64,000 nt of DNA from positions 115,032-179,031 of the forward strand of contig MKVL01000009.1 in assembly GCA_001899205.1 (NCBI GenBank). Reading direction: 5' to 3'. Numbering within the stretch: the stretch's first letter is position 1; every line of letters begins with the position of its first letter. Positions 1 to 64,000 of this stretch are shown piece after piece. This DNA is from Mesorhizobium sp. 65-26 (GTDB lineage Bacteria; Pseudomonadota; Alphaproteobacteria; Rhizobiales; Rhizobiaceae). The notes beneath the pieces were generated by a model, which searched no databases, was not told the DNA's origin, and saw only the letters and a program-made list of their open reading frames with translations. Made by a program: the position numbers and the translations under genes.

Positions 1-1117
1 CGGCGGCGCGGCCATGATCGCCGTCGGCGCCATCAGCATGGAAGATGCCTATCGCGCCATCAATTTCGACACGATCACGCTTCTGCTCGGCATGATGATC
101 GTCGTGGCGCACCTCAAGGTGTCGGGTGCCTTTCGCGGCCTCGGCGCCATAGCCATCGAACATGCGCATGCGCCGTTCATGCTGTTGATCATGGTGACGC
201 TGCTGACCGGCCTGCTGTCGGCCTTTCTTGTCAACGATGCCATCTGCCTGGTGATGGCGCCGATCGTCCTGCACGTCACCCGCGTCATCAAGCGCAACCC
301 GATTCCCTACCTCATCGCCACCGCCACGGCGTCGAACTGCGGCAGTGTCGCCACCATCACCGGCAATCCGCAGAACATGGTCATCGGCGCGTTGTCGGGC
401 ATCTCCTATCCGGCCTTTTCGGCCGCGCTCGCCCCCGTCGCGCTGTTCGGTCTCGTCGCCGTCATCGTCATCATCCGCCTAGTCTACAGGTCGGAGTTCG
501 AACGCGGGACGGAACTGACGCCGGAAGTCTACCGCGGCCGGATGCACAAGGGCCAGGTGGTCAAGGCTGTTGTCGTCTGCATCGGGCTGGCGATCGCCTT
601 CTTCGCCGGCGTGCCGGTGGCGAAGGCGGCGCTGATCGGCGGCGCCATCCTGCTGTTGACGCGTTCGATCAAGCCGTCGCGCATCTATCGTGAAATCGAC
701 GGCCCGCTGCTGTTCATGTTCGCGGGTCTGTTCGTGGTGGTCGCCGGCGCGGAGCGCACATTGCTCACGCCCGAACTCGTGGCGTCGGCCAAGAGCTTCG
801 GGCTGGACAATGTCTGGCGCCTGTCGGCCTTCACCGCGGTGCTTTCGAACATCATGAGCAATGTACCGGCCGTGCTCGCGCTCGCGCCTTTCGTGCCCGG
901 TCTCGATGATCCGAGACGCGCCTGGCTGGTCGTCGCCATGAGCTCGACGCTGGCCGGCAACTTCACGCTCTTGGGTTCGGTCGCCAACCTGATCGTCGCC
1001 GAGCAGGCGCGGACGGCGGGCACCACGCTCGGCTTCTGGGCGTTCTTCAAGGTGGGCTTGCCGCTGACGCTGGTCACGCTCGCCGCCGGCGCCGCGTGGC
1101 TGGCTTTCCCGGGCTAA
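1..1117 (+). CDS. ArsB/NhaD-SLC13 superfamily ion transporter, 5' truncated by window edge
   Basis: Inner-membrane transporter of the ion-transporter superfamily (ArsB, NhaD and CitMHS relatives), moving an anion or exchanging sodium for protons; the substrate cannot be told. The reading frame is open to the left edge and the first in-frame ATG (position 14) falls inside what is normally the middle of the protein, so the gene starts outside the window. About ten hydrophobic segments are visible. The signature GNPQNMVIG lies about 120 residues in, and NVPAVLALAPF in the second half repeats the discontinuous-helix motif of the family. The gene ends 24 bp before a convergent crotonase gene. Confidence 0.85.
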   Translation, partial: GGAAMIAVGAISMEDAYRAINFDTITLLLGMMIVVAHLKVSGAFRGLGAIAIEHAHAPFMLLIMVTLLTGLLSAFLVNDAICLVMAPIVLHVTRVIKRNPIPYLIATATASNCGSVATITGNPQNMVIGALSGISYPAFSAALAPVALFGLVAVIVIIRLVYRSEFERGTELTPEVYRGRMHKGQVVKAVVVCIGLAIAFFAGVPVAKAALIGGAILLLTRSIKPSRIYREIDGPLLFMFAGLFVVVAGAERTLLTPELVASAKSFGLDNVWRLSAFTAVLSNIMSNVPAVLALAPFVPGLDDPRRAWLVVAMSSTLAGNFTLLGSVANLIVAEQARTAGTTLGFWAFFKVGLPLTLVTLAAGAAWLAFPG

Positions 1118-1141
1118 AGAACCATCAGGGAGCCCAGGACC

Positions 1142-1954
1142 TCAGCGGCTGTTTCTCCACGCAATGGCCGCTTTCAGCCCCTGTTCGGCGCGGATGCGGT
1201 TGAATTCCAGCCGCTCGGCGCCGCCGGCGGTCTCGATGAAGACATCGGTTTCGACGGCCGCGAGCAGCGCGTTGCGCATGCCGCGCATGTCGAAGCTGCG
1301 GTTGATGGCGCGCTTCGTCAACTCGACCGACAACGGCGCGGCGGCGACGATCTCGCGCGCCTTTTCGAGTGCCCGCGCGACATGCTGGCCTTCGGGGACG
1401 GTTTCCGTCACCAGGCCGATCTCGGCCGCGCGTTGCGCGCTGACCTTGTCGTTACCCGTCAGCAGCATGTCCTTGGAGTGCTTCGGGCCGATCATCCAGG
1501 GCAGCACCATCGCGACGATCCCGGAACCGAAGCGCACTTCGGGCTCGCCGAAAATCGCGTCACGCGAGGCGATCGCGATGTCACAGGCGATCGCCAGTTC
1601 CAGCCCGCCGCCGATGCAATGGCCGTGGATGGCGGAGATCGTCGGCTTCGGGCAATCCCAGAACTGCATGACGAAGTCGAAATCCGCCTCGAGCACGCGC
1701 CGCCATTCGGCGACGCTGCGGTCGCCGGCGGCGGCCGATTCCTTCAAGTCGAAGCCAGCCGAGAACGAACGGCCCTCGCCCGACAGCACGAAGCAGCGGA
1801 CCGAAGGCTCCTTTTGCAGGCCGCTCAAGACCTCCGTCACCTCGCGCATCAGAACCGAGTTGATCGCATTCAGCACGCGCGGGCGGTTGAGCACGATATG
1901 CGCAATGCCGTCGTCGCTCACATCGACGCGGATCGTCTCATAGTCAGTGGTCAT
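1142..1954 (-). CDS. Enoyl-CoA hydratase/isomerase (crotonase) family protein
   Basis: 270-residue crotonase-fold enzyme acting on an acyl-CoA thioester. The first oxyanion-hole segment is FSAGFDLKES (about residue 65) and the second is IHGHCIGGGLELA (about 110). The usual GGTQRL stretch is replaced by GSGIVAMVLPW after FGEPEVRFG, so hydration, isomerisation and hydrolysis are all possible. It overlaps the upstream CoA-ligase gene by 11 bp and is the last gene of a three-gene operon; an AGAAGG ribosome site sits 9 nt before the ATG. The neighbours suggest breakdown of an organic acid through CoA intermediates. Confidence 0.85.
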   Translation of the reverse strand: MTTDYETIRVDVSDDGIAHIVLNRPRVLNAINSVLMREVTEVLSGLQKEPSVRCFVLSGEGRSFSAGFDLKESAAAGDRSVAEWRRVLEADFDFVMQFWDCPKPTISAIHGHCIGGGLELAIACDIAIASRDAIFGEPEVRFGSGIVAMVLPWMIGPKHSKDMLLTGNDKVSAQRAAEIGLVTETVPEGQHVARALEKAREIVAAAPLSVELTKRAINRSFDMRGMRNALLAAVETDVFIETAGGAERLEFNRIRAEQGLKAAIAWRNSR

Positions 1955-4022
1955 GCTGTAGGGCCTTCTTTCGGCGCAATGTCAGGCAGTCCACGGCGAC
2001 GGCCCCGCCAGGGCCGGCCAGGACCGGGTTTATTTCCATTTCGACGATGCGATCCTTCGCGCCGGCCGCCATCGCGCTGAAGCGCGATATCAGCGCACAA
2101 AGCGCATCCATGTCGACCGGCGCCCTGCCCCGCGCGCCCGTCAGCAAAGGATATCCGCGCAGCCCTTCCAGTGCCCGCCTTGCCTCGGTGACGCCGAATG
2201 GCGGCATGAGGGTCACCACGTCGCGAAACACTTCGGTGAAGACACCGCCCAGACCGAGCGTCACGATGGGGCCGAAATCCGGATCCGTCGTCATGCCGAG
2301 GATCAGTTCGACGCCCGACGCGATGCCCTGTGCTAGGATCGGCGCCGTCGGATGGCGGCCGCGCAGCGCCTCATAGGCGGCAACCGCCTCATCTTCGTCC
2401 TTCAGGTTCAGCACCACGCCGCCGAGATCCGACTTGTGCGCGATGGCGGCATCGTCGATTTTCAACGCGATCGGCCATCCGTGCCTGTCGGCGAAGGCCG
2501 CGATCTCCTTCGGCGACCGGACATCGGCAAAGGGCATCACGGGAATGCCAGCCAGTTCCAGCAGCCTGAAACCATCGGCGCTGCGCAGGCTGTCGAGAGG
2601 CGCGGCATCGATGATTGCCGTGGCATCGGCCGAAAGTGGGACAGCCGCGACATCTTCCCGACCGTGGCGGCTGAAACGGTAGGATTGCAGGTGCCGCAGG
2701 GCGGCCAGGCCGTTCGCCGTCCCCATGAGAACGGCAATCCCTCTCTCCCGAAGATCCTCGGCGATAACCGGCGACAGGGTCGTCGCGATGTTGCCCATCA
2801 CGGCGACGGGTTTGTCGGTCTGCGCGTGGACCTTGCGGATCGCCGCGGCCGACAGTTCGGAAAAATTCCTGTCGGGCGGCAGGTTGGTCGCCATCACCAC
2901 GATGCCGACATCGGGGTCCCTGGCCATCTCGCTCAGCACCGGCGCCATGACATCGGCGCCATCGCCCCAATAGTCCAGGGGATTGGAAGCTTCCATGCCC
3001 GGGTCGAGATGCGCCTCTACGGCCATGCGTGTCGCGGGGGCAAGCGGGACGAAGGAAAGGCCGACATCGGCCGCGATATCGGAAATCAACTGGCGTTCGC
3101 CGCCGGAATCGGTGCCCAGAGCGACGCCTGCCGCCCTCATCGGACGCTTCATCGCCAGCAGTTCGGCAGTGTCGAGCAATTCATCCAGCGTGCGCACCTG
3201 GACCACGCCATGGCGCGCGAAAACCGCCTCATAGGCGGCGTTCGACCCCGACAGCGCCCCGGAATGCGAGATCGCGAAATGGCGACCCGCCTCGCTGCGG
3301 CCGAGCTTGAGGGCAACAATGGGCACGCCCCTGGCTTCGGCTAGCGTGGCGGCGGCGAGGAAGCCTTCGGGATCGCGTATGGTCTCCATGACGCAAGCGA
3401 TCACCCGCGTGTCGGTCTCCTCCAGCAGGAAGCTGATATAGTCGGCCATGGTCGTGGCCAGTTCCTGGCCGGCCGAGATCGCATAGTCGAAGCCCATACG
3501 GCGGCGGTTTCCAACCAGCCCCGACCAGGTCGAGCCCGAATGGGAGATCAGCGCAACTCCGGATGGCGCCGGCAAGGAACGGAACGGCATGCCGGTGACC
3601 TGCAGGCGATCCACCAGATTGACGAAACCCATGCAATTGGCGCCGCATACCGCCATCCCCGCTTCCGCCGCGACATCGCCGATGGCCTGGCCGAGCGTGC
3701 GACCGTCCGATGTCTGCCCGTAGGCGCGGCTGAACAGCACGGCGCCTCGCACGCCTGCCTTGGCCACGGAGGTGAAGGTGTCCACCAGCAGGGCATCGCC
3801 GACGGCGAGCGCGGCGCAGTCGACGCCACCGGGTATCGACGCCACATCGGGATAGCAGGGCTGGCCGTCGATCCGCTCATAGCGTGGGTTGACCAGGTGG
3901 ACCTCGCCGGGGAAACCGAGATAACGGATCGACTGTAGCAGGCTTGCGCCGAAGCTCTCGGGCTTCGGGCTGGCGCCCACGATCGCCAGCGTCTTCGGGC
4001 GCAGCAGCTTCGATACTGTCAT
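1944..4022 (-). CDS. NDP-forming acyl-CoA synthetase (acetate-CoA ligase-like), alpha-beta fusion
   Basis: 692-residue ligase of the ADP/GDP-forming type, which couples NTP to acyl-CoA through a phosphohistidine. Visible domains are a CoA-binding Rossmann domain (about 8-135), two succinyl-CoA-ligase-like flavodoxin domains (about 150-450), and a C-terminal ATP-grasp domain (about 475-690) with HKSDLGGV and EMEINP. The catalytic histidine is probably His253 in ISHSGALSG. Its start overlaps the stop of the upstream oxidoreductase by one base (TGATG), so the two are translationally coupled. It probably activates the substrate acid of this operon; which acid is unknown. Confidence 0.85.
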   Translation of the reverse strand: MTVSKLLRPKTLAIVGASPKPESFGASLLQSIRYLGFPGEVHLVNPRYERIDGQPCYPDVASIPGGVDCAALAVGDALLVDTFTSVAKAGVRGAVLFSRAYGQTSDGRTLGQAIGDVAAEAGMAVCGANCMGFVNLVDRLQVTGMPFRSLPAPSGVALISHSGSTWSGLVGNRRRMGFDYAISAGQELATTMADYISFLLEETDTRVIACVMETIRDPEGFLAAATLAEARGVPIVALKLGRSEAGRHFAISHSGALSGSNAAYEAVFARHGVVQVRTLDELLDTAELLAMKRPMRAAGVALGTDSGGERQLISDIAADVGLSFVPLAPATRMAVEAHLDPGMEASNPLDYWGDGADVMAPVLSEMARDPDVGIVVMATNLPPDRNFSELSAAAIRKVHAQTDKPVAVMGNIATTLSPVIAEDLRERGIAVLMGTANGLAALRHLQSYRFSRHGREDVAAVPLSADATAIIDAAPLDSLRSADGFRLLELAGIPVMPFADVRSPKEIAAFADRHGWPIALKIDDAAIAHKSDLGGVVLNLKDEDEAVAAYEALRGRHPTAPILAQGIASGVELILGMTTDPDFGPIVTLGLGGVFTEVFRDVVTLMPPFGVTEARRALEGLRGYPLLTGARGRAPVDMDALCALISRFSAMAAGAKDRIVEMEINPVLAGPGGAVAVDCLTLRRKKALQHDH

Positions 4023-6031
4023 CAGGCACCTTTGAACGGGATGGCGACAGTGTCTGCCACCCGGGCAAGAAACGCGCGCGTCGCGGCGACGCCGTCATAG
4101 ATCGCCTCCTCGGCACTACGGGCGATCGTGCAGTCGCCGATCGTCACGAAGGGCACCTGCATGCCCCCGAGCTCGCGCTCGAGCACGGTGTCCGGCGCAT
4201 TGCCGGACGCGAGCACCACCGTGTCGACCCCCTCCACGACGATCGGCTGGCCGCTTGCTCCGTGCAGGAAATAGGCAGTGTCGCCATCGACCCCGAAAAG
4301 CCGGGCATACGGAATGACCTCTATCCCCGCCTCGTGCAGTTTTCCGGCCCAGTGATCGCGCACATATTGCTGCAGGTTCTGCCCGGCGCAGATGCCGTTG
4401 ACCGCCAGGCGCACATGGTGTCCCTTGCGGCTCAGTTGCATGGCGACGCCGATGCCGATCCAGTCGCAGCGCCAGTCGGCCACCACCACGCGCGCACCCG
4501 GCTCCGCCCTGCCCGCGAGAAGGTCCGCGGCTTCGATGACATGGCCGGCGTCGTGGCCTTCGACCTCGGCCTCGACCGGGGCCGAGCCCGTCGCGACGAT
4601 GACCGCATCCGGAGCCATCGTTTCGACCAGCGCCCGTGAGACGCGGCTGTTCAGCCGCACATCGACCTGGAGCAGCGCCAGCTCCATGGCGAGATTCGTG
4701 ACCAGGCCGCCGAATTCCAGCCGATCGGGCAGAAGCTGCGCCAGCAGCGCCTGCCCGCCGAGACGGGGCGCCGCTTCCGACAGGATCACCTTGTGCCCCA
4801 TCTCGGTGGCCGTGACGGCCGCCTTCATCCCGGCCGGGCCTCCGCCCGCCACCAGCACATTCAACGAACGGCCCGCGGCCGGAGCCGCTGCCGGAAGACG
4901 CAACTCCCGGCCGGTGGAGGGATTCTGGATGCAGGAAATGGAATAGCCGGCGTGAAAATGGCCGATGCAGGCCTGGTTGCAGCCGATGCAGGCGCGGATC
5001 TCATCCGAGCGACCCTCGCGCGCCTTGCGCGGCATATCGGGATCGACGATCAGCGCGCGCGTCATGCCGCACATGTCGGCCTCGCCGGCCGCAAGGACGC
5101 CCTCGGCGATCTGCGGCTGGTTGATGCGGCCGGCAACGAATACCGGGACAGAGACGACAGCCCGTATGGCCGCCGCCTTGGCGGCGACATAGGCCGGCGG
5201 GATTTCCATGGGCGGCACCACATGGATGGACCCGCCCAGGCTCGACATGGTGCCCAGCGTGGTGTTGATGTAATCGACCAGGCCTTCCTGGGCGAGTTGG
5301 CGGCAGATGCCGAGGACCGTTTCCTGGTCCAGGCCGTCTTGGTCGGCTTCATCGGCCGAAATGCGCAGGCCCACCACCATGCCGTCGCCCACGGCACGGC
5401 GCACGCCGGCAAGGCTTTCGCGCAAGGGGCGAAGCCTGTTCTCAGCCGAGCCGCCATAGATATCCTGGCGGCGGTTCACGGCGGGGTTGAGAAACTGGGC
5501 GAACAACAGCCCATGGCTGGCCATGAGTTCGACGCCGTCATAGCCGGCTTCGGCGTATCGCCTCGCGCTTTCGGCGGCGGCGGCGATGATCTCGGCCACC
5601 ATCTCGGTCGGCATCTCGCGCGGCACGACGTGGAACCGGTTCTCCGGCGTCGACGAGGGCGCGAAGACCACGCCGCGCATCCCGTTCATCATGCGCCGCG
5701 TCACCCTGCCGGAATGCGACAATTGCCCGAACAGCTTGGCGCCGTGCCGATGCACGGCGCTCGCGAGCCGCGCGTATTGCGGGATCGCGTCGTCGCTCAG
5801 AAGCGCGAGGTCCGGCGCCTCGCCAAGCGTCGAGGCGTGGAAGCGCGCCGCCTCGTTGATGATAAGCCCGACGCCGCCCTTCGCGCGCGCTTCGTGGTAG
5901 GCGATCATGTCGTCGCCGGGCAGGTTGCCGCGCGCCAGATAGGTCTGATGCCCGGTCGAGAGAATGCGGTTGCGGATGGCGTGGCCGCGGATGTCGAGCG
6001 GCGAAAACAGGTGCGGATAGGCGCTGGCCAT
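4022..6031 (-). CDS. NADH:flavin oxidoreductase / 2,4-dienoyl-CoA reductase-like Fe-S flavoprotein
   Basis: 669 residues from the preferred ATG at 6031, which has an AAGGG site 7 nt upstream; an in-frame ATG lies at 6061. The domain order is that of FadH and trimethylamine dehydrogenase: an FMN TIM barrel (about 10-340), a 4Fe-4S site with spacing C-x2-C-x3-C-x11-C (CIGCNQAC at about 350), then a Rossmann FAD/NAD(P) half beginning VLVAGGGPAGMKAA (about 390). It probably reduces an enoyl- or dienoyl-CoA or a cyclic enone, feeding the downstream ligase and crotonase. First gene of the operon, divergent from a LysR gene. Confidence 0.85.
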   Translation of the reverse strand: MASAYPHLFSPLDIRGHAIRNRILSTGHQTYLARGNLPGDDMIAYHEARAKGGVGLIINEAARFHASTLGEAPDLALLSDDAIPQYARLASAVHRHGAKLFGQLSHSGRVTRRMMNGMRGVVFAPSSTPENRFHVVPREMPTEMVAEIIAAAAESARRYAEAGYDGVELMASHGLLFAQFLNPAVNRRQDIYGGSAENRLRPLRESLAGVRRAVGDGMVVGLRISADEADQDGLDQETVLGICRQLAQEGLVDYINTTLGTMSSLGGSIHVVPPMEIPPAYVAAKAAAIRAVVSVPVFVAGRINQPQIAEGVLAAGEADMCGMTRALIVDPDMPRKAREGRSDEIRACIGCNQACIGHFHAGYSISCIQNPSTGRELRLPAAAPAAGRSLNVLVAGGGPAGMKAAVTATEMGHKVILSEAAPRLGGQALLAQLLPDRLEFGGLVTNLAMELALLQVDVRLNSRVSRALVETMAPDAVIVATGSAPVEAEVEGHDAGHVIEAADLLAGRAEPGARVVVADWRCDWIGIGVAMQLSRKGHHVRLAVNGICAGQNLQQYVRDHWAGKLHEAGIEVIPYARLFGVDGDTAYFLHGASGQPIVVEGVDTVVLASGNAPDTVLERELGGMQVPFVTIGDCTIARSAEEAIYDGVAATRAFLARVADTVAIPFKGA

Positions 6032-6070
6032 GACGTGCCCTTCGGTAGGACCGGCCTTCACCCGCCCAAA

Positions 6071-6143
6071 TCTGAAGTCAGACTACCATCCTGCGAATGC
6101 TTGCTCACGAGAGAAATTGTAGGCACAACATAACCTGAAGTCA
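6071..6143. promoter_or_regulatory. Paired CTGAAGTCA motifs between the operon and its LysR gene
   Basis: The divergent intergenic space holds CTGAAGTCA at 6072-6080 and again at 6135-6143, 63 bp apart and in the same orientation. The first copy is part of a 12-bp palindrome with TCTGA/TCAGA arms. LysR-type tetramers usually bind two sites in such a space, so these are candidate recognition and activation sites for the adjacent regulator. No binding data are implied. Confidence 0.4.
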
Positions 6144-6165
6144 TACCCTCGGAATTGGACCCATC

Positions 6166-7131
6166 ATGCCGCTGCGCGCCAGACTGCCCTCGCCTGGAGC
6201 GCTTTTCATGTTCGAGGCGGCGGCGCGACACCAGAACTTCACGCTGGCGGCGCGAGAATTCAACGTCACGCAGCCGGCGATCAGCCGGATGATCTCACGG
6301 CTGGAGGATCATCTGGGCGCGAAGCTGTTTCTGCGCCGCTCGACGGGGCTGGAACTGACCGAGGAAGGGCGCGTGCTGCAGCGCGCCGTCCGGCAAGGGT
6401 TCGATCGCATCGAGGAAGCTGTCTGCGACATACAGGCCGGCGCCAATGCTGGCGATGTGGTGACGCTGTCCGTCACCTCGGCCTTCGCCATACACTGGCT
6501 GATGCCGCGCTTCGACAAGTTTCGCCAGGAGGTGCCGGGCGTGCAGATCCGCCTCGATCTCATCCATGGCGAACCCTATGGCCCGCTCGGGGATGCCGAC
6601 ATAGGCGTTCGTTACGCATTCCCCGAGGGCGACGAAATCGAAGCCTGGCCGCTGGTGGAAGAGGTCGTCATTCCGGTCTGCAGTCCCGGCTATCTGCGCG
6701 CGCACGGGCCGATCGACGGTCCGGAGGGATTGAGAGGCCACATCCTGGCAAGCCTGAGCGGCAAGATGCGCATTCCCTGGCCCACCTTCCTGGCCGCGGT
6801 CGGTCTCGGCCCGATGCGCGAGGCGACGGAACTGGCATTCTCCGACTACGCGCTGGTCATTCAAGGCGCGATCAAGGGCCAGACCGTCGCGCTTGGCTGG
6901 TGGCACGTCGTTGCGGGAGAAATCCTTTCGGATGGCCTCGTGCCGGCGGGGCGAACCCTGCTCCAGACCGGCACCTTCTACCACCTCGTCGCGCGCCGGT
7001 CAGCGGCCAGGCGACCGGAGGTGCGGAAGGTTCGGGACTGGCTGCGAACAGAGTTCGCCGCCATCGAGGACCAGCGCGTGCAACGTGGCCTGTTCACGGT
7101 GAAGGAAGCGATCAAGCCACCCGCAGATTGA
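6166..7131 (+). CDS. LysR-family transcriptional regulator (GcvA-like)
   Basis: 321 residues: an N-terminal winged HTH (about 9-66) with AAREFNVTQPAISRMIS as recognition helix, then a periplasmic-binding-fold effector domain. The opening LPSPGALFMFEAAARHQNF is typical of the GcvA branch. It is transcribed away from the flavoprotein-ligase-crotonase operon and probably controls it in response to a pathway acid or CoA-related effector. Its 3' end overlaps the convergent GMC oxidoreductase gene by 20 bp. Confidence 0.88.
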   Translation: MPLRARLPSPGALFMFEAAARHQNFTLAAREFNVTQPAISRMISRLEDHLGAKLFLRRSTGLELTEEGRVLQRAVRQGFDRIEEAVCDIQAGANAGDVVTLSVTSAFAIHWLMPRFDKFRQEVPGVQIRLDLIHGEPYGPLGDADIGVRYAFPEGDEIEAWPLVEEVVIPVCSPGYLRAHGPIDGPEGLRGHILASLSGKMRIPWPTFLAAVGLGPMREATELAFSDYALVIQGAIKGQTVALGWWHVVAGEILSDGLVPAGRTLLQTGTFYHLVARRSAARRPEVRKVRDWLRTEFAAIEDQRVQRGLFTVKEAIKPPAD

Positions 7132-8788
7132 GGACCTCTCGCACAAGGGCGTCGGGCTGCACACCGACAGGCACCGGATCCAGCGCGCGCCGTCCCCGTA
7201 TCATGTCGGCCGCCTTCTCCGCGATCATGATCACCGTCGCGTTCAGGTTGGCGCCAACGACATGCGGCATGACCGACGCATCGACCACCCGCAGACCCTG
7301 AATGCCGAGCACCTTCAATTCCGGATCGACGACGGCATCCTCCCCCACGCCCATCTTGCAGGTACAGGACGGATGAAACTCGGTCTTGACCGAAGCGCGC
7401 AGCGCATCGTCGATTTCGGCGTCCGACCGGGCCGCCACGCCCGGCGCCACCTCCAGTGCCCCCAATCGCTTCAAAGGCGCCTGCATGGCGATCTCACGCG
7501 TCACCTTCACGCCCTCGCGCATTTCGACGACGTCGCGAGGATGGGAGAAGAACCGGAAATCGATCCGTGGCGCATCCTTCGGCGAAGCACTCTTGAGCGT
7601 CAGACGGCCGGTGCTGCGCTGGCGCAATTGCGACAGATGCAGGGCGAAGCCGTGCGACAGGCCGAAGCTGCCGTCCGGCCTGGAATCGATCTTCATCGGC
7701 GCGACATGGTAGTGCACGGTAGGCAAGTCGGAATCGTCCATCGCCCGGGCAAAGCCGCCGATCTCCCATATGTTCGAAGCGGCGGGCCCGGTTTGACGGA
7801 CCATCCATTCCAGGCCCGCCCGCACCTTGCCGTAGGGCGACCCCATCCAGGCATGCGAGACCGGCTCCGTACAGCGGAAGGACATGCCGAGGTCCAGATG
7901 ATCCTGCAGATTGGCGCCGATATGCGCCTGGTCGAGCAACGGCCTGATGCCCAGTCCACGCAGATGGTCAGCCGGCCCGATACCGGACAGCATCAGAAGC
8001 TGAGGCGAGTTGATCGAACCGCCGCACAGAATAACCTCGCGCCGCGCCCGCAAGCTGCGAACTGCGTCGCCCTGGGAGTATTCCACGCCTGTCGCACGCC
8101 CAGCCTCGACGACGACGCGATGCACCAATGCCCCGGTCTCGACGAAGAGGTTCTTGCGTGGGAGCGCCGGCCGCAGATAGGCGACCGCCGCGCTGCAACG
8201 CCTGCCACCGACTTTCGTGCAGTCGAGGCGGCCTATCCCGACAGCGTCCGGCCCGTTCAGATCCTCCACCAACCGGTGGCCGGCTTCGGCTGAAGCTTCT
8301 TCGAAAGCGTCGAAGATCGGCGATTGCAGGTTCCCGCGCTGCACATGCAGGGGCCCGTCGCCACCGCGGTAGAGCGAGGCGCCCCGATCCGAGGTCTCGG
8401 ATCGGCGGAAATATGCCAGGCAATGCGCGAAGCTCCAATCCGTCAGCCCTTGCGCCGCCCACGCATCGTAATCAGCCGGATGGCCGCGCAGGTAGACCAT
8501 GGAATTGATCGAGGAAGAGCCGCCCAGGGTGCGCCCGCGCGGCACCGGGATGCGCCTTCCCGAAAGCTCCGGCTGCGGCTCGGACTCATAGTTCCAGTTG
8601 AAGCGGGGATCGTGGTAGACCTTGTAGACGCCGGCCGGTATCGCCATCATCAGCGAGCGGTCCGGGCCGCCAGCCTCGAGCAGCAGAACCTGGCAATCGG
8701 GATCCTCCGTCAGTCGGGCAGCCAGAACGCAGCCGGCCGATCCCGCGCCGACGATGATGTAATCGAATTCCCGCTCCGTCGCCGCCAT
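7112..8788 (-). CDS. GMC-family FAD-dependent alcohol/choline-type dehydrogenase
   Basis: 558 residues from the ATG at 8788, chosen because GGGGAG lies about 10 nt upstream and the protein then opens directly with the FAD fold (YIIVGAGSAGCVLAARL). GMC signatures follow: GRTLGGSSSINSMVYLRG (about 85) and, near the C-terminus, HPSCTCKMG and ANLNATVIMIAEK, supplying the catalytic His and Asn. Such enzymes oxidise primary alcohols to aldehydes. It is the last gene of the peptide-type ABC transporter operon, so its substrate is probably the imported compound or a product of it. No betaine or choline partner gene adjoins it. Confidence 0.87.
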   Translation of the reverse strand: MAATEREFDYIIVGAGSAGCVLAARLTEDPDCQVLLLEAGGPDRSLMMAIPAGVYKVYHDPRFNWNYESEPQPELSGRRIPVPRGRTLGGSSSINSMVYLRGHPADYDAWAAQGLTDWSFAHCLAYFRRSETSDRGASLYRGGDGPLHVQRGNLQSPIFDAFEEASAEAGHRLVEDLNGPDAVGIGRLDCTKVGGRRCSAAVAYLRPALPRKNLFVETGALVHRVVVEAGRATGVEYSQGDAVRSLRARREVILCGGSINSPQLLMLSGIGPADHLRGLGIRPLLDQAHIGANLQDHLDLGMSFRCTEPVSHAWMGSPYGKVRAGLEWMVRQTGPAASNIWEIGGFARAMDDSDLPTVHYHVAPMKIDSRPDGSFGLSHGFALHLSQLRQRSTGRLTLKSASPKDAPRIDFRFFSHPRDVVEMREGVKVTREIAMQAPLKRLGALEVAPGVAARSDAEIDDALRASVKTEFHPSCTCKMGVGEDAVVDPELKVLGIQGLRVVDASVMPHVVGANLNATVIMIAEKAADMIRGRRALDPVPVGVQPDALVREVLNLRVA

Positions 8789-8853
8789 TCCGGCAGTCTC
8801 CCCATTGCATCTTTCTCGCGCGCGCCGCCAGCAGTTGCAACCTGCAAAGGCGC

Positions 8854-10473
8854 TCAAGCGGCCCGCGCGGCAACGATACCGTCCAGCCAACCAACCGCCA
8901 TGTCGGGGACGGAGTCCAGCAGCTTGCGCGTATAGTCGGCACGCGGCTGGGCCAGGACCTGATCCTTGCCCCCCTGCTCGACGATTTTGCCATCCTGCAT
9001 GACGACGACGCGGTCAGCGATGGCGCGCACCACCTCGATATCGTGCGTGATGAAGAGATAGGAGACACCGAGGCGCTCCTGCAGCCGCATCAGCATGCGC
9101 AGCACTTCGGCCTGAACCACCTTGTCCAGGGCCGAGGTGATCTCGTCGCAAACGATCAGCCTCGGGTCCGCGGCAAGGGCGCGGGCGATGGCGATACGCT
9201 GCTTCTGTCCACCCGAAAGCTGGCCGGGCGTTCGATCGATATGCGTCTCGTTCAGTTCGACCAGCTTCAGCAACTCCAGCACCCGCTCCTCGCGGCGCGC
9301 GCCGCGCAGCCCCTGGTACAGCGTCAGCGGGCGGCCGATGATCTTGCGAACGGTCTGGCGCGGATTGAGCGCGGTGTCGGCGGACTGATAGATGATCTGG
9401 ATCTGTTTCAGCATCTCCAGCGACCGGCGGCGTATGGTGCCCGGCAAAGGCTTGCCTTCATAGACCACCTGACCGGAGGAGACTTCCTTCAGCCCGACGA
9501 TGACGCGACCCAGCGTCGACTTTCCAGAGCCGGATTCCCCGACCAGCGCAACAGTCTCCCCGCGCCCGACATCGAGATCGATCGCCGTCAACACCTGAAA
9601 GTCGCCATAGTGCGCGCCGAGGCCGGTCACGGCCAGAAGCGGCGCGCCCTTGCCGTGCCGGTCACCCTGGCCGACCGGCATCTCGTGCACCGCCCACAGG
9701 CTCTTCGTATAAGGATGGGTGGGCCGCTCCATGATCTGCGCGATCGGCGCCTCCTCCACAACCTCGCCATAGCGAAGCACCGCCACGCGATGCGCGACCT
9801 GGGCGACAACCGCCAGGTCATGCGTGATGTAGATCGCCGCCACACGGTAGTCCTCGATGACCTTGCGGATCGAGATCAGCACCTCGACCTGCGTCGTCAC
9901 GTCGAGCGCGGTGGTCGGCTCGTCGAAGATGATGAGCGCCGGGTTGCAGATCATCGCCATGGCGACCATGGCGCGCTGCAACTGCCCGCCCGACACCTGG
10001 TGCGGATAGCGCTTGCCGAAATTCCGCGGATCGGGAAGCTGAAGCGCGTGGAACAGATCGAGCGCGCGTTTCTGGGCCGCCTCGCGCGTCAGGCCGCCGC
10101 GATCCACGGCGACCATGATGATCTGGTCCATCAGGCGATAGGCCGGGTTGAAGGCCGCCTGCGCGCTCTGCGCGACATAGGCGACCTTGGTGCCGCGGAA
10201 CTTGCGCCGCTCCTCTTCGGGGATGTCCAGTATGTTCTGCCCCAGCAGCCGGACCTCGCCGCCGGTGACTTTCGCGCCGGGGCGAAAATATCCCAGGGCC
10301 GCCAGGCCGACGGTCGACTTGCCGGCGCCGGATTCACCAACCAGCCCCAGCACTTCGCCCGGGCGGATCGACAGGCTGACACCGTTGACGATCTTCGACC
10401 ACTGATCGTTCGATTTCGCCTCTATCTTCAGGTCGACAAGGTCGATGACGGGTGCGCTAGGCGTTGCGGTCAT
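8854..10473 (-). CDS. Fused double ATPase of a dipeptide/oligopeptide-type ABC importer (DppD-DppF in one chain)
   Basis: 539 residues with two complete nucleotide-binding domains. The first (about 5-255) has Walker A GESGAGKSTVG, signature VSGGQLQRAMVAMA and Walker B LIIFDEPTTALD. The second (about 278-530) has GESGSGKSTLG, LSGGQKQRIAIARAL and LIVCDEITSALD. It therefore replaces the separate DppD and DppF subunits and should energise the two permeases encoded upstream at the inner membrane. GGGGGA precedes the ATG; the permease gene ends 18 bp upstream. Confidence 0.92.
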   Translation of the reverse strand: MTATPSAPVIDLVDLKIEAKSNDQWSKIVNGVSLSIRPGEVLGLVGESGAGKSTVGLAALGYFRPGAKVTGGEVRLLGQNILDIPEEERRKFRGTKVAYVAQSAQAAFNPAYRLMDQIIMVAVDRGGLTREAAQKRALDLFHALQLPDPRNFGKRYPHQVSGGQLQRAMVAMAMICNPALIIFDEPTTALDVTTQVEVLISIRKVIEDYRVAAIYITHDLAVVAQVAHRVAVLRYGEVVEEAPIAQIMERPTHPYTKSLWAVHEMPVGQGDRHGKGAPLLAVTGLGAHYGDFQVLTAIDLDVGRGETVALVGESGSGKSTLGRVIVGLKEVSSGQVVYEGKPLPGTIRRRSLEMLKQIQIIYQSADTALNPRQTVRKIIGRPLTLYQGLRGARREERVLELLKLVELNETHIDRTPGQLSGGQKQRIAIARALAADPRLIVCDEITSALDKVVQAEVLRMLMRLQERLGVSYLFITHDIEVVRAIADRVVVMQDGKIVEQGGKDQVLAQPRADYTRKLLDSVPDMAVGWLDGIVAARAA

Positions 10474-10491
10474 GGTCTTTCCCCCATCGTC

Positions 10492-11370
10492 TCAAGCATC
10501 GTCATTCAGGCCGCTTGCCCGGTTCAGCAGCCAGTCGACCACGAAATTCACGGCAATGGCCAGAAAGGCGATGGCCGCGGCCGGTATGAGCGGGGTGATG
10601 TCGCCCATGTTGATCAGCGCCGCGTTGTCGCGGACCATCGACCCCCACTCCGCCGTCGGCGGCTGGATGCCGACGCCGAGGAACGACAGGGCTGCGATAT
10701 TCAGGAAGATGAAGCAGAACCTCATGCCCAGTTCGGACAGGATCAGGGGCAGGATGTTCGGGAACACCTCATTGACGGCGATCCACAGCAGGCTCTCGCC
10801 GCGGACCTTGGCGTGCTCGACGAAATCCAGGCTGGCGACATTCAACGCCGCGGCCCGCGCTATGCGATAGAAGCGCGTCGAGGTGAGCACCGCGATGATC
10901 AGGATGAGATTCAAAACCGAGGAACCGAAAATCGAGAGGATCATCAGCGTGAAGATCAGGTCGGGGACCGACATCAGCGCGTCGACGAGACGCGAGATCA
11001 CCTGATCCACGATCCCTCCGACCAGCGCGGCGAAGACACCCAGCAGGCAGCCGATGACGAAGGATATGGCTGTGGTGAGCAGCGCGATCGAAATGGAGTT
11101 GCGAGCGCCGAATATCAGGCGCGACAGGAAATCGCGGCCGAGCTGATCGGTCCCGAGCAGATGGTTGGCGCTCCATGGCTCGAAAGGAACGCGCGAAACG
11201 ACCTCGACCTCCCCGTAAGGTGCCAGCAACGGCGCAAGCAGGGCGACGAGGGCATAGATGGCGACGATCACCATGCCGAACTTCGCGCTTGGCGGCGCCG
11301 AGCCGACAAGTTTCAGCGTGCCCAGGAAGCGGTTCGGAGCGGCGGATCTGACTTCAAGGCTTTGCTGCAT
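10492..11370 (-). CDS. ABC transporter permease, DppC/OppC type
   Basis: 292 residues from the ATG at 11370, which has GAGGGAGAG just upstream; an in-frame start at 11385 lacks this. Six hydrophobic segments are visible, and the cytoplasmic loop KVRGESLLWIAVNEVFPNI is the EAA-type contact with the ATPase. The extracytoplasmic N-terminal part (LLGTDQLGRDFLSRLIFGAR) is diagnostic of the DppC subfamily. It pairs with the DppB-type gene 11 bp upstream to form the channel. Confidence 0.92.
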   Translation of the reverse strand: MQQSLEVRSAAPNRFLGTLKLVGSAPPSAKFGMVIVAIYALVALLAPLLAPYGEVEVVSRVPFEPWSANHLLGTDQLGRDFLSRLIFGARNSISIALLTTAISFVIGCLLGVFAALVGGIVDQVISRLVDALMSVPDLIFTLMILSIFGSSVLNLILIIAVLTSTRFYRIARAAALNVASLDFVEHAKVRGESLLWIAVNEVFPNILPLILSELGMRFCFIFLNIAALSFLGVGIQPPTAEWGSMVRDNAALINMGDITPLIPAAAIAFLAIAVNFVVDWLLNRASGLNDDA

Positions 11371-11381
11371 GGTTCTCTCCC

Positions 11382-12347
11382 TCAACGCGGATGCAGCAGG
11401 CGTGGATTGCTGACGATGGAGATGATGTCGGCGATCAGGTTGAAGCCGATATAGGCGGCGGCGAAGATGAGCGCGCAGGCCTGGATGACCGGCACGTCGC
11501 GGTTTCGCACGGCGTCGATCATCGCCTGGCCAACGCCGGGATAGACGAAGACGACCTCGATCACGACGACGCCCGAGATCAGGTAGGCAAGGTTGAGCGC
11601 GACCACGCTGGCGATCGGGCCGATCGCGTTGGGTAACGCCTGCCGCACGACGACGCGCTTTTCCGGCTCACCCTTGAGCCGTGCCATCTCGATATAGGGA
11701 CTGGCCATGACCGACAGGATCGCCGCGCGCGTGTTGCGCACCATATGCGCCAGGATGACCAGCAGCAGCGTCAGGATCGGCAGCACCATGCGATAGAGCT
11801 GTTCGCCGAGCCCCATGCCGTTGCGGATGCCGGCCATTGAGGGGAACAGCTGCAGTTTCACGGCCAGCACCATCATGACAACATAGGCCACGAAGAACTC
11901 TGGGATCGAGATCGAGGCCAGCGTCGAGGTCGACAGGAACTTGTCGAGGAACCGGCCCCGGTAACGCGCGCAAACGATGCCCAGCGCGATCGACAGCGGC
12001 ACGGCGATGGCGGCGGTGATCGAGGCCAGGACGAGGGTGTTCTTCAGGCGCGGCCCGATCAGCGCCATGACCGGCCGGCCGGAGAACGAAAGCCCCATGT
12101 CGCCCGTCGCGGCCGCCCCCAGCCATGCGAGATACCGCAGGAACCAGGGGCGGTTCAGCCCGAGCTTGACCTCCATCGCCGCAACGGCGGCCGGCGTCGC
12201 GTTCTGGCCGAGGATGGCGGAGGCATAGCTGCCGGGCAGGAAGCTGACGGCGGAGAAGATGATCAGAGAGACGATCAGCAAACTGAGAAGTCCCAAGCCG
12301 ATCCGGCTCGCAGCCATGGACAGGATCGGGTGGGATTTGGTCGTCAT
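11382..12347 (-). CDS. ABC transporter permease, DppB/OppB type
   Basis: 321 residues from the ATG at 12347; GGAGAG lies 8 nt upstream and the protein begins MTTKSHPILSMAASRIG before the first membrane segment. Longer in-frame starts would add a low-complexity tail unlike the family. Six hydrophobic segments are present, and MARLKGEPEKRVVVRQALPN is the EAA loop facing the ATPase. It works with the DppC-type permease in uptake of a peptide-like or other amide substrate. The binding-protein gene ends 64 bp upstream. Confidence 0.9.
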   Translation of the reverse strand: MTTKSHPILSMAASRIGLGLLSLLIVSLIIFSAVSFLPGSYASAILGQNATPAAVAAMEVKLGLNRPWFLRYLAWLGAAATGDMGLSFSGRPVMALIGPRLKNTLVLASITAAIAVPLSIALGIVCARYRGRFLDKFLSTSTLASISIPEFFVAYVVMMVLAVKLQLFPSMAGIRNGMGLGEQLYRMVLPILTLLLVILAHMVRNTRAAILSVMASPYIEMARLKGEPEKRVVVRQALPNAIGPIASVVALNLAYLISGVVVIEVVFVYPGVGQAMIDAVRNRDVPVIQACALIFAAAYIGFNLIADIISIVSNPRLLHPR

Positions 12348-12411
12348 GCGTCGCGCTCTCCGCTCGTTCGCTCGCTTGCGTGATGCCCCTGCACCGCTGG
12401 CTGACACATGA

Positions 12412-14013
12412 TCATGCGTCCATCCGCCACCAGCGCTCGGCCCCGCGATGATTGTCGGCGGGCAGAATACCGCCCAATGTCGCATGACCGATATTCGTCG
12501 TCATGGCGAGACGCCACGAGACGAAAGCCACAGTGATCAAGCCGCCCTCATCATGCAGCATCTGCTGCGCTTCGGCATAGATCTTGGCGCGCTTTGCCTG
12601 GTCCATCTCGGCACGCGCCGATTTGACGAGCGCGTCGAAGGCCGGCTTCTTGAAGCCGGTGTTGTTCCACGGCGCATCCGAGGTGTAGGAGGTGGCGAAC
12701 AGCCAGTCGAGCGTGACGCGACCGTACCAGTCGGAAGCGTTGAAGGGCTTCTTCAGCCAGACATTGTCCCAGTAGCCGTCGTCGGCTTCCTGGACGATGT
12801 TGACCGTGATCCCGGCCTTGGCAGCATGCTCCTTGAACAGCACCGCCGCGTCGACAGCGCCGGGGAAGGCGGTCTCGGCGACAGAGAGGTCGACCGACAC
12901 ATTGTCCAGCCCCGCTTCCTTCAGAATGGCCTTTGCGGCGTCCGGGTCGTAGGCATGCTGCGGCGGCGTCTCGGCATAGAACGGCATGATCGAGGCGGCC
13001 GGATTGTCGTTGCCCTTCTTGGCCTCGCCCAGGAAGACCTTGGCGATGATGTCGTCCCGGTCGATAGCGAGCTTCAGCGCCTTGCGCACCGCTGGATTGT
13101 CGTAGGGCGCGACGGAGCAGTTCATGTCGAACGTCAGATGCCTCAGGCTTGGCGTGCGAACGATCTTGAGGCGATCGTTGCGCTCGACCATCGCGACATT
13201 ACGGATGTCGACATCCTCGATCACGTCGACTTCACCGGTCATCAGCGCGTTGAGCCGGGCGGTGCCGTCGGGAATGTTCACCACCTCGACCTCGTCGAAG
13301 TGAGGCAGGCCGGGCTTGTGATAGTCCGGGTTGCGCTTCAGCCGGATCGCGATGCCGGGCTCGAAGCTTTCCAGCTTGAATGCGCCCGTGCCGATGCCGC
13401 CTTGCCAGTCGATGCCGCCACCCTCGCGGGCCGGAAAGATCGACAGGTGATAGTCCGACATTAGATAGGGAAAGTCGGCGTTACCCTCGGTGAGGATGAA
13501 CACCACCTTGTTGTCGCCATCCTTGTCGATCTGCTTGATCTGCTTCACGATGGCCAATGCGCCGGACGTGCTGCCTTCGCCCATGTGGTGCAGCAGCGAT
13601 TGGCGCACATCCTCTGGTGTCAGCGGGCGGCCATCGTGGAATTTCACGCCCTTGCGCAGGATGAAGGTCCAGCGTGTCGCCCCCTCCTCGCCCGTCCAGC
13701 TTTCGGCGAGGTCGCCGGCGAGCGAGCCGTCCGGCAGAAGCTCGACAAGATTGTTGCAGAGCGACCCGTTGAAGGCGAACCCGGTCATCACCGTCGCCCA
13801 GCTCGCCGGGTCGAGCGTATCCTGCTGCGAACCGTCATTCATGCCGTAGCGCAGCTTGCCGCCTTGCTTGGGCTTGTCCTGGGCCCAGGACAGGCCGGGA
13901 AAGGCAACCATGCCGGCAACCGCGCTGGCCCCCACAAGGAAGCGCCGGCGCGTCGGCGCCATGCCAATGGATGTGGCGGGATGTTCACCACTTTCGATAT
14001 TCTGCCGCTCCAT
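12412..14013 (-). CDS. ABC transporter substrate-binding protein, family 5 (paralogue 1)
   Basis: 533 residues from the ATG at 14013, which is preceded by GGAGGA. The N-terminus carries a Tat-type signal (TRRRFLVGASAVAGMVAF, cleaved near WAQ), so the protein is periplasmic. The SBP_bac_5 fold is plain: GGKLRYGMND start, LRKGVKFHDGRPLTPEDVR, and a conserved ADFPYLMSDYHLSIFPA stretch. It is clearly homologous along its whole length to the next upstream gene, with most blocks shared, so the two arose by tandem duplication. It probably binds the transported amide or a related ligand. Confidence 0.92.
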   Translation of the reverse strand: MERQNIESGEHPATSIGMAPTRRRFLVGASAVAGMVAFPGLSWAQDKPKQGGKLRYGMNDGSQQDTLDPASWATVMTGFAFNGSLCNNLVELLPDGSLAGDLAESWTGEEGATRWTFILRKGVKFHDGRPLTPEDVRQSLLHHMGEGSTSGALAIVKQIKQIDKDGDNKVVFILTEGNADFPYLMSDYHLSIFPAREGGGIDWQGGIGTGAFKLESFEPGIAIRLKRNPDYHKPGLPHFDEVEVVNIPDGTARLNALMTGEVDVIEDVDIRNVAMVERNDRLKIVRTPSLRHLTFDMNCSVAPYDNPAVRKALKLAIDRDDIIAKVFLGEAKKGNDNPAASIMPFYAETPPQHAYDPDAAKAILKEAGLDNVSVDLSVAETAFPGAVDAAVLFKEHAAKAGITVNIVQEADDGYWDNVWLKKPFNASDWYGRVTLDWLFATSYTSDAPWNNTGFKKPAFDALVKSARAEMDQAKRAKIYAEAQQMLHDEGGLITVAFVSWRLAMTTNIGHATLGGILPADNHRGAERWWRMDA

Positions 14014-14144
14014 GAGTTCCTCCAACCTTTCCGAAACAGCAACACACTTCATGCGGATATCCGGCATGGTCGCCCGGCCGCCAATGCGCTCGAACGCATG
14101 GCGACCACGACAAGCAAGATCCGCCCCTGATCAGCCTTGAAAGC

Positions 14145-14165
14145 GGGCGGGCCTTGCGCCCGCCC
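14145..14165 (-). terminator. GC-rich hairpin between the two binding-protein genes
   Basis: GGGCGGGC and GCCCGCCC form a perfect 8-bp stem around a 5-nt loop, 19 bp after the stop of the upstream binding protein. On the minus strand it is followed by GCTTTC rather than a run of T, so it looks like a leaky terminator or a 3' mRNA stabiliser. Either would give more of the first binding protein than of the downstream transporter parts. Confidence 0.5.
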
Positions 14166-14183
14166 CGTTTGCGCCTGCCAGCC

Positions 14184-15791
14184 TCAGGCCTTGAGCCACC
14201 AGCGCTCGCACATGCGCATATTGTCGAGCGGCATGAGGCCACCCACCTTGTCGAAGCCCAGCTTGTTGGAAACGCCGTTTCGCCAATCCACGAAAGCGAC
14301 GGTCAGCAAATTGCCGTCATCGTGGATGATCTGCTGCGCCTCCGCGTAGTAGGCCGCGCGCTTGGCATCGTCCGTCTCGACCCGCGCCTTCTCGCACAAC
14401 TCGTCGAAACGCGCGTTCGACCAGCCCGCATTCCACGGCGCCTTGGAAGTATAGATGGTCGAGAACAGCCAGTCGATCGTTGCCCTTCCGAACCAGTCCA
14501 CTCCGGCGAAGCTCTTCTTGAGCCAGACGTTTTCCCAATAGCCGTCAGCCGCCTCGCGCACGACATTGATGTTGATGCCGGCCTTGGCCGCGTGCTCCTG
14601 GTAAAGAACCGCCGCATCGATCGCGCCGGCAAAGGCGTTCTCGGCAACATGGAGATCCACGGAAACGCTGGTCATTCCGGCCTTGGCCAGGTGTTCCTTG
14701 GCCTTCTCGATGCTGTAGTCGCGTTGCGGCATGTCATGAAAATACTTCATGATCGAGGACACGGGGTTGTCGTTCCCCTTGCGACCCTCGCCCAGAAACA
14801 CCTTTTCGATGATGTCGTCGCGATCCAGCGCATATTTCAGCGCCAGGCGAACGTCCGGATTGTCGAACGGGGCCACGCGCGTGTCCATGTCGAAGGAGAA
14901 ATGACGCAGGCTCGGCACGCGCTGGACGCTGAAATCGGAGCTGCGCTCGACCATCGGGACATTGCGGATATCGAGGTCCTGGATGAAATCCACCTCGCCC
15001 GTCAGCAAGGCATTGAGCCGCGCCGTCGCGTCGGGAATGGAGATGAATTCGACTTCGTCCAGGTACGGCTTGTTGTTCTTGTGATAATTCGGATTGCGCT
15101 TGAGGCGAGTGGCGATGCCGGGCTCGAAGCTGTCGAGGAGGAACGCGCCGGTTCCCTTGCCCGCCTGAATGTCGATGCCGCCGCCCTCCATGGCCGGAAA
15201 GACCGACAGGTGATAATCCGACATCAGATACGGAAAGTCGGCATTGCCGCCGGCGAGCTTGAAGACGACCGTATCGGAGCCGTCGAGATCGATCGCGGAA
15301 ATCTGCTGAACGATGGCGCGGGCGCCCGAGGTCGAGTCCGGCTTCATGTGATGCAGGAACGACTGGCGCACATCCTCCGGCGTCAGGCTCTTGCCGTTGT
15401 GGAAGGTGACGCCCTTCCGCAGCTTGAAACGCCAGGTCGCTGCGTTGTTGTCCTGTTCCCAGCTTTCGGCGAGGTCGGCGGCGACTTCACCGTCGGGCAG
15501 GATTTCGACGAGGTTGTTGTAGACGCCGCCGTTGAAGCTGGCTCCCGTCCAGCTGGTCGACCATGTGCCCGGGTCGAGATTGTCGTTCTGCGATGCGTTG
15601 TGCAGTCCCAGCCGCATCTTGCCGCCGGCCTTCGGCTCAGCGGCCTGGGCGCGCGGCATGCCCGGCATTGTCATGACCGCCCCGGCGGCCAGCAGCGCGG
15701 AGCCCCGCGCCAGGAATTCGCGGCGGGAAATCGCGCCGCTCCGCAGCTTGCGGGCCAGATCATCCATCTGGCGGTGATCCGATTCATTCAT
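14184..15791 (-). CDS. ABC transporter substrate-binding protein, family 5 (paralogue 2, promoter-proximal)
   Basis: 535 residues with a Tat signal (SRREFLARGSALLAAGAV) after a 20-residue leader, thus periplasmic. The SBP_bac_5 fold is complete (LRKGVTFHNGKSLTPEDVR, ADFPYLMSDYHLSVFPA). GAGGGTG precedes the ATG. It is the first gene of the transporter operon and lies 99 bp from a BetI-like operator. The close paralogue directly downstream differs mainly in scattered surface and ligand-pocket positions, suggesting two related ligands rather than mere redundancy. Confidence 0.92.
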   Translation of the reverse strand: MNESDHRQMDDLARKLRSGAISRREFLARGSALLAAGAVMTMPGMPRAQAAEPKAGGKMRLGLHNASQNDNLDPGTWSTSWTGASFNGGVYNNLVEILPDGEVAADLAESWEQDNNAATWRFKLRKGVTFHNGKSLTPEDVRQSFLHHMKPDSTSGARAIVQQISAIDLDGSDTVVFKLAGGNADFPYLMSDYHLSVFPAMEGGGIDIQAGKGTGAFLLDSFEPGIATRLKRNPNYHKNNKPYLDEVEFISIPDATARLNALLTGEVDFIQDLDIRNVPMVERSSDFSVQRVPSLRHFSFDMDTRVAPFDNPDVRLALKYALDRDDIIEKVFLGEGRKGNDNPVSSIMKYFHDMPQRDYSIEKAKEHLAKAGMTSVSVDLHVAENAFAGAIDAAVLYQEHAAKAGININVVREAADGYWENVWLKKSFAGVDWFGRATIDWLFSTIYTSKAPWNAGWSNARFDELCEKARVETDDAKRAAYYAEAQQIIHDDGNLLTVAFVDWRNGVSNKLGFDKVGGLMPLDNMRMCERWWLKA

Positions 15792-15857
15792 GTTTCACCC
15801 TCTTGGATTGGTCGGTTGATATCGAGGCCGCTTCTTCGTTCCGGCGCCTTCGCGATT

Positions 15858-15885
15858 ACAGTAGTTGGAAACGCGAACCTGTCAA
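15858..15885 (-). promoter_or_regulatory. Candidate sigma-70 promoter of the transporter operon
   Basis: On the minus strand TTGACA (15885-15880) and TACTGT (15863-15858) are separated by 16 bp, and the operator palindrome ends 5 bp upstream of the -35 box. The same order, operator then TTGAC-type box, recurs at the aminotransferase promoter near 26.5 kb. Confidence 0.45.
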
Positions 15886-15890
15886 CAAAC

Positions 15891-15908
15891 TGATTGACCA
15901 ATCAATCA
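15891..15908. promoter_or_regulatory. BetI-like operator palindrome 1 (TGATTG-N6-CAATCA)
   Basis: TGATTG and CAATCA lie 6 bp apart; in this copy the symmetry extends to 7-bp arms with a 4-bp centre. It sits between the divergent transporter operon and the amidase gene. The second copy at 26508-26525 has the same half sites and spacing. The nearest candidate binder is the BetI-like TetR protein encoded at 18.5-19.1 kb. Confidence 0.65.
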
Positions 15909-15958
15909 TACATTGGGCAAAATAACGCATCTTTGAACCGCTCTGACCAGGGGATGCC

Positions 15959-17392
15959 ATGTCGGACAGCGACCTTGCTTATACCGGCGCATCGGAAGCG
16001 CTGCGCATGTTCCGGAGCGGCCAATTGTCGCCCGTGGAACTGCTCGAGGCGCAATTGTCGCGCATCGCCGCAAGTGCCGGGAGCCTCAATGCCGTCTGCT
16101 TCACCTACGCCGACGAAGCGATGGAGAAAGCGCGGCGCGCCGAGGCCCGCTACGCCGCGCGTGCGTCGGACCTAGGACCGCTGGAAGGCATCATGACGGC
16201 TCTCAAGGACGAGAACATGATGGCCGGCAAGATCACGACCTACGGCTCGGTTCTCTACGCCGAACATGTTGCTTCGACCAACGCGCCGGTCGTCCAGCGC
16301 CTGCTGGACGCCGGCGCGATCGTACATGCCCGGACCACGACACCGGAATTTTCCTGCGCGCCGTTCTGCCACTCCCGCCAGTGGGGAATCACCCGAAACC
16401 CTTGGAATGCCGATTTCACGCCCGGCGGCTCGTCGGGTGGCTCGGGAGTCGCCCTTGCGGCCGGACTGACGACATTGGCGACGGGGTCCGACATCGGCGG
16501 TTCCATCCGCATTCCCGCCTCGGCCTGCGGTGTCGTCGGCTTCAAGCCTCCCTACGGACGCGTGCCGTCCACGCCGCCGTTCAACCTCGATCACTACAAC
16601 CATCCAGGCCCCATGGCGCGGACCGTGGAGGATTGCCTGCTGATGCAGAATGTCCTGGCGGGACCTCACCCCCAGGACATCGCGTCGCTGAAACCCAAGC
16701 TGGAACTGTCGGCGGATCGTCGCGGGGTCCAAGGCTGGAAGATCGCCTATTCGCTCGACTTCGGTTTCATGGAGGTCGATCCCGACGTTCGCGCCAACAC
16801 GCTGCGGGCAGTCGACGTCTTCCGTTCGCTGGGAGCGGAAGTGGTCGAAGTCGAGCTGCCGTGGTCGTGGGATGTCTACCATGCCGCAGCGACCCATCAT
16901 GCGACATTGTTCGGCGCCTGGCTCGCGGAATATCTCGACGACCGCCAGTCGAGCCTCACCACCTATGCCGCCGACTTCGCTCGCAAATCCCTCTCGGTCA
17001 CGACGCGCGACTATCTCAAAAGCCTCGACGTCGAGGGGCGAATCTACGGGCATTTCGGCCCGTTGATGGAGGAATACGACCTCTTTCTCTGCCCGACCCT
17101 GGCGGTGCCGGCGGTGAAGGCCGATTTCGAGATGCGCGACCCGCTTTTGATCAACGGCAAGCCGATCGATCCCTATCTGGGCTGGACCATGGCGTGGCCC
17201 TTCAACATGCTGAGCCGTTGCCCGGTGCTCGCCTTGCCCTCGGGGCACGCCGCGACCGGTGTGCCCACGGGCATACAACTGGTCGGCCGCACCTATGACG
17301 ACCAGGCTGTCTTCCGCGCCGGCTTCGCGTATGAGAGCGCCGTGGGCGGCTGGTTCGCCGCGCCCGAGACCCGCCCCACCCTGCCTTTCTGA
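15959..17392 (+). CDS. Amidase (amidase-signature family)
   Basis: 477-residue serine amidase that hydrolyses a carboxamide bond, presumably in the cytoplasm since no signal peptide is seen. The Ser-cisSer-Lys triad is present: Lys in ALKDEN (about 79), cis-Ser in GGSSGGSGVALA (about 158) and the nucleophile Ser in SDIGGSIRIPA (about 182). The C-terminus keeps the family block GVPTGIQLVGRTYDD. A purine-rich GACCAGGGG precedes the ATG. It starts 50 bp from operator 1 and is followed 8 bp later by the deacetylase gene, so the two form an amide-cleaving pair. Substrate unknown. Confidence 0.9.
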   Translation: MSDSDLAYTGASEALRMFRSGQLSPVELLEAQLSRIAASAGSLNAVCFTYADEAMEKARRAEARYAARASDLGPLEGIMTALKDENMMAGKITTYGSVLYAEHVASTNAPVVQRLLDAGAIVHARTTTPEFSCAPFCHSRQWGITRNPWNADFTPGGSSGGSGVALAAGLTTLATGSDIGGSIRIPASACGVVGFKPPYGRVPSTPPFNLDHYNHPGPMARTVEDCLLMQNVLAGPHPQDIASLKPKLELSADRRGVQGWKIAYSLDFGFMEVDPDVRANTLRAVDVFRSLGAEVVEVELPWSWDVYHAAATHHATLFGAWLAEYLDDRQSSLTTYAADFARKSLSVTTRDYLKSLDVEGRIYGHFGPLMEEYDLFLCPTLAVPAVKADFEMRDPLLINGKPIDPYLGWTMAWPFNMLSRCPVLALPSGHAATGVPTGIQLVGRTYDDQAVFRAGFAYESAVGGWFAAPETRPTLPF

Positions 17393-17400
17393 GACCTGCC

Positions 17401-18435
17401 ATGAAAACCGTCTACTCCGACCACCACAAGCTGCAGAGCGTCGAGACCGAATTCTATCGGGGCAAATGGGTCGAGGCCTTCGAGATACCACGCAGGGCTC
17501 AACTGGTTCTGGACGCGGTGCGGCGCGCCGACCTCGGCCCGATCGTCGAGCCGAAGAGCTTCGACCTGGCACCCGTTCTTGCCGTGCATGATCCGGACTT
17601 CGTCCGGTTCCTGGAAAATGTCTGGGCCGAGTGGGTGGCCGAGGTAGGCCCCATCCCCGCATACCCGAACGTCTGGCCGCCGCGCCGCACGCGCATGATC
17701 CCCACAATTCGACCGGGAGCCGAACTCGGCCGCTATGCGGTGGACATGAGCAGCCCCATCCTCGAAGGCACCTGGCGGGCCGCGCGCGCGGCGGTCGATT
17801 GCGCCTTGACCGGCGCCGACTTCATCAACGCCGGCGATCCTTCGGCGTTCGCGCTCTGCCGTCCGCCCGGCCACCATTCGGGGCGCGACTATTACGGCGG
17901 CTACTGCTTCCTGAACAACGCCGCCATCGCCGCGCAATATTTCCGCGACACCGGGGCCCGGCGCGTCGCCATCCTGGATGTCGACTATCACCACGGCAAC
18001 GGTACCCAGGACATTTTCTACGATCGCGGCGACATCCTGACCGTTTCGATCCATGGCGATCCGGTGCAGGAATACCCCTACTATATCGGCTTCGCCGACG
18101 AGACCGGACATGGCGCCGGAGAAGGGTTCAATCTCAACCTTCCGCTATCGTGGGGAACGGATTTTTCCATCTGGAGGACGGCGCTGGATCAGGCGATCGA
18201 TCGCATAGCGGCGTTTGCTCCCGACCGGCTGGTCGTCTCGCTGGGCGTCGATGCCTTCGAGGAGGACCCGATCTCCCACTTCAAGCTCAAGGGTCCCGAT
18301 TTCGTGGAGATCGGGCGCGCCATCGGCGCGCTGAAGATTCCGGCGCTGTTCGTGATGGAGGGCGGCTACGCCATCGAGGCGATCGGGACCAACGTCGCGA
18401 ATGTTCTCGCGGGGCATTCATCCGCTCGAGCCTGA
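17401..18435 (+). CDS. aphA: Acetylpolyamine amidohydrolase / HDAC-family deacetylase
   Basis: 344 residues, nearly the length of Mycoplana ramosa acetylpolyamine amidohydrolase (341 as I recall), and colinear with it. The catalytic set appears at the same residue numbers: His158-His159 (RPPGHH), Asp195 and His197 (LDVDYHHGNGTQDIFY), Asp284 (LGVDAFEEDP) and Tyr323 (MEGGYAIEAIG), giving a zinc-dependent deacetylase. The two channel glutamates I recall from the Mycoplana enzyme, Glu106 and Glu117, are Gly and Ser here, so a polycationic substrate is doubtful. Cotranscribed with the amidase 8 bp upstream. Confidence 0.88.
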   Translation: MKTVYSDHHKLQSVETEFYRGKWVEAFEIPRRAQLVLDAVRRADLGPIVEPKSFDLAPVLAVHDPDFVRFLENVWAEWVAEVGPIPAYPNVWPPRRTRMIPTIRPGAELGRYAVDMSSPILEGTWRAARAAVDCALTGADFINAGDPSAFALCRPPGHHSGRDYYGGYCFLNNAAIAAQYFRDTGARRVAILDVDYHHGNGTQDIFYDRGDILTVSIHGDPVQEYPYYIGFADETGHGAGEGFNLNLPLSWGTDFSIWRTALDQAIDRIAAFAPDRLVVSLGVDAFEEDPISHFKLKGPDFVEIGRAIGALKIPALFVMEGGYAIEAIGTNVANVLAGHSSARA

Positions 18436-18465
18436 GACATAGGCTCGGGCACCTGTCCGGGCCGC

Positions 18466-19074
18466 TCAGAAATCCCCGGGGAAGTGCAACCGCATGAAGG
18501 CCAGGCAGGCCTCGTGGCCGATCTTCTGCCCCTCGGTGATGGACATGTTCGACACCAGGTTCTCGATCCACAATCCCGAGATCAAGGCGTTCAGCGAGAT
18601 AGCCAATTGCTGGGCATTGATCGACACGCCACGCAGTTGCGCGAGTTCCGCCATATCGGCGCAGACGGCCCGGTTATAGTGCTCGCGCAGTTCGGCGCAT
18701 CGCTTGTGATAGGCGGGAACCCGGACCGCTTCGGCCCAGAATGCCAGCCACAAGGCGATGCTGTCCCGTCCCGCGGCCTTGCGGCTGAAATCGGTATCGA
18801 TCATCCGGCGGATGCGATCGGCGGGGCCAAGCGCCGAAGCGTCGAGGCGGGTGAGATAGGTTTCGTATTCCGCGGCCGTATGGTCCAGCGCGGCAAAGAT
18901 GATGCCTTCCTTCGACTGGAAGTGGAACGCGACCACGCCGTAGGAACATTTTGCCTCGGCGGCGATCGAGTTGATCGTGACGCCGGTAAGCCCCCGTTTC
19001 GATATGACCTTGACCGCGGCCTCGACAAGGCTGCGCCGGCGATCGACCACCTGGTCGTCGCGGCTGGTCGCCAT
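18466..19074 (-). CDS. BetI-like TetR-family transcriptional regulator
   Basis: 202 residues from the ATG at 19074, which has GCAGG upstream; an in-frame ATG at 19116 would add 14 residues but lacks a clear ribosome site. The HTH spans about residues 14-60 (TINSIAAEAKCSYGVVAFHF). The ligand domain resembles the BetI C-terminal family, with ALWLAFWAEAVRVPAYHKR and ALISGLWIENLVS. BetI relatives bind TTGATTG/CAATCAA-type palindromes, matching the two operators in this locus, so it is the likely local repressor. It lies at the end of the minus-strand oxidative operon and convergent with the deacetylase gene. Confidence 0.88.
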   Translation of the reverse strand: MATSRDDQVVDRRRSLVEAAVKVISKRGLTGVTINSIAAEAKCSYGVVAFHFQSKEGIIFAALDHTAAEYETYLTRLDASALGPADRIRRMIDTDFSRKAAGRDSIALWLAFWAEAVRVPAYHKRCAELREHYNRAVCADMAELAQLRGVSINAQQLAISLNALISGLWIENLVSNMSITEGQKIGHEACLAFMRLHFPGDF

Positions 19075-19206
19075 CGTCTTGCCTGCACCCCGTGACCTGG
19101 CTTTCACATCTGGCATGGAAATTCAGCTTTTCATTCGAAAATGGGTCGGAATCCTGTCTCGCCATGCGCGCGGCGAAAAGCAAGCCTCATCGTTGCTGAA
19201 CGGCAT

Positions 19207-20079
19207 CTAGCGCACCGCTTCCTTGAGCGGCTCCAGCCCGAGGAAACGGGCGGCGTTGTCGTGCAGCCACAGGTCGCGAACCTCCTCGCTCAGGCCGAGG
19301 CCGTTCACTTCGGCCACCGCCGCATCGACCGGCATCATCGGGAAGGCCGAACCGAAGACCATCTTGTGCTTGAGGATGGTGCGGCCGTATTGCAGCAGCG
19401 GCTCATATCCCGAATGCGCCTTGGCCAACAGCCCTGGACGGACGGCGAGGATGCCGATGTACAGGTTGGGGTGGCGCCAAGCGACACCGATCAGTTCCTG
19501 CACCCAGGGCCAGCCCGGCGGTGAGGCTATGGCCCGCAGTTCGGGATAGCGGACCATGACGTTGTCCAGATATTCCGGCTTTCCCACCGACATCGGCGTA
19601 TGGGTCGAGAAATTGATGCCGCAATGGATATTGACCGGCACATCGAGCTCGATCGCCTTTTCGTAGAGCGGATAAAGCCGAGCGTCGTCGGGCGTCATCT
19701 TCAGCTCGAAACACTGAAGGTTGAGGCCACGCAGCCCAAGGTGGTTCACCGCATGATCGAACGCGGCCACCGCATCCGCCTGGTACGGATCGACACCCGC
19801 GAAGCCGATGAAGCGCGGACCGTGCGACCTTACGAAGTCCGCCACCAGTTCGTTCGCGATCTTGAAGCCGAACGTCGTGCTGACATCGCGCGCCTTCAGG
19901 ACAACGTGGCGCGCGCCGAGCCGTTCATAGGTCTCGAGATATCCATCCAGCCCTTGTGCCGCCTCCGAGCCCGCCGAGAGCGTCTCGCTTGCCCGGTAGA
20001 CCCGTCGATAGTTCTGCAGGTGCGGAGCGGCCGGGGAAAACTCCGGCAGCGGCGGGCGGCTCGAAAAATCGATCAGCAT
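19207..20079 (-). CDS. Amidohydrolase-2 fold protein lacking most metal ligands
   Basis: 290 residues with the ACMSD/amidohydrolase-2 TIM-barrel pattern, but the usual N-terminal HxH is FSSR (MLIDFSSRPP), the AHGG-type segment is ASPPGWPWVQE, and GSDYP is GSAFP. Only the mid-protein histidine (VNIHCGINF) remains. It is therefore probably not a standard metal hydrolase and may be a binding, scaffold or altered lyase protein. It starts 4 bp after the FAD oxidoreductase gene, so it is surely part of that operon. The frame is intact and not visibly decayed. Confidence 0.75.
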   Translation of the reverse strand: MLIDFSSRPPLPEFSPAAPHLQNYRRVYRASETLSAGSEAAQGLDGYLETYERLGARHVVLKARDVSTTFGFKIANELVADFVRSHGPRFIGFAGVDPYQADAVAAFDHAVNHLGLRGLNLQCFELKMTPDDARLYPLYEKAIELDVPVNIHCGINFSTHTPMSVGKPEYLDNVMVRYPELRAIASPPGWPWVQELIGVAWRHPNLYIGILAVRPGLLAKAHSGYEPLLQYGRTILKHKMVFGSAFPMMPVDAAVAEVNGLGLSEEVRDLWLHDNAARFLGLEPLKEAVR

Positions 20080-20083
20080 CGGC

Positions 20084-21679
20084 TCAGTTCCATTTTCCGC
20101 GGTCTTCCAGGATGACCTTGGCCGCGTTGTGCCCGGGCACGCCGGTCACGCCGCCGCCGGGATGGACGGAGGCGCTCGCCTGGTAGAGTCCGTCGATCGG
20201 GCTGCGATAGTCGGCGTAACCGGGAGAGAAGCGGCGGAAGAACATCTGGTCGGCGCTGATCTCACCGTGATGCACGTGACCGTTCGGCAGGTCGAAGATC
20301 CGCTCCAGATCCAGCGGCGTTATCACCTGCCGATGCAGGATATGATCCTCGATATCCGGGAACTGCGTCTTGAGGACTTTCAGGACATTGGTCCACAACT
20401 CCTCGCGCCGCTCGTCCCAACTGCCCGTCGCGAGCGTGTAGGGGGCATGCCCGCCGAAGATGTTCATGATGTGGTGCCCGGGAGGCGCAAGCGTCGGATC
20501 GACCATCGACGGCACCTTGACGATCAGGAACGGCTTGTCGGCCATCTCGCCTTCCTGGGAGATGCGATGCGCCCGTTCCATGTAGGCGACGCTAGGGGCG
20601 ATCGTCATTTGCGGCAGGACGCCGCCCTGGCGCGCGGCCTGGGCGAAGACAGGCGCATCCGGCAGCGACTTCAGGGCGAGGTTGACGCGGAACACCGTGC
20701 TCTCGCAACGGATGTTCGCGATGTCGCGATTGAAGCCCTCCGGCAGCAGGCCGGGGTCTATGAGCCTGGTGAAGATCGTGCGCGCCGTCGCATTGGCAAT
20801 CACTATCTTGGAGCGGATTTCCTCACCGCCCTCGAGCCGCACGCCAACGGCGCGCCCGTTCTCGACCAGGATCTTCTCGACCGGCACGCCGGTGCGGACC
20901 TCCATGCCGTGGGCCTCGCCCGAGCGGCGAATGGCTTCCGAGATGGCACCCATTCCGCCCTTCATGAAACCCGCGGGGCCTGCCGGCGTGCTGCCATCCC
21001 TGACAATGCCGCGCGCCAGCATGTAGGCCGATCCAGGCGTCTTCAGGCTGGAGTTGGCGCCGCCTCCGCCGGCGAAGAAGCCGAGGACAAGCTTCACGTC
21101 CTCCGACTCGAACCAGCGCGACAGGTAGTCGTAGGCGCTCATGGTCAGCAGATTGTAGATGTCGAAGAACTGCGGGCCGATCTTGCGAAAACGCCAGACG
21201 AAACCCGCCAGCCGCTTGAGGTCCCGCATCCTGCCGCTGCCGGGATTGACGGGGACTTCCCACAGAAGCTGCTTCATGAAGGGCGCCACCTTCTGCATGT
21301 GGGCGCGGTAGCGCGCATATGCCTGGCCGTCCGAATTCGACAGCCTGCCGATTTCGGCGGCGAACTTCTCGGGGTCGTCCCACATGGTGAAGGTCCTGCC
21401 GCCCTCGAGGGCAAACACGGTGGGATGCGCCGGGAGCACCTCGAAGCCATATTTCTGCAGCTCCAGATCGAGGATGACCTTCGGCTGCAGGAGGCCCTGA
21501 TAGTAGGACGCCATGGATGAGCGATATCCCGGCGCGATCTCCCCGGTAACGGCGGCTCCGCCAATGACATCGCGCCGCTCGACCACGAGAACCTTGACCC
21601 CGGCGCGTGAAAGATAGGCGCCGCAGGTGAGCCCGTTGTGGCCACCGCCGACGATGATGGCGTCATAGTGCGGTTTCAT
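20084..21679 (-). CDS. FAD-dependent oxidoreductase, phytoene-dehydrogenase/PYROXD2-like
   Basis: 531 residues from the ATG at 21679, preceded by AAGGAG and overlapping the stop of the acyl-CoA ligase gene (ATGA). The N-terminal dinucleotide fold is YDAIIVGGGHNGLTCGAYL, followed by VLVVERRDVIGGAA. The C-terminal FAD contact DGLYQASASVHPGGGVTG is typical of this branch of the amine-oxidase/carotenoid-desaturase superfamily. No signal peptide is seen. It probably oxidises a C-C or C-N bond of an intermediate in the pathway; no carotenoid genes are nearby. Confidence 0.85.
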   Translation of the reverse strand: MKPHYDAIIVGGGHNGLTCGAYLSRAGVKVLVVERRDVIGGAAVTGEIAPGYRSSMASYYQGLLQPKVILDLELQKYGFEVLPAHPTVFALEGGRTFTMWDDPEKFAAEIGRLSNSDGQAYARYRAHMQKVAPFMKQLLWEVPVNPGSGRMRDLKRLAGFVWRFRKIGPQFFDIYNLLTMSAYDYLSRWFESEDVKLVLGFFAGGGGANSSLKTPGSAYMLARGIVRDGSTPAGPAGFMKGGMGAISEAIRRSGEAHGMEVRTGVPVEKILVENGRAVGVRLEGGEEIRSKIVIANATARTIFTRLIDPGLLPEGFNRDIANIRCESTVFRVNLALKSLPDAPVFAQAARQGGVLPQMTIAPSVAYMERAHRISQEGEMADKPFLIVKVPSMVDPTLAPPGHHIMNIFGGHAPYTLATGSWDERREELWTNVLKVLKTQFPDIEDHILHRQVITPLDLERIFDLPNGHVHHGEISADQMFFRRFSPGYADYRSPIDGLYQASASVHPGGGVTGVPGHNAAKVILEDRGKWN

Positions 21680-23331
21680 GCGTTGGCTCCTTCGATCCAT
21701 GCCCCGACGGTGCGATCATAGGAGCCCGCCCTTGGGTCGACGTCCCGCGCCTTGAGCAGCGGCTTGGATATCTTCAGCGAGGCGGTGCGGGGAAAATCAT
21801 CGACGAAGGCATAGAAGCGGGGAACCTTGAAGGCGGCGAGCCCGGCCTGGGCTGTGGCGATGACACCATCGAGGAGTGCCTGATCGGGCCCCCGCCCTTC
21901 CTTCAGCTTCAGATAGGCCTTGACCTCCTCGCCCCTCAGGGCGTCGGGAACACCGACCACGGCGACCTCGGCGACGCCCGGGGCGGCTGCCAGGACCGTT
22001 TCGACCTCGCGCGCGGCGATGTTTTCGGCAGAACGGCGGATCATGTCCTTCTTGCGGCCGACGATGTAGTAGAACCCGTCCTCGTCCTGGCGGAACAGAT
22101 CACCGGTGGAGAACCATCCGTGGCGCAGCACCTCGGCGGTCGCTTCCGGATTGTTGTAGTAGCCCAGCATGATGCCGGGACCGCTGATCTGCAGTTCGCC
22201 GATCGTCCCCGGCCGGACCGGATTGCCGGCCTCGTCGACGATGCGGCACTGCCGGAACGGACAAGGCACGCCACAGGACCCGGACCCGACCTTGTCGGAC
22301 CGCTCAATGGGCGCGAACATCGCCGGGCCAACCTCCGTCATGCCAAAAGCCTCGCGCGCATTCAGGTCGAAGCGCGCCTCCAGCGCCTGGTGAAGATCGC
22401 GCGGGCAGCCGTAGATGTTGGCGCGCACCACCTTGTTGTCGGCGTCGTGCGGTTGCGCGGCGATGCCATGCAATATCCAGGGCAGCAGGCAGAACTCGAT
22501 ATCGAATTCCTTCAGCCAGAGAGAAAAGCGGCTGGTCGATTGACGCGCGGCGACGAAGAGCGTGCCACGCTGATACATGGTCATCAGCAGCAGCCATTGC
22601 GGATCCATGTAGAAGAATGGCGTCGAGGCCAGGATGCGGCGATAGACCCTGCCGTCGCGAAACGCATTCACCTTGCCGGCGGAGATCCAGTAGCGCTGGC
22701 TGAGCATGCAGCCCTTCGGGAAGCCGCTGGTGCCCGAAGTGAACTGGATGTTCAGGAGATCATCGTGGCCGACAGGCTCGGGCGCCGTGAACGCTTCGGC
22801 CGGCTCGGCCAGCGCCTGCCAGTCGCGCGCGCCTTCCGGCACGTCGCCGCCGACGACGATCATCCGCTCCGGCGGCACCGACACCAGCCCCTCGGCGTGG
22901 GCCTGGTCGAGCGTCGCGCGGGTGGAGGCATGGGTGACGACCCATTCGGCCTCGGCCACCTGCATGACATGGGCGATCTCGCGCGGCGTGTAGCCGGGAT
23001 TGATGGGCAGCATCACCGCGCCGATCCGGCCGAGCGCCAGCCACGTCAGCGGAAAGGCCGCGATGTTGGGGAGCATCACGCCGACATGGCTGCCCTTGCG
23101 GATGCCGACCGACATGAGACCGGCCGCCAGTCCGTTCACCCGGCGCCGCATTTCGGCGTAGGTGATCGTCTCGCCACTGTCGAAGAAATTCCACAACAGC
23201 CTGTCGCCGGCCTCATCGGCCGCCGCGTCGATCAGCGCGCCGATATTGTCCGGCAGCGGCTCGGCCTCGATGCGTCGACGGCGTTCGTCATAGTCGACCA
23301 CCGGTCGCGCCAGAACCTCGTCCTTCCACAT
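21676..23331 (-). CDS. AMP-forming acyl-CoA synthetase
   Basis: 551 residues of the ANL superfamily. The phosphate loop is FTSGTSGFPKGC (about 180), the adenine region has GMTEVGPAMF, the hinge motif is YYIVGRKKDMIRRSAENI, and the C-terminal catalytic lysine is in PRTASLKISKP. It makes an acyl-CoA from a carboxylic acid, ATP and CoA, most similar in feel to crotonobetaine/carnitine-type or medium-chain ligases. GGAGG precedes the ATG. In this operon it could activate the acid released by the amidase or made by the aldehyde dehydrogenase. Confidence 0.87.
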   Translation of the reverse strand: MWKDEVLARPVVDYDERRRRIEAEPLPDNIGALIDAAADEAGDRLLWNFFDSGETITYAEMRRRVNGLAAGLMSVGIRKGSHVGVMLPNIAAFPLTWLALGRIGAVMLPINPGYTPREIAHVMQVAEAEWVVTHASTRATLDQAHAEGLVSVPPERMIVVGGDVPEGARDWQALAEPAEAFTAPEPVGHDDLLNIQFTSGTSGFPKGCMLSQRYWISAGKVNAFRDGRVYRRILASTPFFYMDPQWLLLMTMYQRGTLFVAARQSTSRFSLWLKEFDIEFCLLPWILHGIAAQPHDADNKVVRANIYGCPRDLHQALEARFDLNAREAFGMTEVGPAMFAPIERSDKVGSGSCGVPCPFRQCRIVDEAGNPVRPGTIGELQISGPGIMLGYYNNPEATAEVLRHGWFSTGDLFRQDEDGFYYIVGRKKDMIRRSAENIAAREVETVLAAAPGVAEVAVVGVPDALRGEEVKAYLKLKEGRGPDQALLDGVIATAQAGLAAFKVPRFYAFVDDFPRTASLKISKPLLKARDVDPRAGSYDRTVGAWIEGANA

Positions 23332-23394
23332 TTCGGCCTCCGAACGTCAGCGCTGAGTTCCGGCAAGCCGCGCCGTCAGCGAGGCGCGGCCGCG

Positions 23395-23430
23395 GTGGAG
23401 CGGGATCTTCAAACGGAATCCCCGCTCCAC
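23395..23430 (-). terminator. Stem-loop between aldehyde dehydrogenase and ligase genes
   Basis: GTGGAGCGGG and CCCGCTCCAC form a 10-bp perfect stem with a 16-nt loop in the 161-bp gap between the two genes. There is no T run after it on the minus strand, so it may only reduce read-through or protect the upstream message. Confidence 0.4.
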
Positions 23431-23492
23431 TTGTTTGATCCGGCGGCATCGATGCGACGCGCCAGCGGGTCGCCAGGCCGCGAATGCGCCCG

Positions 23493-24980
23493 TCAGTGGG
23501 CGAACCACATCGCCTTCAGGTCGGTGTACTTGTCCATCGCATGCAGGGACTTGTCGCGACCGAAACCGGACTGCTTGAAGCCCCCGAAGGGAACAGCCAT
23601 CGACCCGCGATCGAAGCAGTTGACCCAGACCACGCCGGCCTTGATCGCCTTGGCAGCCCGGTGTGCGTTCTTGACCGAACCGGTCCAGACCGCGCCGGCC
23701 AGGCCGTAGATGGTGTCGTTCGCCACTTCCATCGCCTCGTCGAAACCCTTGACGGTGATGGCGGACAGCACCGGGCCGAAAATCTCCTCGCGCGCGATCG
23801 TCATATCGTTGCGGACGCGGTCGAAAATCGTCGGCTCGATGTAGAAGCCGCCGGTCTCGACGCGGACCCGGCTGCCGCCGATGAGCGTTGTCGCCCCTTC
23901 GGCGCGGCCGGCGTCGATGTAGCCCAGCACGCGATCCATCTGTTCCTCGGTGACCATCGAGCCCATGCGGGTGGTCGCGTCGAGCGGATCGCCGGGCGTG
24001 AAGGACCTGGCGTGGGCCGCGATCTTCTCGAACAGCGCGTCGCGCACCTTCTCGTCGACGATCAGGCGGCTGCCGGCGTTGCAGACCTGCCCGGTGTTGG
24101 CGAAGATGCCGGCGGCGACACCGGCAGCGGCCGCATCCAGATCGTCGCAATCGGCGAGCACGACCTGAGGCGACTTGCCGCCCAGTTCCAGGCCGATGCG
24201 CTTGATGTTGGATTGACCCGAATACTGCATGAAATACTTGCCGACTTCGGTAGAGCCGGTGAAGCCCACGCAGTCGACATCCATGTGCAGGCCAAGCGCC
24301 TTGCCGGCGATGTGGCCGAGGCCGGGCACGACATTGAGCACGCCGGCAGGAAGCCCGGCCTCGATTGCCAGTTCGCCAAACTTGAGCGCGGTGAAGGGCG
24401 ACTGCTCGGCCGGCTTCAACACCACCGAATTGCCCGTGGCCAGCGCTGGGCCGAGCTTCCAGGCCGCCATCGACATCGGATAGTTCCACGGCACCACGGC
24501 GGCGACGACGCCCAGTGGCTCGCGCACCACCAGCGTCGTCATCTCGTGCGCCGTGGCCGCGACCTCGCCATAGACCTTGTCGATCGCCTCGGCATACCAC
24601 GCGATGCAGTTGGCGGCGCTGACCACGTCGCCGTTGAAGGCATTCGCGATCGGCTTGCCGACGTTGAGTGTCTCCAGCAGCGCCAGTTCCTCGCGGTTCG
24701 CCAGGATCAATTCGGAGAAGCGCAGCAATATTTTGCGGCGGTCGGCCGGCGCCATGCGCGACCAGACACCCGCGTTGAAGGCCTTGCGCGCCGAGCGCAC
24801 AGCCCTGTCGACATCGGCCTCGTTGCACGAGGCCACTTGCGTCAGCAGGCGCCCGTCGCCGGGATAGACGCAAGCGAAGGTCTCGTTCGAGACGCTGTCG
24901 ACATATTGGCCGTCGATGAAAGGGCGGTTCGGCAGTTGCACCGATTTTGCACGTGCATGCCAGTCGATTGTTTGCAGCAT
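23493..24980 (-). CDS. NAD(P)-dependent aldehyde dehydrogenase (aminoaldehyde/betaine-aldehyde type)
   Basis: 495 residues of the ALDH superfamily. The NAD-binding SFTGSTEV-type stretch reads VGFTGSTEVGKYFMQYSG, the general base Glu is in LELGGKSPQVV (about 264) and the nucleophile Cys in FANTGQVCNAGSR (about 298). Overall pattern matches the enzymes that oxidise 4-aminobutanal, gamma-glutamyl-aminobutanal or betaine aldehyde. It lies 53 bp after an aminotransferase gene, a classic pair in which the transaminase turns a terminal amine into an aldehyde and this enzyme oxidises it to the acid. Confidence 0.9.
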   Translation of the reverse strand: MLQTIDWHARAKSVQLPNRPFIDGQYVDSVSNETFACVYPGDGRLLTQVASCNEADVDRAVRSARKAFNAGVWSRMAPADRRKILLRFSELILANREELALLETLNVGKPIANAFNGDVVSAANCIAWYAEAIDKVYGEVAATAHEMTTLVVREPLGVVAAVVPWNYPMSMAAWKLGPALATGNSVVLKPAEQSPFTALKFGELAIEAGLPAGVLNVVPGLGHIAGKALGLHMDVDCVGFTGSTEVGKYFMQYSGQSNIKRIGLELGGKSPQVVLADCDDLDAAAAGVAAGIFANTGQVCNAGSRLIVDEKVRDALFEKIAAHARSFTPGDPLDATTRMGSMVTEEQMDRVLGYIDAGRAEGATTLIGGSRVRVETGGFYIEPTIFDRVRNDMTIAREEIFGPVLSAITVKGFDEAMEVANDTIYGLAGAVWTGSVKNAHRAAKAIKAGVVWVNCFDRGSMAVPFGGFKQSGFGRDKSLHAMDKYTDLKAMWFAH

Positions 24981-25033
24981 GTCAGTCCCATCCTTCTCCT
25001 GAGATTACGCAGTGCCGCTTCCGGGCAGCCGCC

Positions 25034-26404
25034 CTAGCGGCCAAGACCATGCGCCGCGCCGACCTCGGAGATCGCCTGGCGCATGATGGCGACGATGTCG
25101 TCGATCTGTTCGCGGGTGATAACGAGCGGCGGAGAGATGACGCACAGGTCCCCCAGCGGCCGAACGATCAGCCCGAGCTCGAAACAGCGCTGATCGATCT
25201 CCCGGGTAAAGGCCTTGTCCTCGTCCAGCGGGTCGATCCGGTTGGTGTCGAGCAGGCACTGGACACACCCCACCAACCCCACGGAGCGCACGTCGGCCAC
25301 GCCCGGCAGGTCGGACAGCGACCGCAGCCGCTCGGCGAAATAGTCCGCCTGGTCCCGCGCATGCTCGACCACGCCGTCGCGCTCCATCAGCGCGATGTTG
25401 GCCAGCGCCGCCGCGCAGGCCACCGGCTGGTTGGTGTAGGTGTAGCCGTTGGTGAACCAGCTGCCCTTGGCATTGTCGCCCGAAACACGCGCCAGCACCT
25501 TGTCTGAGATGGCGAGCCCGCCCAGGGGCACATAGCCCGATGTAACGCCCTTGGCGAAAGTGATGATGTCTGGGACGACGCCGAACACCTTTTCCGACGC
25601 GAACCATTCGCCGCAGCGGCCGAAACCGGTCACCACCTCGTCCGAGATGTAGAGTATGTCATGCTTCTCGCAGATCGCCTTGAAGCGGGCGTGATAGCCC
25701 TTGGGCGGTATGATGACGCCACCGGAAGCCAGAATCGGCTCGGCGAGAAAGGCCGCGATCGTGTCCGCGCCGAGTTCCTCGATCCGGTCCTCGAACTCCG
25801 ACACCAGATCATCGAGGAATTCCTCCTGCGTCCGGTTGCCGGCGTGGCGCGGGTTGGGGCTGGACAGGAATGAGATCCTGTCCTGCTGGATATCGAAATT
25901 TGGCCAGTTGCCCGTACGCCCGGTGCAGGCAGCGGTCAGCGCCGTCGAGCCGTGGTAGCCGTCGTAGCGCACGATGATGCGCTTCTTCCTGGGCCGCCCC
26001 AGCACGTTGTTGTAGAACTCGGAAAACCGCAGCGCGCTGTCGACGGCCGTCGACCCACCGGTGGTGAAGAAAATGCGGTTGAGGTCACCCGGGGTCAGCG
26101 TCGCGATCTTTTCGGCGAGAAGCGCCGCCGGGCTGGTGGCCATATACCAGGGAGAGGCGTAGGGCAGCGTCATTGCCTGATGCGCCATGGCATCGACGAT
26201 TTCCCTGCGGCCGTACCCGACCTGAGCGCACCACATGCCCGCAGGGCCGTCGATCAGCCTGCGGCCGTCCTCGGCGTAGACATAGATCCCCTCGGCGTGG
26301 GTCAGGATCGGTTGCGAGGCCTTGCCAAGCTTCGCCATCTCCTGCGCGGGCACGAGCACGTGTTCACGCATCGCTTCCTGGACGCCGCCAAACATATCCG
26401 CCAT
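25034..26404 (-). CDS. Class III (omega-amino acid/amine:pyruvate) aminotransferase
   Basis: 456 residues from the ATG at 26404, with GGGGAG 8 nt upstream; the adjacent in-frame GTG at 26407 is less well spaced. Class III features are the [19 protein letters not shown] segment and the PLP lysine in [19 protein letters not shown] (about 285). Relatives transfer the terminal amino group of beta-alanine, taurine, putrescine or similar amines to pyruvate or 2-oxoglutarate. First gene of the minus-strand oxidative operon, about 100 bp from operator 2. Confidence 0.9.
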
Positions 26405-26472
26405 CACCGCAACTCCCCTGCATTGATACGCCGAACGCCACCCGTAGGCCGGACACCCCTCGGCTCCGGGCA

Positions 26473-26501
26473 GTAGTGAGCCAAGCGGGTAACGGAGTCA
26501 A
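26473..26501 (-). promoter_or_regulatory. Candidate promoter of the aminotransferase operon
   Basis: On the minus strand TTGACT (26501-26496) is followed after 17 bp by a weak CACTAC -10 (26478-26473). The operator palindrome ends 6 bp upstream of the -35 box, as at the transporter promoter. The stretch GTCAACAA flanking the operator is shared by both sites. Confidence 0.35.
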
Positions 26502-26507
26502 CAATTC

Positions 26508-26525
26508 TGATTGCTTGATCAATCA
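26508..26525. promoter_or_regulatory. BetI-like operator palindrome 2 (TGATTG-N6-CAATCA)
   Basis: TGATTG and CAATCA are 6 bp apart, identical in half site and spacing to the copy at 15891-15908. It lies between the aminotransferase operon and the LuxR-type regulator gene, so it could control both. The central six bases differ from copy 1, as expected for a protein reading the half sites. Confidence 0.65.
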
Positions 26526-26548
26526 GATTTTGTATCTGGCCCCACGCC

Positions 26549-27862
26549 TTGGCCAGCATGGCGCGGGTCATCCAATCCAGGCCGCGCTGTCGACAGAGCG
26601 AAGAAGCGACCCGGCAATCCATGCTCTCTGCTTTGAAGCAGGCGACACGAATCAAGCCCGACGCAGGTCGACGCGGATGGGCGTCGCTGATTTCGGCCGA
26701 CTTGGCGGCCAAGGAGTCAGGTCATATAGTTGGCAACGATACGTTTGCTTCGACGGGGGCGTCGCGGGTGGAAGCCGTCGCTGATGAATTGGTGGATGCG
26801 ATCTACGAAGCGGCCGTGCTGCCGGAAACCTGGCCAGCCGTTCTTGAAAGGATCGCCCAAAGCGTCCAGGCCGTTGGCGGCGTTCTATTCGCCGTCGACG
26901 GGTTGCGCGGAGGCAGTTGGGCCGCTTCGGAGGCCCTGGTCCACGTCATGGGACCGGTGGCTGAAATGGCCGAGCGCAACACGCGTCCGCAGCGCGGCCT
27001 GGCCAAGCGCTACGCCGGCTTCATGGCCGATCTCGATTTCCTGACTTTGGACGAGAAGGAAAGCGATCCGCTTTACACGGAGATCCTGAAGCCAAACGGG
27101 CTTGCCTGGGGATGCGGCTCCGTCATTCCCGTCCCCAGCGGCGACCTTCTGGTTTTCGATTTCGAGAGAACAAGCGAGGTCGGCGTCTTTGATCGCACTG
27201 CGCTGGACACGCTCGACAGCTACCGCCCTCACCTGGCCAGAGCCGGGCTGATGGCGTCGCGCCTGCAACTTGCGCGCGCTCAGACGGCCACCACCGTCAT
27301 GCAGACGCTTGGCCTGCCGGGCGCCGTTATCGGCAGTCGCGGCCGGGTGCTGGCCATGAATGACCTGCTGGAGAAATTGTCGCCGCAGATTTACGCGAGG
27401 GCGCGGGATCGGCTGACCTTGGACCATGCGCCAGCGAACGCCATTCTCGAACAGGCGCTCGCCGACATCGAAACCAGAAACGAAGCGGTCCGCTCGATTG
27501 CCGTCCCCGCCGGCTTGGATGGCATAAGCCTGGTCGGTCACGTCATCCCGATCCGCAGGCAGGCGCACGACATCTTCGCGAGCGCCACGGCGCTCTTTGT
27601 CGCCACCCCTCTCGCCGCTCCCGCGTCACCCGACATCGGCCTGCTTTGCGGCCTCTTCGACCTCACTCCGGCCGAAGATCGCGTCGCGAGAGCCTTCGCC
27701 GAGGGTCATAGTGTCGAAAGCGGCGCCGCGGCCTTGTCGATCTCGCCGGAGACGGTTCGCACCCAACTCAAGCGGGTCATGGCAAAGACAGGGACGTCGC
27801 GACAGGCCGAACTGGTCCAGTTGCTGGCCGGCACGACCTCGTTCCCGTTGAGGCGCGAATGA
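26549..27862 (+). CDS. LuxR-type helix-turn-helix transcriptional regulator with N-terminal sensor region
   Basis: Up to 437 residues. The C-terminal 60 are a LuxR-type HTH (LTPAEDRVARAFAEGHSVES, then SISPETVRTQLKRVMAKTG). The preceding 300 residues resemble the GAF/PAS-like sensor of rhizobial stand-alone LuxR proteins; there is no receiver or autoinducer domain I recognise. The start is uncertain: the first 73 residues from the ATG look atypical, and a GTG at 26768 begins where the family pattern begins (VEAVADELVDAIYEAAVLPE). Divergent from the aminotransferase operon, with operator 2 in between, so it may be a second-tier regulator of the pathway. Confidence 0.8.
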   Translation: MASMARVIQSRPRCRQSEEATRQSMLSALKQATRIKPDAGRRGWASLISADLAAKESGHIVGNDTFASTGASRVEAVADELVDAIYEAAVLPETWPAVLERIAQSVQAVGGVLFAVDGLRGGSWAASEALVHVMGPVAEMAERNTRPQRGLAKRYAGFMADLDFLTLDEKESDPLYTEILKPNGLAWGCGSVIPVPSGDLLVFDFERTSEVGVFDRTALDTLDSYRPHLARAGLMASRLQLARAQTATTVMQTLGLPGAVIGSRGRVLAMNDLLEKLSPQIYARARDRLTLDHAPANAILEQALADIETRNEAVRSIAVPAGLDGISLVGHVIPIRRQAHDIFASATALFVATPLAAPASPDIGLLCGLFDLTPAEDRVARAFAEGHSVESGAAALSISPETVRTQLKRVMAKTGTSRQAELVQLLAGTTSFPLRRE

Positions 27863-28055
27863 CGGCTCCGTCCGTCTGGAGACCTCAGAATATCCATCCA
27901 GCCTGAGCCCAAGTTGGAGTGGGAGATGGGACGAGGCACACAGCACCCCAGATACCGAAGCACTCGCCATCGACATCACCCAATCCGCGGGTTGCCTTCG
28001 TCGTCATCGAAACCTATACGCCGCGCAGCGTCGATTATCCGAGAAGGGCTCAGCC

Positions 28056-28775
28056 GTGGCCGTGGTGGTGGTTGCAATCCTCGACCGGGACAACTGGACA
28101 GCCAACACGGATATCATCGTGGTGGTTGACGCCGACAAGCGCCGTCTCGTCTGGGTGCCACGCGACCTCTGGTCGCCACTTGTCAACGATCGCGTCAACG
28201 CGGCCTTCGCGAAGGGCGGTGGCGGGCTGTTGCTCGATGCCCTCGCGGAACTTGGCCTCGCCGCCGGGAGCGTGCTTTGCCTGCGGCGCGCCGCCAGCGA
28301 AGCCGCGCTCGAAGGCGCCAGCGTAACCATTCCGGTGAGCGAGCCGCTGGATTTCTGGTACCCGGTCACCCCCACCAGCCGGATCGAGGATGGCCGCGTC
28401 GAAGTGTCGTTCAGGCCGCCAGGGGAAACGCTATCAGGCGTGCGCCTGCATCAGTGGATCGGCGCACGCACAATGGTAAACGGCAAGGGCACCGATTTTC
28501 ACCGCATGAAGCGCCAGACCGTGTTCCTGCGCGCGCTGATCGCGCAAGGCTTCGATTTCCGCCGGGCGCTGAAGGACCCCGAACTGGTGAATATCCACGG
28601 CGAAGACCCATTGCCGCTTCTGGCTCGCGTCAGCGCCAATTGGCGCATGCAACTCCATGACTGGGTCGCCGACGCTGTCGTCGACGGGAAGATGGTGCTG
28701 GTGCAGCGCAAGCCCAAACCATGGTGGCGTCGGCAGTTGCGCCGGCTGCGGCTTGCCCTCAAGCGGCACCGATGA
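28056..28775 (+). CDS. LytR-CpsA-Psr (LCP)-like protein without membrane anchor
   Basis: 239 residues from a GTG with AGAAGG 8 nt upstream. The LCP core can be followed: NTDIIVVVDADKRRLVWVPR near the start, NAAFAKGG (about 50), a VTIPVSEPLDFWYP block (about 90) and GTDFHRMKRQTVFLRAL (about 148), matching the D-x-x-R-x-x-R-Q phosphate-binding part. LCP proteins join glycopolymers from a lipid carrier to the envelope. This one has no N-terminal membrane helix or signal and ends in a very basic tail, so its place in the cell is unclear. The frame stays open upstream without an ATG, so an upstream start lost by mutation is possible. Confidence 0.6.
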   Translation: MAVVVVAILDRDNWTANTDIIVVVDADKRRLVWVPRDLWSPLVNDRVNAAFAKGGGGLLLDALAELGLAAGSVLCLRRAASEAALEGASVTIPVSEPLDFWYPVTPTSRIEDGRVEVSFRPPGETLSGVRLHQWIGARTMVNGKGTDFHRMKRQTVFLRALIAQGFDFRRALKDPELVNIHGEDPLPLLARVSANWRMQLHDWVADAVVDGKMVLVQRKPKPWWRRQLRRLRLALKRHR

Positions 28776-28858
28776 TGTCGGATCGAGGCCTGAACGCGGT
28801 TTGGGCGTAGGCCCGCCGGGCGAGAACCCCAACAAACTCGAGCCCGGCGAGCCTACAA

Positions 28859-28880
28859 CCCGATCGGTAAGCCGATCGGG
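28859..28880. repeat. Perfect 9-bp hairpin with TAAG loop
   Basis: CCCGATCGG and CCGATCGGG flank a 4-nt loop, 84 bp after the LCP-like gene and before the convergent hdaA. No T run follows on either strand, so it is a possible weak bidirectional terminator or a small repeat element. Confidence 0.5.
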
Positions 28881-28930
28881 ACCGGGGTCAGCCGGCGTCA
28901 TACACGTTGCAAGATGGATGCCAGCGCGCC

Positions 28931-28947
28931 TGTCCCCGAATGGGACA
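28931..28947. repeat. TGTCCC-N5-GGGACA palindrome
   Basis: A perfect 6-bp inverted repeat, nested in a longer imperfect one (GCAAGA at 28911 to TCTTGC at about 28961, with CCAG/CTGG between). A related GTCCC-N5-GGGAC lies at 58628-58642 upstream of the OMP gene. It may be an operator or the stem of a terminator between convergent genes. Confidence 0.4.
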
Positions 28948-28984
28948 CCTGGCCGTCTTGCGACGGCGCGCTTAGGGCCGGATT

Positions 28985-29686
28985 CTAGATGTCGAACTCG
29001 CCCTGCCCCTCATCGAGAGCGCTGACGGTCTCGGCGGCGAGCGCACGGGTGATCGGCATCTTGCGTTCCAGCGCCAGGCGATCGAGCCTTTGCACGACCC
29101 GCATGGCGGTGGCGAGCGACCGCTCGATGCGGCGCACCAGATACTGCACGACATGCGGCTCGACCTGGATCTGGCGGTCGGCGAACAGCTTGGTGATGAT
29201 CCCGGCCAGCAGCAGATCGTCGGGCTCGTGGATCTCGACGGTCGCGGCGGCCTTCAGCCGGGAGGCCAGATCGGGCAGCGCCACGCCCCAGGCCGCCGGG
29301 AAGCGCCTTGCCGTCAACAACAGGTGAGTGCCGCCGGAGCGCACCGTGTTGATCAGGTGGAACAGGCCTTGCTCGTCGACCGGCGCCGCGTCGATGTCGT
29401 CGATCACCGCCGGTCGCGCGCCGAGATCGGCCACGCCCTCGCCGATGCGGCGGGGATCGACGGCGAGCGCGGCGGTTCGCGCCCGCCAGATCGAAGCCAG
29501 ATGCGTCTTGCCGGACCCGGCAGGGCCGGCAAGGACCACGACGGGCGCAGGCCAATCCGGCCAGCGATCGACAAGCGAAACCGCCTCGGCGTTGGCCGCC
29601 GAGACGATGAGATCGTCGCGCGAATAGGCGGTGCCATGGCCGAGATCGAGCGGCAGTTGACGTGGCGGGTCGGTGCGGATCGACAT
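28985..29686 (-). CDS. hdaA: HdaA, DnaA-related regulator of replication initiation
   Basis: 233 residues from the ATG at 29686, one base after the stop of the AI-2E transporter gene. It keeps the AAA+ part of DnaA (Walker A LAGPAGSGKTHLA, Walker B-like AVIDDIDA) but lacks the DNA-binding domain IV. The N-terminal RQLPLDLGH matches the beta-clamp binding motif used by Hda proteins, which stimulate ATP hydrolysis on DnaA after replication starts. Alphaproteobacterial homologues sit in this same purN-purM-transporter neighbourhood. Confidence 0.88.
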   Translation of the reverse strand: MSIRTDPPRQLPLDLGHGTAYSRDDLIVSAANAEAVSLVDRWPDWPAPVVVLAGPAGSGKTHLASIWRARTAALAVDPRRIGEGVADLGARPAVIDDIDAAPVDEQGLFHLINTVRSGGTHLLLTARRFPAAWGVALPDLASRLKAAATVEIHEPDDLLLAGIITKLFADRQIQVEPHVVQYLVRRIERSLATAMRVVQRLDRLALERKMPITRALAAETVSALDEGQGEFDI

Positions 29687-29687
29687 T

Positions 29688-30887
29688 TCAGCCACGCGGC
29701 GAGCGGTGGCCGCCGCCGCGATCGGCGGGCAATGGCGGCACGGACTCTTCCTCATGGCCCTTGTAGAAAGGCGATTCGAGATAACGGCCGATGGCAAAGC
29801 GCACCAGGACGGCGATTGCCGCGGAAGCCGGCACGGCGATCAGCAGACCGACGAAGCCGAACAGCGCGCCGAAGGCGAACAGCGCGAACATCAGCCAGAC
29901 TGGGTGCAGGCCGACGCTCTTGCCGACCAGCCGAGGCTGCAGGATGTTGCCCTCGATGAGCTGGCCGACGAAGAACACGCAGGCCACGGCCAGCACCATC
30001 GTCCAGTCCGGCCAGAACTGGACGAAGGCCACGCCGACGGCGAGCACCAGGCCGGTGAGCGACCCGACATAGGGGATGAAAGAGATCAGCCCGGAAAAGA
30101 AGCCGATAAGGATGGCGAAGTTCAGCCCGGTCAGGGTCAGGCCGGTGGCATACATGCCGCCCAGCACGAGGCAGAGCGTACCCTGCCCGCGCACGAAGCC
30201 CGCCGTGGCGGTGTTGATGTCGCGGGCGAGCGCCCGGACCGTTTCAACGTGGTCGCGTGGCACCCAGCTGTCGACCTCGGCCACCATCCGATCCCAGTCG
30301 AGCAGCATGTAGAAGGCGACCACCGGGGTGACGACGAAGAGGCTGACCACCGAGACCAGCGCCACACCCGAACTCCAGATCGAGGTGAAGACGGTGGTGA
30401 GCAGACTGAATCCCGACGTCAGAAGCGAGTTCAGTCCGTCGCGCAAACCGCTGGTGCTGACGCCAAAGCGCTGCTCCAGCCATTTCGGATCGAAGCTGGT
30501 GATCAGCGATTGAAGGCGGGTGAGATATTCCGGCAGCTTGCGTGCGAAATCGGCCATCTGCGTGGCCAGCACCGGCACCAGGATGACGAAGGCCAGCACG
30601 ACGATGACGACGAAGGCAATGAGGATGACGACCGTCGCCATCAGCCTGGAAAGGCCGAGCCGCTCCAGCCGGTCGGCGACCGGATCGAGGAAATAGGCGA
30701 GCACCATGCCGGCGACGAAGGGCAGCAGAATGCCTGAGAAGACGTACAGGAACAGCGCCAGCAGGACAGCGGAGCCCAGCCAGAAGAAAGCCTGGCGGCG
30801 AAGCGCCAGGCCGGCCGCGACCTCCACGGCCTCGCTGTCAGCTGTCTGTATTGGAGCCGCCCGTCTGGGAGCCTTCGCCATAACCAC
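29688..30887 (-). CDS. AI-2E family transporter (PerM-type permease)
   Basis: Up to 399 residues, starting at 30887 or at the ATG two codons later. Seven to eight hydrophobic segments are visible, with the large central extramembrane region and the family block IGFFSGLISFIPYVGSLTG (about 260). Family members export small molecules or act as cation/proton antiporters, and the role of this branch is unknown. The 5' end overlaps the CDP-alcohol phosphotransferase gene by up to 50 bp, a strong sign of cotranscription in the purN-to-hdaA chromosomal block. Confidence 0.87.
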   Translation of the reverse strand: MVMAKAPRRAAPIQTADSEAVEVAAGLALRRQAFFWLGSAVLLALFLYVFSGILLPFVAGMVLAYFLDPVADRLERLGLSRLMATVVILIAFVVIVVLAFVILVPVLATQMADFARKLPEYLTRLQSLITSFDPKWLEQRFGVSTSGLRDGLNSLLTSGFSLLTTVFTSIWSSGVALVSVVSLFVVTPVVAFYMLLDWDRMVAEVDSWVPRDHVETVRALARDINTATAGFVRGQGTLCLVLGGMYATGLTLTGLNFAILIGFFSGLISFIPYVGSLTGLVLAVGVAFVQFWPDWTMVLAVACVFFVGQLIEGNILQPRLVGKSVGLHPVWLMFALFAFGALFGFVGLLIAVPASAAIAVLVRFAIGRYLESPFYKGHEEESVPPLPADRGGGHRSPRG

Positions 30888-31410
30888 TCATATGCCTCAG
30901 CCAAGCCACGAGATAGGCCGCGGCCGAAGCCACGGTCAAGACCCCGGACAGCAATACGAGCGCCGGCCGCAGCGGATCGAGATGGACGGCAAGCGCGAGT
31001 TCGCCAAGCACGACGGCAGCGAGGACGATCTGGATGGCCGTGTTCATCTTGGACACCAGCAGCGGTTTCATCTCGATGGGATGGGCCATGACGGTGGAAA
31101 GCAGCACGGCGCAAACGATCAGCCCATCCCGGGAAACCATGGTCACCACCAGCCACAATGGCAATTGCCCGATGAAGCCCATGACCACGAAGACCGAGAC
31201 CAGCAGCAGCTTGTCGGCTATCGGGTCGAGATAGGCTCCCAGCCTGGACTGCTGATTGAAATGGCGGGCGATGAAACCGTCGACGCCATCCGAGATGCCG
31301 GCGACCAGAAAGCCGGCGAATGCCCAGTCCCAGCGCGCCTGCAGCATGGCGAGCACGACGGCAGGCACCAGCACCAGCCGCAGGATCGAGATCAGGTTTG
31401 GGATGGTCAC
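30838..31410 (-). CDS. CDP-alcohol phosphatidyltransferase family protein
   Basis: 190 residues from the GTG at 31410, where the typical opening [16 protein letters not shown] begins; longer in-frame starts add a hydrophilic tail unlike the family. The signature D-G-x2-A-R-x8-G-x3-D-x3-D is present ([11 protein letters not shown], then [11 protein letters not shown]). It is an integral membrane enzyme joining an alcohol to a CDP-activated lipid. A second enzyme of this class, the clearer PgsA, lies at 54.9 kb, so this one may be a cardiolipin-type or other head-group synthase. Confidence 0.85.
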
Positions 31411-31654
31411 ACGATGTCCCGTCGAGTCTTTGCCGGAGATAGATGATGGGTATGGGACGGGTGTACAAGTGGCGTGCCTTGCGCTTGGTGGAGCCGGGCG
31501 ATTGAACCGTGAAGTCTCGGGCTTAGCCAATCGCCCGAGCCAGGCCGTAAACTTGCTCGCTTTCCACGGTTTTGTAGACCGGAATGGCTGTCATCCTTGC
31601 TCCCCGAAACCATTCATGCGAAGAGCCCGCAATGGAAACGGGAACGAGCCAGAC

Positions 31655-32734
31655 ATGAGCAAGGGCGACAAGGCCAAGCGCAAGAACGGGCTCACCTACG
31701 CCGAGGCAGGCGTCGATATCGACGCCGGCAACCTCATGGTCGAGAAGATCAAGCCGCTGGTGCGTTCGACGCGGCGGCCCGGGGCGGACGGCGAGATCGG
31801 CGGTTTCGGCGGCCTGTTCGACCTCAAGGCCGCGGGCTTTACCGATCCGGTCCTGGTTGCGGCCAATGACGGCGTCGGCACCAAGCTGAAGATCGCCATC
31901 GACGCGGGCAAGCACGATACGATCGGCATCGACCTCGTCGCCATGTGCGTCAACGACATCGTCGTGCAGGGCGCCGAGCCGCTGTTCTTCCTCGACTATT
32001 TCGCCACCGGCAAGCTCGATCCCGACCAGGGCGCCTCGATCGTCGGCGGCATTGCCGAAGGCTGTCGCCAAGCCGGCTGCGCGCTGATCGGCGGCGAAAC
32101 GGCCGAAATGCCCGGCATGTATCACGGCAAGGACTACGATCTCGCCGGCTTTGCCGTCGGCGCGGCCGAACGCGGCCAGCTGCTGCCCACGGACGACATC
32201 GTCGAAGGCGACGTGCTGCTCGGCCTCGCGTCGTCGGGCCTTCACTCCAACGGGTTTTCGCTGGTGCGCCGCATCGTGGCCGCCAGCGGTCTTGCCTGGA
32301 GCGATCCGGCTCCCTTCAACGACGAGGCCACGCTCGCCGAGGCGCTGCTGGAGCCGACCCGCATCTACGTCAAATCGATCCTGCGGGCGATCCGCAACAC
32401 GCATGGCATCAAGGCGCTCGCCCATATCACCGGCGGCGGGTTTCCCGAGAATATTCCGCGCGTGCTGCCCAAGGACTTTTCCGCTGAACTCGATCTCGAG
32501 GCGATCGAGGTCCCTGCAGTGTTCTCCTGGCTGGCCAAGACCGGCGGCGTCGCGCCGGAAGAGATGATGCGCACCTTCAATTGCGGCATCGGCATGGTCC
32601 TGGCCGTCGCCTCCGGCCAAGCGGCGCAGGTCGCCGCCGTGCTTCAGGAGGCCGGCGAGACTGTGACGCCGATCGGCCGCATCGTGCCGCGCCGGGATGC
32701 AGGCGTGATCTACAGGGGCTCGATCAGCCTATGA
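31655..32734 (+). CDS. purM: Phosphoribosylformylglycinamidine cyclo-ligase (PurM)
   Basis: 359 residues from the ATG at 31655 ([19 protein letters not shown]), the start that fits the family. It closes the imidazole ring to make AIR in purine synthesis. Visible motifs are [36 protein letters not shown] and [17 protein letters not shown]. The stop overlaps the purN start by ATGA. The upstream 244-bp gap separates it from a divergent phosphotransferase gene and should hold its promoter. Confidence 0.96.
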
Positions 32735-33438
32735 GCAGGAAACGCACCGTCATTCTGATCTCGGGGCGCGGGTCCAACATGACGGCGCTGATCGCCGCGG
32801 CCGGCGATCCGGACTACCCCGTCGAGATCGTCGGCGTCATCTCCGACCGGGCGGACGCCGCCGGCCTCAACATCGCCAAGGCGCGCGGCATCGCAACGCA
32901 GGTCGTCGCGCGCGCCGACCACCCCAGCCGGGAAGCGCATGACGGCGCGATCGATGCCGCCTTGTCGGCGTTCGGTGCGGAGATCGTCGCGCTGGCCGGC
33001 TATATGCGGCTGCTCACCCCCGGCTTTGTCGAGAAATGGCAGGGGCGCATGATCAACATCCATCCTGCCCTGCTGCCCGCCTTCAAGGGACTGGATACGC
33101 ACGCGCGCGCGCTCCATGCTGGCATGCGCATCCACGGTTGCACGGTGCATTTCGTGACGCCCGAGATGGATGACGGCCCGATCATCGCGCAGGCCGCAGT
33201 GCCAGTCATGGCCGGCGATACCGAGGACACGCTGGCCGCCCGCGTGCTGAAGGCCGAACATCGGCTCTACCCGCTGGCGCTGGGGCTTGTCGCCGAGGGC
33301 AAGGCCCGCATGGAAAACGGCCGCACGGTGCTCGCGCACTTCACTGACGATGCGGAAAACGGCGCCGCCGTGGTGATGGCGCCGGACCCGCTGCGCGAGG
33401 AAGCCGATCTGGAACATCTGGCGCGGATCACACCGTAG
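32731..33438 (+). CDS. purN: Phosphoribosylglycinamide formyltransferase (PurN)
   Basis: 235 residues, translationally coupled to purM. It transfers a formyl group from 10-formyl-THF to GAR. The GAR-binding [10 protein letters not shown] is at the N-terminus, and the catalytic Asn-His-Asp set is in [16 protein letters not shown] and [13 protein letters not shown]. The C-terminus is about 20-30 residues longer than the E. coli enzyme, as in other rhizobia. Confidence 0.96.
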
Positions 33439-33472
33439 AAATTTGAGAGCCCTAATCGGAGCCCCGAAGACT

Positions 33473-33805
33473 TTGGACATCTTCGACAGCGCGGTCCGGA
33501 CCAGGGGCGATCTTGCCGGTGTCTTCGAATATGAAGAGATGGCCGAGCCGCAAAATGCCTCAGCCTATTTCTATCTGTATCGGAAGGAAGCCGAGACAGT
33601 CGGCTCCGTTCTCGGCGCGATCCATATCCGATCAGGCCCATGGCCCATCACTGAGGCCGATATTGCCGTCCAGTGGAACGACAACGAACAACGTGTCGGC
33701 CTCTTCGTGTTCGGCGCGTTGGTGGCAGTCTTTGATGTCGCAACAGGGGCGCAGTATGGTGGTCAGTACGGCAAGGATTTCCATCCAGAAATTCCCTGGT
33801 CCTGA
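33473..33805 (+). CDS. Hypothetical protein
   Basis: About 110 residues from a TTG with CGGAG upstream; an in-frame TTG at 33443 is an alternative, so the start is uncertain. The product is small, acidic and soluble, with aromatic-rich segments (YFYLYRKEAE, QYGGQYGKDF) and no signal peptide or membrane span. I do not recognise a family. It lies between purN and the phosphatase gene, with 3 bp to the latter, so it is probably cotranscribed with it. Confidence 0.65.
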   Translation: MDIFDSAVRTRGDLAGVFEYEEMAEPQNASAYFYLYRKEAETVGSVLGAIHIRSGPWPITEADIAVQWNDNEQRVGLFVFGALVAVFDVATGAQYGGQYGKDFHPEIPWS

Positions 33806-33808
33806 ACA

Positions 33809-34324
33809 ATGCCCGTGAAACAGCTGCTTCTGCTGCGCCATGCCAAGTCGAGCTGGGATGATCCCAAGCTGGACGATTTCGATCGGCCGCTCGGACCGCG
33901 TGGGCTGAAGACGGCGCCGCTGATGGGGCGCGAGCTTGCGCGGCGCGGCTGGCTTCCGGATCTGGCGCTGGTCTCGCCGGCGCTGCGGGCTCGCGACACC
34001 TGGCGGCTTGTCGCGGCCGAATTGTCCCGTCGTGTGCCGGTGGAATTCACCGAGACGCTCTACGAAGCAGCCGCGACGGATATTCTTGCCCTCGTGCGGC
34101 AGGCCAAGGCGGCGAACCTCATTATCGTCGGGCACAATCCCGGGCTTGAGGATTTCGCCTATCGGTTGGCCAGCCACGCATCGGACGACCGGGCGGTGGG
34201 GAAGCTGGAGGAGAAGTTCCCGACCGGAGCACTGGCTCGCTTCACCGTCGAGAGTAACTGGACGGATCTTGCCTTCGAGGGCGCCCGCCTCACCCATTGC
34301 GTGAGGCCAAGGGAATTGCGCTGA
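33809..34324 (+). CDS. SixA-type histidine phosphatase
   Basis: 171 residues of the histidine phosphatase superfamily. The phosphate-binding histidine is in LLLRHAKSSWDD at the N-terminus and the second in IIVGHNPGLED. SixA removes phosphate from histidine phosphotransfer proteins; rhizobial members are widespread and mostly uncharacterised. No signal peptide. Starts 3 bp after the preceding hypothetical gene. Confidence 0.88.
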   Translation: MPVKQLLLLRHAKSSWDDPKLDDFDRPLGPRGLKTAPLMGRELARRGWLPDLALVSPALRARDTWRLVAAELSRRVPVEFTETLYEAAATDILALVRQAKAANLIIVGHNPGLEDFAYRLASHASDDRAVGKLEEKFPTGALARFTVESNWTDLAFEGARLTHCVRPRELR

Positions 34325-34377
34325 CGGCAAGCGAGGCGGCGAAACAAGACGCCGCCCCGCCTTGGAAATAGCCGGGC

Positions 34378-34617
34378 TCAGTTGCCCCAGATGCCCTGCC
34401 CCGGCTCCGGCCAGGACTGCGCGGACGCCGGCGCGGGCTTCGGCATGACAGCCGCGCCATCCTGCGTGGCCTGATGCTTGTGGACCGAACCGGTGAGCAT
34501 GCGATCGACGCCGGCGGACGGCTGGCTGGCATCGTTGGAGCCATAGTGGTCGCTGCCGGCGAAGGCAGTGCCCATGGCGATGAGCATGGCGGCAGTGGTG
34601 AGAGCGATCCTGATCAT
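34378..34617 (-). CDS. DUF680 small secreted protein, copy 1
   Basis: 79 residues: a cleavable signal peptide (MIRIALTTAAMLIAMGTAFA), then GSDHYGSND, a VDRMLTGSV-type block and a GIWGN end, the pattern of Mesorhizobium DUF680 proteins. CAGGAA precedes the ATG. Predicted periplasmic or secreted; function unknown. One of four tandem minus-strand copies between 34.3 and 35.8 kb. Confidence 0.88.
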   Translation of the reverse strand: MIRIALTTAAMLIAMGTAFAGSDHYGSNDASQPSAGVDRMLTGSVHKHQATQDGAAVMPKPAPASAQSWPEPGQGIWGN

Positions 34618-34679
34618 TTCAAAATTCCTGTCCTTGAGTGAGATTTAGGTCGGAGAAGTCTCGTGGAATTCCGGGCGCC

Positions 34680-34925
34680 TCAGCGGCCCCAGAGACCGTC
34701 ATCATTGTGTCGGGCGACGAGGTGAGCGACGCTCTCACCCGAACTGGCCGGCGACTGAAACTGACGATGGTCCGCGTCCTTCATGGGGACCGAACCGGTG
34801 ATGGTCCGGTCGACGCCAGTCATGGGCTGGCCGGCATCGCCGGCGCCGTAGTGATCGCTGCCGGCGAAGGCGCTGCCCATGGCAGCGACCATGATACCCA
34901 CCGCGACGAATGCAATCCTGGTCAT
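34680..34925 (-). CDS. DUF680 small secreted protein, copy 2
   Basis: 81 residues from the ATG at 34925 (AAGGA upstream); the longer frame would hide the signal peptide. MTRIAFVAVGIMVAAMGSAFA is the leader, followed by GSDHYGAGDAGQP and VDRTITGSV, ending DGLWGR. This copy has the longest insert between the conserved ends and is the most diverged of the four. Confidence 0.85.
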   Translation of the reverse strand: MTRIAFVAVGIMVAAMGSAFAGSDHYGAGDAGQPMTGVDRTITGSVPMKDADHRQFQSPASSGESVAHLVARHNDDGLWGR

Positions 34926-35147
34926 TTCCCTGGTTCCTTGTGTTGTCGTTTCCGTTCGCGGCGCCTTGGGAGGATGGCCCGCTGATGACAAGACCTGGAA
35001 CCGTGCGGATTTATTCCCCGCAGCGAGCGTATTTTCGTCAACAGGAGAGTGCTTTCGCGAGAAGGCGATCTAAATAATAAAATGAAAACAGATAGATATC
35101 ATCTAGCGTCGTCAAATTGATTCAAGTTGGCCGGCGCAACAGGTTCA

Positions 35148-35179
35148 TAAAAAACAGAGCGGCGGGACAAGCCCGCCGC
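35148..35179 (-). terminator. Rho-independent terminator of DUF680 copy 3
   Basis: On the minus strand GCGGCGGG and CCCGCCGC pair around a 5-nt loop and are followed by CTCTGTTTTTT. It lies 28 bp after the stop at 35207, so copies 3 and 2 are separate transcripts. Confidence 0.8.
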
Positions 35180-35206
35180 TTTGAGGTCTTAGAGGTTCGG
35201 ATCGTA

Positions 35207-35425
35207 TCAGTGATTGCCGAAGAGGTCGCGGTCAGCACCCTGGGTCACAGGCTTCTGGACCTGCGCGGCCGACTTCTGGATCGAACCGGTAACGGTGGCG
35301 TCGACATTAGCGGGCGCGGTGACGGCCGGCTGGTTGACGTTGTTCGAGCCGAAGTTGTCAGAACCGGCAAAAGCGGCGCCGGTGGCAACGAGGAAAGCGG
35401 CAGCGGTAAGAGCGATCTTGTTCAT
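35207..35425 (-). CDS. DUF680 small secreted protein, copy 3
   Basis: 72 residues: leader MNKIALTAAAFLVATGAAFA, then GSDNFGSNNVNQP, VDATVTGSIQK and an end RDLFGNH that differs from the WG ends of the other copies. CAGGAG precedes the ATG. Its leader and mature N-terminus are almost identical to copy 4, so these two duplicated most recently. Confidence 0.88.
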   Translation of the reverse strand: MNKIALTAAAFLVATGAAFAGSDNFGSNNVNQPAVTAPANVDATVTGSIQKSAAQVQKPVTQGADRDLFGNH

Positions 35426-35476
35426 TTGAGTTACTCCTGATCTGAGTGAATGGGCTTTAAGCTGTCGGGCTGGACC

Positions 35477-35719
35477 TTAGCGGCCCCAGATGCCCTGGCC
35501 GGACTGCGGCTGGTTCTGGTCGGGCGTGATCTTGAGATCGCGCTGCTCGAACTTCTGAATCGAGCCGGTGATGGTGCGATCAATGCCGGTGCTGGCGGCA
35601 GGAGCCGTAGCGGTCACAGCCGGCTGATTGACGTTGTTCGAGCCAAAGTTGTCGGAGCCGGCAAAAGCGGCGCTCGTGGCAACGAGGATGGCGGCGGCGG
35701 TAAGAGCAATCTTGTTCAT
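35477..35719 (-). CDS. DUF680 small secreted protein, copy 4
   Basis: 80 residues from the ATG at 35719 (TGGAGT upstream). The leader MNKIALTAAAILVATSAAFA and GSDNFGSNNVNQPAVTA match copy 3 nearly base for base; it then carries IDRTITGSIQK and ends GIWGR. Likely first of the array to be transcribed. Function unknown. Confidence 0.88.
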   Translation of the reverse strand: MNKIALTAAAILVATSAAFAGSDNFGSNNVNQPAVTATAPAASTGIDRTITGSIQKFEQRDLKITPDQNQPQSGQGIWGR

Positions 35720-36161
35720 TTTAGGTACTCCAGATTTCAAGTCCTGTCCGTCAAGTGGCGTGCCTTTGGGAGGAATTCGCGTCGCTCGGACAACACCGAG
35801 ATGGGTCGCCCCCGCTTCCGTTTCCAGTCACGAAGTTGTTCCTGAAAAACCTCCATCACAGCAGTTGAAATCCCGGTCAGGACTCCCACAGCCACAATCT
35901 TATCAAGCAATATCAATTGGTTATTTGATCGCATGCGGGATCGAGGCGTCGTTTTGCCGAGCCGGCGTTCACACCGTCATGCACGCACAGTCAACATAAA
36001 TTGAACCGAACCGTTCGGTTTGAATTACAAAACGGAAAGGTTGTAGCCAAAGCGGCTTTCCGCACCCGCCCACCTCGCGCCCCAGCTGGGTGTTCCCTCA
36101 AGCAAAAAGGCGGCAATCGCGGTCGTCTCGCCAGTCCATTCCCATGACCGCTACCGGCGTT
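35720..36161. other. Gene-poor stretch between the DUF680 array and dapB
   Basis: About 440 bp. A 65-residue minus-strand frame (35737-35934) has no recognisable domain or ribosome site and I do not call it. The only clear structure is the 17-bp palindrome at 36004-36020. The stretch is lower in GC than its surroundings and may hold remnants of lost genes. Confidence 0.5.
36004..36020. promoter_or_regulatory. TetR/AcrR-type palindrome AACCGAAC-C-GTTCGGTT
   Basis: Perfect 8-bp arms around a single central base. Palindromes of this AACCGAAC type are familiar as operators of TetR-family regulators of RND efflux pumps in rhizobia. No tetR or pump gene is nearby in this window, so it appears orphaned. 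Confidence 0.5.
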
Positions 36162-36935
36162 TCACCGCCTGATGTCGAGCACGTCCCGCATGTCGTATTC
36201 GCCGGGGTGTTGGCCTGCGACCCACAGCGCCGCCGCAATGGCGCCGTTCGCGAACATCGAACGGTCACCGGCCGAATGAGAAAGCGTCAGCACCTCGCCG
36301 TCGAGCAGGAAGCCGACGCTGTGCTCGCCGATGATGCTGCCGCCCCGCACCACCGCCAAGCCGATCTCTCCCGGCAGGCGCGGCCCGGTGATGCCGTCGC
36401 GGCTCCGCCTTGCCACGTCTTCCAGGGCAACGCCCCGGCCGCTCGCGGCAGCCTCGCCCAGCATCAGGGCGGTGCCCGATGGCGCGTCGACCTTCATGCG
36501 ATGATGAGCTTCGAGAATCTCGATGTCGCAATCGTCGGCCGCAAGGGCCCGAGCCGCCTGCTCAACCAGCCCTGTCAGCATGTTGAGCCCCAGCGAGTAG
36601 CTGCCGGAGCGAACGAGCGCGATCTTCGTGGCAGCCTCGGCGATGGCGTCCAGTTCCGCGGTCTCGAAGCCGGTGGAGCCTATGACCAGCGCCGGGCCGC
36701 CGCGTGCCGCGCAGACCCTTGCAAGCTCGGCTGAGGCGGAAGGCGTGGTGAAGTCGATGACGACGTCGGCGAGCGCAAGCGCCTCGTCCCGTTCGACAAG
36801 CCCCTCGCCCGCGCTGCCCGACCTATGGAAGCGGGCCGCCAGCTCAAGCCGTGGATCGGCCGCCACGGCCTCCACCATCTGTCGCCCCATGCGGCCAAGC
36901 GCGCCGGCAATGGCTATCCTGATCGGTTGCGGCAT
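36162..36935 (-). CDS. dapB: 4-hydroxy-tetrahydrodipicolinate reductase (DapB)
   Basis: 257 residues, slightly short of the usual 268-273. The NAD(P) loop is [16 protein letters not shown] and the catalytic His and Lys are in [20 protein letters not shown]. It reduces the cyclic intermediate of lysine and diaminopimelate synthesis, needed for peptidoglycan. Stands alone, divergent from the Sel1-repeat gene. Confidence 0.95.
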
Positions 36936-37113
36936 CGATGGCTCCAGACAGAAAGACGAATCGGCACAAAGAGCTAAGAGCCTATCTTCGTCAATTGATT
37001 CAAAGACACCGGAGCCGGCGCGCGATCGGCGGTGCTTGGAGCAATCCTTCGGGACGTGCTAATTTAGCGCAAGTGTCCGGCAGCAACGCGCCGCCGTGTC
37101 CGAGGGGGACGCC

Positions 37114-39870
37114 ATGTTTCGACCGGTGCATGCCCTGCTTCTTTCCTGTCTCGCCCTGGCGTCATTCACCGGCGCGGCGCTCGCGACCCAGGCATCTTCC
37201 GACAAATCCGATGACGCGGCGAAGAAGGCCGCGGCTCTCGCCAAGGCGATCGTCGCCTGCGACCAGGGGGCCGCCGTGCCGCTGGACCCGCAAGCCAAGG
37301 CGCCGCCGATCCAATATGTCGAGCTCTTCCCGCAGGATTTCGATCTCAGCAAGCTCAAAGTCCTGGCCGATGAGTGCCAGGTGGCGATGCTCGGCGCGCC
37401 GCAGGAAAAGCGGTTGGCGCTGCAATGGCTGCGGGTCCAGGTCGCGCTCAACCAGCCGGGCCTCACCTTTCTGCTGCCGCAAATCAAGCTGTTCGCCGAC
37501 CGCGGCAGCCCGGAGGCGAATTATCTCCTTTACGAGTTCTACTCGGTGCATCGGCACGACAGCGCCGATGCCGGGCCGTCGCCGATCACACGCGACATGG
37601 CGCTCGATGCCCTGCAGAAGGCCGGCAGGGCCGGCCACCTCACCGCCCTGATGACGTTGCTCCAGCAATATGGTCGGGGGGCGCTTTTGCGCCGTGATCC
37701 GCACAAACTGGTCGAGACCGCGCAGCACGTCATCGACGCGCCGGCCCAGGGATCGTCACCCGGCGAATGGGACAGCCAGTTCCGCAAAGCCATGCCGCTG
37801 CTGATCGCGCAGACGACTCTGGAGAACGACGGTTTTTCCGGCGAAGAGCAGCAAAAGGCTTTTCAGGCCGTGGATGCGGACTCGAAGGCCGGAACGAGCG
37901 GCCCGGAACCGTCCGTGCTCGCCTATATCAAGGCGTTGCGGCTGGGCCGCGGCACACAGCAGGACGCGCCAAAGGCAAGGCAATTGCTGGAGGCGCGCAT
38001 CACCAACGACCAATATTCCATACCGCTGCTGGCTGACATGCTGGCCAAGGGCGAAGGCGGGCCGGCCGACGGCAAGCGCGCTATAGCTATGCTGCGCAGC
38101 GCCAACAAAAACGTCGCCGAGGCCGGGCCGCTGCTGGCCGGGCTTCTCCTGGACGGCAAGGTGGTCGGTCGCCAGCCGCGCGAGGCGATCCGGGTGCTCA
38201 ACGCGCCTTGGGATATCGACGCGAGCATCAAGCTCGCGAACCTGCTCCCCGGCTACGACGGCTTTCAGATCGACAATCCGGATCAGTTGGTCGAGCGCCT
38301 GAGCGACGCCGCCGAGGCCGGCGAGCCCGGCGCGGCGCTGGCGCTGGCACGGCTGCAGCTCTCGGACGACCAGCAGTTCAGGAACGAGGACACGGCGCGC
38401 GCCATGCTGAAGCCACTCGCTGACGCCGGTGATCGCGACGCGTTGTGGCTCTATGCCTCGACGCAATATGCCAATCTCGATTCCACCAGCTACAGGCCGT
38501 CGCGCCGCGGCGACGGCCTGAGCGACGATCGATTGAAAGCCCTGATCGCAGACGGCCAAGCCAGGAAGGAGGCGCCGGCCTACCTGCTGCAGGCGAAGCT
38601 GCTGCGCAAAGGCGTGGTCTATCCGCAGGACGACCAGAAGGCCACCGCGATGCTGATCAACGCCGCCAATCTTGGTAATGTCGAGGCTATGGTGCTGCTC
38701 GGCGACGCCTATGACGACGGCCTGGGCATCGACAAGAATCCGCGCGAGCGCCTGCATGCGTGGCGCGAGGCCGCGCGGCTCGGTTCGCTCAAGGCAAAGG
38801 ACAAGATTGCGAGCGCCTTCCCCTTCGACAGCTTCGACCATCTGATGACGCTGCGCGAAGGCATCACCGACCGCATCGCGCTTTACAATGACGGCATCGG
38901 CCGGATGGGCGTCGGCGTGTTCGGCAACGACGCCAGCATGGAACTGGGCGGCCTCTTTTCCGGACCGGCCTCCAGCGCCGGAACAGCGGCGATCGCGGCC
39001 GCGGTGATGGACGCGTTTCGCGAGGCACCGGCAGGGCTCGACGATGAAAACCTCGTCGGCATCGGCAAGGCGCTGCCCGAAGAGATCCGTGCCGCGATCG
39101 AGACGACACTGAAGAGCGAGGGGTTTTATTCAGGCGAGCCGAAGGGCTATTTCGGCCCGGACGCGCGCAAGGCGCTGGCCGCCTGGGTCGACGCGAAAGG
39201 TCCGCTGGCCGACGCGCCCAGCCCGCAGGCAGCAGGGACTGAGGCGGCCGCCCCGGCCGCGAACCTGTTGACGAGCGAGACCCTCGACCGCGTCCGCAAG
39301 ATGGTCTTCGCACAGGCGCAGGCTGCCAAGACCGAGAAGCAGAAGCTCACCGCCGTCAGGCAGTTCGACATGCTCGCCCGCTACGGAGACCTTCCCTCTC
39401 GCTGGGCGGTGGTGAGCAACTATCATCAGGCAAAGGTCGTGCGCATGGTCGTCACACCCGAGGAGGTCGTGCGTTATGCGCTGGACCTGCTGGTGACGAA
39501 GCCCGCCGGGGTCGACAAGCCGGAGTTCGAATTCATCTTCGACCTGACCCAGATCGCGCAGGACCGGAAATCCGCCGCGGTTGGCAAGGCCACTCTTCAG
39601 TCCATCCGTGACGATCCGCGCCTGCAGGACCCGCTGACGCTCGGCGCGATCATGGGGCAGTTCGCCTTCGCGCCCGATGCCTGCGATTCCGTTCTCGACG
39701 CCGCCACGAAAGCCGGCATCAAGGGCGTGGGAGAAGACGGATGCGATGAGGAAACACGTACGGCCCTGATCGACTTCGCCAAGGACAAGGGTTCATCCGG
39801 CCTTGATGTCACGGTCCGCAAATCGGCCGCCGACGAGATCAAGACGCTGGACACTCAGGCCGCGAAATAA
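37114..39870 (+). CDS. Large secreted Sel1-like-repeat protein with peptidoglycan-binding-like motif
   Basis: 918 residues from the ATG at 37114, which has GAGGGGG upstream and opens with a signal peptide (FRPVHALLLSCLALASFTG, cleavage near ALA). Helical Sel1/TPR-like repeats fill much of the chain, for example AMVLLGDAYDDGLGIDKNP (about 540) and VLAYIKALRLGRGTQQD (about 270). Near residue 670, EGFYSGEPKGYFGPDARKAL matches the peptidoglycan-binding domain 1 pattern. Predicted periplasmic; Sel1 proteins act as scaffolds, often in envelope or exopolysaccharide control. Single gene, no operon partners. Exact function unknown. Confidence 0.75.
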   Translation: MFRPVHALLLSCLALASFTGAALATQASSDKSDDAAKKAAALAKAIVACDQGAAVPLDPQAKAPPIQYVELFPQDFDLSKLKVLADECQVAMLGAPQEKRLALQWLRVQVALNQPGLTFLLPQIKLFADRGSPEANYLLYEFYSVHRHDSADAGPSPITRDMALDALQKAGRAGHLTALMTLLQQYGRGALLRRDPHKLVETAQHVIDAPAQGSSPGEWDSQFRKAMPLLIAQTTLENDGFSGEEQQKAFQAVDADSKAGTSGPEPSVLAYIKALRLGRGTQQDAPKARQLLEARITNDQYSIPLLADMLAKGEGGPADGKRAIAMLRSANKNVAEAGPLLAGLLLDGKVVGRQPREAIRVLNAPWDIDASIKLANLLPGYDGFQIDNPDQLVERLSDAAEAGEPGAALALARLQLSDDQQFRNEDTARAMLKPLADAGDRDALWLYASTQYANLDSTSYRPSRRGDGLSDDRLKALIADGQARKEAPAYLLQAKLLRKGVVYPQDDQKATAMLINAANLGNVEAMVLLGDAYDDGLGIDKNPRERLHAWREAARLGSLKAKDKIASAFPFDSFDHLMTLREGITDRIALYNDGIGRMGVGVFGNDASMELGGLFSGPASSAGTAAIAAAVMDAFREAPAGLDDENLVGIGKALPEEIRAAIETTLKSEGFYSGEPKGYFGPDARKALAAWVDAKGPLADAPSPQAAGTEAAAPAANLLTSETLDRVRKMVFAQAQAAKTEKQKLTAVRQFDMLARYGDLPSRWAVVSNYHQAKVVRMVVTPEEVVRYALDLLVTKPAGVDKPEFEFIFDLTQIAQDRKSAAVGKATLQSIRDDPRLQDPLTLGAIMGQFAFAPDACDSVLDAATKAGIKGVGEDGCDEETRTALIDFAKDKGSSGLDVTVRKSAADEIKTLDTQAAK

Positions 39871-39879
39871 TCCTGGAGT

Positions 39880-40143
39880 CTAAGACCTGGTCTCGTTTCC
39901 GCTCGCATATCTCGGCATGTCTTCCATGGCTGCCTCGAAAGCTTCTCGTATCTCTGTTTGGCTAAAACGATGATCCCACAGTTCGGTCATCAGGTGATTG
40001 ATAGCTAACGGCAGTAGCGGTCGCTCAGGCCAAGGATTGGTTTCGTGCAACTCACGCAGGGCAACGCCGAAATTCTGGATGGCTGCGGACGTGCGCATTT
40101 GCCATGCGTCTTTCGGGTCGTCTGGATCCATTGGCGCGGTCAC
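39880..40143 (-). CDS. Hypothetical protein
   Basis: 87 residues from the GTG at 40143, chosen for the AGGAG site 9 nt upstream; an ATG four codons later is possible. The product is soluble and helical, with a central LHETNPWPERPLLPLAINHL stretch and an acidic C-terminal helix. No family recognised. It lies 61 bp after the molybdopterin oxidoreductase gene and just beyond a dispersed repeat. Confidence 0.6.
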   Translation of the reverse strand: MTAPMDPDDPKDAWQMRTSAAIQNFGVALRELHETNPWPERPLLPLAINHLMTELWDHRFSQTEIREAFEAAMEDMPRYASGNETRS

Positions 40144-40185
40144 TCCCGATAGCTCCTGCTTTTGAGCAATAAACGGCGGGCAACC

Positions 40186-40226
40186 CAGTTCCGCCCGAAA
40201 TCCGCTACGCACTTTCCCCGGAATTG
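40186..40226. repeat. Dispersed rhizobial palindromic repeat, copy A (overlaps a gene end)
   Basis: The minus-strand reading CAATTCC...AAAGTGCGTAGCGG...GGAACTG aligns over about 40 bp with the copy near 54.0 kb. The upstream two thirds lie inside the molybdopterin oxidoreductase frame and supply its last seven codons and TAG stop. Confidence 0.7.
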
Positions 40227-42334
40227 TTTTGCGGTACCCTGAGCCACACCTTGTTGTCATGTAACGCGGCGCCACCATAAGGCGCCGGCGCGTCGGCGCC
40301 GGTGAGAACATTGATGCCCTCGCCGCGCTCATGCGCGCTGTTGGGCCAGATGCCCTCCGCGATCACCACCCCACGTTTTACGCCTTCGAAGAGTTTTGCG
40401 TGCAGCACCACGTCGCCACGCCGGTTGCCGACTTCGACGCGGCCGCCATCCGCGATGCCCAACGCGGCAGCGTCCTCCGGATGGAGCAGCAGTTCCGGCC
40501 TGCCCTCCTTCGCCTTCGATACGGGTGTTTCGGCAAAGCTCGAATTGAGGAAGTTGCGCGCCGGCGAGGTTGCCAGGCGAAAGGGATGCTCCTCGTCCGC
40601 CACTTCGATCAGGTCGACATGGTCGGGAAATTCCGGCAGCCGTTCGACCGGGCCGAACAGACCCATGCTTTTCGGCGGCCGGTTCGGCGCCGCCTGCCCC
40701 ATCCAGTCCGCCCGGAAGTGGAACTTCCTGTCCGCGTGGCCGAAGCCGTGGATGAAATGCGCGTCGTCGAAATCGGGTTGCAGGTCGACCCACTTCTCTT
40801 GCCTGAGACTGTCGAAGTCGCCCAGCCCGCGCTTGCCAAGAATGATGTCGATATGCTGCTGCTCGGTCAGGCCGAAGCCCGGCCGGTCTGCCACGCCCAG
40901 CCGCTTGCCGAGCTCCTCGATGACGTAATGATTGGTACGCGGCCCTTGCGGCGGCTCGATCAGCTTGGGGCCGAGCGTGATGTGCTGGTTGCCGCCGCCC
41001 TTGTAGATGTCGTCATGTTCCAGGAACATTGTCGCCGGCAGCACCACATCGGCGAGCTTAGCGGTGTCGGTCATGAACTGCTCGTGCACGCAGGTGAATA
41101 GATCCTCGCGCAGGAAACCCTGCCGCACCAGGCGCTGCTCGGGCGCCACATTCGCCGGATTGGTGTTCTGGATCAGCATGGCCGTCACAGGCGGGCCGCC
41201 ATAGAGCGCATCCGCCGCTCCCGTCAGCACCGGGCCGATGCGCGAATGGTCGAGATGGCGCACGTTGGGATCGCGCATCGCGGTGCCTTCGAGCACATCC
41301 TGATTCAGCTTGAAGATGCCGGAATTGGAGTGGAAAGCGCCTCCGCCCTCATACTGCCAGGCGCCGGTGACGGCGGCGATGCAGGAGGCGGCATGCATGT
41401 TGACCGAGCCGTTGCGCTGGCGGGAAAAGCCGTAACCCAGCCGGAAATACGTCTTCTGCGTCATGCCGACCAAATGCGCGAAAGCCTGAATTTCATCGAC
41501 GCTCAAGCCAGTGATGGCGGCCGCCCATTCAGGCGTGCGCGTCTTGAGATGCTCTTCCAGCCCGCGCGGATCGTCGGTGTATTTTTCGAGATAGGCGCGG
41601 TCGGCCATGCCGTCGCGGAACAGCACGTGCATCACCGCGCAGGCCAGCGCTGCGTCGGTGCCGGGCTTCAGCACCAGAGCGAGATCGGCCTGCTTCATCG
41701 TGGCGTTCTCGTAGATGTCGATGACGACGATCTTCGCGCCACGTTCTTTTCGCGCTTTGGTCGCGTGGGTCATGACATTGACCTGGGTGACCACGGCATT
41801 GGTGCCCCAGATCACCACGCAATCGGACTTCGCCATCTCGCGTGGATCCGGCCCGCGCAGGGCGCCCGCCCCCATCATCCAGCCGGTCCAGGCAAGATTG
41901 GTGCAGATCGAGCCGAAGAAGCCTGAATACTTCTTGGCGTGACGCAGCCTCTCGATGCCGTCGCGCTGCACCAGTCCCATCGTGCCGGCATAGAAATACG
42001 GCCAGACGGTTTCGGAGCCGTATTTCGCCTCGGCAGCGATGAATTTCTCCGCGACGAGGTCGAGCGCGGCTTCCCAACTGGACTCCTTCCAGCCACCCTC
42101 GCCCTTGGCGCCCGAACGCACCAGCGGCTTCAGCAAGCGGTCGGGATGGTGGACGCGGTCGGCATAGCGCGCGACCTTGGCGCAGACGACACCGGACGTG
42201 TAGCTGTTCGCCTTGGCGCCGTGAACCCGTCCGATGCGGTTGGCGTCCAGCAGCTCGACCTCGAGCGCACAGGTCGATGGGCAGTCGTGCGGACAGGCCG
42301 AATGGCCGATCCGGAGCTTGGCGTGCTGGTTCAT
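40205..42334 (-). CDS. Molybdopterin oxidoreductase with N-terminal 4Fe-4S site (DMSO-reductase superfamily)
   Basis: 709 residues. The N-terminal cluster motif is CPHDCPSTC plus a later Cys in VVCAKVARYADR. The bis-MGD cofactor fold follows, with GSICTNLAWTGWM (about 140) where the molybdenum ligand lies, possibly Cys, and the C-terminal aspartate-decarboxylase-like barrel (FAETPVSKAKEGRPELLLHP, about 600). No Tat signal is seen, so it is probably cytoplasmic. Substrate unknown; no electron-transfer subunit adjoins it. Its C-terminal seven residues come from a dispersed repeat. No strong ribosome site precedes the ATG. Confidence 0.88.
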   Translation of the reverse strand: MNQHAKLRIGHSACPHDCPSTCALEVELLDANRIGRVHGAKANSYTSGVVCAKVARYADRVHHPDRLLKPLVRSGAKGEGGWKESSWEAALDLVAEKFIAAEAKYGSETVWPYFYAGTMGLVQRDGIERLRHAKKYSGFFGSICTNLAWTGWMMGAGALRGPDPREMAKSDCVVIWGTNAVVTQVNVMTHATKARKERGAKIVVIDIYENATMKQADLALVLKPGTDAALACAVMHVLFRDGMADRAYLEKYTDDPRGLEEHLKTRTPEWAAAITGLSVDEIQAFAHLVGMTQKTYFRLGYGFSRQRNGSVNMHAASCIAAVTGAWQYEGGGAFHSNSGIFKLNQDVLEGTAMRDPNVRHLDHSRIGPVLTGAADALYGGPPVTAMLIQNTNPANVAPEQRLVRQGFLREDLFTCVHEQFMTDTAKLADVVLPATMFLEHDDIYKGGGNQHITLGPKLIEPPQGPRTNHYVIEELGKRLGVADRPGFGLTEQQHIDIILGKRGLGDFDSLRQEKWVDLQPDFDDAHFIHGFGHADRKFHFRADWMGQAAPNRPPKSMGLFGPVERLPEFPDHVDLIEVADEEHPFRLATSPARNFLNSSFAETPVSKAKEGRPELLLHPEDAAALGIADGGRVEVGNRRGDVVLHAKLFEGVKRGVVIAEGIWPNSAHERGEGINVLTGADAPAPYGGAALHDNKVWLRVPQNNSGESA

Positions 42335-42395
42335 GACGCTTGTCTAGCGGGTTTTAGGGCAGAGGTGTAGGGCCAGACAACGCGCATCTTCGCCG

Positions 42396-43130
42396 CTAGT
42401 CGGCCGAACGGCCGATCATTTCGATGAAGGCGTCGAAGTCGGGAGCGATGGGCAAAACGCTTTCGTCGAGATCGATGTTTGTCATATCGAAAGCAACGAT
42501 GGGACGAGACCCGGTCAAGCGTAAGTCGAATGCTATCGCTTCGCCTGCTCCATTGCTGCCGATGACGAAGAAGCCGGGAAAAAACTCCTTGAATGTCCCA
42601 CCCCGCGCTGTTTCGATCACATCTTCCACAGAATTCAAGACAAACCATAAGGGCTGAACCGGCAGATCGCCTTCGCCGCTATTGCTGAAAGCGAGGAGCG
42701 CTAGATAGGACTGAGGCAGCACGAAGGGCACCACGATTCCGAGTTGCTCGATTGCCGCCTCGGACGCACCATCGTTCTTTCGCCACTCACGGCCTTCAAA
42801 CATAGCCTTTACCCTGTGCGTGGTCAGTGTCTCGCCCAACATCCGCACAGCGTTGAAGCGATCCATGATTTCGGAGGAGAGCAAGTCGTTGTATTTATTG
42901 AACTCTTGGTCATCGCGATTGTGGAATGCATAAATGCCGAGTTGCACCTCCGCGTTATACAGTATGTCGAGGATGCGGTAATTCGCGCCGTGGTCGGCCC
43001 CGAAATCAACCCGCTTCAATATCTGCAGCGCGCGTTCTGCAGCGACGGGATCGAATTGGCGCTGGTGAAGACCCAGGAAGAAACCATCCTCTCGCGCAAA
43101 CTCGTCCATGAGCTCGTCAATTACCGACAT
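42396..43130 (-). CDS. SMI1/KNR4 (SUKH) domain protein
   Basis: 244 residues. The C-terminal half (about 115-240) fits the SUKH pattern: LPQSYLALLAFSNSGEGDL, then FVIGSNGAGEAIAFDLR and PIVAFDMTNIDL. The N-terminal 110 residues are helical and unrecognised (ILDILYNAEVQLGIYAFHNR). SUKH proteins often are immunity proteins for polymorphic toxins. Here no toxin gene adjoins it. Base and codon use are clearly more AT-rich than in the neighbours, which suggests transfer. Confidence 0.78.
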   Translation of the reverse strand: MSVIDELMDEFAREDGFFLGLHQRQFDPVAAERALQILKRVDFGADHGANYRILDILYNAEVQLGIYAFHNRDDQEFNKYNDLLSSEIMDRFNAVRMLGETLTTHRVKAMFEGREWRKNDGASEAAIEQLGIVVPFVLPQSYLALLAFSNSGEGDLPVQPLWFVLNSVEDVIETARGGTFKEFFPGFFVIGSNGAGEAIAFDLRLTGSRPIVAFDMTNIDLDESVLPIAPDFDAFIEMIGRSAD

Positions 43131-43343
43131 GGGCCACCGCTTGTCGTAAATCAGAATGGCAGGGTACGACCGCCGCGTTTAGGGCCAATAGCTGACAGGT
43201 TGGCGGGACACCATCCCTTCTACCCTCCGGGCATCAAGGGCAACGCCACCACATATGGCGGCCATCTCGAGCACGACGGCAACCGCCCGCCTCTCCCACA
43301 GAACAGGATTGCCTCCCCGGGCGGCACCGATCACAGTACGGGC

Positions 43344-43718
43344 ATGATACAGGACGAGATTCAGCTCTTCATCAACCGGATGAAGAGCGACCTTCGGTCG
43401 GCAATGCTTGCACGCCAGACGGAGCGGGTTTCGGTCCTGAGAGCGTTGATCGCGGCGGTGGACAACAGCCAGGCCGTGCCGGTCGGCGAGATGCACGACA
43501 AATATGTCGTGCGGGCGTTCGGCGACAAATCGGTCGAGGTCCCGCGCAAGGCGTTGAGCGTCGCCGACCTGCGCGCAATCCTTGTCGATGAGATCGCGGC
43601 AAGGCGGAACGCCGCCGACGAGTATGCCAGGGCCAACCGTCCGGATGCGGCGGAACGCCTTTTGGGCGAGGCCGGCACCATAGGCCACTATCTCTCCCTG
43701 GTCGGCCAGGAGCCCTGA
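43344..43718 (+). CDS. GatB/YqeY-domain protein
   Basis: 124 residues from the ATG at 43344; the frame is open far upstream but the family pattern begins here (MIQDEIQLFINRMKSDLRSA). The YqeY domain, related to the C-terminus of GatB, is helical, with LSVADLRAILVDEIAARRNAADEYARANRPD. Usual YqeY proteins have about 150 residues. A role in tRNA-dependent amidation is assumed by homology only. Confidence 0.75.
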   Translation: MIQDEIQLFINRMKSDLRSAMLARQTERVSVLRALIAAVDNSQAVPVGEMHDKYVVRAFGDKSVEVPRKALSVADLRAILVDEIAARRNAADEYARANRPDAAERLLGEAGTIGHYLSLVGQEP

Positions 43719-43764
43719 CGCGGCCACCCGGGGCTTGACCTGTCCGGCTGGCGAGAGGGTCGCT

Positions 43765-45642
43765 CTACTCGGCGATGCCTTCCTCATATTCCGCCGACAT
43801 GGACAGCCACTTGTCCTCGTTCTGGGCCAGCGTGGCCGAAAGCTGCGAGCGCTCCTTGGCAAGCCGCGTGGCGGTCGAGGGGTCCTTCTCGTAGAGCGCC
43901 GGATTGGCGAGCTCGTCCTCGATCACGTCGATGCGCTTGCGGATGCGGTCCATCAACGCCTCGGTGGCGCGGATTTCCTTGGCTAGCGGTTCGAGCGCGG
44001 CGCGGCGTTGCGCCGCTTCACGTCGGCGGTCGGCCTTGGATGCCTTGTCGGCTTCCTTCTGCTCGCGGCGGTTGGAAGAGACGCCCGTGACCAGGGTCTT
44101 GTAGTCCTCGAGATCGCCGTCATAGGGGTTGACCGCGCCGTCCTTGACAAACCACAGCCGATCCGCGGTGGCCTCCAGCAGATGCCGGTCGTGCGAGATC
44201 AGGATCACGGCGCCGGGGAAATCGTTCAGCGCATGGATCAGCGATTCACGGCTGTCGATGTCCAGGTGGTTTGTCGGCTCGTCGAGGATGAAGAGGTTCG
44301 GCCCTTCGAAGGCCGAAAGCCCCATGAGCAGCCTCGCCTTCTCGCCGCCGGAAAGGTCCTTTGCGGCGGTGTTCATCTTCTCGGTCGACAGGCCGAACTG
44401 GGCGACGCGGGCGCGCACCTTGGCTTCCGGCGCATCGGGCATCAGCCGGCGCACGTGCTCGTAAGCGCTTTCCTCGGGACGCAGATCGTCAAGCTGGTGC
44501 TGGGCGAAGATCGCCACCTTCAGCCCGGGCGCGATCGTCATCGAACCGGTTTCCGCCTTCAGGCGGCCGGCGAGCAGCTTTGCGAAGGTCGACTTGCCGT
44601 TGCCGTTGGCGCCGAGCAGCGCAATGCGATCGTCAGCATCAATGCGCAGCGTCATCTTCTTCAGGATGGGGCTGCCCTCGGTGTAGCCGACATTCACCCC
44701 ATTCAACGCCACGATCGGGGAAGCAACCGTCTTAACCGGCTCCGGGAAAGAGAACGGCCGCACCGTGTCGTTCACGACCGCTGCGATCGGCTTCAGCTTC
44801 TCCAGCGCCTTCAGGCGTGACTGCGCCTGCCTGGCCTTCGAAGCCTTGGCGCGGAAGCGCTCGACGAAGGATTCCATGTGCTTGCGCTGGGTTTCCTGCT
44901 TGACGCGGCTCTTTTCCTGCAGCTCTCGCTGCTCCGCGAGCTGGCGCTCGAACTGGTCGTAGCCGCCACGCCAAAAGGTGAGCTTCTTCTGATCGAGATG
45001 GACGATGGAGTTGACCGCCCGATTGAGCAGGTCGCGATCGTGCGAGATGAGCAACACGGTGTGCGGGTATTTGGAGATGTAGTTCTCCAGCCAGAGAGTG
45101 CCTTCGAGGTCGAGATAGTTGGTCGGCTCGTCGAGGAGAAGCAGATCCGGTTCGGAGAACAGCACCGCGGCGAGAGCCACACGCATGCGCCAGCCGCCGG
45201 AAAACGACGAGGCCGGCCGCTTCTGCGCGGCATCATCGAAGCCGAGGCCGGCCAGGATGGTCGCCGCGCGGGATTCGGCCGAATGGGCATCGATATCGGC
45301 CAGCCGCGTATGGATTTCCGCGATGCGATGCGGGTCGGTGGCGGTCTTCTCCTCCGCAAGCAGCGCGGCGCGCTCGACATCGGCCTTGAGGACGATGTCG
45401 ATCAGCGGTTCCTCGGTGCCGGGCGCTTCCTGCGCCACCTGCCCGATGCGGGTGCTTTTCGGCAGGCTGATCGAACCGGTCTCCGAAGGGAAGTCGCCGG
45501 TGATCGCCTTGAACAGGGTGGTCTTGCCCGTGCCGTTGCGGCCGACGAGGCCGGCCTTGGTGCCTGCCGGCAAGGTCAGCGAGGCGTGGTCGAGAAGCAG
45601 GCGCCCCGCCATGCGCAGCGAGAGGTCGTTGATGATAAGCAT
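43765..45642 (-). CDS. ABC-F family ATPase (translation-associated)
   Basis: 625 residues from the ATG at 45642, where the family opening [14 protein letters not shown] begins. Two ABC domains: Walker [14 protein letters not shown] with signature [12 protein letters not shown], and [13 protein letters not shown] with [12 protein letters not shown]. The linker ([20 protein letters not shown]) is the P-site tRNA interaction motif, and the C-terminus is a charged coiled coil. No membrane domain. ABC-F proteins rescue or tune stalled ribosomes; this one resembles the YheS/Uup branch. Confidence 0.92.
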
Positions 45643-45712
45643 GGTCGGGCTTTTGCACGGGACGCAAGCGCTTCGCAAGAGCCAGGCCATGCTTCACCGG
45701 GCACTAAACGAA

Positions 45713-45734
45713 ACGGCCCGCCGAAGCGGGCCGT
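45713..45734 (-). terminator. Stem-loop after the glycine-rich protein gene
   Basis: ACGGCCCGC and GCGGGCCGT pair in 9 bp around a TTCG loop on the minus strand, followed by TTCGTTTAG. It lies 22 bp after the stop at 45757 and fits a terminator, although the T tract is broken. Confidence 0.6.
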
Positions 45735-45756
45735 CCAATCGGCATGATCGCCTGGC

Positions 45757-46353
45757 CTAGCGGCGCGCGATCAGCATGCAGAGCTGGCGCAGATCCCTGT
45801 CATAGGTGCCTTCGCTGCTCAGCACATCGACGCAGCGCTTCTTCATGCGCGTCAACTGGCCCGGTGACATCTGGGCGACCACGCCAGGCAGGCCGGGGGT
45901 CACGCCGGGAGGCGTGCTGGGAGTACCGGGCGTGCTCGGCGTGGTGCCGACACCCACGCCGACACCGACACCGACGCCGGTCGTTCCGCCGACAGTGGCG
46001 CCCACGCCGGCGGTCACGCCGTTGCCGACATTCGCGCCCACGCCCGCGTCGATGCCATTCGCACCGCCGACCGAGGCGCCGAGACCGGCGTTCACGCCGC
46101 TGGCACCACCTATGCTTGCACCGCCGCCGGCATCGATGCCAGTCGCGCCACCGACCGACGCGCCGAGGCCGGCATTGACGCCGCCACTACCGCCAATCGA
46201 GGCACCAACACCGGCATTGATTCCACCGCTACCACCGACAGACGCGCCTACACCAACGCCAATACCACCAGCAGCACTCGCGGGCGCAGCCAGGGCAATT
46301 ACCATCGCACCACTCGCCAATGCTCTGGCGATTCTCTCTACGATACCAGCCAT
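45757..46353 (-). CDS. Secreted glycine-rich repeat protein
   Basis: 198 residues from the ATG at 46353 with AAGGAGAG upstream. A signal peptide (ALASGAMVIALAAPASA) is followed by about seven 14-residue repeats of the form GVGASVGGSGGINA, a Thr/Pro-rich linker, and a 40-residue tail with two cysteines (MKKRCVDVLSSEGTYDRDLR). Predicted extracellular or periplasmic. The DNA repeats (45970-46254) are imperfect 42-bp units. Function unknown. Confidence 0.8.
   Translation of the reverse strand: MAGIVERIARALASGAMVIALAAPASAAGGIGVGVGASVGGSGGINAGVGASIGGSGGVNAGLGASVGGATGIDAGGGASIGGASGVNAGLGASVGGANGIDAGVGANVGNGVTAGVGATVGGTTGVGVGVGVGVGTTPSTPGTPSTPPGVTPGLPGVVAQMSPGQLTRMKKRCVDVLSSEGTYDRDLRQLCMLIARR
45970..46254 (-). 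repeat. About seven imperfect 42-bp tandem repeats coding 14-residue units
   Basis: Each unit codes G-[VL]-G-A-S-[VI]-G-G-[SA]-x-G-[IV]-[ND]-A. The sixth unit is two residues short. Such arrays expand and contract by slippage, so repeat number may vary between strains. Confidence 0.8.
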
Positions 46354-46562
46354 GACACTCTCCTTGTGGCTTCTTCTTTTGCATTGCAGCAAATAAAATC
46401 GTTCTTCTGCAAGCACACAAAGATACGGTCGAAAGGCTCCCCGAGTTCCACACGGCTGTAATCTTAGTTTTCAAATCATCGCGGAAACACGACTCAATGA
46501 GAACTTTTTTTTATAATAAATTTAACAAATCATCGAAGCCTTCTCGGAAAAGACCTTTGAAA
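46354..46562. other. AT-rich intergenic stretch upstream of the glycine-rich gene
   Basis: The 209-bp gap is markedly AT-rich (for example TTTTTTTTATAATAAATTT near 46505), unlike the rest of the window. It should hold the promoter of the glycine-rich gene and possibly the 3' end of the DinB transcript. I see no coding frame. Confidence 0.5.
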
Positions 46563-47075
46563 TCAGGCGTATGCGCGCCCCTCCTCGGTACGCTGAAAGT
46601 GCATCAGGTCGAGTTGAACGGAAGGCCTCCCAAGAACCGTCAGCACCATATGCGCCTGGCCGCGATGGTGCGCCTGATGGTTGAAGAGATGCGCCAGGGC
46701 CGGCGCCAGCCTTTGGGAAACGGTGCGCATATCGGTCACCGTCATGTAGGTGAAACGACCGGCGAGCTCCCTTTCGCCAAGCCCGCCCACCCAGTCGACG
46801 ATCCGCTTGTCCTCGGCGTCCCGCGCCGCCTTCAACCCCGGCAGGGCGCGATGCAGGATGGCGTCGAGCGCGGCAGGCGCATCGCCCTCGCCGGTGAAAC
46901 GCTTCATCCAGATGCGATCGGTGACCAGCAGATGGTTGAGCGTGCCCATCATGGAACCGAAGAACGCGCCGACGTCGCGGCTGAACTCTTGCTCATCGAG
47001 ATCGGTGGCGGCATCGTAGATACGACTGTTGGCCCATTGATTATAGGCCGCGAACATTCTGAAATGCTGTCTCAT
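46563..47075 (-). CDS. DinB family protein
   Basis: 170 residues from the ATG at 47075 (GGGAG upstream), where the family pattern MRQHFRMFAAYNQWANSRIY begins. The four-helix DinB/YfiT fold is indicated by three spaced histidines that bind metal: His in TLNHLLVTDRIWM and two in FNHQAHHRGQAHMVL. DinB-like proteins include thiol-dependent transferases; the substrate is unknown. Divergent from the GST gene. Confidence 0.87.
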   Translation of the reverse strand: MRQHFRMFAAYNQWANSRIYDAATDLDEQEFSRDVGAFFGSMMGTLNHLLVTDRIWMKRFTGEGDAPAALDAILHRALPGLKAARDAEDKRIVDWVGGLGERELAGRFTYMTVTDMRTVSQRLAPALAHLFNHQAHHRGQAHMVLTVLGRPSVQLDLMHFQRTEEGRAYA

Positions 47076-47227
47076 CGTGGTCTCCCGATCCCGCACAGGC
47101 TCGGGCGTACCTAGCGCATAGCCAGGGAAATCGGAATCGATTTTCCAGATGGCCGTGCTCGATAAAATACCGCCGCGCGCGGCCCGCCGAAGACTGGCGG
47201 ACCGCGCCAACCTGGGAAGACGCGCCA

Positions 47228-47920
47228 ATGACCGTACAGCTCTATGATCTCGTCGGACGCGATACCGCGCGGCCGTTCAGTCCGCATTGCTGGAAAGCAA
47301 GGATGGCGCTCGCTCACAAAGGGCTCGACACCAACACGATCCCGACGCGTTTTCTGGACGTACCGAAGGTGGAGGAGGGTTTCTCGAAGACAATTCCGGT
47401 CATTCGCGACGGCGACACGGTGGTTGCCGATTCATACGCGATCGCGGTCTATCTCGACGAAACCTATCCGGACCGGCCGACACTGTTCGGCGGCGAGGGC
47501 GGCAAGGCGATGGCGCGCTTTATCGAACGCTGGTCGCAACTGACCATCCATCCCTACGTCACGTCAGTCGCGATCATGGACCTGCATGCCATGCAGGACG
47601 AAACGAACGCCGCCTATTTTCGCGAGAACCGCGAGCAGCGCTTCGGCAAGAGGCTGGAAGAGGTCATGGCGCCGCGCGATGCCGGCCTAGCGGCGTTCCG
47701 GGCCTCGCTGGAGCCGTTGCGCTCGACGCTGGGCTATCAGCCCTTCATCGGTGGCGCCGCGCCGCTTTTCGCGGACTACATCGTCTTCGGAGCCCTGCAA
47801 TGGGCCCGCATCGCCTCACCCTACAGGTTGCTCGACGATGGCGACGTGATCGCCCAGTGGTTCGCCCGCTGCCTTGACCTCCATGGCGGTCTTGGCCGCA
47901 CCGTTGCCGCGGCGGCTTAG
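47228..47920 (+). CDS. Glutathione S-transferase family protein
   Basis: 230 residues with an N-terminal thioredoxin-like domain (about 1-85; FSPHCWKARMALAHKGLD and TVVADSYAIAVYLDETYP) and a helical C-terminal domain. The SPHCWK motif resembles Beta/Omega-like rhizobial GSTs that use Cys or Ser. Cytoplasmic. Followed 14 bp later by the DUF1905 gene. Confidence 0.88.
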   Translation: MTVQLYDLVGRDTARPFSPHCWKARMALAHKGLDTNTIPTRFLDVPKVEEGFSKTIPVIRDGDTVVADSYAIAVYLDETYPDRPTLFGGEGGKAMARFIERWSQLTIHPYVTSVAIMDLHAMQDETNAAYFRENREQRFGKRLEEVMAPRDAGLAAFRASLEPLRSTLGYQPFIGGAAPLFADYIVFGALQWARIASPYRLLDDGDVIAQWFARCLDLHGGLGRTVAAAA

Positions 47921-47934
47921 GCCCGGCGCGGGGG

Positions 47935-48231
47935 ATGTTTCGATACGCGTTTCGTTCGGAACTGTGGGCCTACCCCGGAAAGGGCAGCTGGCATTTCGTG
48001 ACGCTACCGCAGGACCTGGCGGCCAACATCAGGTCGGCAACCGCGGGAATGGCCCGCCCCTGGGGCTCGCTCTCGGTCGAAGCCACGCTCGGGCAAAGCC
48101 GCTGGCGCACCTCGCTCTTCGCGGACAGCAAGTCCGGTTCCTACCTGTTGCCGGTCAAGGCTTCCGTGCGATCCCGGGAAGCGCTTCATGCCGGCGACGC
48201 GGTGGACATCGCCGTCGAACTGCCTTTCTGA
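47935..48231 (+). CDS. DUF1905 domain protein
   Basis: 98 residues with the DUF1905 beta-barrel pattern: LWAYPGKGSWHFVTLPQDLA near the start and LLPVKASVRSREALHAGD near the end. The family is often fused to YdeI-type domains. Function unknown; soluble. Likely cotranscribed with the upstream GST gene. Confidence 0.85.
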   Translation: MFRYAFRSELWAYPGKGSWHFVTLPQDLAANIRSATAGMARPWGSLSVEATLGQSRWRTSLFADSKSGSYLLPVKASVRSREALHAGDAVDIAVELPF

Positions 48232-48306
48232 TGGCGGCAGCCACCTTCTCCGCGCCCGATCGAGGATCGAGGGCACGTCCGGCACAGAAGGAAAAATGCG
48301 AGGCTG

Positions 48307-48564
48307 CTAGGCTTTCGCCTTCGCCGGCTTGCGGGCGGCCGGCGCCTTTGTCGCCGTCTTCGCCGCGGGCGCCTTGGCGGCGGAGGCCTCGGCCTTCTTC
48401 TTCGGCTGCCGCTTCGGCTTGACCCCGGCTTCGTCTTCCCGATCGACGTCTGCCGTTGCCTGATGCCAGTGGCGCTCGTGCTGGCCGGCTGGTTGCCCCT
48501 CGTCTAGCCAGATCTGATGCGCGCGGACGCGAATGCGCTCCTGGCGGTCGTCTGTCATCGTCAT
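48307..48564 (-). CDS. DUF2934 protein with Lys/Ala-rich tail
   Basis: 85 residues from the ATG at 48564, or 83 from the next ATG; GGAGG lies just upstream. The DUF2934 segment is RIRVRAHQIWLDEGQPAGQH. The C-terminal 40 residues are a basic AAKAPAAK-type low-complexity tail, like that of histone H1-like proteins, which suggests contact with nucleic acid. Function unknown. Confidence 0.8.
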   Translation of the reverse strand: MTMTDDRQERIRVRAHQIWLDEGQPAGQHERHWHQATADVDREDEAGVKPKRQPKKKAEASAAKAPAAKTATKAPAARKPAKAKA

Positions 48565-48789
48565 CTTGCCTCCATTGGCTGGCGTCAGCATCGCCGACAC
48601 CAGACTATAGCACCGGATGTTGCAGTGCGAAGACGGTAACGAAAGCAGAAACGCCTGAAAAAGAGAGGCTTGGGGAGGCATATTGCCCGGCCCCCGGCCA
48701 AGCGGCGCCCCCTCCCCTTGGCAATGGGCCGGGCGGCTTGTATAGAGCCCGCCACCTCCAATTCCCATTCTCAAGACAAGGACGACCTT

Positions 48790-49212
48790 ATGGCGATCGA
48801 ACGCACCTTCTCCATGATCAAGCCGGACGCGACCAAGCGCAACCTGACGGGCGCCATCATCAAGATGCTGGAAGACGCCGGCCTGCGCGTCGTCGCATCG
48901 CGCCGCGTGTGGATGAGCCGCCGCGAGGCCGAAGGCTTCTACGCCGTCCACAAGGAACGTCCTTTCTTCGGCGAACTGGTGGAATTCATGTCCTCGGGCC
49001 CGACCGTCGTGCAGGTTCTGGAAGGCGACAACGCCATCGCCAAGAACCGCGAAGTGATGGGCGCCACCAACCCGGCCAATGCCGCCGAAGGCACCATCCG
49101 CAAGGTGCACGCGCTGTCGATCGGCGAGAATTCGGTGCATGGCTCCGACGCCCCGGAGACCGCCGCGCAGGAGATCCGCTACTGGTTCTCCGACACCGAA
49201 GTCGTCGGCTAA
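48790..49212 (+). CDS. ndk: Nucleoside diphosphate kinase (Ndk)
   Basis: 140 residues, the exact family length. It balances NTP pools by phosphotransfer. The start [18 protein letters not shown] and the active-site histidine in [10 protein letters not shown]..., [14 protein letters not shown] are clear. A strong terminator follows 28 bp after the stop. Confidence 0.97.
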
Positions 49213-49239
49213 CGGCGTTCCGGACCATCAATGAAGGAA

Positions 49240-49275
49240 GGCGGCCCGGTTCGACCGGAGCCGCCTTTTTCTTTG
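49240..49275 (+). terminator. Rho-independent terminator after ndk
   Basis: GGCGGCcCGGT and ACCGGaGCCGCC pair around TCG and are followed by TTTTTCTTT. Confidence 0.9.
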
Positions 49276-49325
49276 GCCGGTCGTCCAGACGCGGAACTCG
49301 CGGGAGAGGCCCCCGATGCCATGGC

Positions 49326-49775
49326 CTAGCGGATCAGCGGCGTGTCCCAGAGTTCACCCAGCCGCGCCTTCAATTCCACAAAGCGCCCCTCGCCCAGTTC
49401 CCCTGTCCACTCCCTCTCGATGTCCATGAGGATTTCGACCATCCTCTGGTAAGCGGCGCGGCCGCGATCGGTGAACCGGACAACCGTCCCGCCACCGTCC
49501 TCGGCGCCACGGGTGATGTAGCCCATCCCCTCCAGGGTCTTCAGCAACTGGTTCATGGCTTGCTTGCTCATGACCGCGTTTTCGGCAAGCGCGCTCGGCC
49601 GCATGCCGTCCGGACCGGGATACTGGATCACGGCCATGTGCGGCAGGCTGAGATCCCCAAAACCAGAGGCCCGCAACTCCCTGATCAGCCTGCGATGGAT
49701 GGCCATGGCAGGCACGCGCAGCAGCGCGCCAATCAACGGAGGTTTCTGCACGGGTTCGTCCGGGATCTGAGGCAT
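49326..49775 (-). CDS. MarR-family transcriptional regulator
   Basis: 149 residues with a winged HTH (about 45-110): ALAENAVMSKQAMNQLLKTL is the recognition region, and YITRGAEDGGGTVVRFTDRGR the wing. It is divergent from the cupin gene, and two palindromes that share GTAAA-N5-TTTAC lie between the starts, one of them 11 bp upstream of its own ATG. Autoregulation and control of the cupin gene are likely. Confidence 0.9.
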   Translation of the reverse strand: MPQIPDEPVQKPPLIGALLRVPAMAIHRRLIRELRASGFGDLSLPHMAVIQYPGPDGMRPSALAENAVMSKQAMNQLLKTLEGMGYITRGAEDGGGTVVRFTDRGRAAYQRMVEILMDIEREWTGELGEGRFVELKARLGELWDTPLIR

Positions 49776-49785
49776 TGACGCTTTG

Positions 49786-49823
49786 GTAAATTGAGTTTAC
49801 TCATTTCGGTAAATTCGATTTAC
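49786..49823. promoter_or_regulatory. Twin MarR operators GTAAA-N5-TTTAC
   Basis: Site 1 is 49786-49800 (centre TTGAG) and site 2 is 49809-49823 (centre TTCGA, symmetry extended to 7-bp arms). The centres are 23 bp apart, about two helical turns, so two dimers could bind on one face. Confidence 0.7.
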
Positions 49824-49839
49824 CACAAGGGAGGATGAA

Positions 49840-50316
49840 ATGCCAGAGAAAGCCAGCCAGGTCGGCATCAATCCGGCCGATGAGACGATCAGCGACGGGC
49901 GCCTCACTGTGCATTTCCTGATCACCGGACAGCAGTCGAATGGCAGCCTTGCCGCCTTCGAACTGACAGTGGCGGGCTCACAGCAACTGCGCGCCCCCGC
50001 GCATAGCCATGACCATTATGAGGAGACCATGTACGGGATCGAGGGCGTGCTCACGCTCACTGTCGACGGCCAGCGGCACAATGTCGGACCGGGACAGGCG
50101 CTGTGCATCCCTCGCGGCGCGATCCATCGCTTCGACAACCTCACAGAGGAGACGGCCAAGGTGCTCTGTGTTGTGACGCCGGCGGCAATCGGGCCCGAAT
50201 ACTTCCGCGAGGCCTTCGCCATCCTCGGCGCTGGCGGTCCGCCCGACCGCCAGAGGCTGATGGACCTGATGCGCCGTTTCGGCCTGACGCCCGCGCCGCA
50301 GGCGCCGATGTCCTGA
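49840..50316 (+). CDS. Cupin-domain protein (possible quercetin-dioxygenase-like)
   Basis: 158 residues. The first cupin motif is PAHSHDHYEETMYGIEGVL with metal-ligand His, His and Glu, and the second is IPRGAIHRFDNL. Such proteins are metal dioxygenases or isomerases. AGGGAGGATGAA precedes the ATG. Divergent from and probably controlled by the MarR protein. Confidence 0.88.
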   Translation: MPEKASQVGINPADETISDGRLTVHFLITGQQSNGSLAAFELTVAGSQQLRAPAHSHDHYEETMYGIEGVLTLTVDGQRHNVGPGQALCIPRGAIHRFDNLTEETAKVLCVVTPAAIGPEYFREAFAILGAGGPPDRQRLMDLMRRFGLTPAPQAPMS

Positions 50317-50394
50317 GCCCCAAGGCACGAGCTGGACATCCAACGGCGGCACGGCTTCGCGGCCAGACATCAAGCAAGGGCCGGCCGCGAAGGT

Positions 50395-50892
50395 TCACGG
50401 CCGGACGGCTGTAACCTCGATCTCGACGAGGAAGCCCGGGCTGGCAAGGCCCGCAACTTCGACCACCGACCGCGTCGGCAGGTTGGGCTGCGCCTCGGTG
50501 CCGAAGAACTGCGTATAGCCCTCCATGAAGCCGGCAAAATCCATCTTGCCGCCCTTGCCGGGATCACCGACCAGGAACACCGTCATCTTGATGACGTCGC
50601 CCATCTTCAAGCCGAGCTCGTTCAAGGTCTTGTCGATCGATTTCAGGACGGACTCCGTCTGGGCCTTGGTGTCGCCGTAGGCGGCGACGGTTGCCTTATC
50701 CGCCTTCTCGTCGATGACGGAGGGGACGGCGCCGCTCAGGTAGACGGTGGTCTTGTCGGCGGGCACCTCGACCGCGCGGGCGATCGGAAAGTTCGAATTC
50801 GGAATCTTGTGGCGCACCACTTCCGCCGCGAATGCATTGCCGGCCGCCACGACTGTCGCCGCAAGCGCGACCGCTCCGATCCGTGATTTCAT
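50395..50892 (-). CDS. Exported RidA-family imine/enamine deaminase
   Basis: 165 residues from the ATG at 50892 (AAGGAA upstream; a GTG lies one codon before). Unlike usual cytoplasmic RidA, it has a signal peptide (IGAVALAATVVAAGNAFA). The catalytic Arg (LPTRSVVEVAGL) and Glu (LVEIEVTAV) of active RidA are kept. It should hydrolyse reactive imines in the periplasm. It lies downstream of a flavin amine oxidase and a cytochrome c, a logical place since the oxidase makes imines. Confidence 0.88.
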   Translation of the reverse strand: MKSRIGAVALAATVVAAGNAFAAEVVRHKIPNSNFPIARAVEVPADKTTVYLSGAVPSVIDEKADKATVAAYGDTKAQTESVLKSIDKTLNELGLKMGDVIKMTVFLVGDPGKGGKMDFAGFMEGYTQFFGTEAQPNLPTRSVVEVAGLASPGFLVEIEVTAVRP

Positions 50893-50962
50893 CACTCGGT
50901 TCCTTCCGCTGAAAATGGCTGGAGGGCGGCGAATGCGATCAAGCCTCGCCGCCCGATTTGCG

Positions 50963-51376
50963 CTATCGCGCGTCCTTGACGTCCTGCGCCGTCACGGCAT
51001 CCTTGTAGTTGTTGCCGAAGTTGGTCCTGACGTAGTTGACGACGGCCGCGACCTGATCGTCGCTCATCATCTGGCCGACCGGCGGCATGCCGTTCAACCC
51101 GTGCAGCACGACGGTGACGGGATAGCCGCCTGATTCCAGGTTCTCATTCTTGGCCAGGGCCGGATAGTGACCGGCCCCGACGGCGCCCTGCCCCTTGTCC
51201 AGATGGCAGGCGGCGCAGACATTGGCAAAGAGACTGGCGCCGTCCTTTTCCGAGAACTTGTCACCCTGGCTGAATGTCGCTCCGCCGGAGTCGGCGAACG
51301 CGCCCGAGGTCGAGAGCGCGACGGCCACGGACATGGCGGCGATGAGGCCCAACGGCTTTGTGAACGAGCAGGTCAT
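50963..51376 (-). CDS. Periplasmic class I cytochrome c
   Basis: 137 residues from the ATG at 51376 (GAGGC upstream); the longer frame to 51430 is less likely. A signal peptide (LGLIAAMSVAVALSTSGAFA) leads to one haem site CAACH (FANVCAACHLDKGQG) and a probable axial Met in GMPPVGQMMSDDQ. It is the likely electron acceptor for the amine oxidase encoded 50 bp upstream. Confidence 0.9.
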   Translation of the reverse strand: MTCSFTKPLGLIAAMSVAVALSTSGAFADSGGATFSQGDKFSEKDGASLFANVCAACHLDKGQGAVGAGHYPALAKNENLESGGYPVTVVLHGLNGMPPVGQMMSDDQVAAVVNYVRTNFGNNYKDAVTAQDVKDAR

Positions 51377-51426
51377 GGCGATATGCCTCGCAAAACTGAT
51401 TGTGAACGAACGGTTCGACATGGCGC

Positions 51427-53028
51427 TCATCCCTGCATGACACGCTGATGCAAGCGTGTGATGGCGTTGAGCGACGACAGGATCGCGCCCTCCTGCCAGG
51501 CGGGAATGTAGGATGCATGTTCACCGGCCAGGACGATGCGTCCATCAATCTGGCAGAGGTTGTTGTAGTGCTCCTTGCGCGCATCGTCCGTCCAATCGCC
51601 GGCGCAGCCGAGCGTGAAGGGCGAACGATGCCAGGCCCAGGACACGCCGTTCTCGAATTCCTCCTTGTATTGCGGGTGAATCTGCGCGCCGTATTCGACG
51701 GCCTTCTGGACGCGCTGCTGCGGCGTCATGGCGGTGAATTCATAGGAATTCGGTCCGTTCCATGTGTAGCAGCCAAGCAGGACACCCTTGCCGCCCTTGT
51801 TGAACCCGGTGCTCGGGTAGGAAATCTGCGTGATCGGAAGGTTGGTGTAGCTGACGCCGCCGAAGATGGATTCGTCCTCCTCCCAGAACCGCCGCTTCAT
51901 CTGCAGGCCGACCTTGACCGAGGAGGCATAGGGCACGGCGCCGATGGCCGCCTTCATCGGACCGCCGACCTGAATGTCGATCTGGCTCAGAATGGTGAGC
52001 GGGATGGTGCACACGCACCAGTCGGCGCTCGCCTCCTTGGCCGTCCCGGGCTTGCCGGCGTCCTCGTAGGTCACCGTCACGCCCTTTTCGTTCTGGGCGA
52101 TCTTGGTGACCTTCGCATTGAAGGTGATGAGGTCGGCAACCTGCTTGGCGAAAGCCTCGCCGATCTTGCCCATGCCGCCGACAGGCTGGAACATGGTGGT
52201 CTGGAACTCGTAGAGCGAGAAATTGGCCAGAGCCCCCCACAGGCGCGAGTTCAGTATGTCTGACGCGCTGATGATCTGCCCGGGAACCGGCTCGGCACCG
52301 AGGCCGCCGCCCGGCTCCTTCTCGTAGCCGCGGAATTCAGCGGTCGCGAGGCTGGACTTGTAAGAATAGTCGGCGTCCAGCGCGCCCCAGGACTGCAGGG
52401 CCTCGAGCAGGATTTCCTGGTCTTCCTTCGAGACCTGGCCTTCCAACTGACCCTTCTTGGCGACCTTGGCGAGCAGTTCCGAAGTGTGTCCCCGGAAGTC
52501 CGTCAGGATCTCGCGGACGCGCTTCGGCTTTCCGCCGAATGCGTCCGTGGAGTGCAGCATGGCGTTGTGGTTGATCTGCTGGAACGGCTCCAGCGTCACG
52601 CCAAGGCGCCGACAATAGGCCAGCAGGCCATTGTGGTGGTAAGGGATGCGCCACGGGCCGGGATTGATGTAGAGGCCCTCGTCGAACTCGCATTTCTGCG
52701 TGTAGCCGCCGAGTTCGGTGACCGTGTCGCCGCCGCGTATGGTCCAGTTACGGCCGCCAGCGCGGCCATTGTATTCGAGGATCTTCACCTTGTAGCCGGC
52801 CTGGCGCAATTCGAGAGCCGCCAGCATGCCGGCCAGGCCCGCGCCAAGAATCAGCACCGAGGCGCCCTTCGGATCGCCCTCGAGCTTGATCGGACCCTTG
52901 TAGTCGGATTCGGCCGCCAGCCCCAGGCTGGTCATGGCCTGGTACATCGCGGCGCTACCCGCGGTCATGCCGATCAGTTTGAGAAGGTCACGCCGGCGCA
53001 TGCCGGTAAACGGTTGTTCTAGCTGCAT
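51427..53028 (-). CDS. Exported flavin monoamine oxidase/dehydrogenase
   Basis: 533 residues. The N-terminus has a Tat signal (MRRRDLLKLIGMTAGSAAMY), so it folds in the cytoplasm with FAD and is exported. The dinucleotide fold is LILGAGLAGMLAALEL, then EYNGRAGGRNW; the C-terminal FAD block is RIVLAGEHASYIPAWQEGAI. Relatives oxidise amines or L-amino acids. GAGGAG precedes the ATG. With the downstream cytochrome c and RidA it forms a three-gene periplasmic unit, perhaps a dehydrogenase like NicA2 that passes electrons to cytochrome c. Confidence 0.9.
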   Translation of the reverse strand: MQLEQPFTGMRRRDLLKLIGMTAGSAAMYQAMTSLGLAAESDYKGPIKLEGDPKGASVLILGAGLAGMLAALELRQAGYKVKILEYNGRAGGRNWTIRGGDTVTELGGYTQKCEFDEGLYINPGPWRIPYHHNGLLAYCRRLGVTLEPFQQINHNAMLHSTDAFGGKPKRVREILTDFRGHTSELLAKVAKKGQLEGQVSKEDQEILLEALQSWGALDADYSYKSSLATAEFRGYEKEPGGGLGAEPVPGQIISASDILNSRLWGALANFSLYEFQTTMFQPVGGMGKIGEAFAKQVADLITFNAKVTKIAQNEKGVTVTYEDAGKPGTAKEASADWCVCTIPLTILSQIDIQVGGPMKAAIGAVPYASSVKVGLQMKRRFWEEDESIFGGVSYTNLPITQISYPSTGFNKGGKGVLLGCYTWNGPNSYEFTAMTPQQRVQKAVEYGAQIHPQYKEEFENGVSWAWHRSPFTLGCAGDWTDDARKEHYNNLCQIDGRIVLAGEHASYIPAWQEGAILSSLNAITRLHQRVMQG

Positions 53029-53224
53029 CTTTCCACTCCTCGATCAGCGGACACGGCAGCGATCCATCTGCTGGCTACGCCTCCAGATGCTTCGATCGGG
53101 GCCCGCTGGCAAGGTGAGGCTATGCCCCTAAATCCCGATCTTCAACCAGAAGAAGGTACTGGAGTAAGTACCGCGGAAGGTTGGCGCAATCGAACAGGGA
53201 CCCGGCGAGCCCGCCGCGAATATA

Positions 53225-53992
53225 TTAGCTTGCGGCGTTGAAACGCAGGATTTCGCGGCCGCCCTTGTCCGCAATGGTCATCCTGGCGCCTTCGACATGA
53301 AAGGACGACGCCTTGGCCAACGCCTCGAAAAGCGCCCTTTCCTGCGCCATCACATCAGGGGCGCATGCCTTGAAGGTCGAGCCTATGCCGCTGATGGCGA
53401 TCGCATCGCCGTCCACCTTGGCGGTCGCGAAATAGCTGTTGCAAGGACCGTTGCCGCCCGCCTTGCCGCTCTCGTCGACCCTGAACGTCGCGCGCGGTTC
53501 GCTGATCTTGCCGATGCCGTCGATATATTCCACCAGCCAGCTCTGTCCGAACATGGCGGCATCGGCCCGAGGCTTCCCGGCTGGAACCATCTTCAGCACG
53601 ATCGTCTGGGGCCGGTCGTCCAGCGGGTCGACCTGATGACGCGTATCGTTGATGAAGACGAGGTGGTTGCCGACGGTGATGCGCGCCTGCAGCGCATATG
53701 TCATGCGCGGGCGAATGACAGACGGATCGAACCTGATCTCGAAGGGAATCGGCACCTGGCCTGCCGGCGACACCTTCTGCTCGCCAATGACGGCAGCCGG
53801 CGCGTCGGCCAACGAAACGTCCGCGAGCTGAACGGAAAGCTCCGCGTTGGGCGGCAATGCGATCCGTTCGCGATAGGTGACCTCGCCCTTCAGCACCTTC
53901 TCCCCGGCGACGGAGATCTGCGGCGCGCCAAGAGCGCCGACCAGCAGCGGCACCAGGCCGAAAATGAAAAGCTCGGAAATCTTGTCCAGCAT
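53225..53992 (-). CDS. YbaY-type domain fused to a META domain, exported
   Basis: 255 residues from the ATG at 53992 (GGAG upstream). A hydrophobic leader (LFIFGLVPLLVGALGAPQI) precedes a YbaY/YscW-like beta domain (about 30-140; VTYRERIALPPNAELSVQLA) and a META/HslJ domain (about 145-250; GNGPCNSYFATAKVDGDAI). No lipobox cysteine is seen. Both domains are typical of envelope stress or outer-membrane lipoproteins. Transcribed alone. Confidence 0.82.
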   Translation of the reverse strand: MLDKISELFIFGLVPLLVGALGAPQISVAGEKVLKGEVTYRERIALPPNAELSVQLADVSLADAPAAVIGEQKVSPAGQVPIPFEIRFDPSVIRPRMTYALQARITVGNHLVFINDTRHQVDPLDDRPQTIVLKMVPAGKPRADAAMFGQSWLVEYIDGIGKISEPRATFRVDESGKAGGNGPCNSYFATAKVDGDAIAISGIGSTFKACAPDVMAQERALFEALAKASSFHVEGARMTIADKGGREILRFNAAS

Positions 53993-54006
53993 CTTCCAGC
54001 TCCGCC

Positions 54007-54108
54007 AAGAGCAATTCCAGCAAAGGTGCGCAGCGGTCTTGCGTCTGGAATTACGTAAAAACAAAGAGATAGAGCAATGACGGCCATTCCTTTCGCCGGA
54101 ATTGCTCT
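54007..54108. repeat. Dispersed rhizobial palindromic repeat, copy B, with a second stem
   Basis: CAATTCC...GGTGCGCAGCGGTCTTGCGTCTGGAATTACG (about 54012-54055) followed by GTAAAAACAAAGAGATAGAGC, a form I know as a frequent intergenic repeat in Mesorhizobium and relatives. A second inverted pair AGAGCAAT/ATTGCTCT (54071-54108) continues it. Copy A is at 40.2 kb. Confidence 0.7.
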
Positions 54109-54171
54109 GGCGTATCGAACCGCTCGGCAGGGTTTCGAAGGAATGCGGTCAATGAATGGCCGAGGCCGGAT

Positions 54172-54642
54172 TTATTCCTTCCAGCGGTCGGCGGCCTCCT
54201 TGTCGGCCTCCTTGGCCTCGACCCAGCCGCCCTCGGAGCCGTCGACGCGATGCTCCTTCTTCCAGAAGGGCGCGCGGGATTTCAGGAAATCCATAAGGAA
54301 GTTCGCGGCCTCGAACGCGGCCTGCCGGTGCGCTGAAGCCGCGACCACCAGCACGATGTTCTCGCCCGGTCGAATCCGGCCATGGCGATGGATGACGGTG
54401 AGGCCCTGCAGCGGCCAGCGTTTCACGGCCTGCGCGGCAATGCGGCCGATCTCGGCTTCGGCCATGCCCGGGTAATGTTCGAGCTCCAGCGCCGACAGCG
54501 CTCCCTGCTCGTCCCGGCACAGACCGGAGAACGTCACCACGGCCCCGATGTCGGCGCGGTTTTCGGTCAGGCGATTGACCTCGGCGGCTATGTCGAAATC
54601 ATGCGCCTGGATGCGCACGTCGGGCACGACCGCTTCCGGCAT
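54172..54642 (-). CDS. moaE: Molybdopterin synthase catalytic subunit (MoaE)
   Basis: 156 residues. It inserts sulfur from MoaD into precursor Z to make molybdopterin. Motifs are VVTFSGLCRDEQGALSALEL, VIHRHGRIRPGENIVLV and the catalytic-lysine segment LMDFLKSRAPFWKKEH. Starts 1 bp after the moaD stop. Confidence 0.95.
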   Translation of the reverse strand: MPEAVVPDVRIQAHDFDIAAEVNRLTENRADIGAVVTFSGLCRDEQGALSALELEHYPGMAEAEIGRIAAQAVKRWPLQGLTVIHRHGRIRPGENIVLVVAASAHRQAAFEAANFLMDFLKSRAPFWKKEHRVDGSEGGWVEAKEADKEAADRWKE

Positions 54643-54643
54643 C

Positions 54644-54904
54644 TCAGCCTCCGGTCATCGGCGGGAAAAGCGCAATCTCGCGGGCGCCGCCAATCTTTTC
54701 CTCGTGCCGCACATGCTCCTGATTGATCGCAACCCGGATCACTTCGGGATACTGCAGGGCATGCTCGTATTCCTCGCCGCGCGACTTCAGCCAGCGCAGC
54801 AGATCGGCAACCGTCTCCACGCCGACCGGAAGATCGACATCTTCTTCCGGCTTGCCGATGCGCTCGCGCACCCAGGCAAAATAGATCAGCCGCGTCGCCA
54901 TCAT
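54644..54904 (-). CDS. moaD: Molybdopterin synthase sulfur carrier subunit (MoaD)
   Basis: 86 residues from the ATG at 54904, which overlaps the pgsA stop (ATGA). Ubiquitin-like fold ending in the required Gly-Gly (LFPPMTGG), which is thiocarboxylated. Coupled to moaE. The start one codon later (54901) is equally possible. Confidence 0.94.
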   Translation of the reverse strand: MMATRLIYFAWVRERIGKPEEDVDLPVGVETVADLLRWLKSRGEEYEHALQYPEVIRVAINQEHVRHEEKIGGAREIALFPPMTGG

Positions 54905-55497
54905 TCGTCCATGATATGCTTCAACCCGGCGCGAAAATAGTCGTAGCCGGTATAGAGGGTGACGAGCGCGGCGATCCACAGCAGCACAAGGCCGATCTGC
55001 GTGGTCAGCGGGAAGATTTTGTCGCCGGCAGGTCCGGCAAGCAGGAAGGCAATGGCGACCATCTGGATGGTGGTCTTCCATTTGGCGAGCTGCGTCACCG
55101 GCACCGAGACCTTGAGCGCCGCCAGATACTCACGCAGGCCCGAAACCAGGATCTCGCGGCACAGGATGATGATGGCCGCCCAAAGCGACCAGCCAGCGAT
55201 GCCGCCATGGCGGTCAGTGTCGGCGGCGAGCAGCAGCAGGCAGGTGGAGACAAGTAATTTGTCGGCGATCGGATCCAGCATCTTGCCGATGTTGGAGGTC
55301 TGCTGCCAGGCGCGCGCCAGATAGCCGTCGAAATAGTCGGTGATGGACGCCAGCAGGAAGATCGCCAGCGCCGACCACCGCGCGAAGTCGGAAGACTTCA
55401 GGTGTCCTTCCAGAAAAAAGCACAGCACCACCAGCGGCACCGCAATGATGCGGGCGTAGGTCAGTATGTTCGGCAGATTGAACGCGCGCTGAGCCAT
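54901..55497 (-). CDS. pgsA: CDP-diacylglycerol-glycerol-3-phosphate 3-phosphatidyltransferase (PgsA)
   Basis: 198 residues, opening MAQRAFNLPNILTYARI, with four hydrophobic segments and the CDP-alcohol signature DYFDGYLARAWQQ...LDPIADK. It makes phosphatidylglycerol phosphate in the inner membrane. The uvrC-pgsA-moaD-moaE order is common in rhizobia. Confidence 0.94.
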   Translation of the reverse strand: MAQRAFNLPNILTYARIIAVPLVVLCFFLEGHLKSSDFARWSALAIFLLASITDYFDGYLARAWQQTSNIGKMLDPIADKLLVSTCLLLLAADTDRHGGIAGWSLWAAIIILCREILVSGLREYLAALKVSVPVTQLAKWKTTIQMVAIAFLLAGPAGDKIFPLTTQIGLVLLWIAALVTLYTGYDYFRAGLKHIMDE

Positions 55498-55671
55498 ATT
55501 GTCGGGAACTCTCTTTAGCCTGCGTACTCAAATCAGAAGCCGATGCGAGGGGTCAACAACGCATATTCGATTGGCCAGCCGAAATAAGCCTTGGTGTGAC
55601 ATTCGGACGATGCCTGCATAAGGCCAAAGTCCAGTTAAGGCGTCCGATTCCACCGCCAAGAAGCCCAGCCC

Positions 55672-57744
55672 TCAGTTCTCGTGGAAGTGATTGTAGACGA
55701 GCCTGGCGACCTGCTCGGAAATGCCGTCCACCTTGACCAGGTCCTCGACCGCGGCGCGGCTGACGGCCTTGGCGGTGCCGAAGTGCAGAAGCAGGGCGCG
55801 CTTGCGGCCGGGACCGATGCCGGCGATCTCGTCCAGCGGGCTCTTGACCATCTCCTTCTTGCGGCGGGCGCGGTGCGAACCGATGGCGAAGCGATGCACC
55901 TCGTCGCGCAGGCGCTGGACGAAATAGAGCACGGGATCCCGCACCGGCAGCGTGAAGGAGTCCCTGCCCTTCACGAAGAAGCGTTCACGCCCGGCATCGC
56001 GGTCCTGCCCCTTGGCGATGCCGATCGCGGCGACCCGGTCATCGATGCCAAGGTCAGCGAGGATCTGGCGCACCGCCGTCATCTGCCCCTGGCCGCCGTC
56101 GATGAGGATCACGTCAGGCCATGCCGGGAAGCTGCCGTTGCCGTCGACCGGATCGTCACCGCCGTCATCCAGCGTTTCCGTAGCCGGCTGCATATCCCCA
56201 TGCTCGCGCAGCAGCCGGGAGAACCGCCGCTGCATGACCTCGCGCATCATGCCGAAATCGTCGCCCGGAGTGATCTCGGCCGAGCGGATGTTGAACTTCC
56301 TGTACTGGTTCTTCACGAACCCTTCCGCTCCGGCGACGACCATCGCGCCGACGGCATTGGTGCCCATGATGTGGGAGTTGTCATAGACCTCGATGCGCAC
56401 CGGCGGTTTTCCCAGGCCGAAGGTCTCGGCAAAGCCGGCAAGCAGCCTGGCCTGCGTCGAGGTTTCCGCCAGCCGGCGGCCGAGCGCCTCGCGGGCGTTC
56501 TGCAACGCGTGGTCGGTCAAATCCTTCTTCTCGCCGCGCTGCGGCACGGAGATCGCCACCCTGCGGCCCGCGCGGGTGGACAGCGCCTCGGCGAGCAGTT
56601 CCTGCTCCTGAACGGACTGGGACAACAGGATGGCGCGCGGCGGCGGCTTGTCGTCATAGAACTGCGCAAGGAAAGAACCCAGAACCTCCGCCCCCTCCAG
56701 CGCCGGATCGGCCTTCGGGAAATAGGCGCGGTTGCCCCAGTTCTGGCCGGTGCGGAAAAAGAACACCTGGATACATGTCTGGCCGCCTTCCTGGTGAATG
56801 GCGAAGACATCGGCCTCCTCGACGGTCTGCGGGTTGATGCCCTGATGCGCCTGCACATGCGAAAGGGCCGCCAGCCGGTCGCGATGGATAGCCGCGCGCT
56901 CGAAATCCAGTTCCTCGGCGGCCTGCTGCATGGCGCCGGAAATCTCGGTCTTCACCTTCTGGCTGCGGCCGGAAAGAAAATCCTTCGCCTCGGCGACGAG
57001 CTCGGCGTAGCCCTCATGCGAAATCTCGCCGGTGCAAGGACCGGCGCAACGCTTGATCTGGTAGAGCAGGCAGGGCCGCGTGCGGTTCTCGTAGAAGGAG
57101 TTGGTGCAGCTTCGCAGAAGGAAGGCGCGCTGCAGCGAATTGATCGTGCGGTCGACCGCGCCGGCCGAGGCGAAGGGACCGAAATAGTCGCCCTTGCGCG
57201 AGCGCGCGCCGCGATGCTTGTAGATACCGGGGGAAACATGGTCACCGGTCAGCAGGATGTAGGGGAACGACTTGTCGTCCCGCATCAGCACGTTGAATCG
57301 CGGCCGTAAGCGCTTGATAAGATTGGCTTCGAGCAGCAGCGCTTCGATCTCGGTCCGGGTGACGACGAACTCCATCGTCGCTGTTTCGCGGACCATCCGA
57401 CCGATGCGCATGGTGTGGAAGCGGCCCTGCGCGTAGTTCGTGACGCGCTTCTTCAGGCTGCGCGCCTTGCCGACGTAGAGAACGTCACCCGTGGCGCTCA
57501 TCATGCGGTAGACGCCGGGCGCGTTGGGAAGGCGCTTGACCAGCGTCTGGATCACCTCCGCTCCGACCATGCCGTCGGCATCGCCGGCATGCGGGGTCCA
57601 ATCGATGGCGGTGAAGGCGACGTCGGGCGCAACGGGTTGGGCTTCCGCCTCGACGATCTCCTCCGCCGCCTCGTCCTCGAGGTCGAGATCGGGGGGCAAA
57701 TCGTCGGCGGGGCCGCGCCCGTGCTTTTGGTCTGCGGGACTCAT
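55672..57744 (-). CDS. uvrC: Excinuclease ABC subunit C (UvrC)
   Basis: 690 residues from the ATG at 57744, which overlaps the stop of the SDR gene (ATGA). GIY-YIG nuclease (about 70-150; [20 protein letters not shown]), UVR motif ([17 protein letters not shown]), RNase H-like nuclease ([18 protein letters not shown]) and C-terminal HhH ([16 protein letters not shown]) are all present. The first 50 residues are an acidic, low-complexity extension not found in E. coli. Makes both incisions in nucleotide excision repair. Confidence 0.95.
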
Positions 57745-58505
57745 TCCACCATGCCTGTCACATCGGGCGTCTGCCATGCAAGATGCTGGCCGCCGTCAAG
57801 CGCGATCATCTGGCCGGTGACCGACCGCGCCGCCCAGAGATAGCGAATCGTGGCACCGAATTCCGCCAAATCCGGGCCGCGCTTCAACAGCAGCGCTTCG
57901 ACCTGGGCGTCGAAATCATCGTCGTCCTGCCGAAGATTCTTCAAGGTCGGGCCGGGGCCTATCGCGTTGACGCGGATGCGCGGCGCGAGCGCCTGCGCCA
58001 TGGTCTGGGTGGCGGTCCATAAGGTCGACTTCGACAGGGCGTAGGAGAAGTAGCGGGGGTTGGGCCGCCAGACGCGCTGGTCGATCATATTGACGACCAG
58101 CCCCTGCTCGCCCTTCGGCAACGCGTTGGCAAGGCTGCGCGAGAGCATCGCCGGAGCCTTGACGTGGACGGCGAAATGCCGGTCCCAGGCCCGCCAGTCG
58201 AAATCGAGCACGGAATCGTCCTGGAACAACGACGCATTGTTGACCAGCAGCGAGACAGGCCCCAGCGACGACTGGGCGGCGCCAATCACCCCTTCGACGG
58301 CGGCCATGTCGGTGAGATCGGCCACGACGACCGCGGCGCGTCCGCCCGAACCGTTTATGACAGCGGCAAGCGCGTCTGCCTCGGCGCGGGACCGGTTGCA
58401 ATGAATGGCCACGGCAAAGCCGTGAGCGGCAAGATCTTCCACGATCGCCTTGCCAATTCGCTTCGCCCCTCCAGTTACCAGCGCGACCGCCGCGGTTTTG
58501 TTCAT
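57741..58505 (-). CDS. Short-chain dehydrogenase/reductase
   Basis: 254 residues. The cofactor loop is [17 protein letters not shown], with [12 protein letters not shown] and the catalytic YALSKSTL. The RIGKAI loop and HCNRSR (an Arg after the second strand) suggest NADPH and a pteridine-reductase-like branch. It is translationally coupled to uvrC, a conserved rhizobial arrangement of unknown meaning. Confidence 0.88.
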
Positions 58506-58913
58506 CTGTCAATCCTTATCTTCAGCGCCGCTGGAACGACGCCGGCAAATATGACGCCCCATAGGTTAAATGCCATTCGCACCTGGGGCAGCATTGTGGC
58601 GAAACCGCCGGTCAGGCGGCGCGGCTTGTCCCAAATGGGGACGGCGAGATCGCTATATAGGGCTCAGGACTCCTTGCACCAAGCGGTGTGCAGCGCAGCA
58701 AGACAAGGCTCCTGACTTTTGCTGTTGCGAAGATGCAACGTCTCGTTTCTGCCTTATTCGCGCCAGGGAATGACCCAAGTTCAGGTTCGCTTCAGCCGCA
58801 TTTCGCCACCACATTTGGAACCGTTGAGCGCCGGATCCGTTTATCCCCCCGGACGGGTTCAGGGCACTCACGAACGTAAAGCCTGTGTCTTGTGGCTTAA
58901 GGAGTTAGAACAA
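58506..58913. other. Intergenic region carrying the OMP promoter
   Basis: 408 bp without a credible gene. It contains the GTCCC-AAATG-GGGAC palindrome (58628-58642) with a TATATA-like stretch 12 bp later (58653-58658), and the AAGGAG ribosome site of the OMP gene. A long leader would fit a highly expressed outer-membrane protein. Confidence 0.5.
58628..58642. promoter_or_regulatory. GTCCC-N5-GGGAC palindrome
   Basis: Five-base arms around AAATG, resembling the palindrome at 28931-28947. A possible operator between the SDR and OMP genes. Confidence 0.35.
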
Positions 58914-59567
58914 ATGCAAGCCAATCTCAAATTCGCACGGCCCTTGGCCGTCGCGCTCGGGCTCTTCGCCCTCGGCGGTACCGCCTTTGCCGCGGACGTC
59001 GTCCAGGAAGAGCCGCCGGCTCCCGCCCCGGTTGCCCAGTTGCCCGTCGCCTCCTGGGCCGGCCCCTATGCCGGTATCAGCGTCGGCTATGGTTTCAGTG
59101 GTCATGCCAACCTGCAGGACTACAACAACAACATCGGCACCAAGGGCTTCGTCGGTGGCGTTTTCGGCGGCTACAACTGGCAGCAGGAAAACTTCGTCTA
59201 CGGCGCTGAAGCCGACCTCGGCTACAACGGCGTAAAGGGCGACAATGCCGGCCAGAGCGGCAAGACGGGTATCGAAGGCTCGCTGCGCGCTCGCCTCGGT
59301 TACTCCGTGAGCCCGGACATCCTCGTCTATGGCACCGGCGGTCTCGCCGCGAAGGACCAGAAGGTGGATGACGGCACCAACAGCGAGAGCAAGGGTATGC
59401 TCGGCTGGACCGCTGGCGTCGGTACCGACATCAAGCTGACCGACAACGTGTTCGGCCGCGTCGAGTATCGCTACACCGACTTCGGCAGCAAGGACTTCGG
59501 TTCGACGATCGGCAAGGTCAAGTCGAGCGACAACCGCGTCACCTTCGGCGTCGGTATGAAGTTCTAA
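58914..59567 (+). CDS. RopB/Omp31-type outer-membrane beta-barrel protein
   Basis: 217 residues from the ATG at 58914 with AAGGAG 9 nt upstream. Signal peptide (LAVALGLFALGGTAFA), then a Pro/Ala linker and an eight-strand barrel with SWAGPYAGISVGYGFSG at its start, GGVFGGYNWQQENFVYGAEA, and the terminal aromatic VTFGVGMKF required for outer-membrane insertion. Codon use is strongly biased, as in highly expressed genes. A strong terminator follows. Confidence 0.93.
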   Translation: MQANLKFARPLAVALGLFALGGTAFAADVVQEEPPAPAPVAQLPVASWAGPYAGISVGYGFSGHANLQDYNNNIGTKGFVGGVFGGYNWQQENFVYGAEADLGYNGVKGDNAGQSGKTGIEGSLRARLGYSVSPDILVYGTGGLAAKDQKVDDGTNSESKGMLGWTAGVGTDIKLTDNVFGRVEYRYTDFGSKDFGSTIGKVKSSDNRVTFGVGMKF

Positions 59568-59588
59568 GTCGTCCAAGCCACGACACGA

Positions 59589-59618
59589 AAAAGCCGGGCC
59601 TCGCGCCCGGCTTTTTTT
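59589..59618 (+). terminator. Rho-independent terminator after the OMP gene
   Basis: GCCGGGC and GCCCGGC pair around CTCGC, with A-rich upstream and TTTTTTT downstream, so it may serve both the OMP gene and the convergent TfoX gene. Confidence 0.92.
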
Positions 59619-59634
59619 GTGCCCTGGCGGGACC

Positions 59635-60006
59635 TTATCGCTTTCCTGCCGGCTTCACCTTCTCGGGAAGCGTCTCGACAAAGGCGAGCGCGAGGTGAAC
59701 CCAGCTTGCAAGGTCGGCCGAGGTGGCCGTCCCTTCCGCAGCCACGTGCACGTATCCTTCCATCGAGCGGCCACCCATCTCCATCAGACGGGCATGGGGA
59801 CGGGCAATCGCCGCCATATGCGCCTCCTTGCCCACGCGCACCAGCAAGCCGCGCTTGGATGTGCCGACCAGCATATTGCCGTTGAGAAGGAAACAGGTGC
59901 CACCGAACATCTTCTGTTCGGTGAACTGGCGCCCCGCAAGAGCAGCGCGCAACCGCTCGACCATGGGATCCAGGACAGCTCCGGTCCTGACGACAGATCT
60001 CGCCAT
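59635..60006 (-). CDS. TfoX/Sxy N-terminal domain protein
   Basis: 123 residues from the ATG at 60006, 8 nt after GGAGG; ATG 60012 is also possible. The TfoX_N pattern is EQKMFGGTCFLLNGNMLVGT followed by LLVRVGKEAHMAAI. The C-terminal TfoX half is missing, as in many alphaproteobacterial proteins. Role unknown; competence control is not implied. Confidence 0.87.
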   Translation of the reverse strand: MARSVVRTGAVLDPMVERLRAALAGRQFTEQKMFGGTCFLLNGNMLVGTSKRGLLVRVGKEAHMAAIARPHARLMEMGGRSMEGYVHVAAEGTATSADLASWVHLALAFVETLPEKVKPAGKR

Positions 60007-60124
60007 GCTCATCGCCTCCGCGATATCGCCAGCGTCAGGCTGGCATGAAAGCGGCCGCCTGTCCAACCAAGGACTAGCAATGACAAGCTTGGGGCCAGTT
60101 GCCACTTAAGGCAACCTATTGTCT

Positions 60125-60721
60125 TCAGGCCGGGATGCAGCCCTTCAGCTCCGGGAATTTCTCATCAAAGCGGGCGGCCCAACGCACAAGCCTCGCCCGG
60201 CCCCTCTCCCACTTTCCCGCGAAGCGCAGCGCGAGGTAACCCAGGCAGGCGCGCAGCGCTATCTGCCCTGCCGTGATTTTCCTGGGCAGCTTCGGCGGAT
60301 TGGCATTGAGCCTGTCAAGCGCCGTGGTGATCTTTGCCCATTGCCTGTCCAGCCAGGGCTGATGGACCATTTCTTCGGGGCGCGCACGCCGCTCGTAGAC
60401 CATCGACAACGCGCAGTCGCAAATGCCATCGGCCAACGCCTCCAGCACTTCCGCATCGAGACGCTTGTCGGGATTGCGCGGGAACAGGGCGTTCCTGGAC
60501 AGCCGGTTGATGTACTGGACGATGGCGCGGCTGTCGAAGATGGAACGGCCGTCGTCGAGCACCAGTACGGGGATCTTGCCGAGCGGATTGGCGTCGATCA
60601 GTTCCGCCGGCTTGTCCTCGGTCTTGACCGCCACCGCCTCGATCACGACGCCCGCATAGATCGCCGCCATCCGCACCTTTGAACTGTAGGGCGATGTCGA
60701 TGCATAGAGCAGCTTGGGCAT
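60125..60721 (-). CDS. Glutathione S-transferase
   Basis: 198 residues. The thioredoxin-like domain starts KLLYASTSPYSSKVRMAA, with the Ser-rich active-site loop, and PVLVLDDGRSIFDSRAI binds the gamma-glutamyl group. The C-terminal domain is helical. AAGGAG precedes the ATG. Probably detoxification. Confidence 0.9.
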   Translation of the reverse strand: MPKLLYASTSPYSSKVRMAAIYAGVVIEAVAVKTEDKPAELIDANPLGKIPVLVLDDGRSIFDSRAIVQYINRLSRNALFPRNPDKRLDAEVLEALADGICDCALSMVYERRARPEEMVHQPWLDRQWAKITTALDRLNANPPKLPRKITAGQIALRACLGYLALRFAGKWERGRARLVRWAARFDEKFPELKGCIPA

Positions 60722-61029
60722 GAAAAACTCCTTGTCGCCGGCGCACTCTCGGTCAGGCGTACCGTCGCGGGCAACAGCCAGATGGCAAAAACTCAGCGGC
60801 CAGAAACCGGTGGGTTTCTGCCAAGGGCTTCAGAACTTGGGTACGAGCCGGGACGCGAAGGGCGAACAACGAATCGCGGAAATTTCCGGATACGAGCCAG
60901 GCCCATCCACAATCCGCGACACACGCTCGTTCGGACACGTATCTGGAACATTCAGCGAGCGAGGCAGCCTGTCCGGCGCCCCGCTGTGCTGCCCGCCATC
61001 CCATCCGGCGGTCGAAAACTGGCCGAGGC
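60722..61029. other. Intergenic region with no recognised feature
   Basis: 308 bp between two minus-strand genes. I see no supported gene, terminator or palindrome; only a short direct repeat TACGAGCC(G/A)GG (about 60842 and 60892). Confidence 0.4.
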
Positions 61030-61527
61030 CTATTTCTTGGCCGGCGCGGACTTGGCCTTCGGCGCAGCGGCCTTTTTCACGGCGGGCTTCACAGCCGCGG
61101 CCGCTGCCTTGGCAGGCGCTTTCGCAGGTGCCTTGGCTTTCGCGGGAGCGACCTTGGCGGGAGCTGCCTTCTTGGCCGCGGGCTTCGCCGCTGCCGCAGC
61201 CGGCTTCTTGGCGGCTGCCGTCTTCGCCGGAGCCTTGGCCGGCGCTGCCTTGGCGGGCGCTTTCGCCGGTGCCTTGGCCTTCGCGGGAGCTGCCTTCTTG
61301 GCCGCGGGCTTCGCCGCAGCAGCTGCTGGTTTCTTTGCAGCCGCCTTTGCGGGAGCCTTGGCAGGCGCGGCCTTGGCGGGCGCCTTCGCAGGTGCCTTGG
61401 CCTTCGCGGGAGCGGCCTTCACCGCTGTCGCGACCTTTGCTGCTGCTGCTTTTGCGGGTGCTTTCTTTGCCGGTGCTTTGGATGCCGGTGTCTTGGATGC
61501 CGGCGCTTTAGACGACTGCTTCGCCAT
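61030..61527 (-). CDS. Histone H1-like Lys/Ala/Pro-rich repeat protein
   Basis: 165 residues made almost only of Ala, Lys and Pro, in repeats such as AKAPAKAPAKAAPAKAPAK and KPAAAAAKPAAKKAAPAK, with two long near-copies of about 40 residues. GGAAGGGG precedes the ATG. It resembles eukaryotic H1 tails and bacterial AlgP/HctB-like proteins and should bind nucleic acid without a fixed fold. The repeats are in-frame and probably unstable. Confidence 0.8.
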   Translation of the reverse strand: MAKQSSKAPASKTPASKAPAKKAPAKAAAAKVATAVKAAPAKAKAPAKAPAKAAPAKAPAKAAAKKPAAAAAKPAAKKAAPAKAKAPAKAPAKAAPAKAPAKTAAAKKPAAAAAKPAAKKAAPAKVAPAKAKAPAKAPAKAAAAAVKPAVKKAAAPKAKSAPAKK

Positions 61528-61688
61528 ATCATGCCCCTTCCGTTATGCCGGCGGCCGTGAATCACCCCGGCCGGCCATGCATATCTGACTCGCGGCTTGC
61601 TAGCCAGCGAAGCGATTTGCACGGTTTTTGGGCAATCAGGCGGCGCCAGGCAGGCGTTGGCGAAGGCGCTCCGTCTGGCTTGCGGATC

Positions 61689-62141
61689 TCAGCGCAGGAC
61701 GCGGCAGGCGCCGTTGTAGACCATCCACCGATCGAAGCCCGACACGCAGAATTCAACGTTGTCGCCGATCGATGCGAAGCCCTGGCCTTCCTCGATCAGA
61801 TACCAGATGGTCCTGGAATGACCGTCGGACAGATCGACCGTGGCGCCGCAGTAACGCCGTCCGATCGGCCAGGTGTCGTCAGCCGGCAGATAGCGGTGCT
61901 GATGGATCTTGCGAAACTCGGTGATCGCGACATCGGGCAGATGCGGCACATGGCGAACCTGGTATGCGAAGCGGCTGGTGATCTTGTTGAGCACCCAGGG
62001 CTGACCGCAGACTCCACCGTCGTCGTCGGTGTAGGTGGAAAGATCCGCAGCGTTCGCGGCCTGCATGATGCCGAGAGGCGCGGCGATCGGCGCGCAAAGC
62101 GCAAGCAGCGCGGCAAGAGCGGATCTGGCGAAGCGAGTCAT
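61689..62141 (-). CDS. Secreted hypothetical protein
   Basis: 150 residues with a signal peptide (MTRFARSALAALLALCAPIA, cleaved near NAADL) and four mature-part cysteines (GGVCGQPW, RRYCGATVD, VEFCVSGFD, GACRVL) that could form two disulfides. Periplasmic. Family not recognised; such proteins are common in rhizobia. Confidence 0.8.
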   Translation of the reverse strand: MTRFARSALAALLALCAPIAAPLGIMQAANAADLSTYTDDDGGVCGQPWVLNKITSRFAYQVRHVPHLPDVAITEFRKIHQHRYLPADDTWPIGRRYCGATVDLSDGHSRTIWYLIEEGQGFASIGDNVEFCVSGFDRWMVYNGACRVLR

Positions 62142-62242
62142 GGCAGCGGCCTCTTTGAATCTGTTGCCGCACTCTGCTGCGTCGTCCGCTCGCGGTCAAG
62201 CGGCGACACTTGCCGCGCCAGGACATCCATACACGGCGCGCC

Positions 62243-63097
62243 TCAGGCAGATTCGCCAGCCAGCCAGTCCATGGTCCAGCGCGCCGACCGCTCGGCGGCC
62301 AGCGCCCGATGCAGGACCGGCAGGAGCGCACGCAGTTCTTCTTCCAGCGTGAACGGTGGATTGACCACCACCATGCCGGTACCGTCGAGGCTCGGCTCGC
62401 TCGAAGACGGTCTGATCTCAAAGACGATATCGAGCAGTTTCGGGATGCCCGTTTCCCTCAGCGCCTCGCGGAAAGCCGCGACAGCCTTTCGATTCTTGAT
62501 CGGGTACCAGAGCGCATAGATGCCACCCGGCCAACGCTTGCAGGCCTTGGCCAAGCCGCCGACAATGCGGTCGAACTCGCCCTCTTCCTCGAAGGGCGGA
62601 TCGACCAGAACAAGGCCACGTTTTTCCTTGGGCGGGAGATGGGCTCCAAACGCCAGCCAGCCATCGAGCGCCATGACGCGAACCTGGAAATCGCCCTCGA
62701 AGCGGGCCTTTAGTGTCTCCGCATCCTCAGGGTGGAGTTCCATTGCCGAAAGCCGGTCCTGCTTGCGCAGAAGATGCCGCGCGATGCACGGAGAACCTGG
62801 GTAGCTTTTTATCGCGCCATCCGGATTGACCGAGCGGACCGCGTCCAGATAGGGCGCCAGAAGCGCCGCGGCCGGCGCGGGAAGCGGCGTCTCGAGCAGC
62901 TTGCCTATGCCGCCATGCCATTCCCCGGTCTTCTGCGCCTCGACGGACGAAAGGGCGTAGAGACCGATGCCGGCATGGGTGTCGACGACCCGGAAGGCTT
63001 TGTCCTTGCGCTTGAGATATTCGATCAGCCGGGTGAGCACGACGTGCTTGACGACATCGGCGAAGTTCCCGGCGTGATAGGCGTGACGGTAATTCAT
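62243..63097 (-). CDS. rlmJ: 23S rRNA (adenine2030-N6)-methyltransferase (RlmJ)
   Basis: 284 residues from the ATG at 63097, opening MNYRHAYHAGNFADVVKH as in E. coli RlmJ. SAM loop region is VDTHAGIGLY and the catalytic motif is LVDPPFEEEGEFDR. It methylates one adenine of 23S rRNA. A much longer open frame upstream belongs to the other strand's gene region and is not used. The upstream gene ends 5 bp before. Confidence 0.93.
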   Translation of the reverse strand: MNYRHAYHAGNFADVVKHVVLTRLIEYLKRKDKAFRVVDTHAGIGLYALSSVEAQKTGEWHGGIGKLLETPLPAPAAALLAPYLDAVRSVNPDGAIKSYPGSPCIARHLLRKQDRLSAMELHPEDAETLKARFEGDFQVRVMALDGWLAFGAHLPPKEKRGLVLVDPPFEEEGEFDRIVGGLAKACKRWPGGIYALWYPIKNRKAVAAFREALRETGIPKLLDIVFEIRPSSSEPSLDGTGMVVVNPPFTLEEELRALLPVLHRALAAERSARWTMDWLAGESA

Positions 63098-63102
63098 GGC
63101 GG

Positions 63103-63717
63103 TCAGCGGGCGTTGCCGCCACGCCCCCAGCGCGGCGGAGGCGGTTGCGAGTTGGGATTCTGCGGGTGGCGACCGCCAAAGATCATGGAGAGCAGAAGCC
63201 CCGCCAGTCCGACGGCGCCTAGAACGAGGCCAGCCGGCCGCGCCCTGCCATCCGGCTCTCCCACATCGGAACGGAGCGTGAGGTCGACCGCGCGGATCGG
63301 TATTCCCACCGCATCGCCCGGGCCGACGGTGAAAAGATAGGAGGCGTCCGAAACGTCGCGGATCAAGCCAGCATCGTCGCGAAAGATCTTGTCCGGCTGT
63401 TGCGGGCTGGCCTCGCGTGGGTCGGAGCGGTTGAACTGCAAGGTGCTGGCCAGCACGGTGCGACCCCCGGTGGCGGCGGTCAGGGTCAGCACGGCGTGCT
63501 GTTGCGAGACGATGCGCTCGGCCCTCGCCGTCAGGTCGACCAACACCCTTATGGGCGCATCGCCAGGCTTGAGCGGCACCGTCACCGGCTTGAACCGCCC
63601 CTGCTCGTAAACCCGCCAGGTGCCGATGTCGCGGCCGGAGAAATTCGTCACCGCCCAAGGATAGATGGCGCCGACGGCGATGCCGGCGAGCAGTACCAGG
63701 AAAAACAGAAAGCGCAT
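63103..63717 (-). CDS. Membrane-anchored hypothetical protein
   Basis: 204 residues from the ATG at 63717 (GAGG upstream). An N-terminal hydrophobic segment (FLFFLVLLAGIAVGAIYPWA) and a C-terminal one (PAGLVLGAVGLAGLLLSMIF) enclose a periplasmic domain with LVDLTARAERIV. The C-terminal tail is Pro/Asn/Gly-rich. Likely cotranscribed with rlmJ. Family not recognised. Confidence 0.75.
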   Translation of the reverse strand: MRFLFFLVLLAGIAVGAIYPWAVTNFSGRDIGTWRVYEQGRFKPVTVPLKPGDAPIRVLVDLTARAERIVSQQHAVLTLTAATGGRTVLASTLQFNRSDPREASPQQPDKIFRDDAGLIRDVSDASYLFTVGPGDAVGIPIRAVDLTLRSDVGEPDGRARPAGLVLGAVGLAGLLLSMIFGGRHPQNPNSQPPPPRWGRGGNAR

Positions 63718-63936
63718 GCATGACCTCAAGCAGACATTCCGCCATAGCCCGTCATGGGCAAAAAGGCGATGGCGAACCTCGCGGCTGAGAAGCCCACCCT
63801 GCCCTTGCGCGAGGGGCCCAGCCACCCGATTGTCCCGGAAGGACGTCACGAGGATTCGGACCATGAGAAACGTGCCGCCGGCGCATGCGACGCGCCAGAG
63901 CGCCAACAACTTCAGAAAACAGAGGCGGATTTGCTG

Positions 63937-64000
63937 ATGGCTCCGATTCAGGTCGATCCAGCCAAGGTGCGTGAATTCAAGGACGCTGGCGAATTCCGCG
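63937..64000 (+). CDS. YdeI/OmpD-associated family protein, 3' truncated by window edge
   Basis: The first 21 codons read MAPIQVDPAKVREFKDAGEF, a typical start of YdeI-type (bacteriocin-protection-like) proteins, with AGAGGCGG upstream. The gene runs off the right edge. Confidence 0.55.
   Translation, partial: MAPIQVDPAKVREFKDAGEFR

Follow-up and report, generated by a model that had tools for sequence, protein, structure and literature searches.

Several described systems lie close to the locus considered here. The nylon-oligomer (nyl) pathway employs an amidase, an omega-aminotransferase, and a semialdehyde dehydrogenase, while members of the metal-dependent amidohydrolase superfamily carry an HxH motif, two further histidines, and an aspartate, and bind one or two metals. 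PMC11532494 gives RPPGHH, PIS, and EGGY as motifs of the acetylpolyamine amidohydrolases (APAHs; bacterial cluster 4 deacylases). The same paper and PMC5454378 describe Glu106 and Glu117 of MrAPAH as acidic residues that bind polyamine, and PsApaH, which is active on acetyl-diamines, has His106 and Gly117/Asp115.

Gene content and inheritance of the cluster

The locus is a block of about 18 genes on contig MKVL01000009.1 of Mesorhizobium sp. 65-26, within the 64,000-nucleotide stretch analysed (the window), of which 30 ORFs were scanned with Pfam and NCBIfam models (Table 1). Every enzyme class named in a first-pass annotation of this DNA was recovered in its place. The two solute-binding proteins share 59–61% identity across copies, with SBP1 absent from several orthologous clusters, and the true start of the GMC gene is probably inside the annotated ORF.

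Table 1. Genes of the cluster and its flanks, with window positions, strand, and supporting models
Feature	Position	Strand	Support
Enoyl-CoA hydratase (ECH) family protein, variable module	1142-1954	-	PF00378
NDP-forming acyl-CoA synthetase, variable module	1944-4022	-	PF13607, PF13380, PF13549
NADH:flavin oxidoreductase (OYE), FadH/TMADH type, variable module	4022-6061	-	PF00724; 1ps9 268 bits
LysR regulator, variable module	6166-7131	+	
GMC oxidoreductase, choline dehydrogenase-like, variable module	7112-8890	-	NF002550 667 bits, cut-off 605
Fused double ABC ATPase, Opp/Dpp type	8854-10473	-	PF00005 (two stretches), PF08352
ABC permease, BPD_transp_1	10492-11385	-	PF00528
ABC permease, BPD_transp_1 + its N-terminal domain	11382-12485	-	PF00528, PF19300
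Solute-binding protein 1 (SBP1), SBP_bac_5	12412-14067	-	
Solute-binding protein 2 (SBP2), SBP_bac_5	14184-15791	-	
Amidase-signature amidase	15959-17392	+	PF01425 298 bits
APAH/HDAC-type zinc deacetylase	17401-18435	+	PF00850
TetR regulator with BetI-type C-terminal domain	18466-19116	-	PF13977, PF00440
Amidohydro_2 protein without usual metal ligands	19207-20079	-	PF04909
PYROXD2/CrtI-type FAD oxidoreductase	20084-21700	-	PF01593 (Amino_oxidase)
AMP-forming acyl-CoA ligase (AMP ligase)	21676-23331	-	PF00501, PF13193
Aldehyde dehydrogenase (ALDH), PuuC/BADH-like	23493-24980	-	PF00171 555 bits
Class III aminotransferase, PRK07036 type	25034-26407	-	NCBIfam NF005447 714 bits, cut-off 618; 3i5t 913 bits
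LuxR	26549-27862	+	

The core of the cluster comprises 12 genes, namely those for the aminotransferase, ALDH, AMP ligase, PYROXD2-type flavoprotein, metal-less amidohydrolase, and TetR, together with the divergent APAH-type deacetylase and amidase and the Opp-type ABC transporter. Among 80 loci collected via homologues of the amidohydrolase (Amidohydro_2), whose co-occurrence counts are non-independent events because all share descent and were picked through that one protein (L100 and L101 are almost identical), the complete core was found in 15, with identical order in all 15, which argues for clustering beyond chance. The core is rearranged in one further locus and is also carried by plasmid pLA6_002 of a marine Paracoccaceae isolate; clusters were further seen in G007, probably the same record as L086, and in G021. 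The first-pass annotation had tied its pathway to recurrence of the genes in other genomes, and clearly they do recur. The cluster is a co-inherited catabolic unit, with strong co-occurrence.

Inheritance of the unit is modular and nested. The AMP ligase and amidohydrolase form the common core, lying no more than 3 kb apart in 70 of the 80 loci; TetR occurs in 18 of the 80 and SBP2 in 17. Presence and absence were paired in the subset of at least 17 kb (61 loci), where 27 carry both ALDH and PYROXD2 and 34 carry neither; orthologues of APAH and of the amidase likewise go together, with 16 loci having the two and 45 having neither. The aminotransferase turns up in 17 of the 27 loci with PYROXD2 and nowhere else, and 16 of those 17 also have APAH, the pattern expected if amide cleavage feeds transamination. 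Of the ten loci that have ALDH and PYROXD2 without the aminotransferase, seven encode an SBP_bac_8-type binding protein and Pot-like ABC genes and one, L105, an Opp-type system, whereas the ABC genes of L127 and L144 are of another type or unresolved; these transporter types mostly fit an amine core with an added amide module. Amide cleavage is evidently dispensable for the cluster, which weighs against an amide-based pathway: G021 has the core without amidase, and Ensifer L136, with no APAH, amidase, or TetR, still carries the transporter together with the aminotransferase, ALDH, ligase, PYROXD2, and amidohydrolase.

The GMC-LysR-OYE-CoA ligase-ECH module (window 1142-8890) accompanies the core in some genomes. 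The borders first drawn around the locus need correcting: on the left they leave out part of this module, and on the right they take in LuxR, which has no counterpart among the 80 loci. Of 20 cluster-bearing genomes or records, 10 had a GMC orthologue (at least 54%), eight of them beside the cluster, and the other 10 yielded none; LysR adjoins GMC and/or OYE in seven such genomes or records, and an OYE orthologue (at least 62%) occurs in 9/20, three of the matches being partial. The NDP-forming CoA synthetase and ECH are syntenic in G430, G436, and G432, and were not found beside several clusters. That the module is wholly or partly missing in many genomes, and that the stretch read of G021 lacks GMC and OYE along with amidase, could conceivably mean that two or more independent catabolic operons became chance neighbours, inherited jointly as one mobile segment. 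We consider this highly improbable, as the amidase/APAH and aminotransferase parts stay together in 16/17 loci and in Rhodobacter sp. SGA-6-6 the OYE module flanks the core from its other side, so that its linkage to the core exists in two arrangements.

Besides the marine plasmid, carriers of the cluster include Rhodobacter, Cereibacter, Tabrizicola, Paracoccus, and Oceanicella, so that bacteria from water and soil that are only distant relatives share a near-identical block. Constraining all Hyphomicrobiales rows to a single clade was rejected (p-AU 1.6e-05, from a quick tree and a group chosen after seeing identities). Judged by these sequences, the core has moved between Rhodobacterales and Mesorhizobium, and the locus is best read as an accessory, mobile island. 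Its gene content, linkage, modular inheritance, and transfer between orders can be read directly from the genomes.

Putative enzymes of amide cleavage and amine oxidation

The checked catalytic residues are directly seen in the APAH, amidase, aminotransferase, ALDH, and ligase. The APAH matches known enzymes over its full length (Mycoplana ramosa 3q9b, P. aeruginosa PA0321/PA1409, and PsApaH 9gkz), the three best solved chains being 9gkz (383 bits), 6phr (380 bits), and 3q9b (375 bits), and it keeps the checked Zn-site and catalytic residues and the RPPGHH, PIS, and EGGY motifs (checked positions, 19/19 rows). The cluster copies differ in having Arg104 and Arg111 fixed (19/19, versus 0/28 homologues outside the cluster) and both Glu106 and Glu117 of MrAPAH replaced, with Glu17 and Asp115 kept; no acid occupies the Glu106 site, where 24/28 outside homologues have Asp or Glu. 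Asp115 and Gly117 are shared with the active PsApaH. These cluster-specific changes near the polyamine-binding loop may offer a faint clue to substrate.

In the aminotransferase, Asp256 and Lys286 are present in 19/19 rows, and its next-best solved relatives include a putrescine and a polyamine transaminase. The ALDH has Cys300 and Glu265 in 30/30 rows and does not reach the thresholds set for PuuC, SSADH, or aminobutyraldehyde dehydrogenase, its best model being PuuC (609 bits against 850). Together with SBP_bac_8/Pot-like transporters at sister loci and the resemblance of the APAH to acetylpolyamine deacetylases, motifs included, these relatives would suit a salvage route in which N-acetylputrescine or N-acetylcadaverine is taken up, stripped of its acetyl group by the APAH, and converted by the aminotransferase and PuuC-like ALDH to GABA or 5-aminovalerate. 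Such salvage is unlikely, yet it has a real chance of being right. The two arginines and the missing acid at the Glu106 site speak against it, with Glu17 and Asp115 tempering the point; moreover, the host genome already has two other APAHs, and the AMP ligase, PYROXD2, amidase, and amidohydrolase would be superfluous to the route.

The amidase retains Lys83, Ser158, and Ser182 in 19/20 rows, the remaining row being a gap. Its best solved relative is the aryl acylamidase 4yj6 (186 bits), ahead of GatA (155 bits) and of the 6-aminohexanoate-cyclic-dimer hydrolase NylA (3a2p, 137 bits). The last of these, a gene in the pLA6_002 cluster that bears the annotation 6-aminohexanoate-dimer hydrolase, and the classes of the aminotransferase, ALDH, and CoA ligase might point to a natural counterpart of nylon-oligomer use, in which omega-amino acid oligoamides would be taken up and hydrolysed, and the products transaminated, oxidised to dicarboxylates, and activated with CoA. 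This is very unlikely: the amidase is closer to other enzymes, the NylB'-like gene occurs only in pLA6_002 among 84 loci and has no NCBIfam match at E 1e-30, and the APAH and PYROXD2 would be left unexplained.

The aryl acylamidase match also recalls plant phenolamides, whose hydroxycinnamoyl amides would be split into amine and cinnamate, the latter processed by a CoA ligase and hydratase. An NDP-forming CoA ligase does adjoin the ECH, and a p-hydroxycinnamoyl-CoA hydratase/lyase is second among the solved relatives of ECH (122 bits). However, ECH is closer to 4k29 (254 bits) and was rejected as a lyase by the equivalog model (134 bits, cut-off 276), its module was not found beside several clusters, and many clusters reside in Rhodobacterales, one of them on the marine plasmid, making this the most improbable proposal considered. 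The plant-amide source suggested by the first-pass annotation likewise finds no support, since the host range does not point to plants.

The name PYROXD2 was given in that annotation; Pfam assigns Amino_oxidase, and the NCBIfam crtI-type models fall below cut-off. The AF2 model (pLDDT 85) has carotenoid desaturases as its closest folds, then flavin amine oxidases, an order that runs counter to an amine-oxidase role. In the six other plasmid regions with relatives that were examined, a GcvT-like aminomethyltransferase lies in the same gene run in H43, H61, and H65 and about 9 kb away in H45, and was not found in H46 or H55. In H46, the relative comes after RidA, and the island around it also encodes GABA-T, SSADH, amidase, and AMP ligase.

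The AMP ligase and metal-less amidohydrolase pair

The most unusual part of the locus is the conserved pairing of an AMP ligase with an amidohydrolase-fold protein devoid of the usual metal ligands. At positions that we take to correspond to those ligands, 36 aligned family members have no histidine at positions 4-8 (the usual beta-1 HxH; 0/36), Ser/Ala/Gly followed by Pro-Pro-Gly at the usual beta-6 His, and Ala/Ser/Gly at the usual beta-8 Asp; the beta-5 His is kept in 36/36. The protein was aptly called degenerate at first reading, and membership of the metal-dependent superfamily was rejected on the missing HxH, beta-6 His, and beta-8 Asp, with the fold kept. The AF2 model has a pLDDT of 93, and the nearest solved fold is the uncharacterised TIM barrel BB4693 (3irs), with 28% identity over 287 columns. 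In pairwise alignment, BB4693 likewise lacks HxH and the beta-8 Asp; at the two remaining sites it shows the opposite pattern to the window family, with Met in place of the beta-5 His and a His close to the beta-6 site.

It is conceivable, though distinctly unlikely, that ligase and TIM barrel make up a new two-enzyme catabolic core with swappable front ends (PYROXD2 + ALDH amine oxidation, an amidase, hydantoinase A/B, or, as in the window, the entire amide island) and that operon order in the window is reaction order. The ligase would make a CoA (or adenylate) intermediate, which the barrel would hydrate or hydrolyse, with the conserved Lys62/Arg64/Asp65, Glu125, His152, and Arg214 replacing the metal; the order aminotransferase-ALDH-ligase-flavoprotein-TIM barrel would then resemble beta-oxidation carried out by unusual enzymes.

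Proposed pathway and comparison with known systems

Our own reading, for which the chances seem evenly balanced, is that the island takes up an N-acylated amine, splits its amide bond, and then oxidises the pieces and activates them with CoA. Here, all substrates, the step order, and what PYROXD2 and the amidohydrolase do are our inference. Following import by the Opp-type ABC transporter, C-N amide bonds would be cut by the amidase and/or APAH-type deacetylase, and the amine nitrogen would be removed through transamination by the class III aminotransferase, with the PYROXD2-type flavoprotein handling a further C-N bond where the amine has one. The aldehyde would be converted to an acid by the ALDH and the acid to a CoA thioester by the AMP ligase, and the metal-less amidohydrolase-fold protein may act on that acid or thioester. 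In some strains, an alcohol might be oxidised by GMC, and the freed acyl part could be worked up by OYE, the NDP-forming CoA ligase, and enoyl-CoA hydratase. Against this reading, the homology of the amidase, ALDH, GMC, and ligase is compatible with many substrates, and the APAH might do no more than deacetylate acetyl-diamines. The amide-to-amine-to-aldehyde-to-acid-to-CoA chain originally proposed gains from the co-inheritance of uptake, amide-cleaving, amine-oxidising, and acid-activating enzymes. As a well-defined, mobile 12-gene unit in several groups of Alphaproteobacteria, the island is a practical entry point to a new nutrient pathway and provides one testable context for bacterial PYROXD2 relatives, metal-less Amidohydro_2 proteins, and Arg-substituted APAHs, three families to which the substrate, once found, would give a function.

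The first-pass annotation knew of no polyamine, ectoine, or GABA cluster that resembles the locus, and as far as the markers looked for among the 30 ORFs and the ALDH model cut-offs go, this stands. Puu/Spu polyamine catabolism has a class III aminotransferase and PuuC-like ALDH in common with the window, which differs in its Opp-type transporter, its ALDH below the PuuC cut-off, and the lack of a PuuA-type ligase; with no Gln-synt domain among the scanned ORFs, the gamma-glutamyl putrescine pathway was rejected. Ectoine degradation (doe/eut) was set aside for want of DoeA-type M24 and DoeB-type M20 domains in the same ORFs, and GABA utilisation (gabT/gabD) on the SSADH model (381 bits, cut-off 646) and the PRK07036 type of the aminotransferase. 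The nyl pathway shares its three enzyme classes with the window and, in one orthologous cluster, the NylB'-like gene; the window adds a flavoprotein, a deacetylase, and an amidohydrolase, and the distant amidase and single NylB'-like gene excluded NylA/NylB orthologues as its basis. Finally, the p5 island of Rhizobium sp. NZLR1 shares RidA, GABA-T, SSADH, a PYROXD2 relative, AMP ligase, amidase, a deacetylase, TetR, and an ABC transporter, whereas a polysaccharide-deacetylase-type enzyme and a MaoC protein stand in place of the window's APAH and metal-less amidohydrolase, and acyl-CoA dehydrogenase and ETF genes are present in addition.

Extent and gene content of the unit

Contig C9 of a 6.84-Mb genome holds the window, and scans with Pfam and NCBIfam bore out the enzyme classes that the first-pass annotation had assigned to it. 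The system is a putative amine/amide catabolic island, and its gene set would fit an imported N-acyl amine. A chain from amide through amine, aldehyde and acid to CoA, as first proposed, is plausible, its order of steps and its substrate being putative.

In alignments, the catalytic residues checked were kept in 19 of 19 aminotransferase rows, all 30 ALDH rows (a set that takes in sister loci), 19 of 19 APAH rows and 19 of 20 amidase rows, the remaining one having a gap. The AMP ligase has a lysine in 79 of 81 rows at what we take to be the catalytic position. One assignment that did not hold was that of the OYE protein as a FadH-like dienoyl-CoA reductase: FadH is its top solved relative by score, yet the alignment shows that Tyr166 and His252, presumably the catalytic residues of FadH, are not kept.

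Because GMC, LysR, OYE, NDP-forming CoA ligase and ECH genes accompany the core in some genomes, they are placed within the limits of the unit as a variable module (see table). Of 20 genomes or records that bear the cluster, 10 have a GMC orthologue (at least 54% identity): it adjoins the cluster in 8, and in two more it lies on a separate short contig. GMC is followed by LysR, OYE, NDP-forming CoA ligase and ECH beside the cluster in Mesorhizobium sp. B2-7-1 and Tabrizicola soli, while Rhodobacter sp. SGA-6-6 carries LysR-OYE-CoA ligase-ECH at the aminotransferase side of the core. One genome (G429) has GMC-LysR-OYE without the CoA ligase and ECH, and in another (G021) the stretch read holds the unit but no amidase, GMC or OYE. 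The LuxR gene has no counterpart in the 80 related loci, though it adjoins the aminotransferase; this absence speaks against it as the cluster regulator, and it is probably a neighbour rather than a member of the unit.

Coordinates of the unit and its border in the window
Feature	Position	Strand	Basis
Unit	1142-26407	both	neighbourhoods of orthologous clusters
Variable module of the unit	1142-8890	both	neighbourhoods of orthologous clusters
LuxR gene (probable neighbour)	26549-27862	+	

Distribution and modular structure

A PYROXD2 orthologue (at least 92% identity) occurs in just 3 of 37 same-genus genomes, the source genome counted, and the unit is therefore accessory. Similarly, among 397 genomes sampled from the order, 9, again counting the source genome, had an amidohydrolase with 58% identity or more, the next-best matches being at or below 38%. 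The unit has probably been transferred horizontally. In a tree of four concatenated proteins, a branch with SH-aLRT support of 100 separates the window, two near copies and seven Rhodobacterales from the other four Hyphomicrobiales rows. Forcing the seven Hyphomicrobiales rows together was rejected (p-AU 1.6e-05) in a test that used a quick tree, included all Hyphomicrobiales rows, left out one near-duplicate locus (L101), and concerned a group picked after the identities were known.

Plant amides had been proposed as a plausible source of the substrate. Host range lends this link no support: the cluster was seen in, among others, Rhodobacter, Cereibacter, Tabrizicola, Paracoccus and Oceanicella, as well as in a marine isolate.

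When the genome collection was searched with an alignment of the amidohydrolase, 104 relatives were retrieved, of which 80 loci were kept, including the nearly identical L100 and L101, and L086, probably the same as the G007 record. The complete 12-gene core lies inside the fetched stretch at 15 of the 80, in a single gene order; at L094, all 12 genes are present in a rearranged order. The core order of the window also recurs on pLA6_002, a plasmid of a Paracoccaceae bacterium from marine surface water, whose cluster has an OYE gene, a more distant CoA ligase (38%) and an extra gene annotated as 6-aminohexanoate-dimer hydrolase.

The counts that follow come from kin loci, all chosen through the amidohydrolase, and are not independent. 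Of the 80 loci, 70 have the AMP ligase no more than 3 kb from the amidohydrolase, and 75 have it anywhere in the stretch. It is missing from five: L092, L096, L133 and L138, whose stretches are short or start or end close to the amidohydrolase gene, and L144, whose stretch is long but holds no ligase orthologue. Among the 61 loci of at least 17 kb, ALDH and PYROXD2 always go together (27 loci have the two, 34 have neither), and so do the APAH and amidase orthologues (16 and 45 loci, respectively). The aminotransferase occurs in 17 of these 61, accompanied by PYROXD2 in 17/17 and by APAH in 16/17. Ten loci have ALDH and PYROXD2 without the aminotransferase: in seven, an SBP_bac_8 binding protein comes with Pot-like ABC genes; in L105 the transporter is of the Opp type; and the ABC genes of L127 and L144 are of another kind or unresolved.

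Near the ligase-amidohydrolase pair, further loci have a non-orthologous amidase (28-34%), or else hydantoinase A, B or both, in several cases along with TctC. Hydantoinase B was seen at L116, L119, L130, L134, L135, L139, L140, L148 and L150, some of which add hydantoinase A and several TctC-type binding proteins. These hydantoinase-bearing loci are a different front end on the same core.

Distinctive enzymes of the core

The ligase-amidohydrolase pair is the part of the cluster most likely to conceal new chemistry. The AF2 model of the amidohydrolase (pLDDT 93) has as its nearest solved fold the uncharacterised 3irs, followed by decarboxylases and LigJ hydratase. By the mapping of motifs to metal ligands that we assume for the superfamily, none of the 36 aligned members keeps the usual ligands, the beta-5 His excepted. 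Asp65, Glu125, His152 and Arg214 are invariant in these 36; Lys62 is kept in 35 and Arg64 in 34.

The APAH scores 375-383 bits against acetylpolyamine deacetylases and keeps their motifs. Excerpts of PMC11532494 deal with a Glu106 salt bridge, His106 in the characterised PsApaH and a PIS motif, and an excerpt of PMC5454378 with Glu117. Arg104, Arg111 and Ser117 occur in 19/19 cluster rows. For comparison, 28 non-cluster homologues (49-56% identity, one locus per genome, drawn from the 70 genomes out of 150 in which a match was found) were taken as controls. None has Ser117 or both arginines (Arg104 alone in 4, Arg111 alone in 4); an acid occupies the Glu106 site in 24, and Glu117 is found in 8 and Asp115 in 20. 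No other cluster genes were found beside the three control APAHs examined (L198-L200).

An anionic substrate, a tentative idea drawn from the loss of Glu117 relative to the Mycoplana ramosa enzyme, is undercut by the 20 controls that also lack Glu117 but have Asp115, and by PsApaH, which has Gly117 yet is, according to PMC11532494, active on acetyl-diamines. The charge argument is also weak because the window APAH keeps Asp115 and Glu17. A further APAH of the source genome (L196, contig C29; 52-53%) has, at a distance of about 7 kb, two genes homologous (37-40%) to the NylB'-like hydrolase that pLA6_002 encodes.

PYROXD2 relatives and comparison with other systems

The AF2 model of PYROXD2 (pLDDT 85) has carotenoid desaturases as its nearest folds, followed by nicotine oxidoreductase, monoamine oxidases and putrescine oxidase. 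Besides two cluster-type ones, six plasmid regions with PYROXD2 relatives were opened. A GcvT-like gene shares the run of the relative in three (H43, H61, H65), lies about 9 kb away in H45, and was found in neither H46 nor H55. In H46, RidA is directly upstream; in H43 and H55, the relatives are also close to CoA-metabolism genes. The GcvT-like and RidA neighbours would favour C-N oxidation by PYROXD2.

The source genome has a second region (L033; G000:C39:127001-147000) with a PYROXD2 paralogue (46-47%), homologues of the Opp-type SBP and permease (37-52%), and GMC-like (33%) and OYE-like (32%) genes; it is perhaps a sister island. At L041 on contig C32, two PYROXD2-like genes (about 37% and 34%) stand in tandem; many congeners have similar pairs, so that the arrangement is common in the genus. 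Plasmids of Fuscovulum and Shinella carry adjoining pairs annotated as NAD(P)/FAD-dependent oxidoreductases, together with GcvT-like, Rieske-type and polyamine-ABC genes. Such paired genes suggest a role in methylated-amine breakdown.

Among the open-access matches listed, judged by their titles and the opening lines of their abstracts, no description of the island's gene set was found, nor anything relevant to a comparison with loline catabolism. On a Shinella sumterensis plasmid (L210), a PYROXD2 relative stands in a row with ECH, an acetate-CoA ligase family protein, 3-hydroxyacyl-CoA dehydrogenase, GcvT and a 3-keto-5-aminohexanoate cleavage protein. Plasmid p5 of Rhizobium sp. NZLR1 (L211) carries an island of like logic with partly different parts, which holds GABA-T, SSADH, RidA, a PYROXD2 relative, acyl-CoA dehydrogenase, AMP ligase, amidase and TetR, together with a polysaccharide-deacetylase-type enzyme and MaoC.
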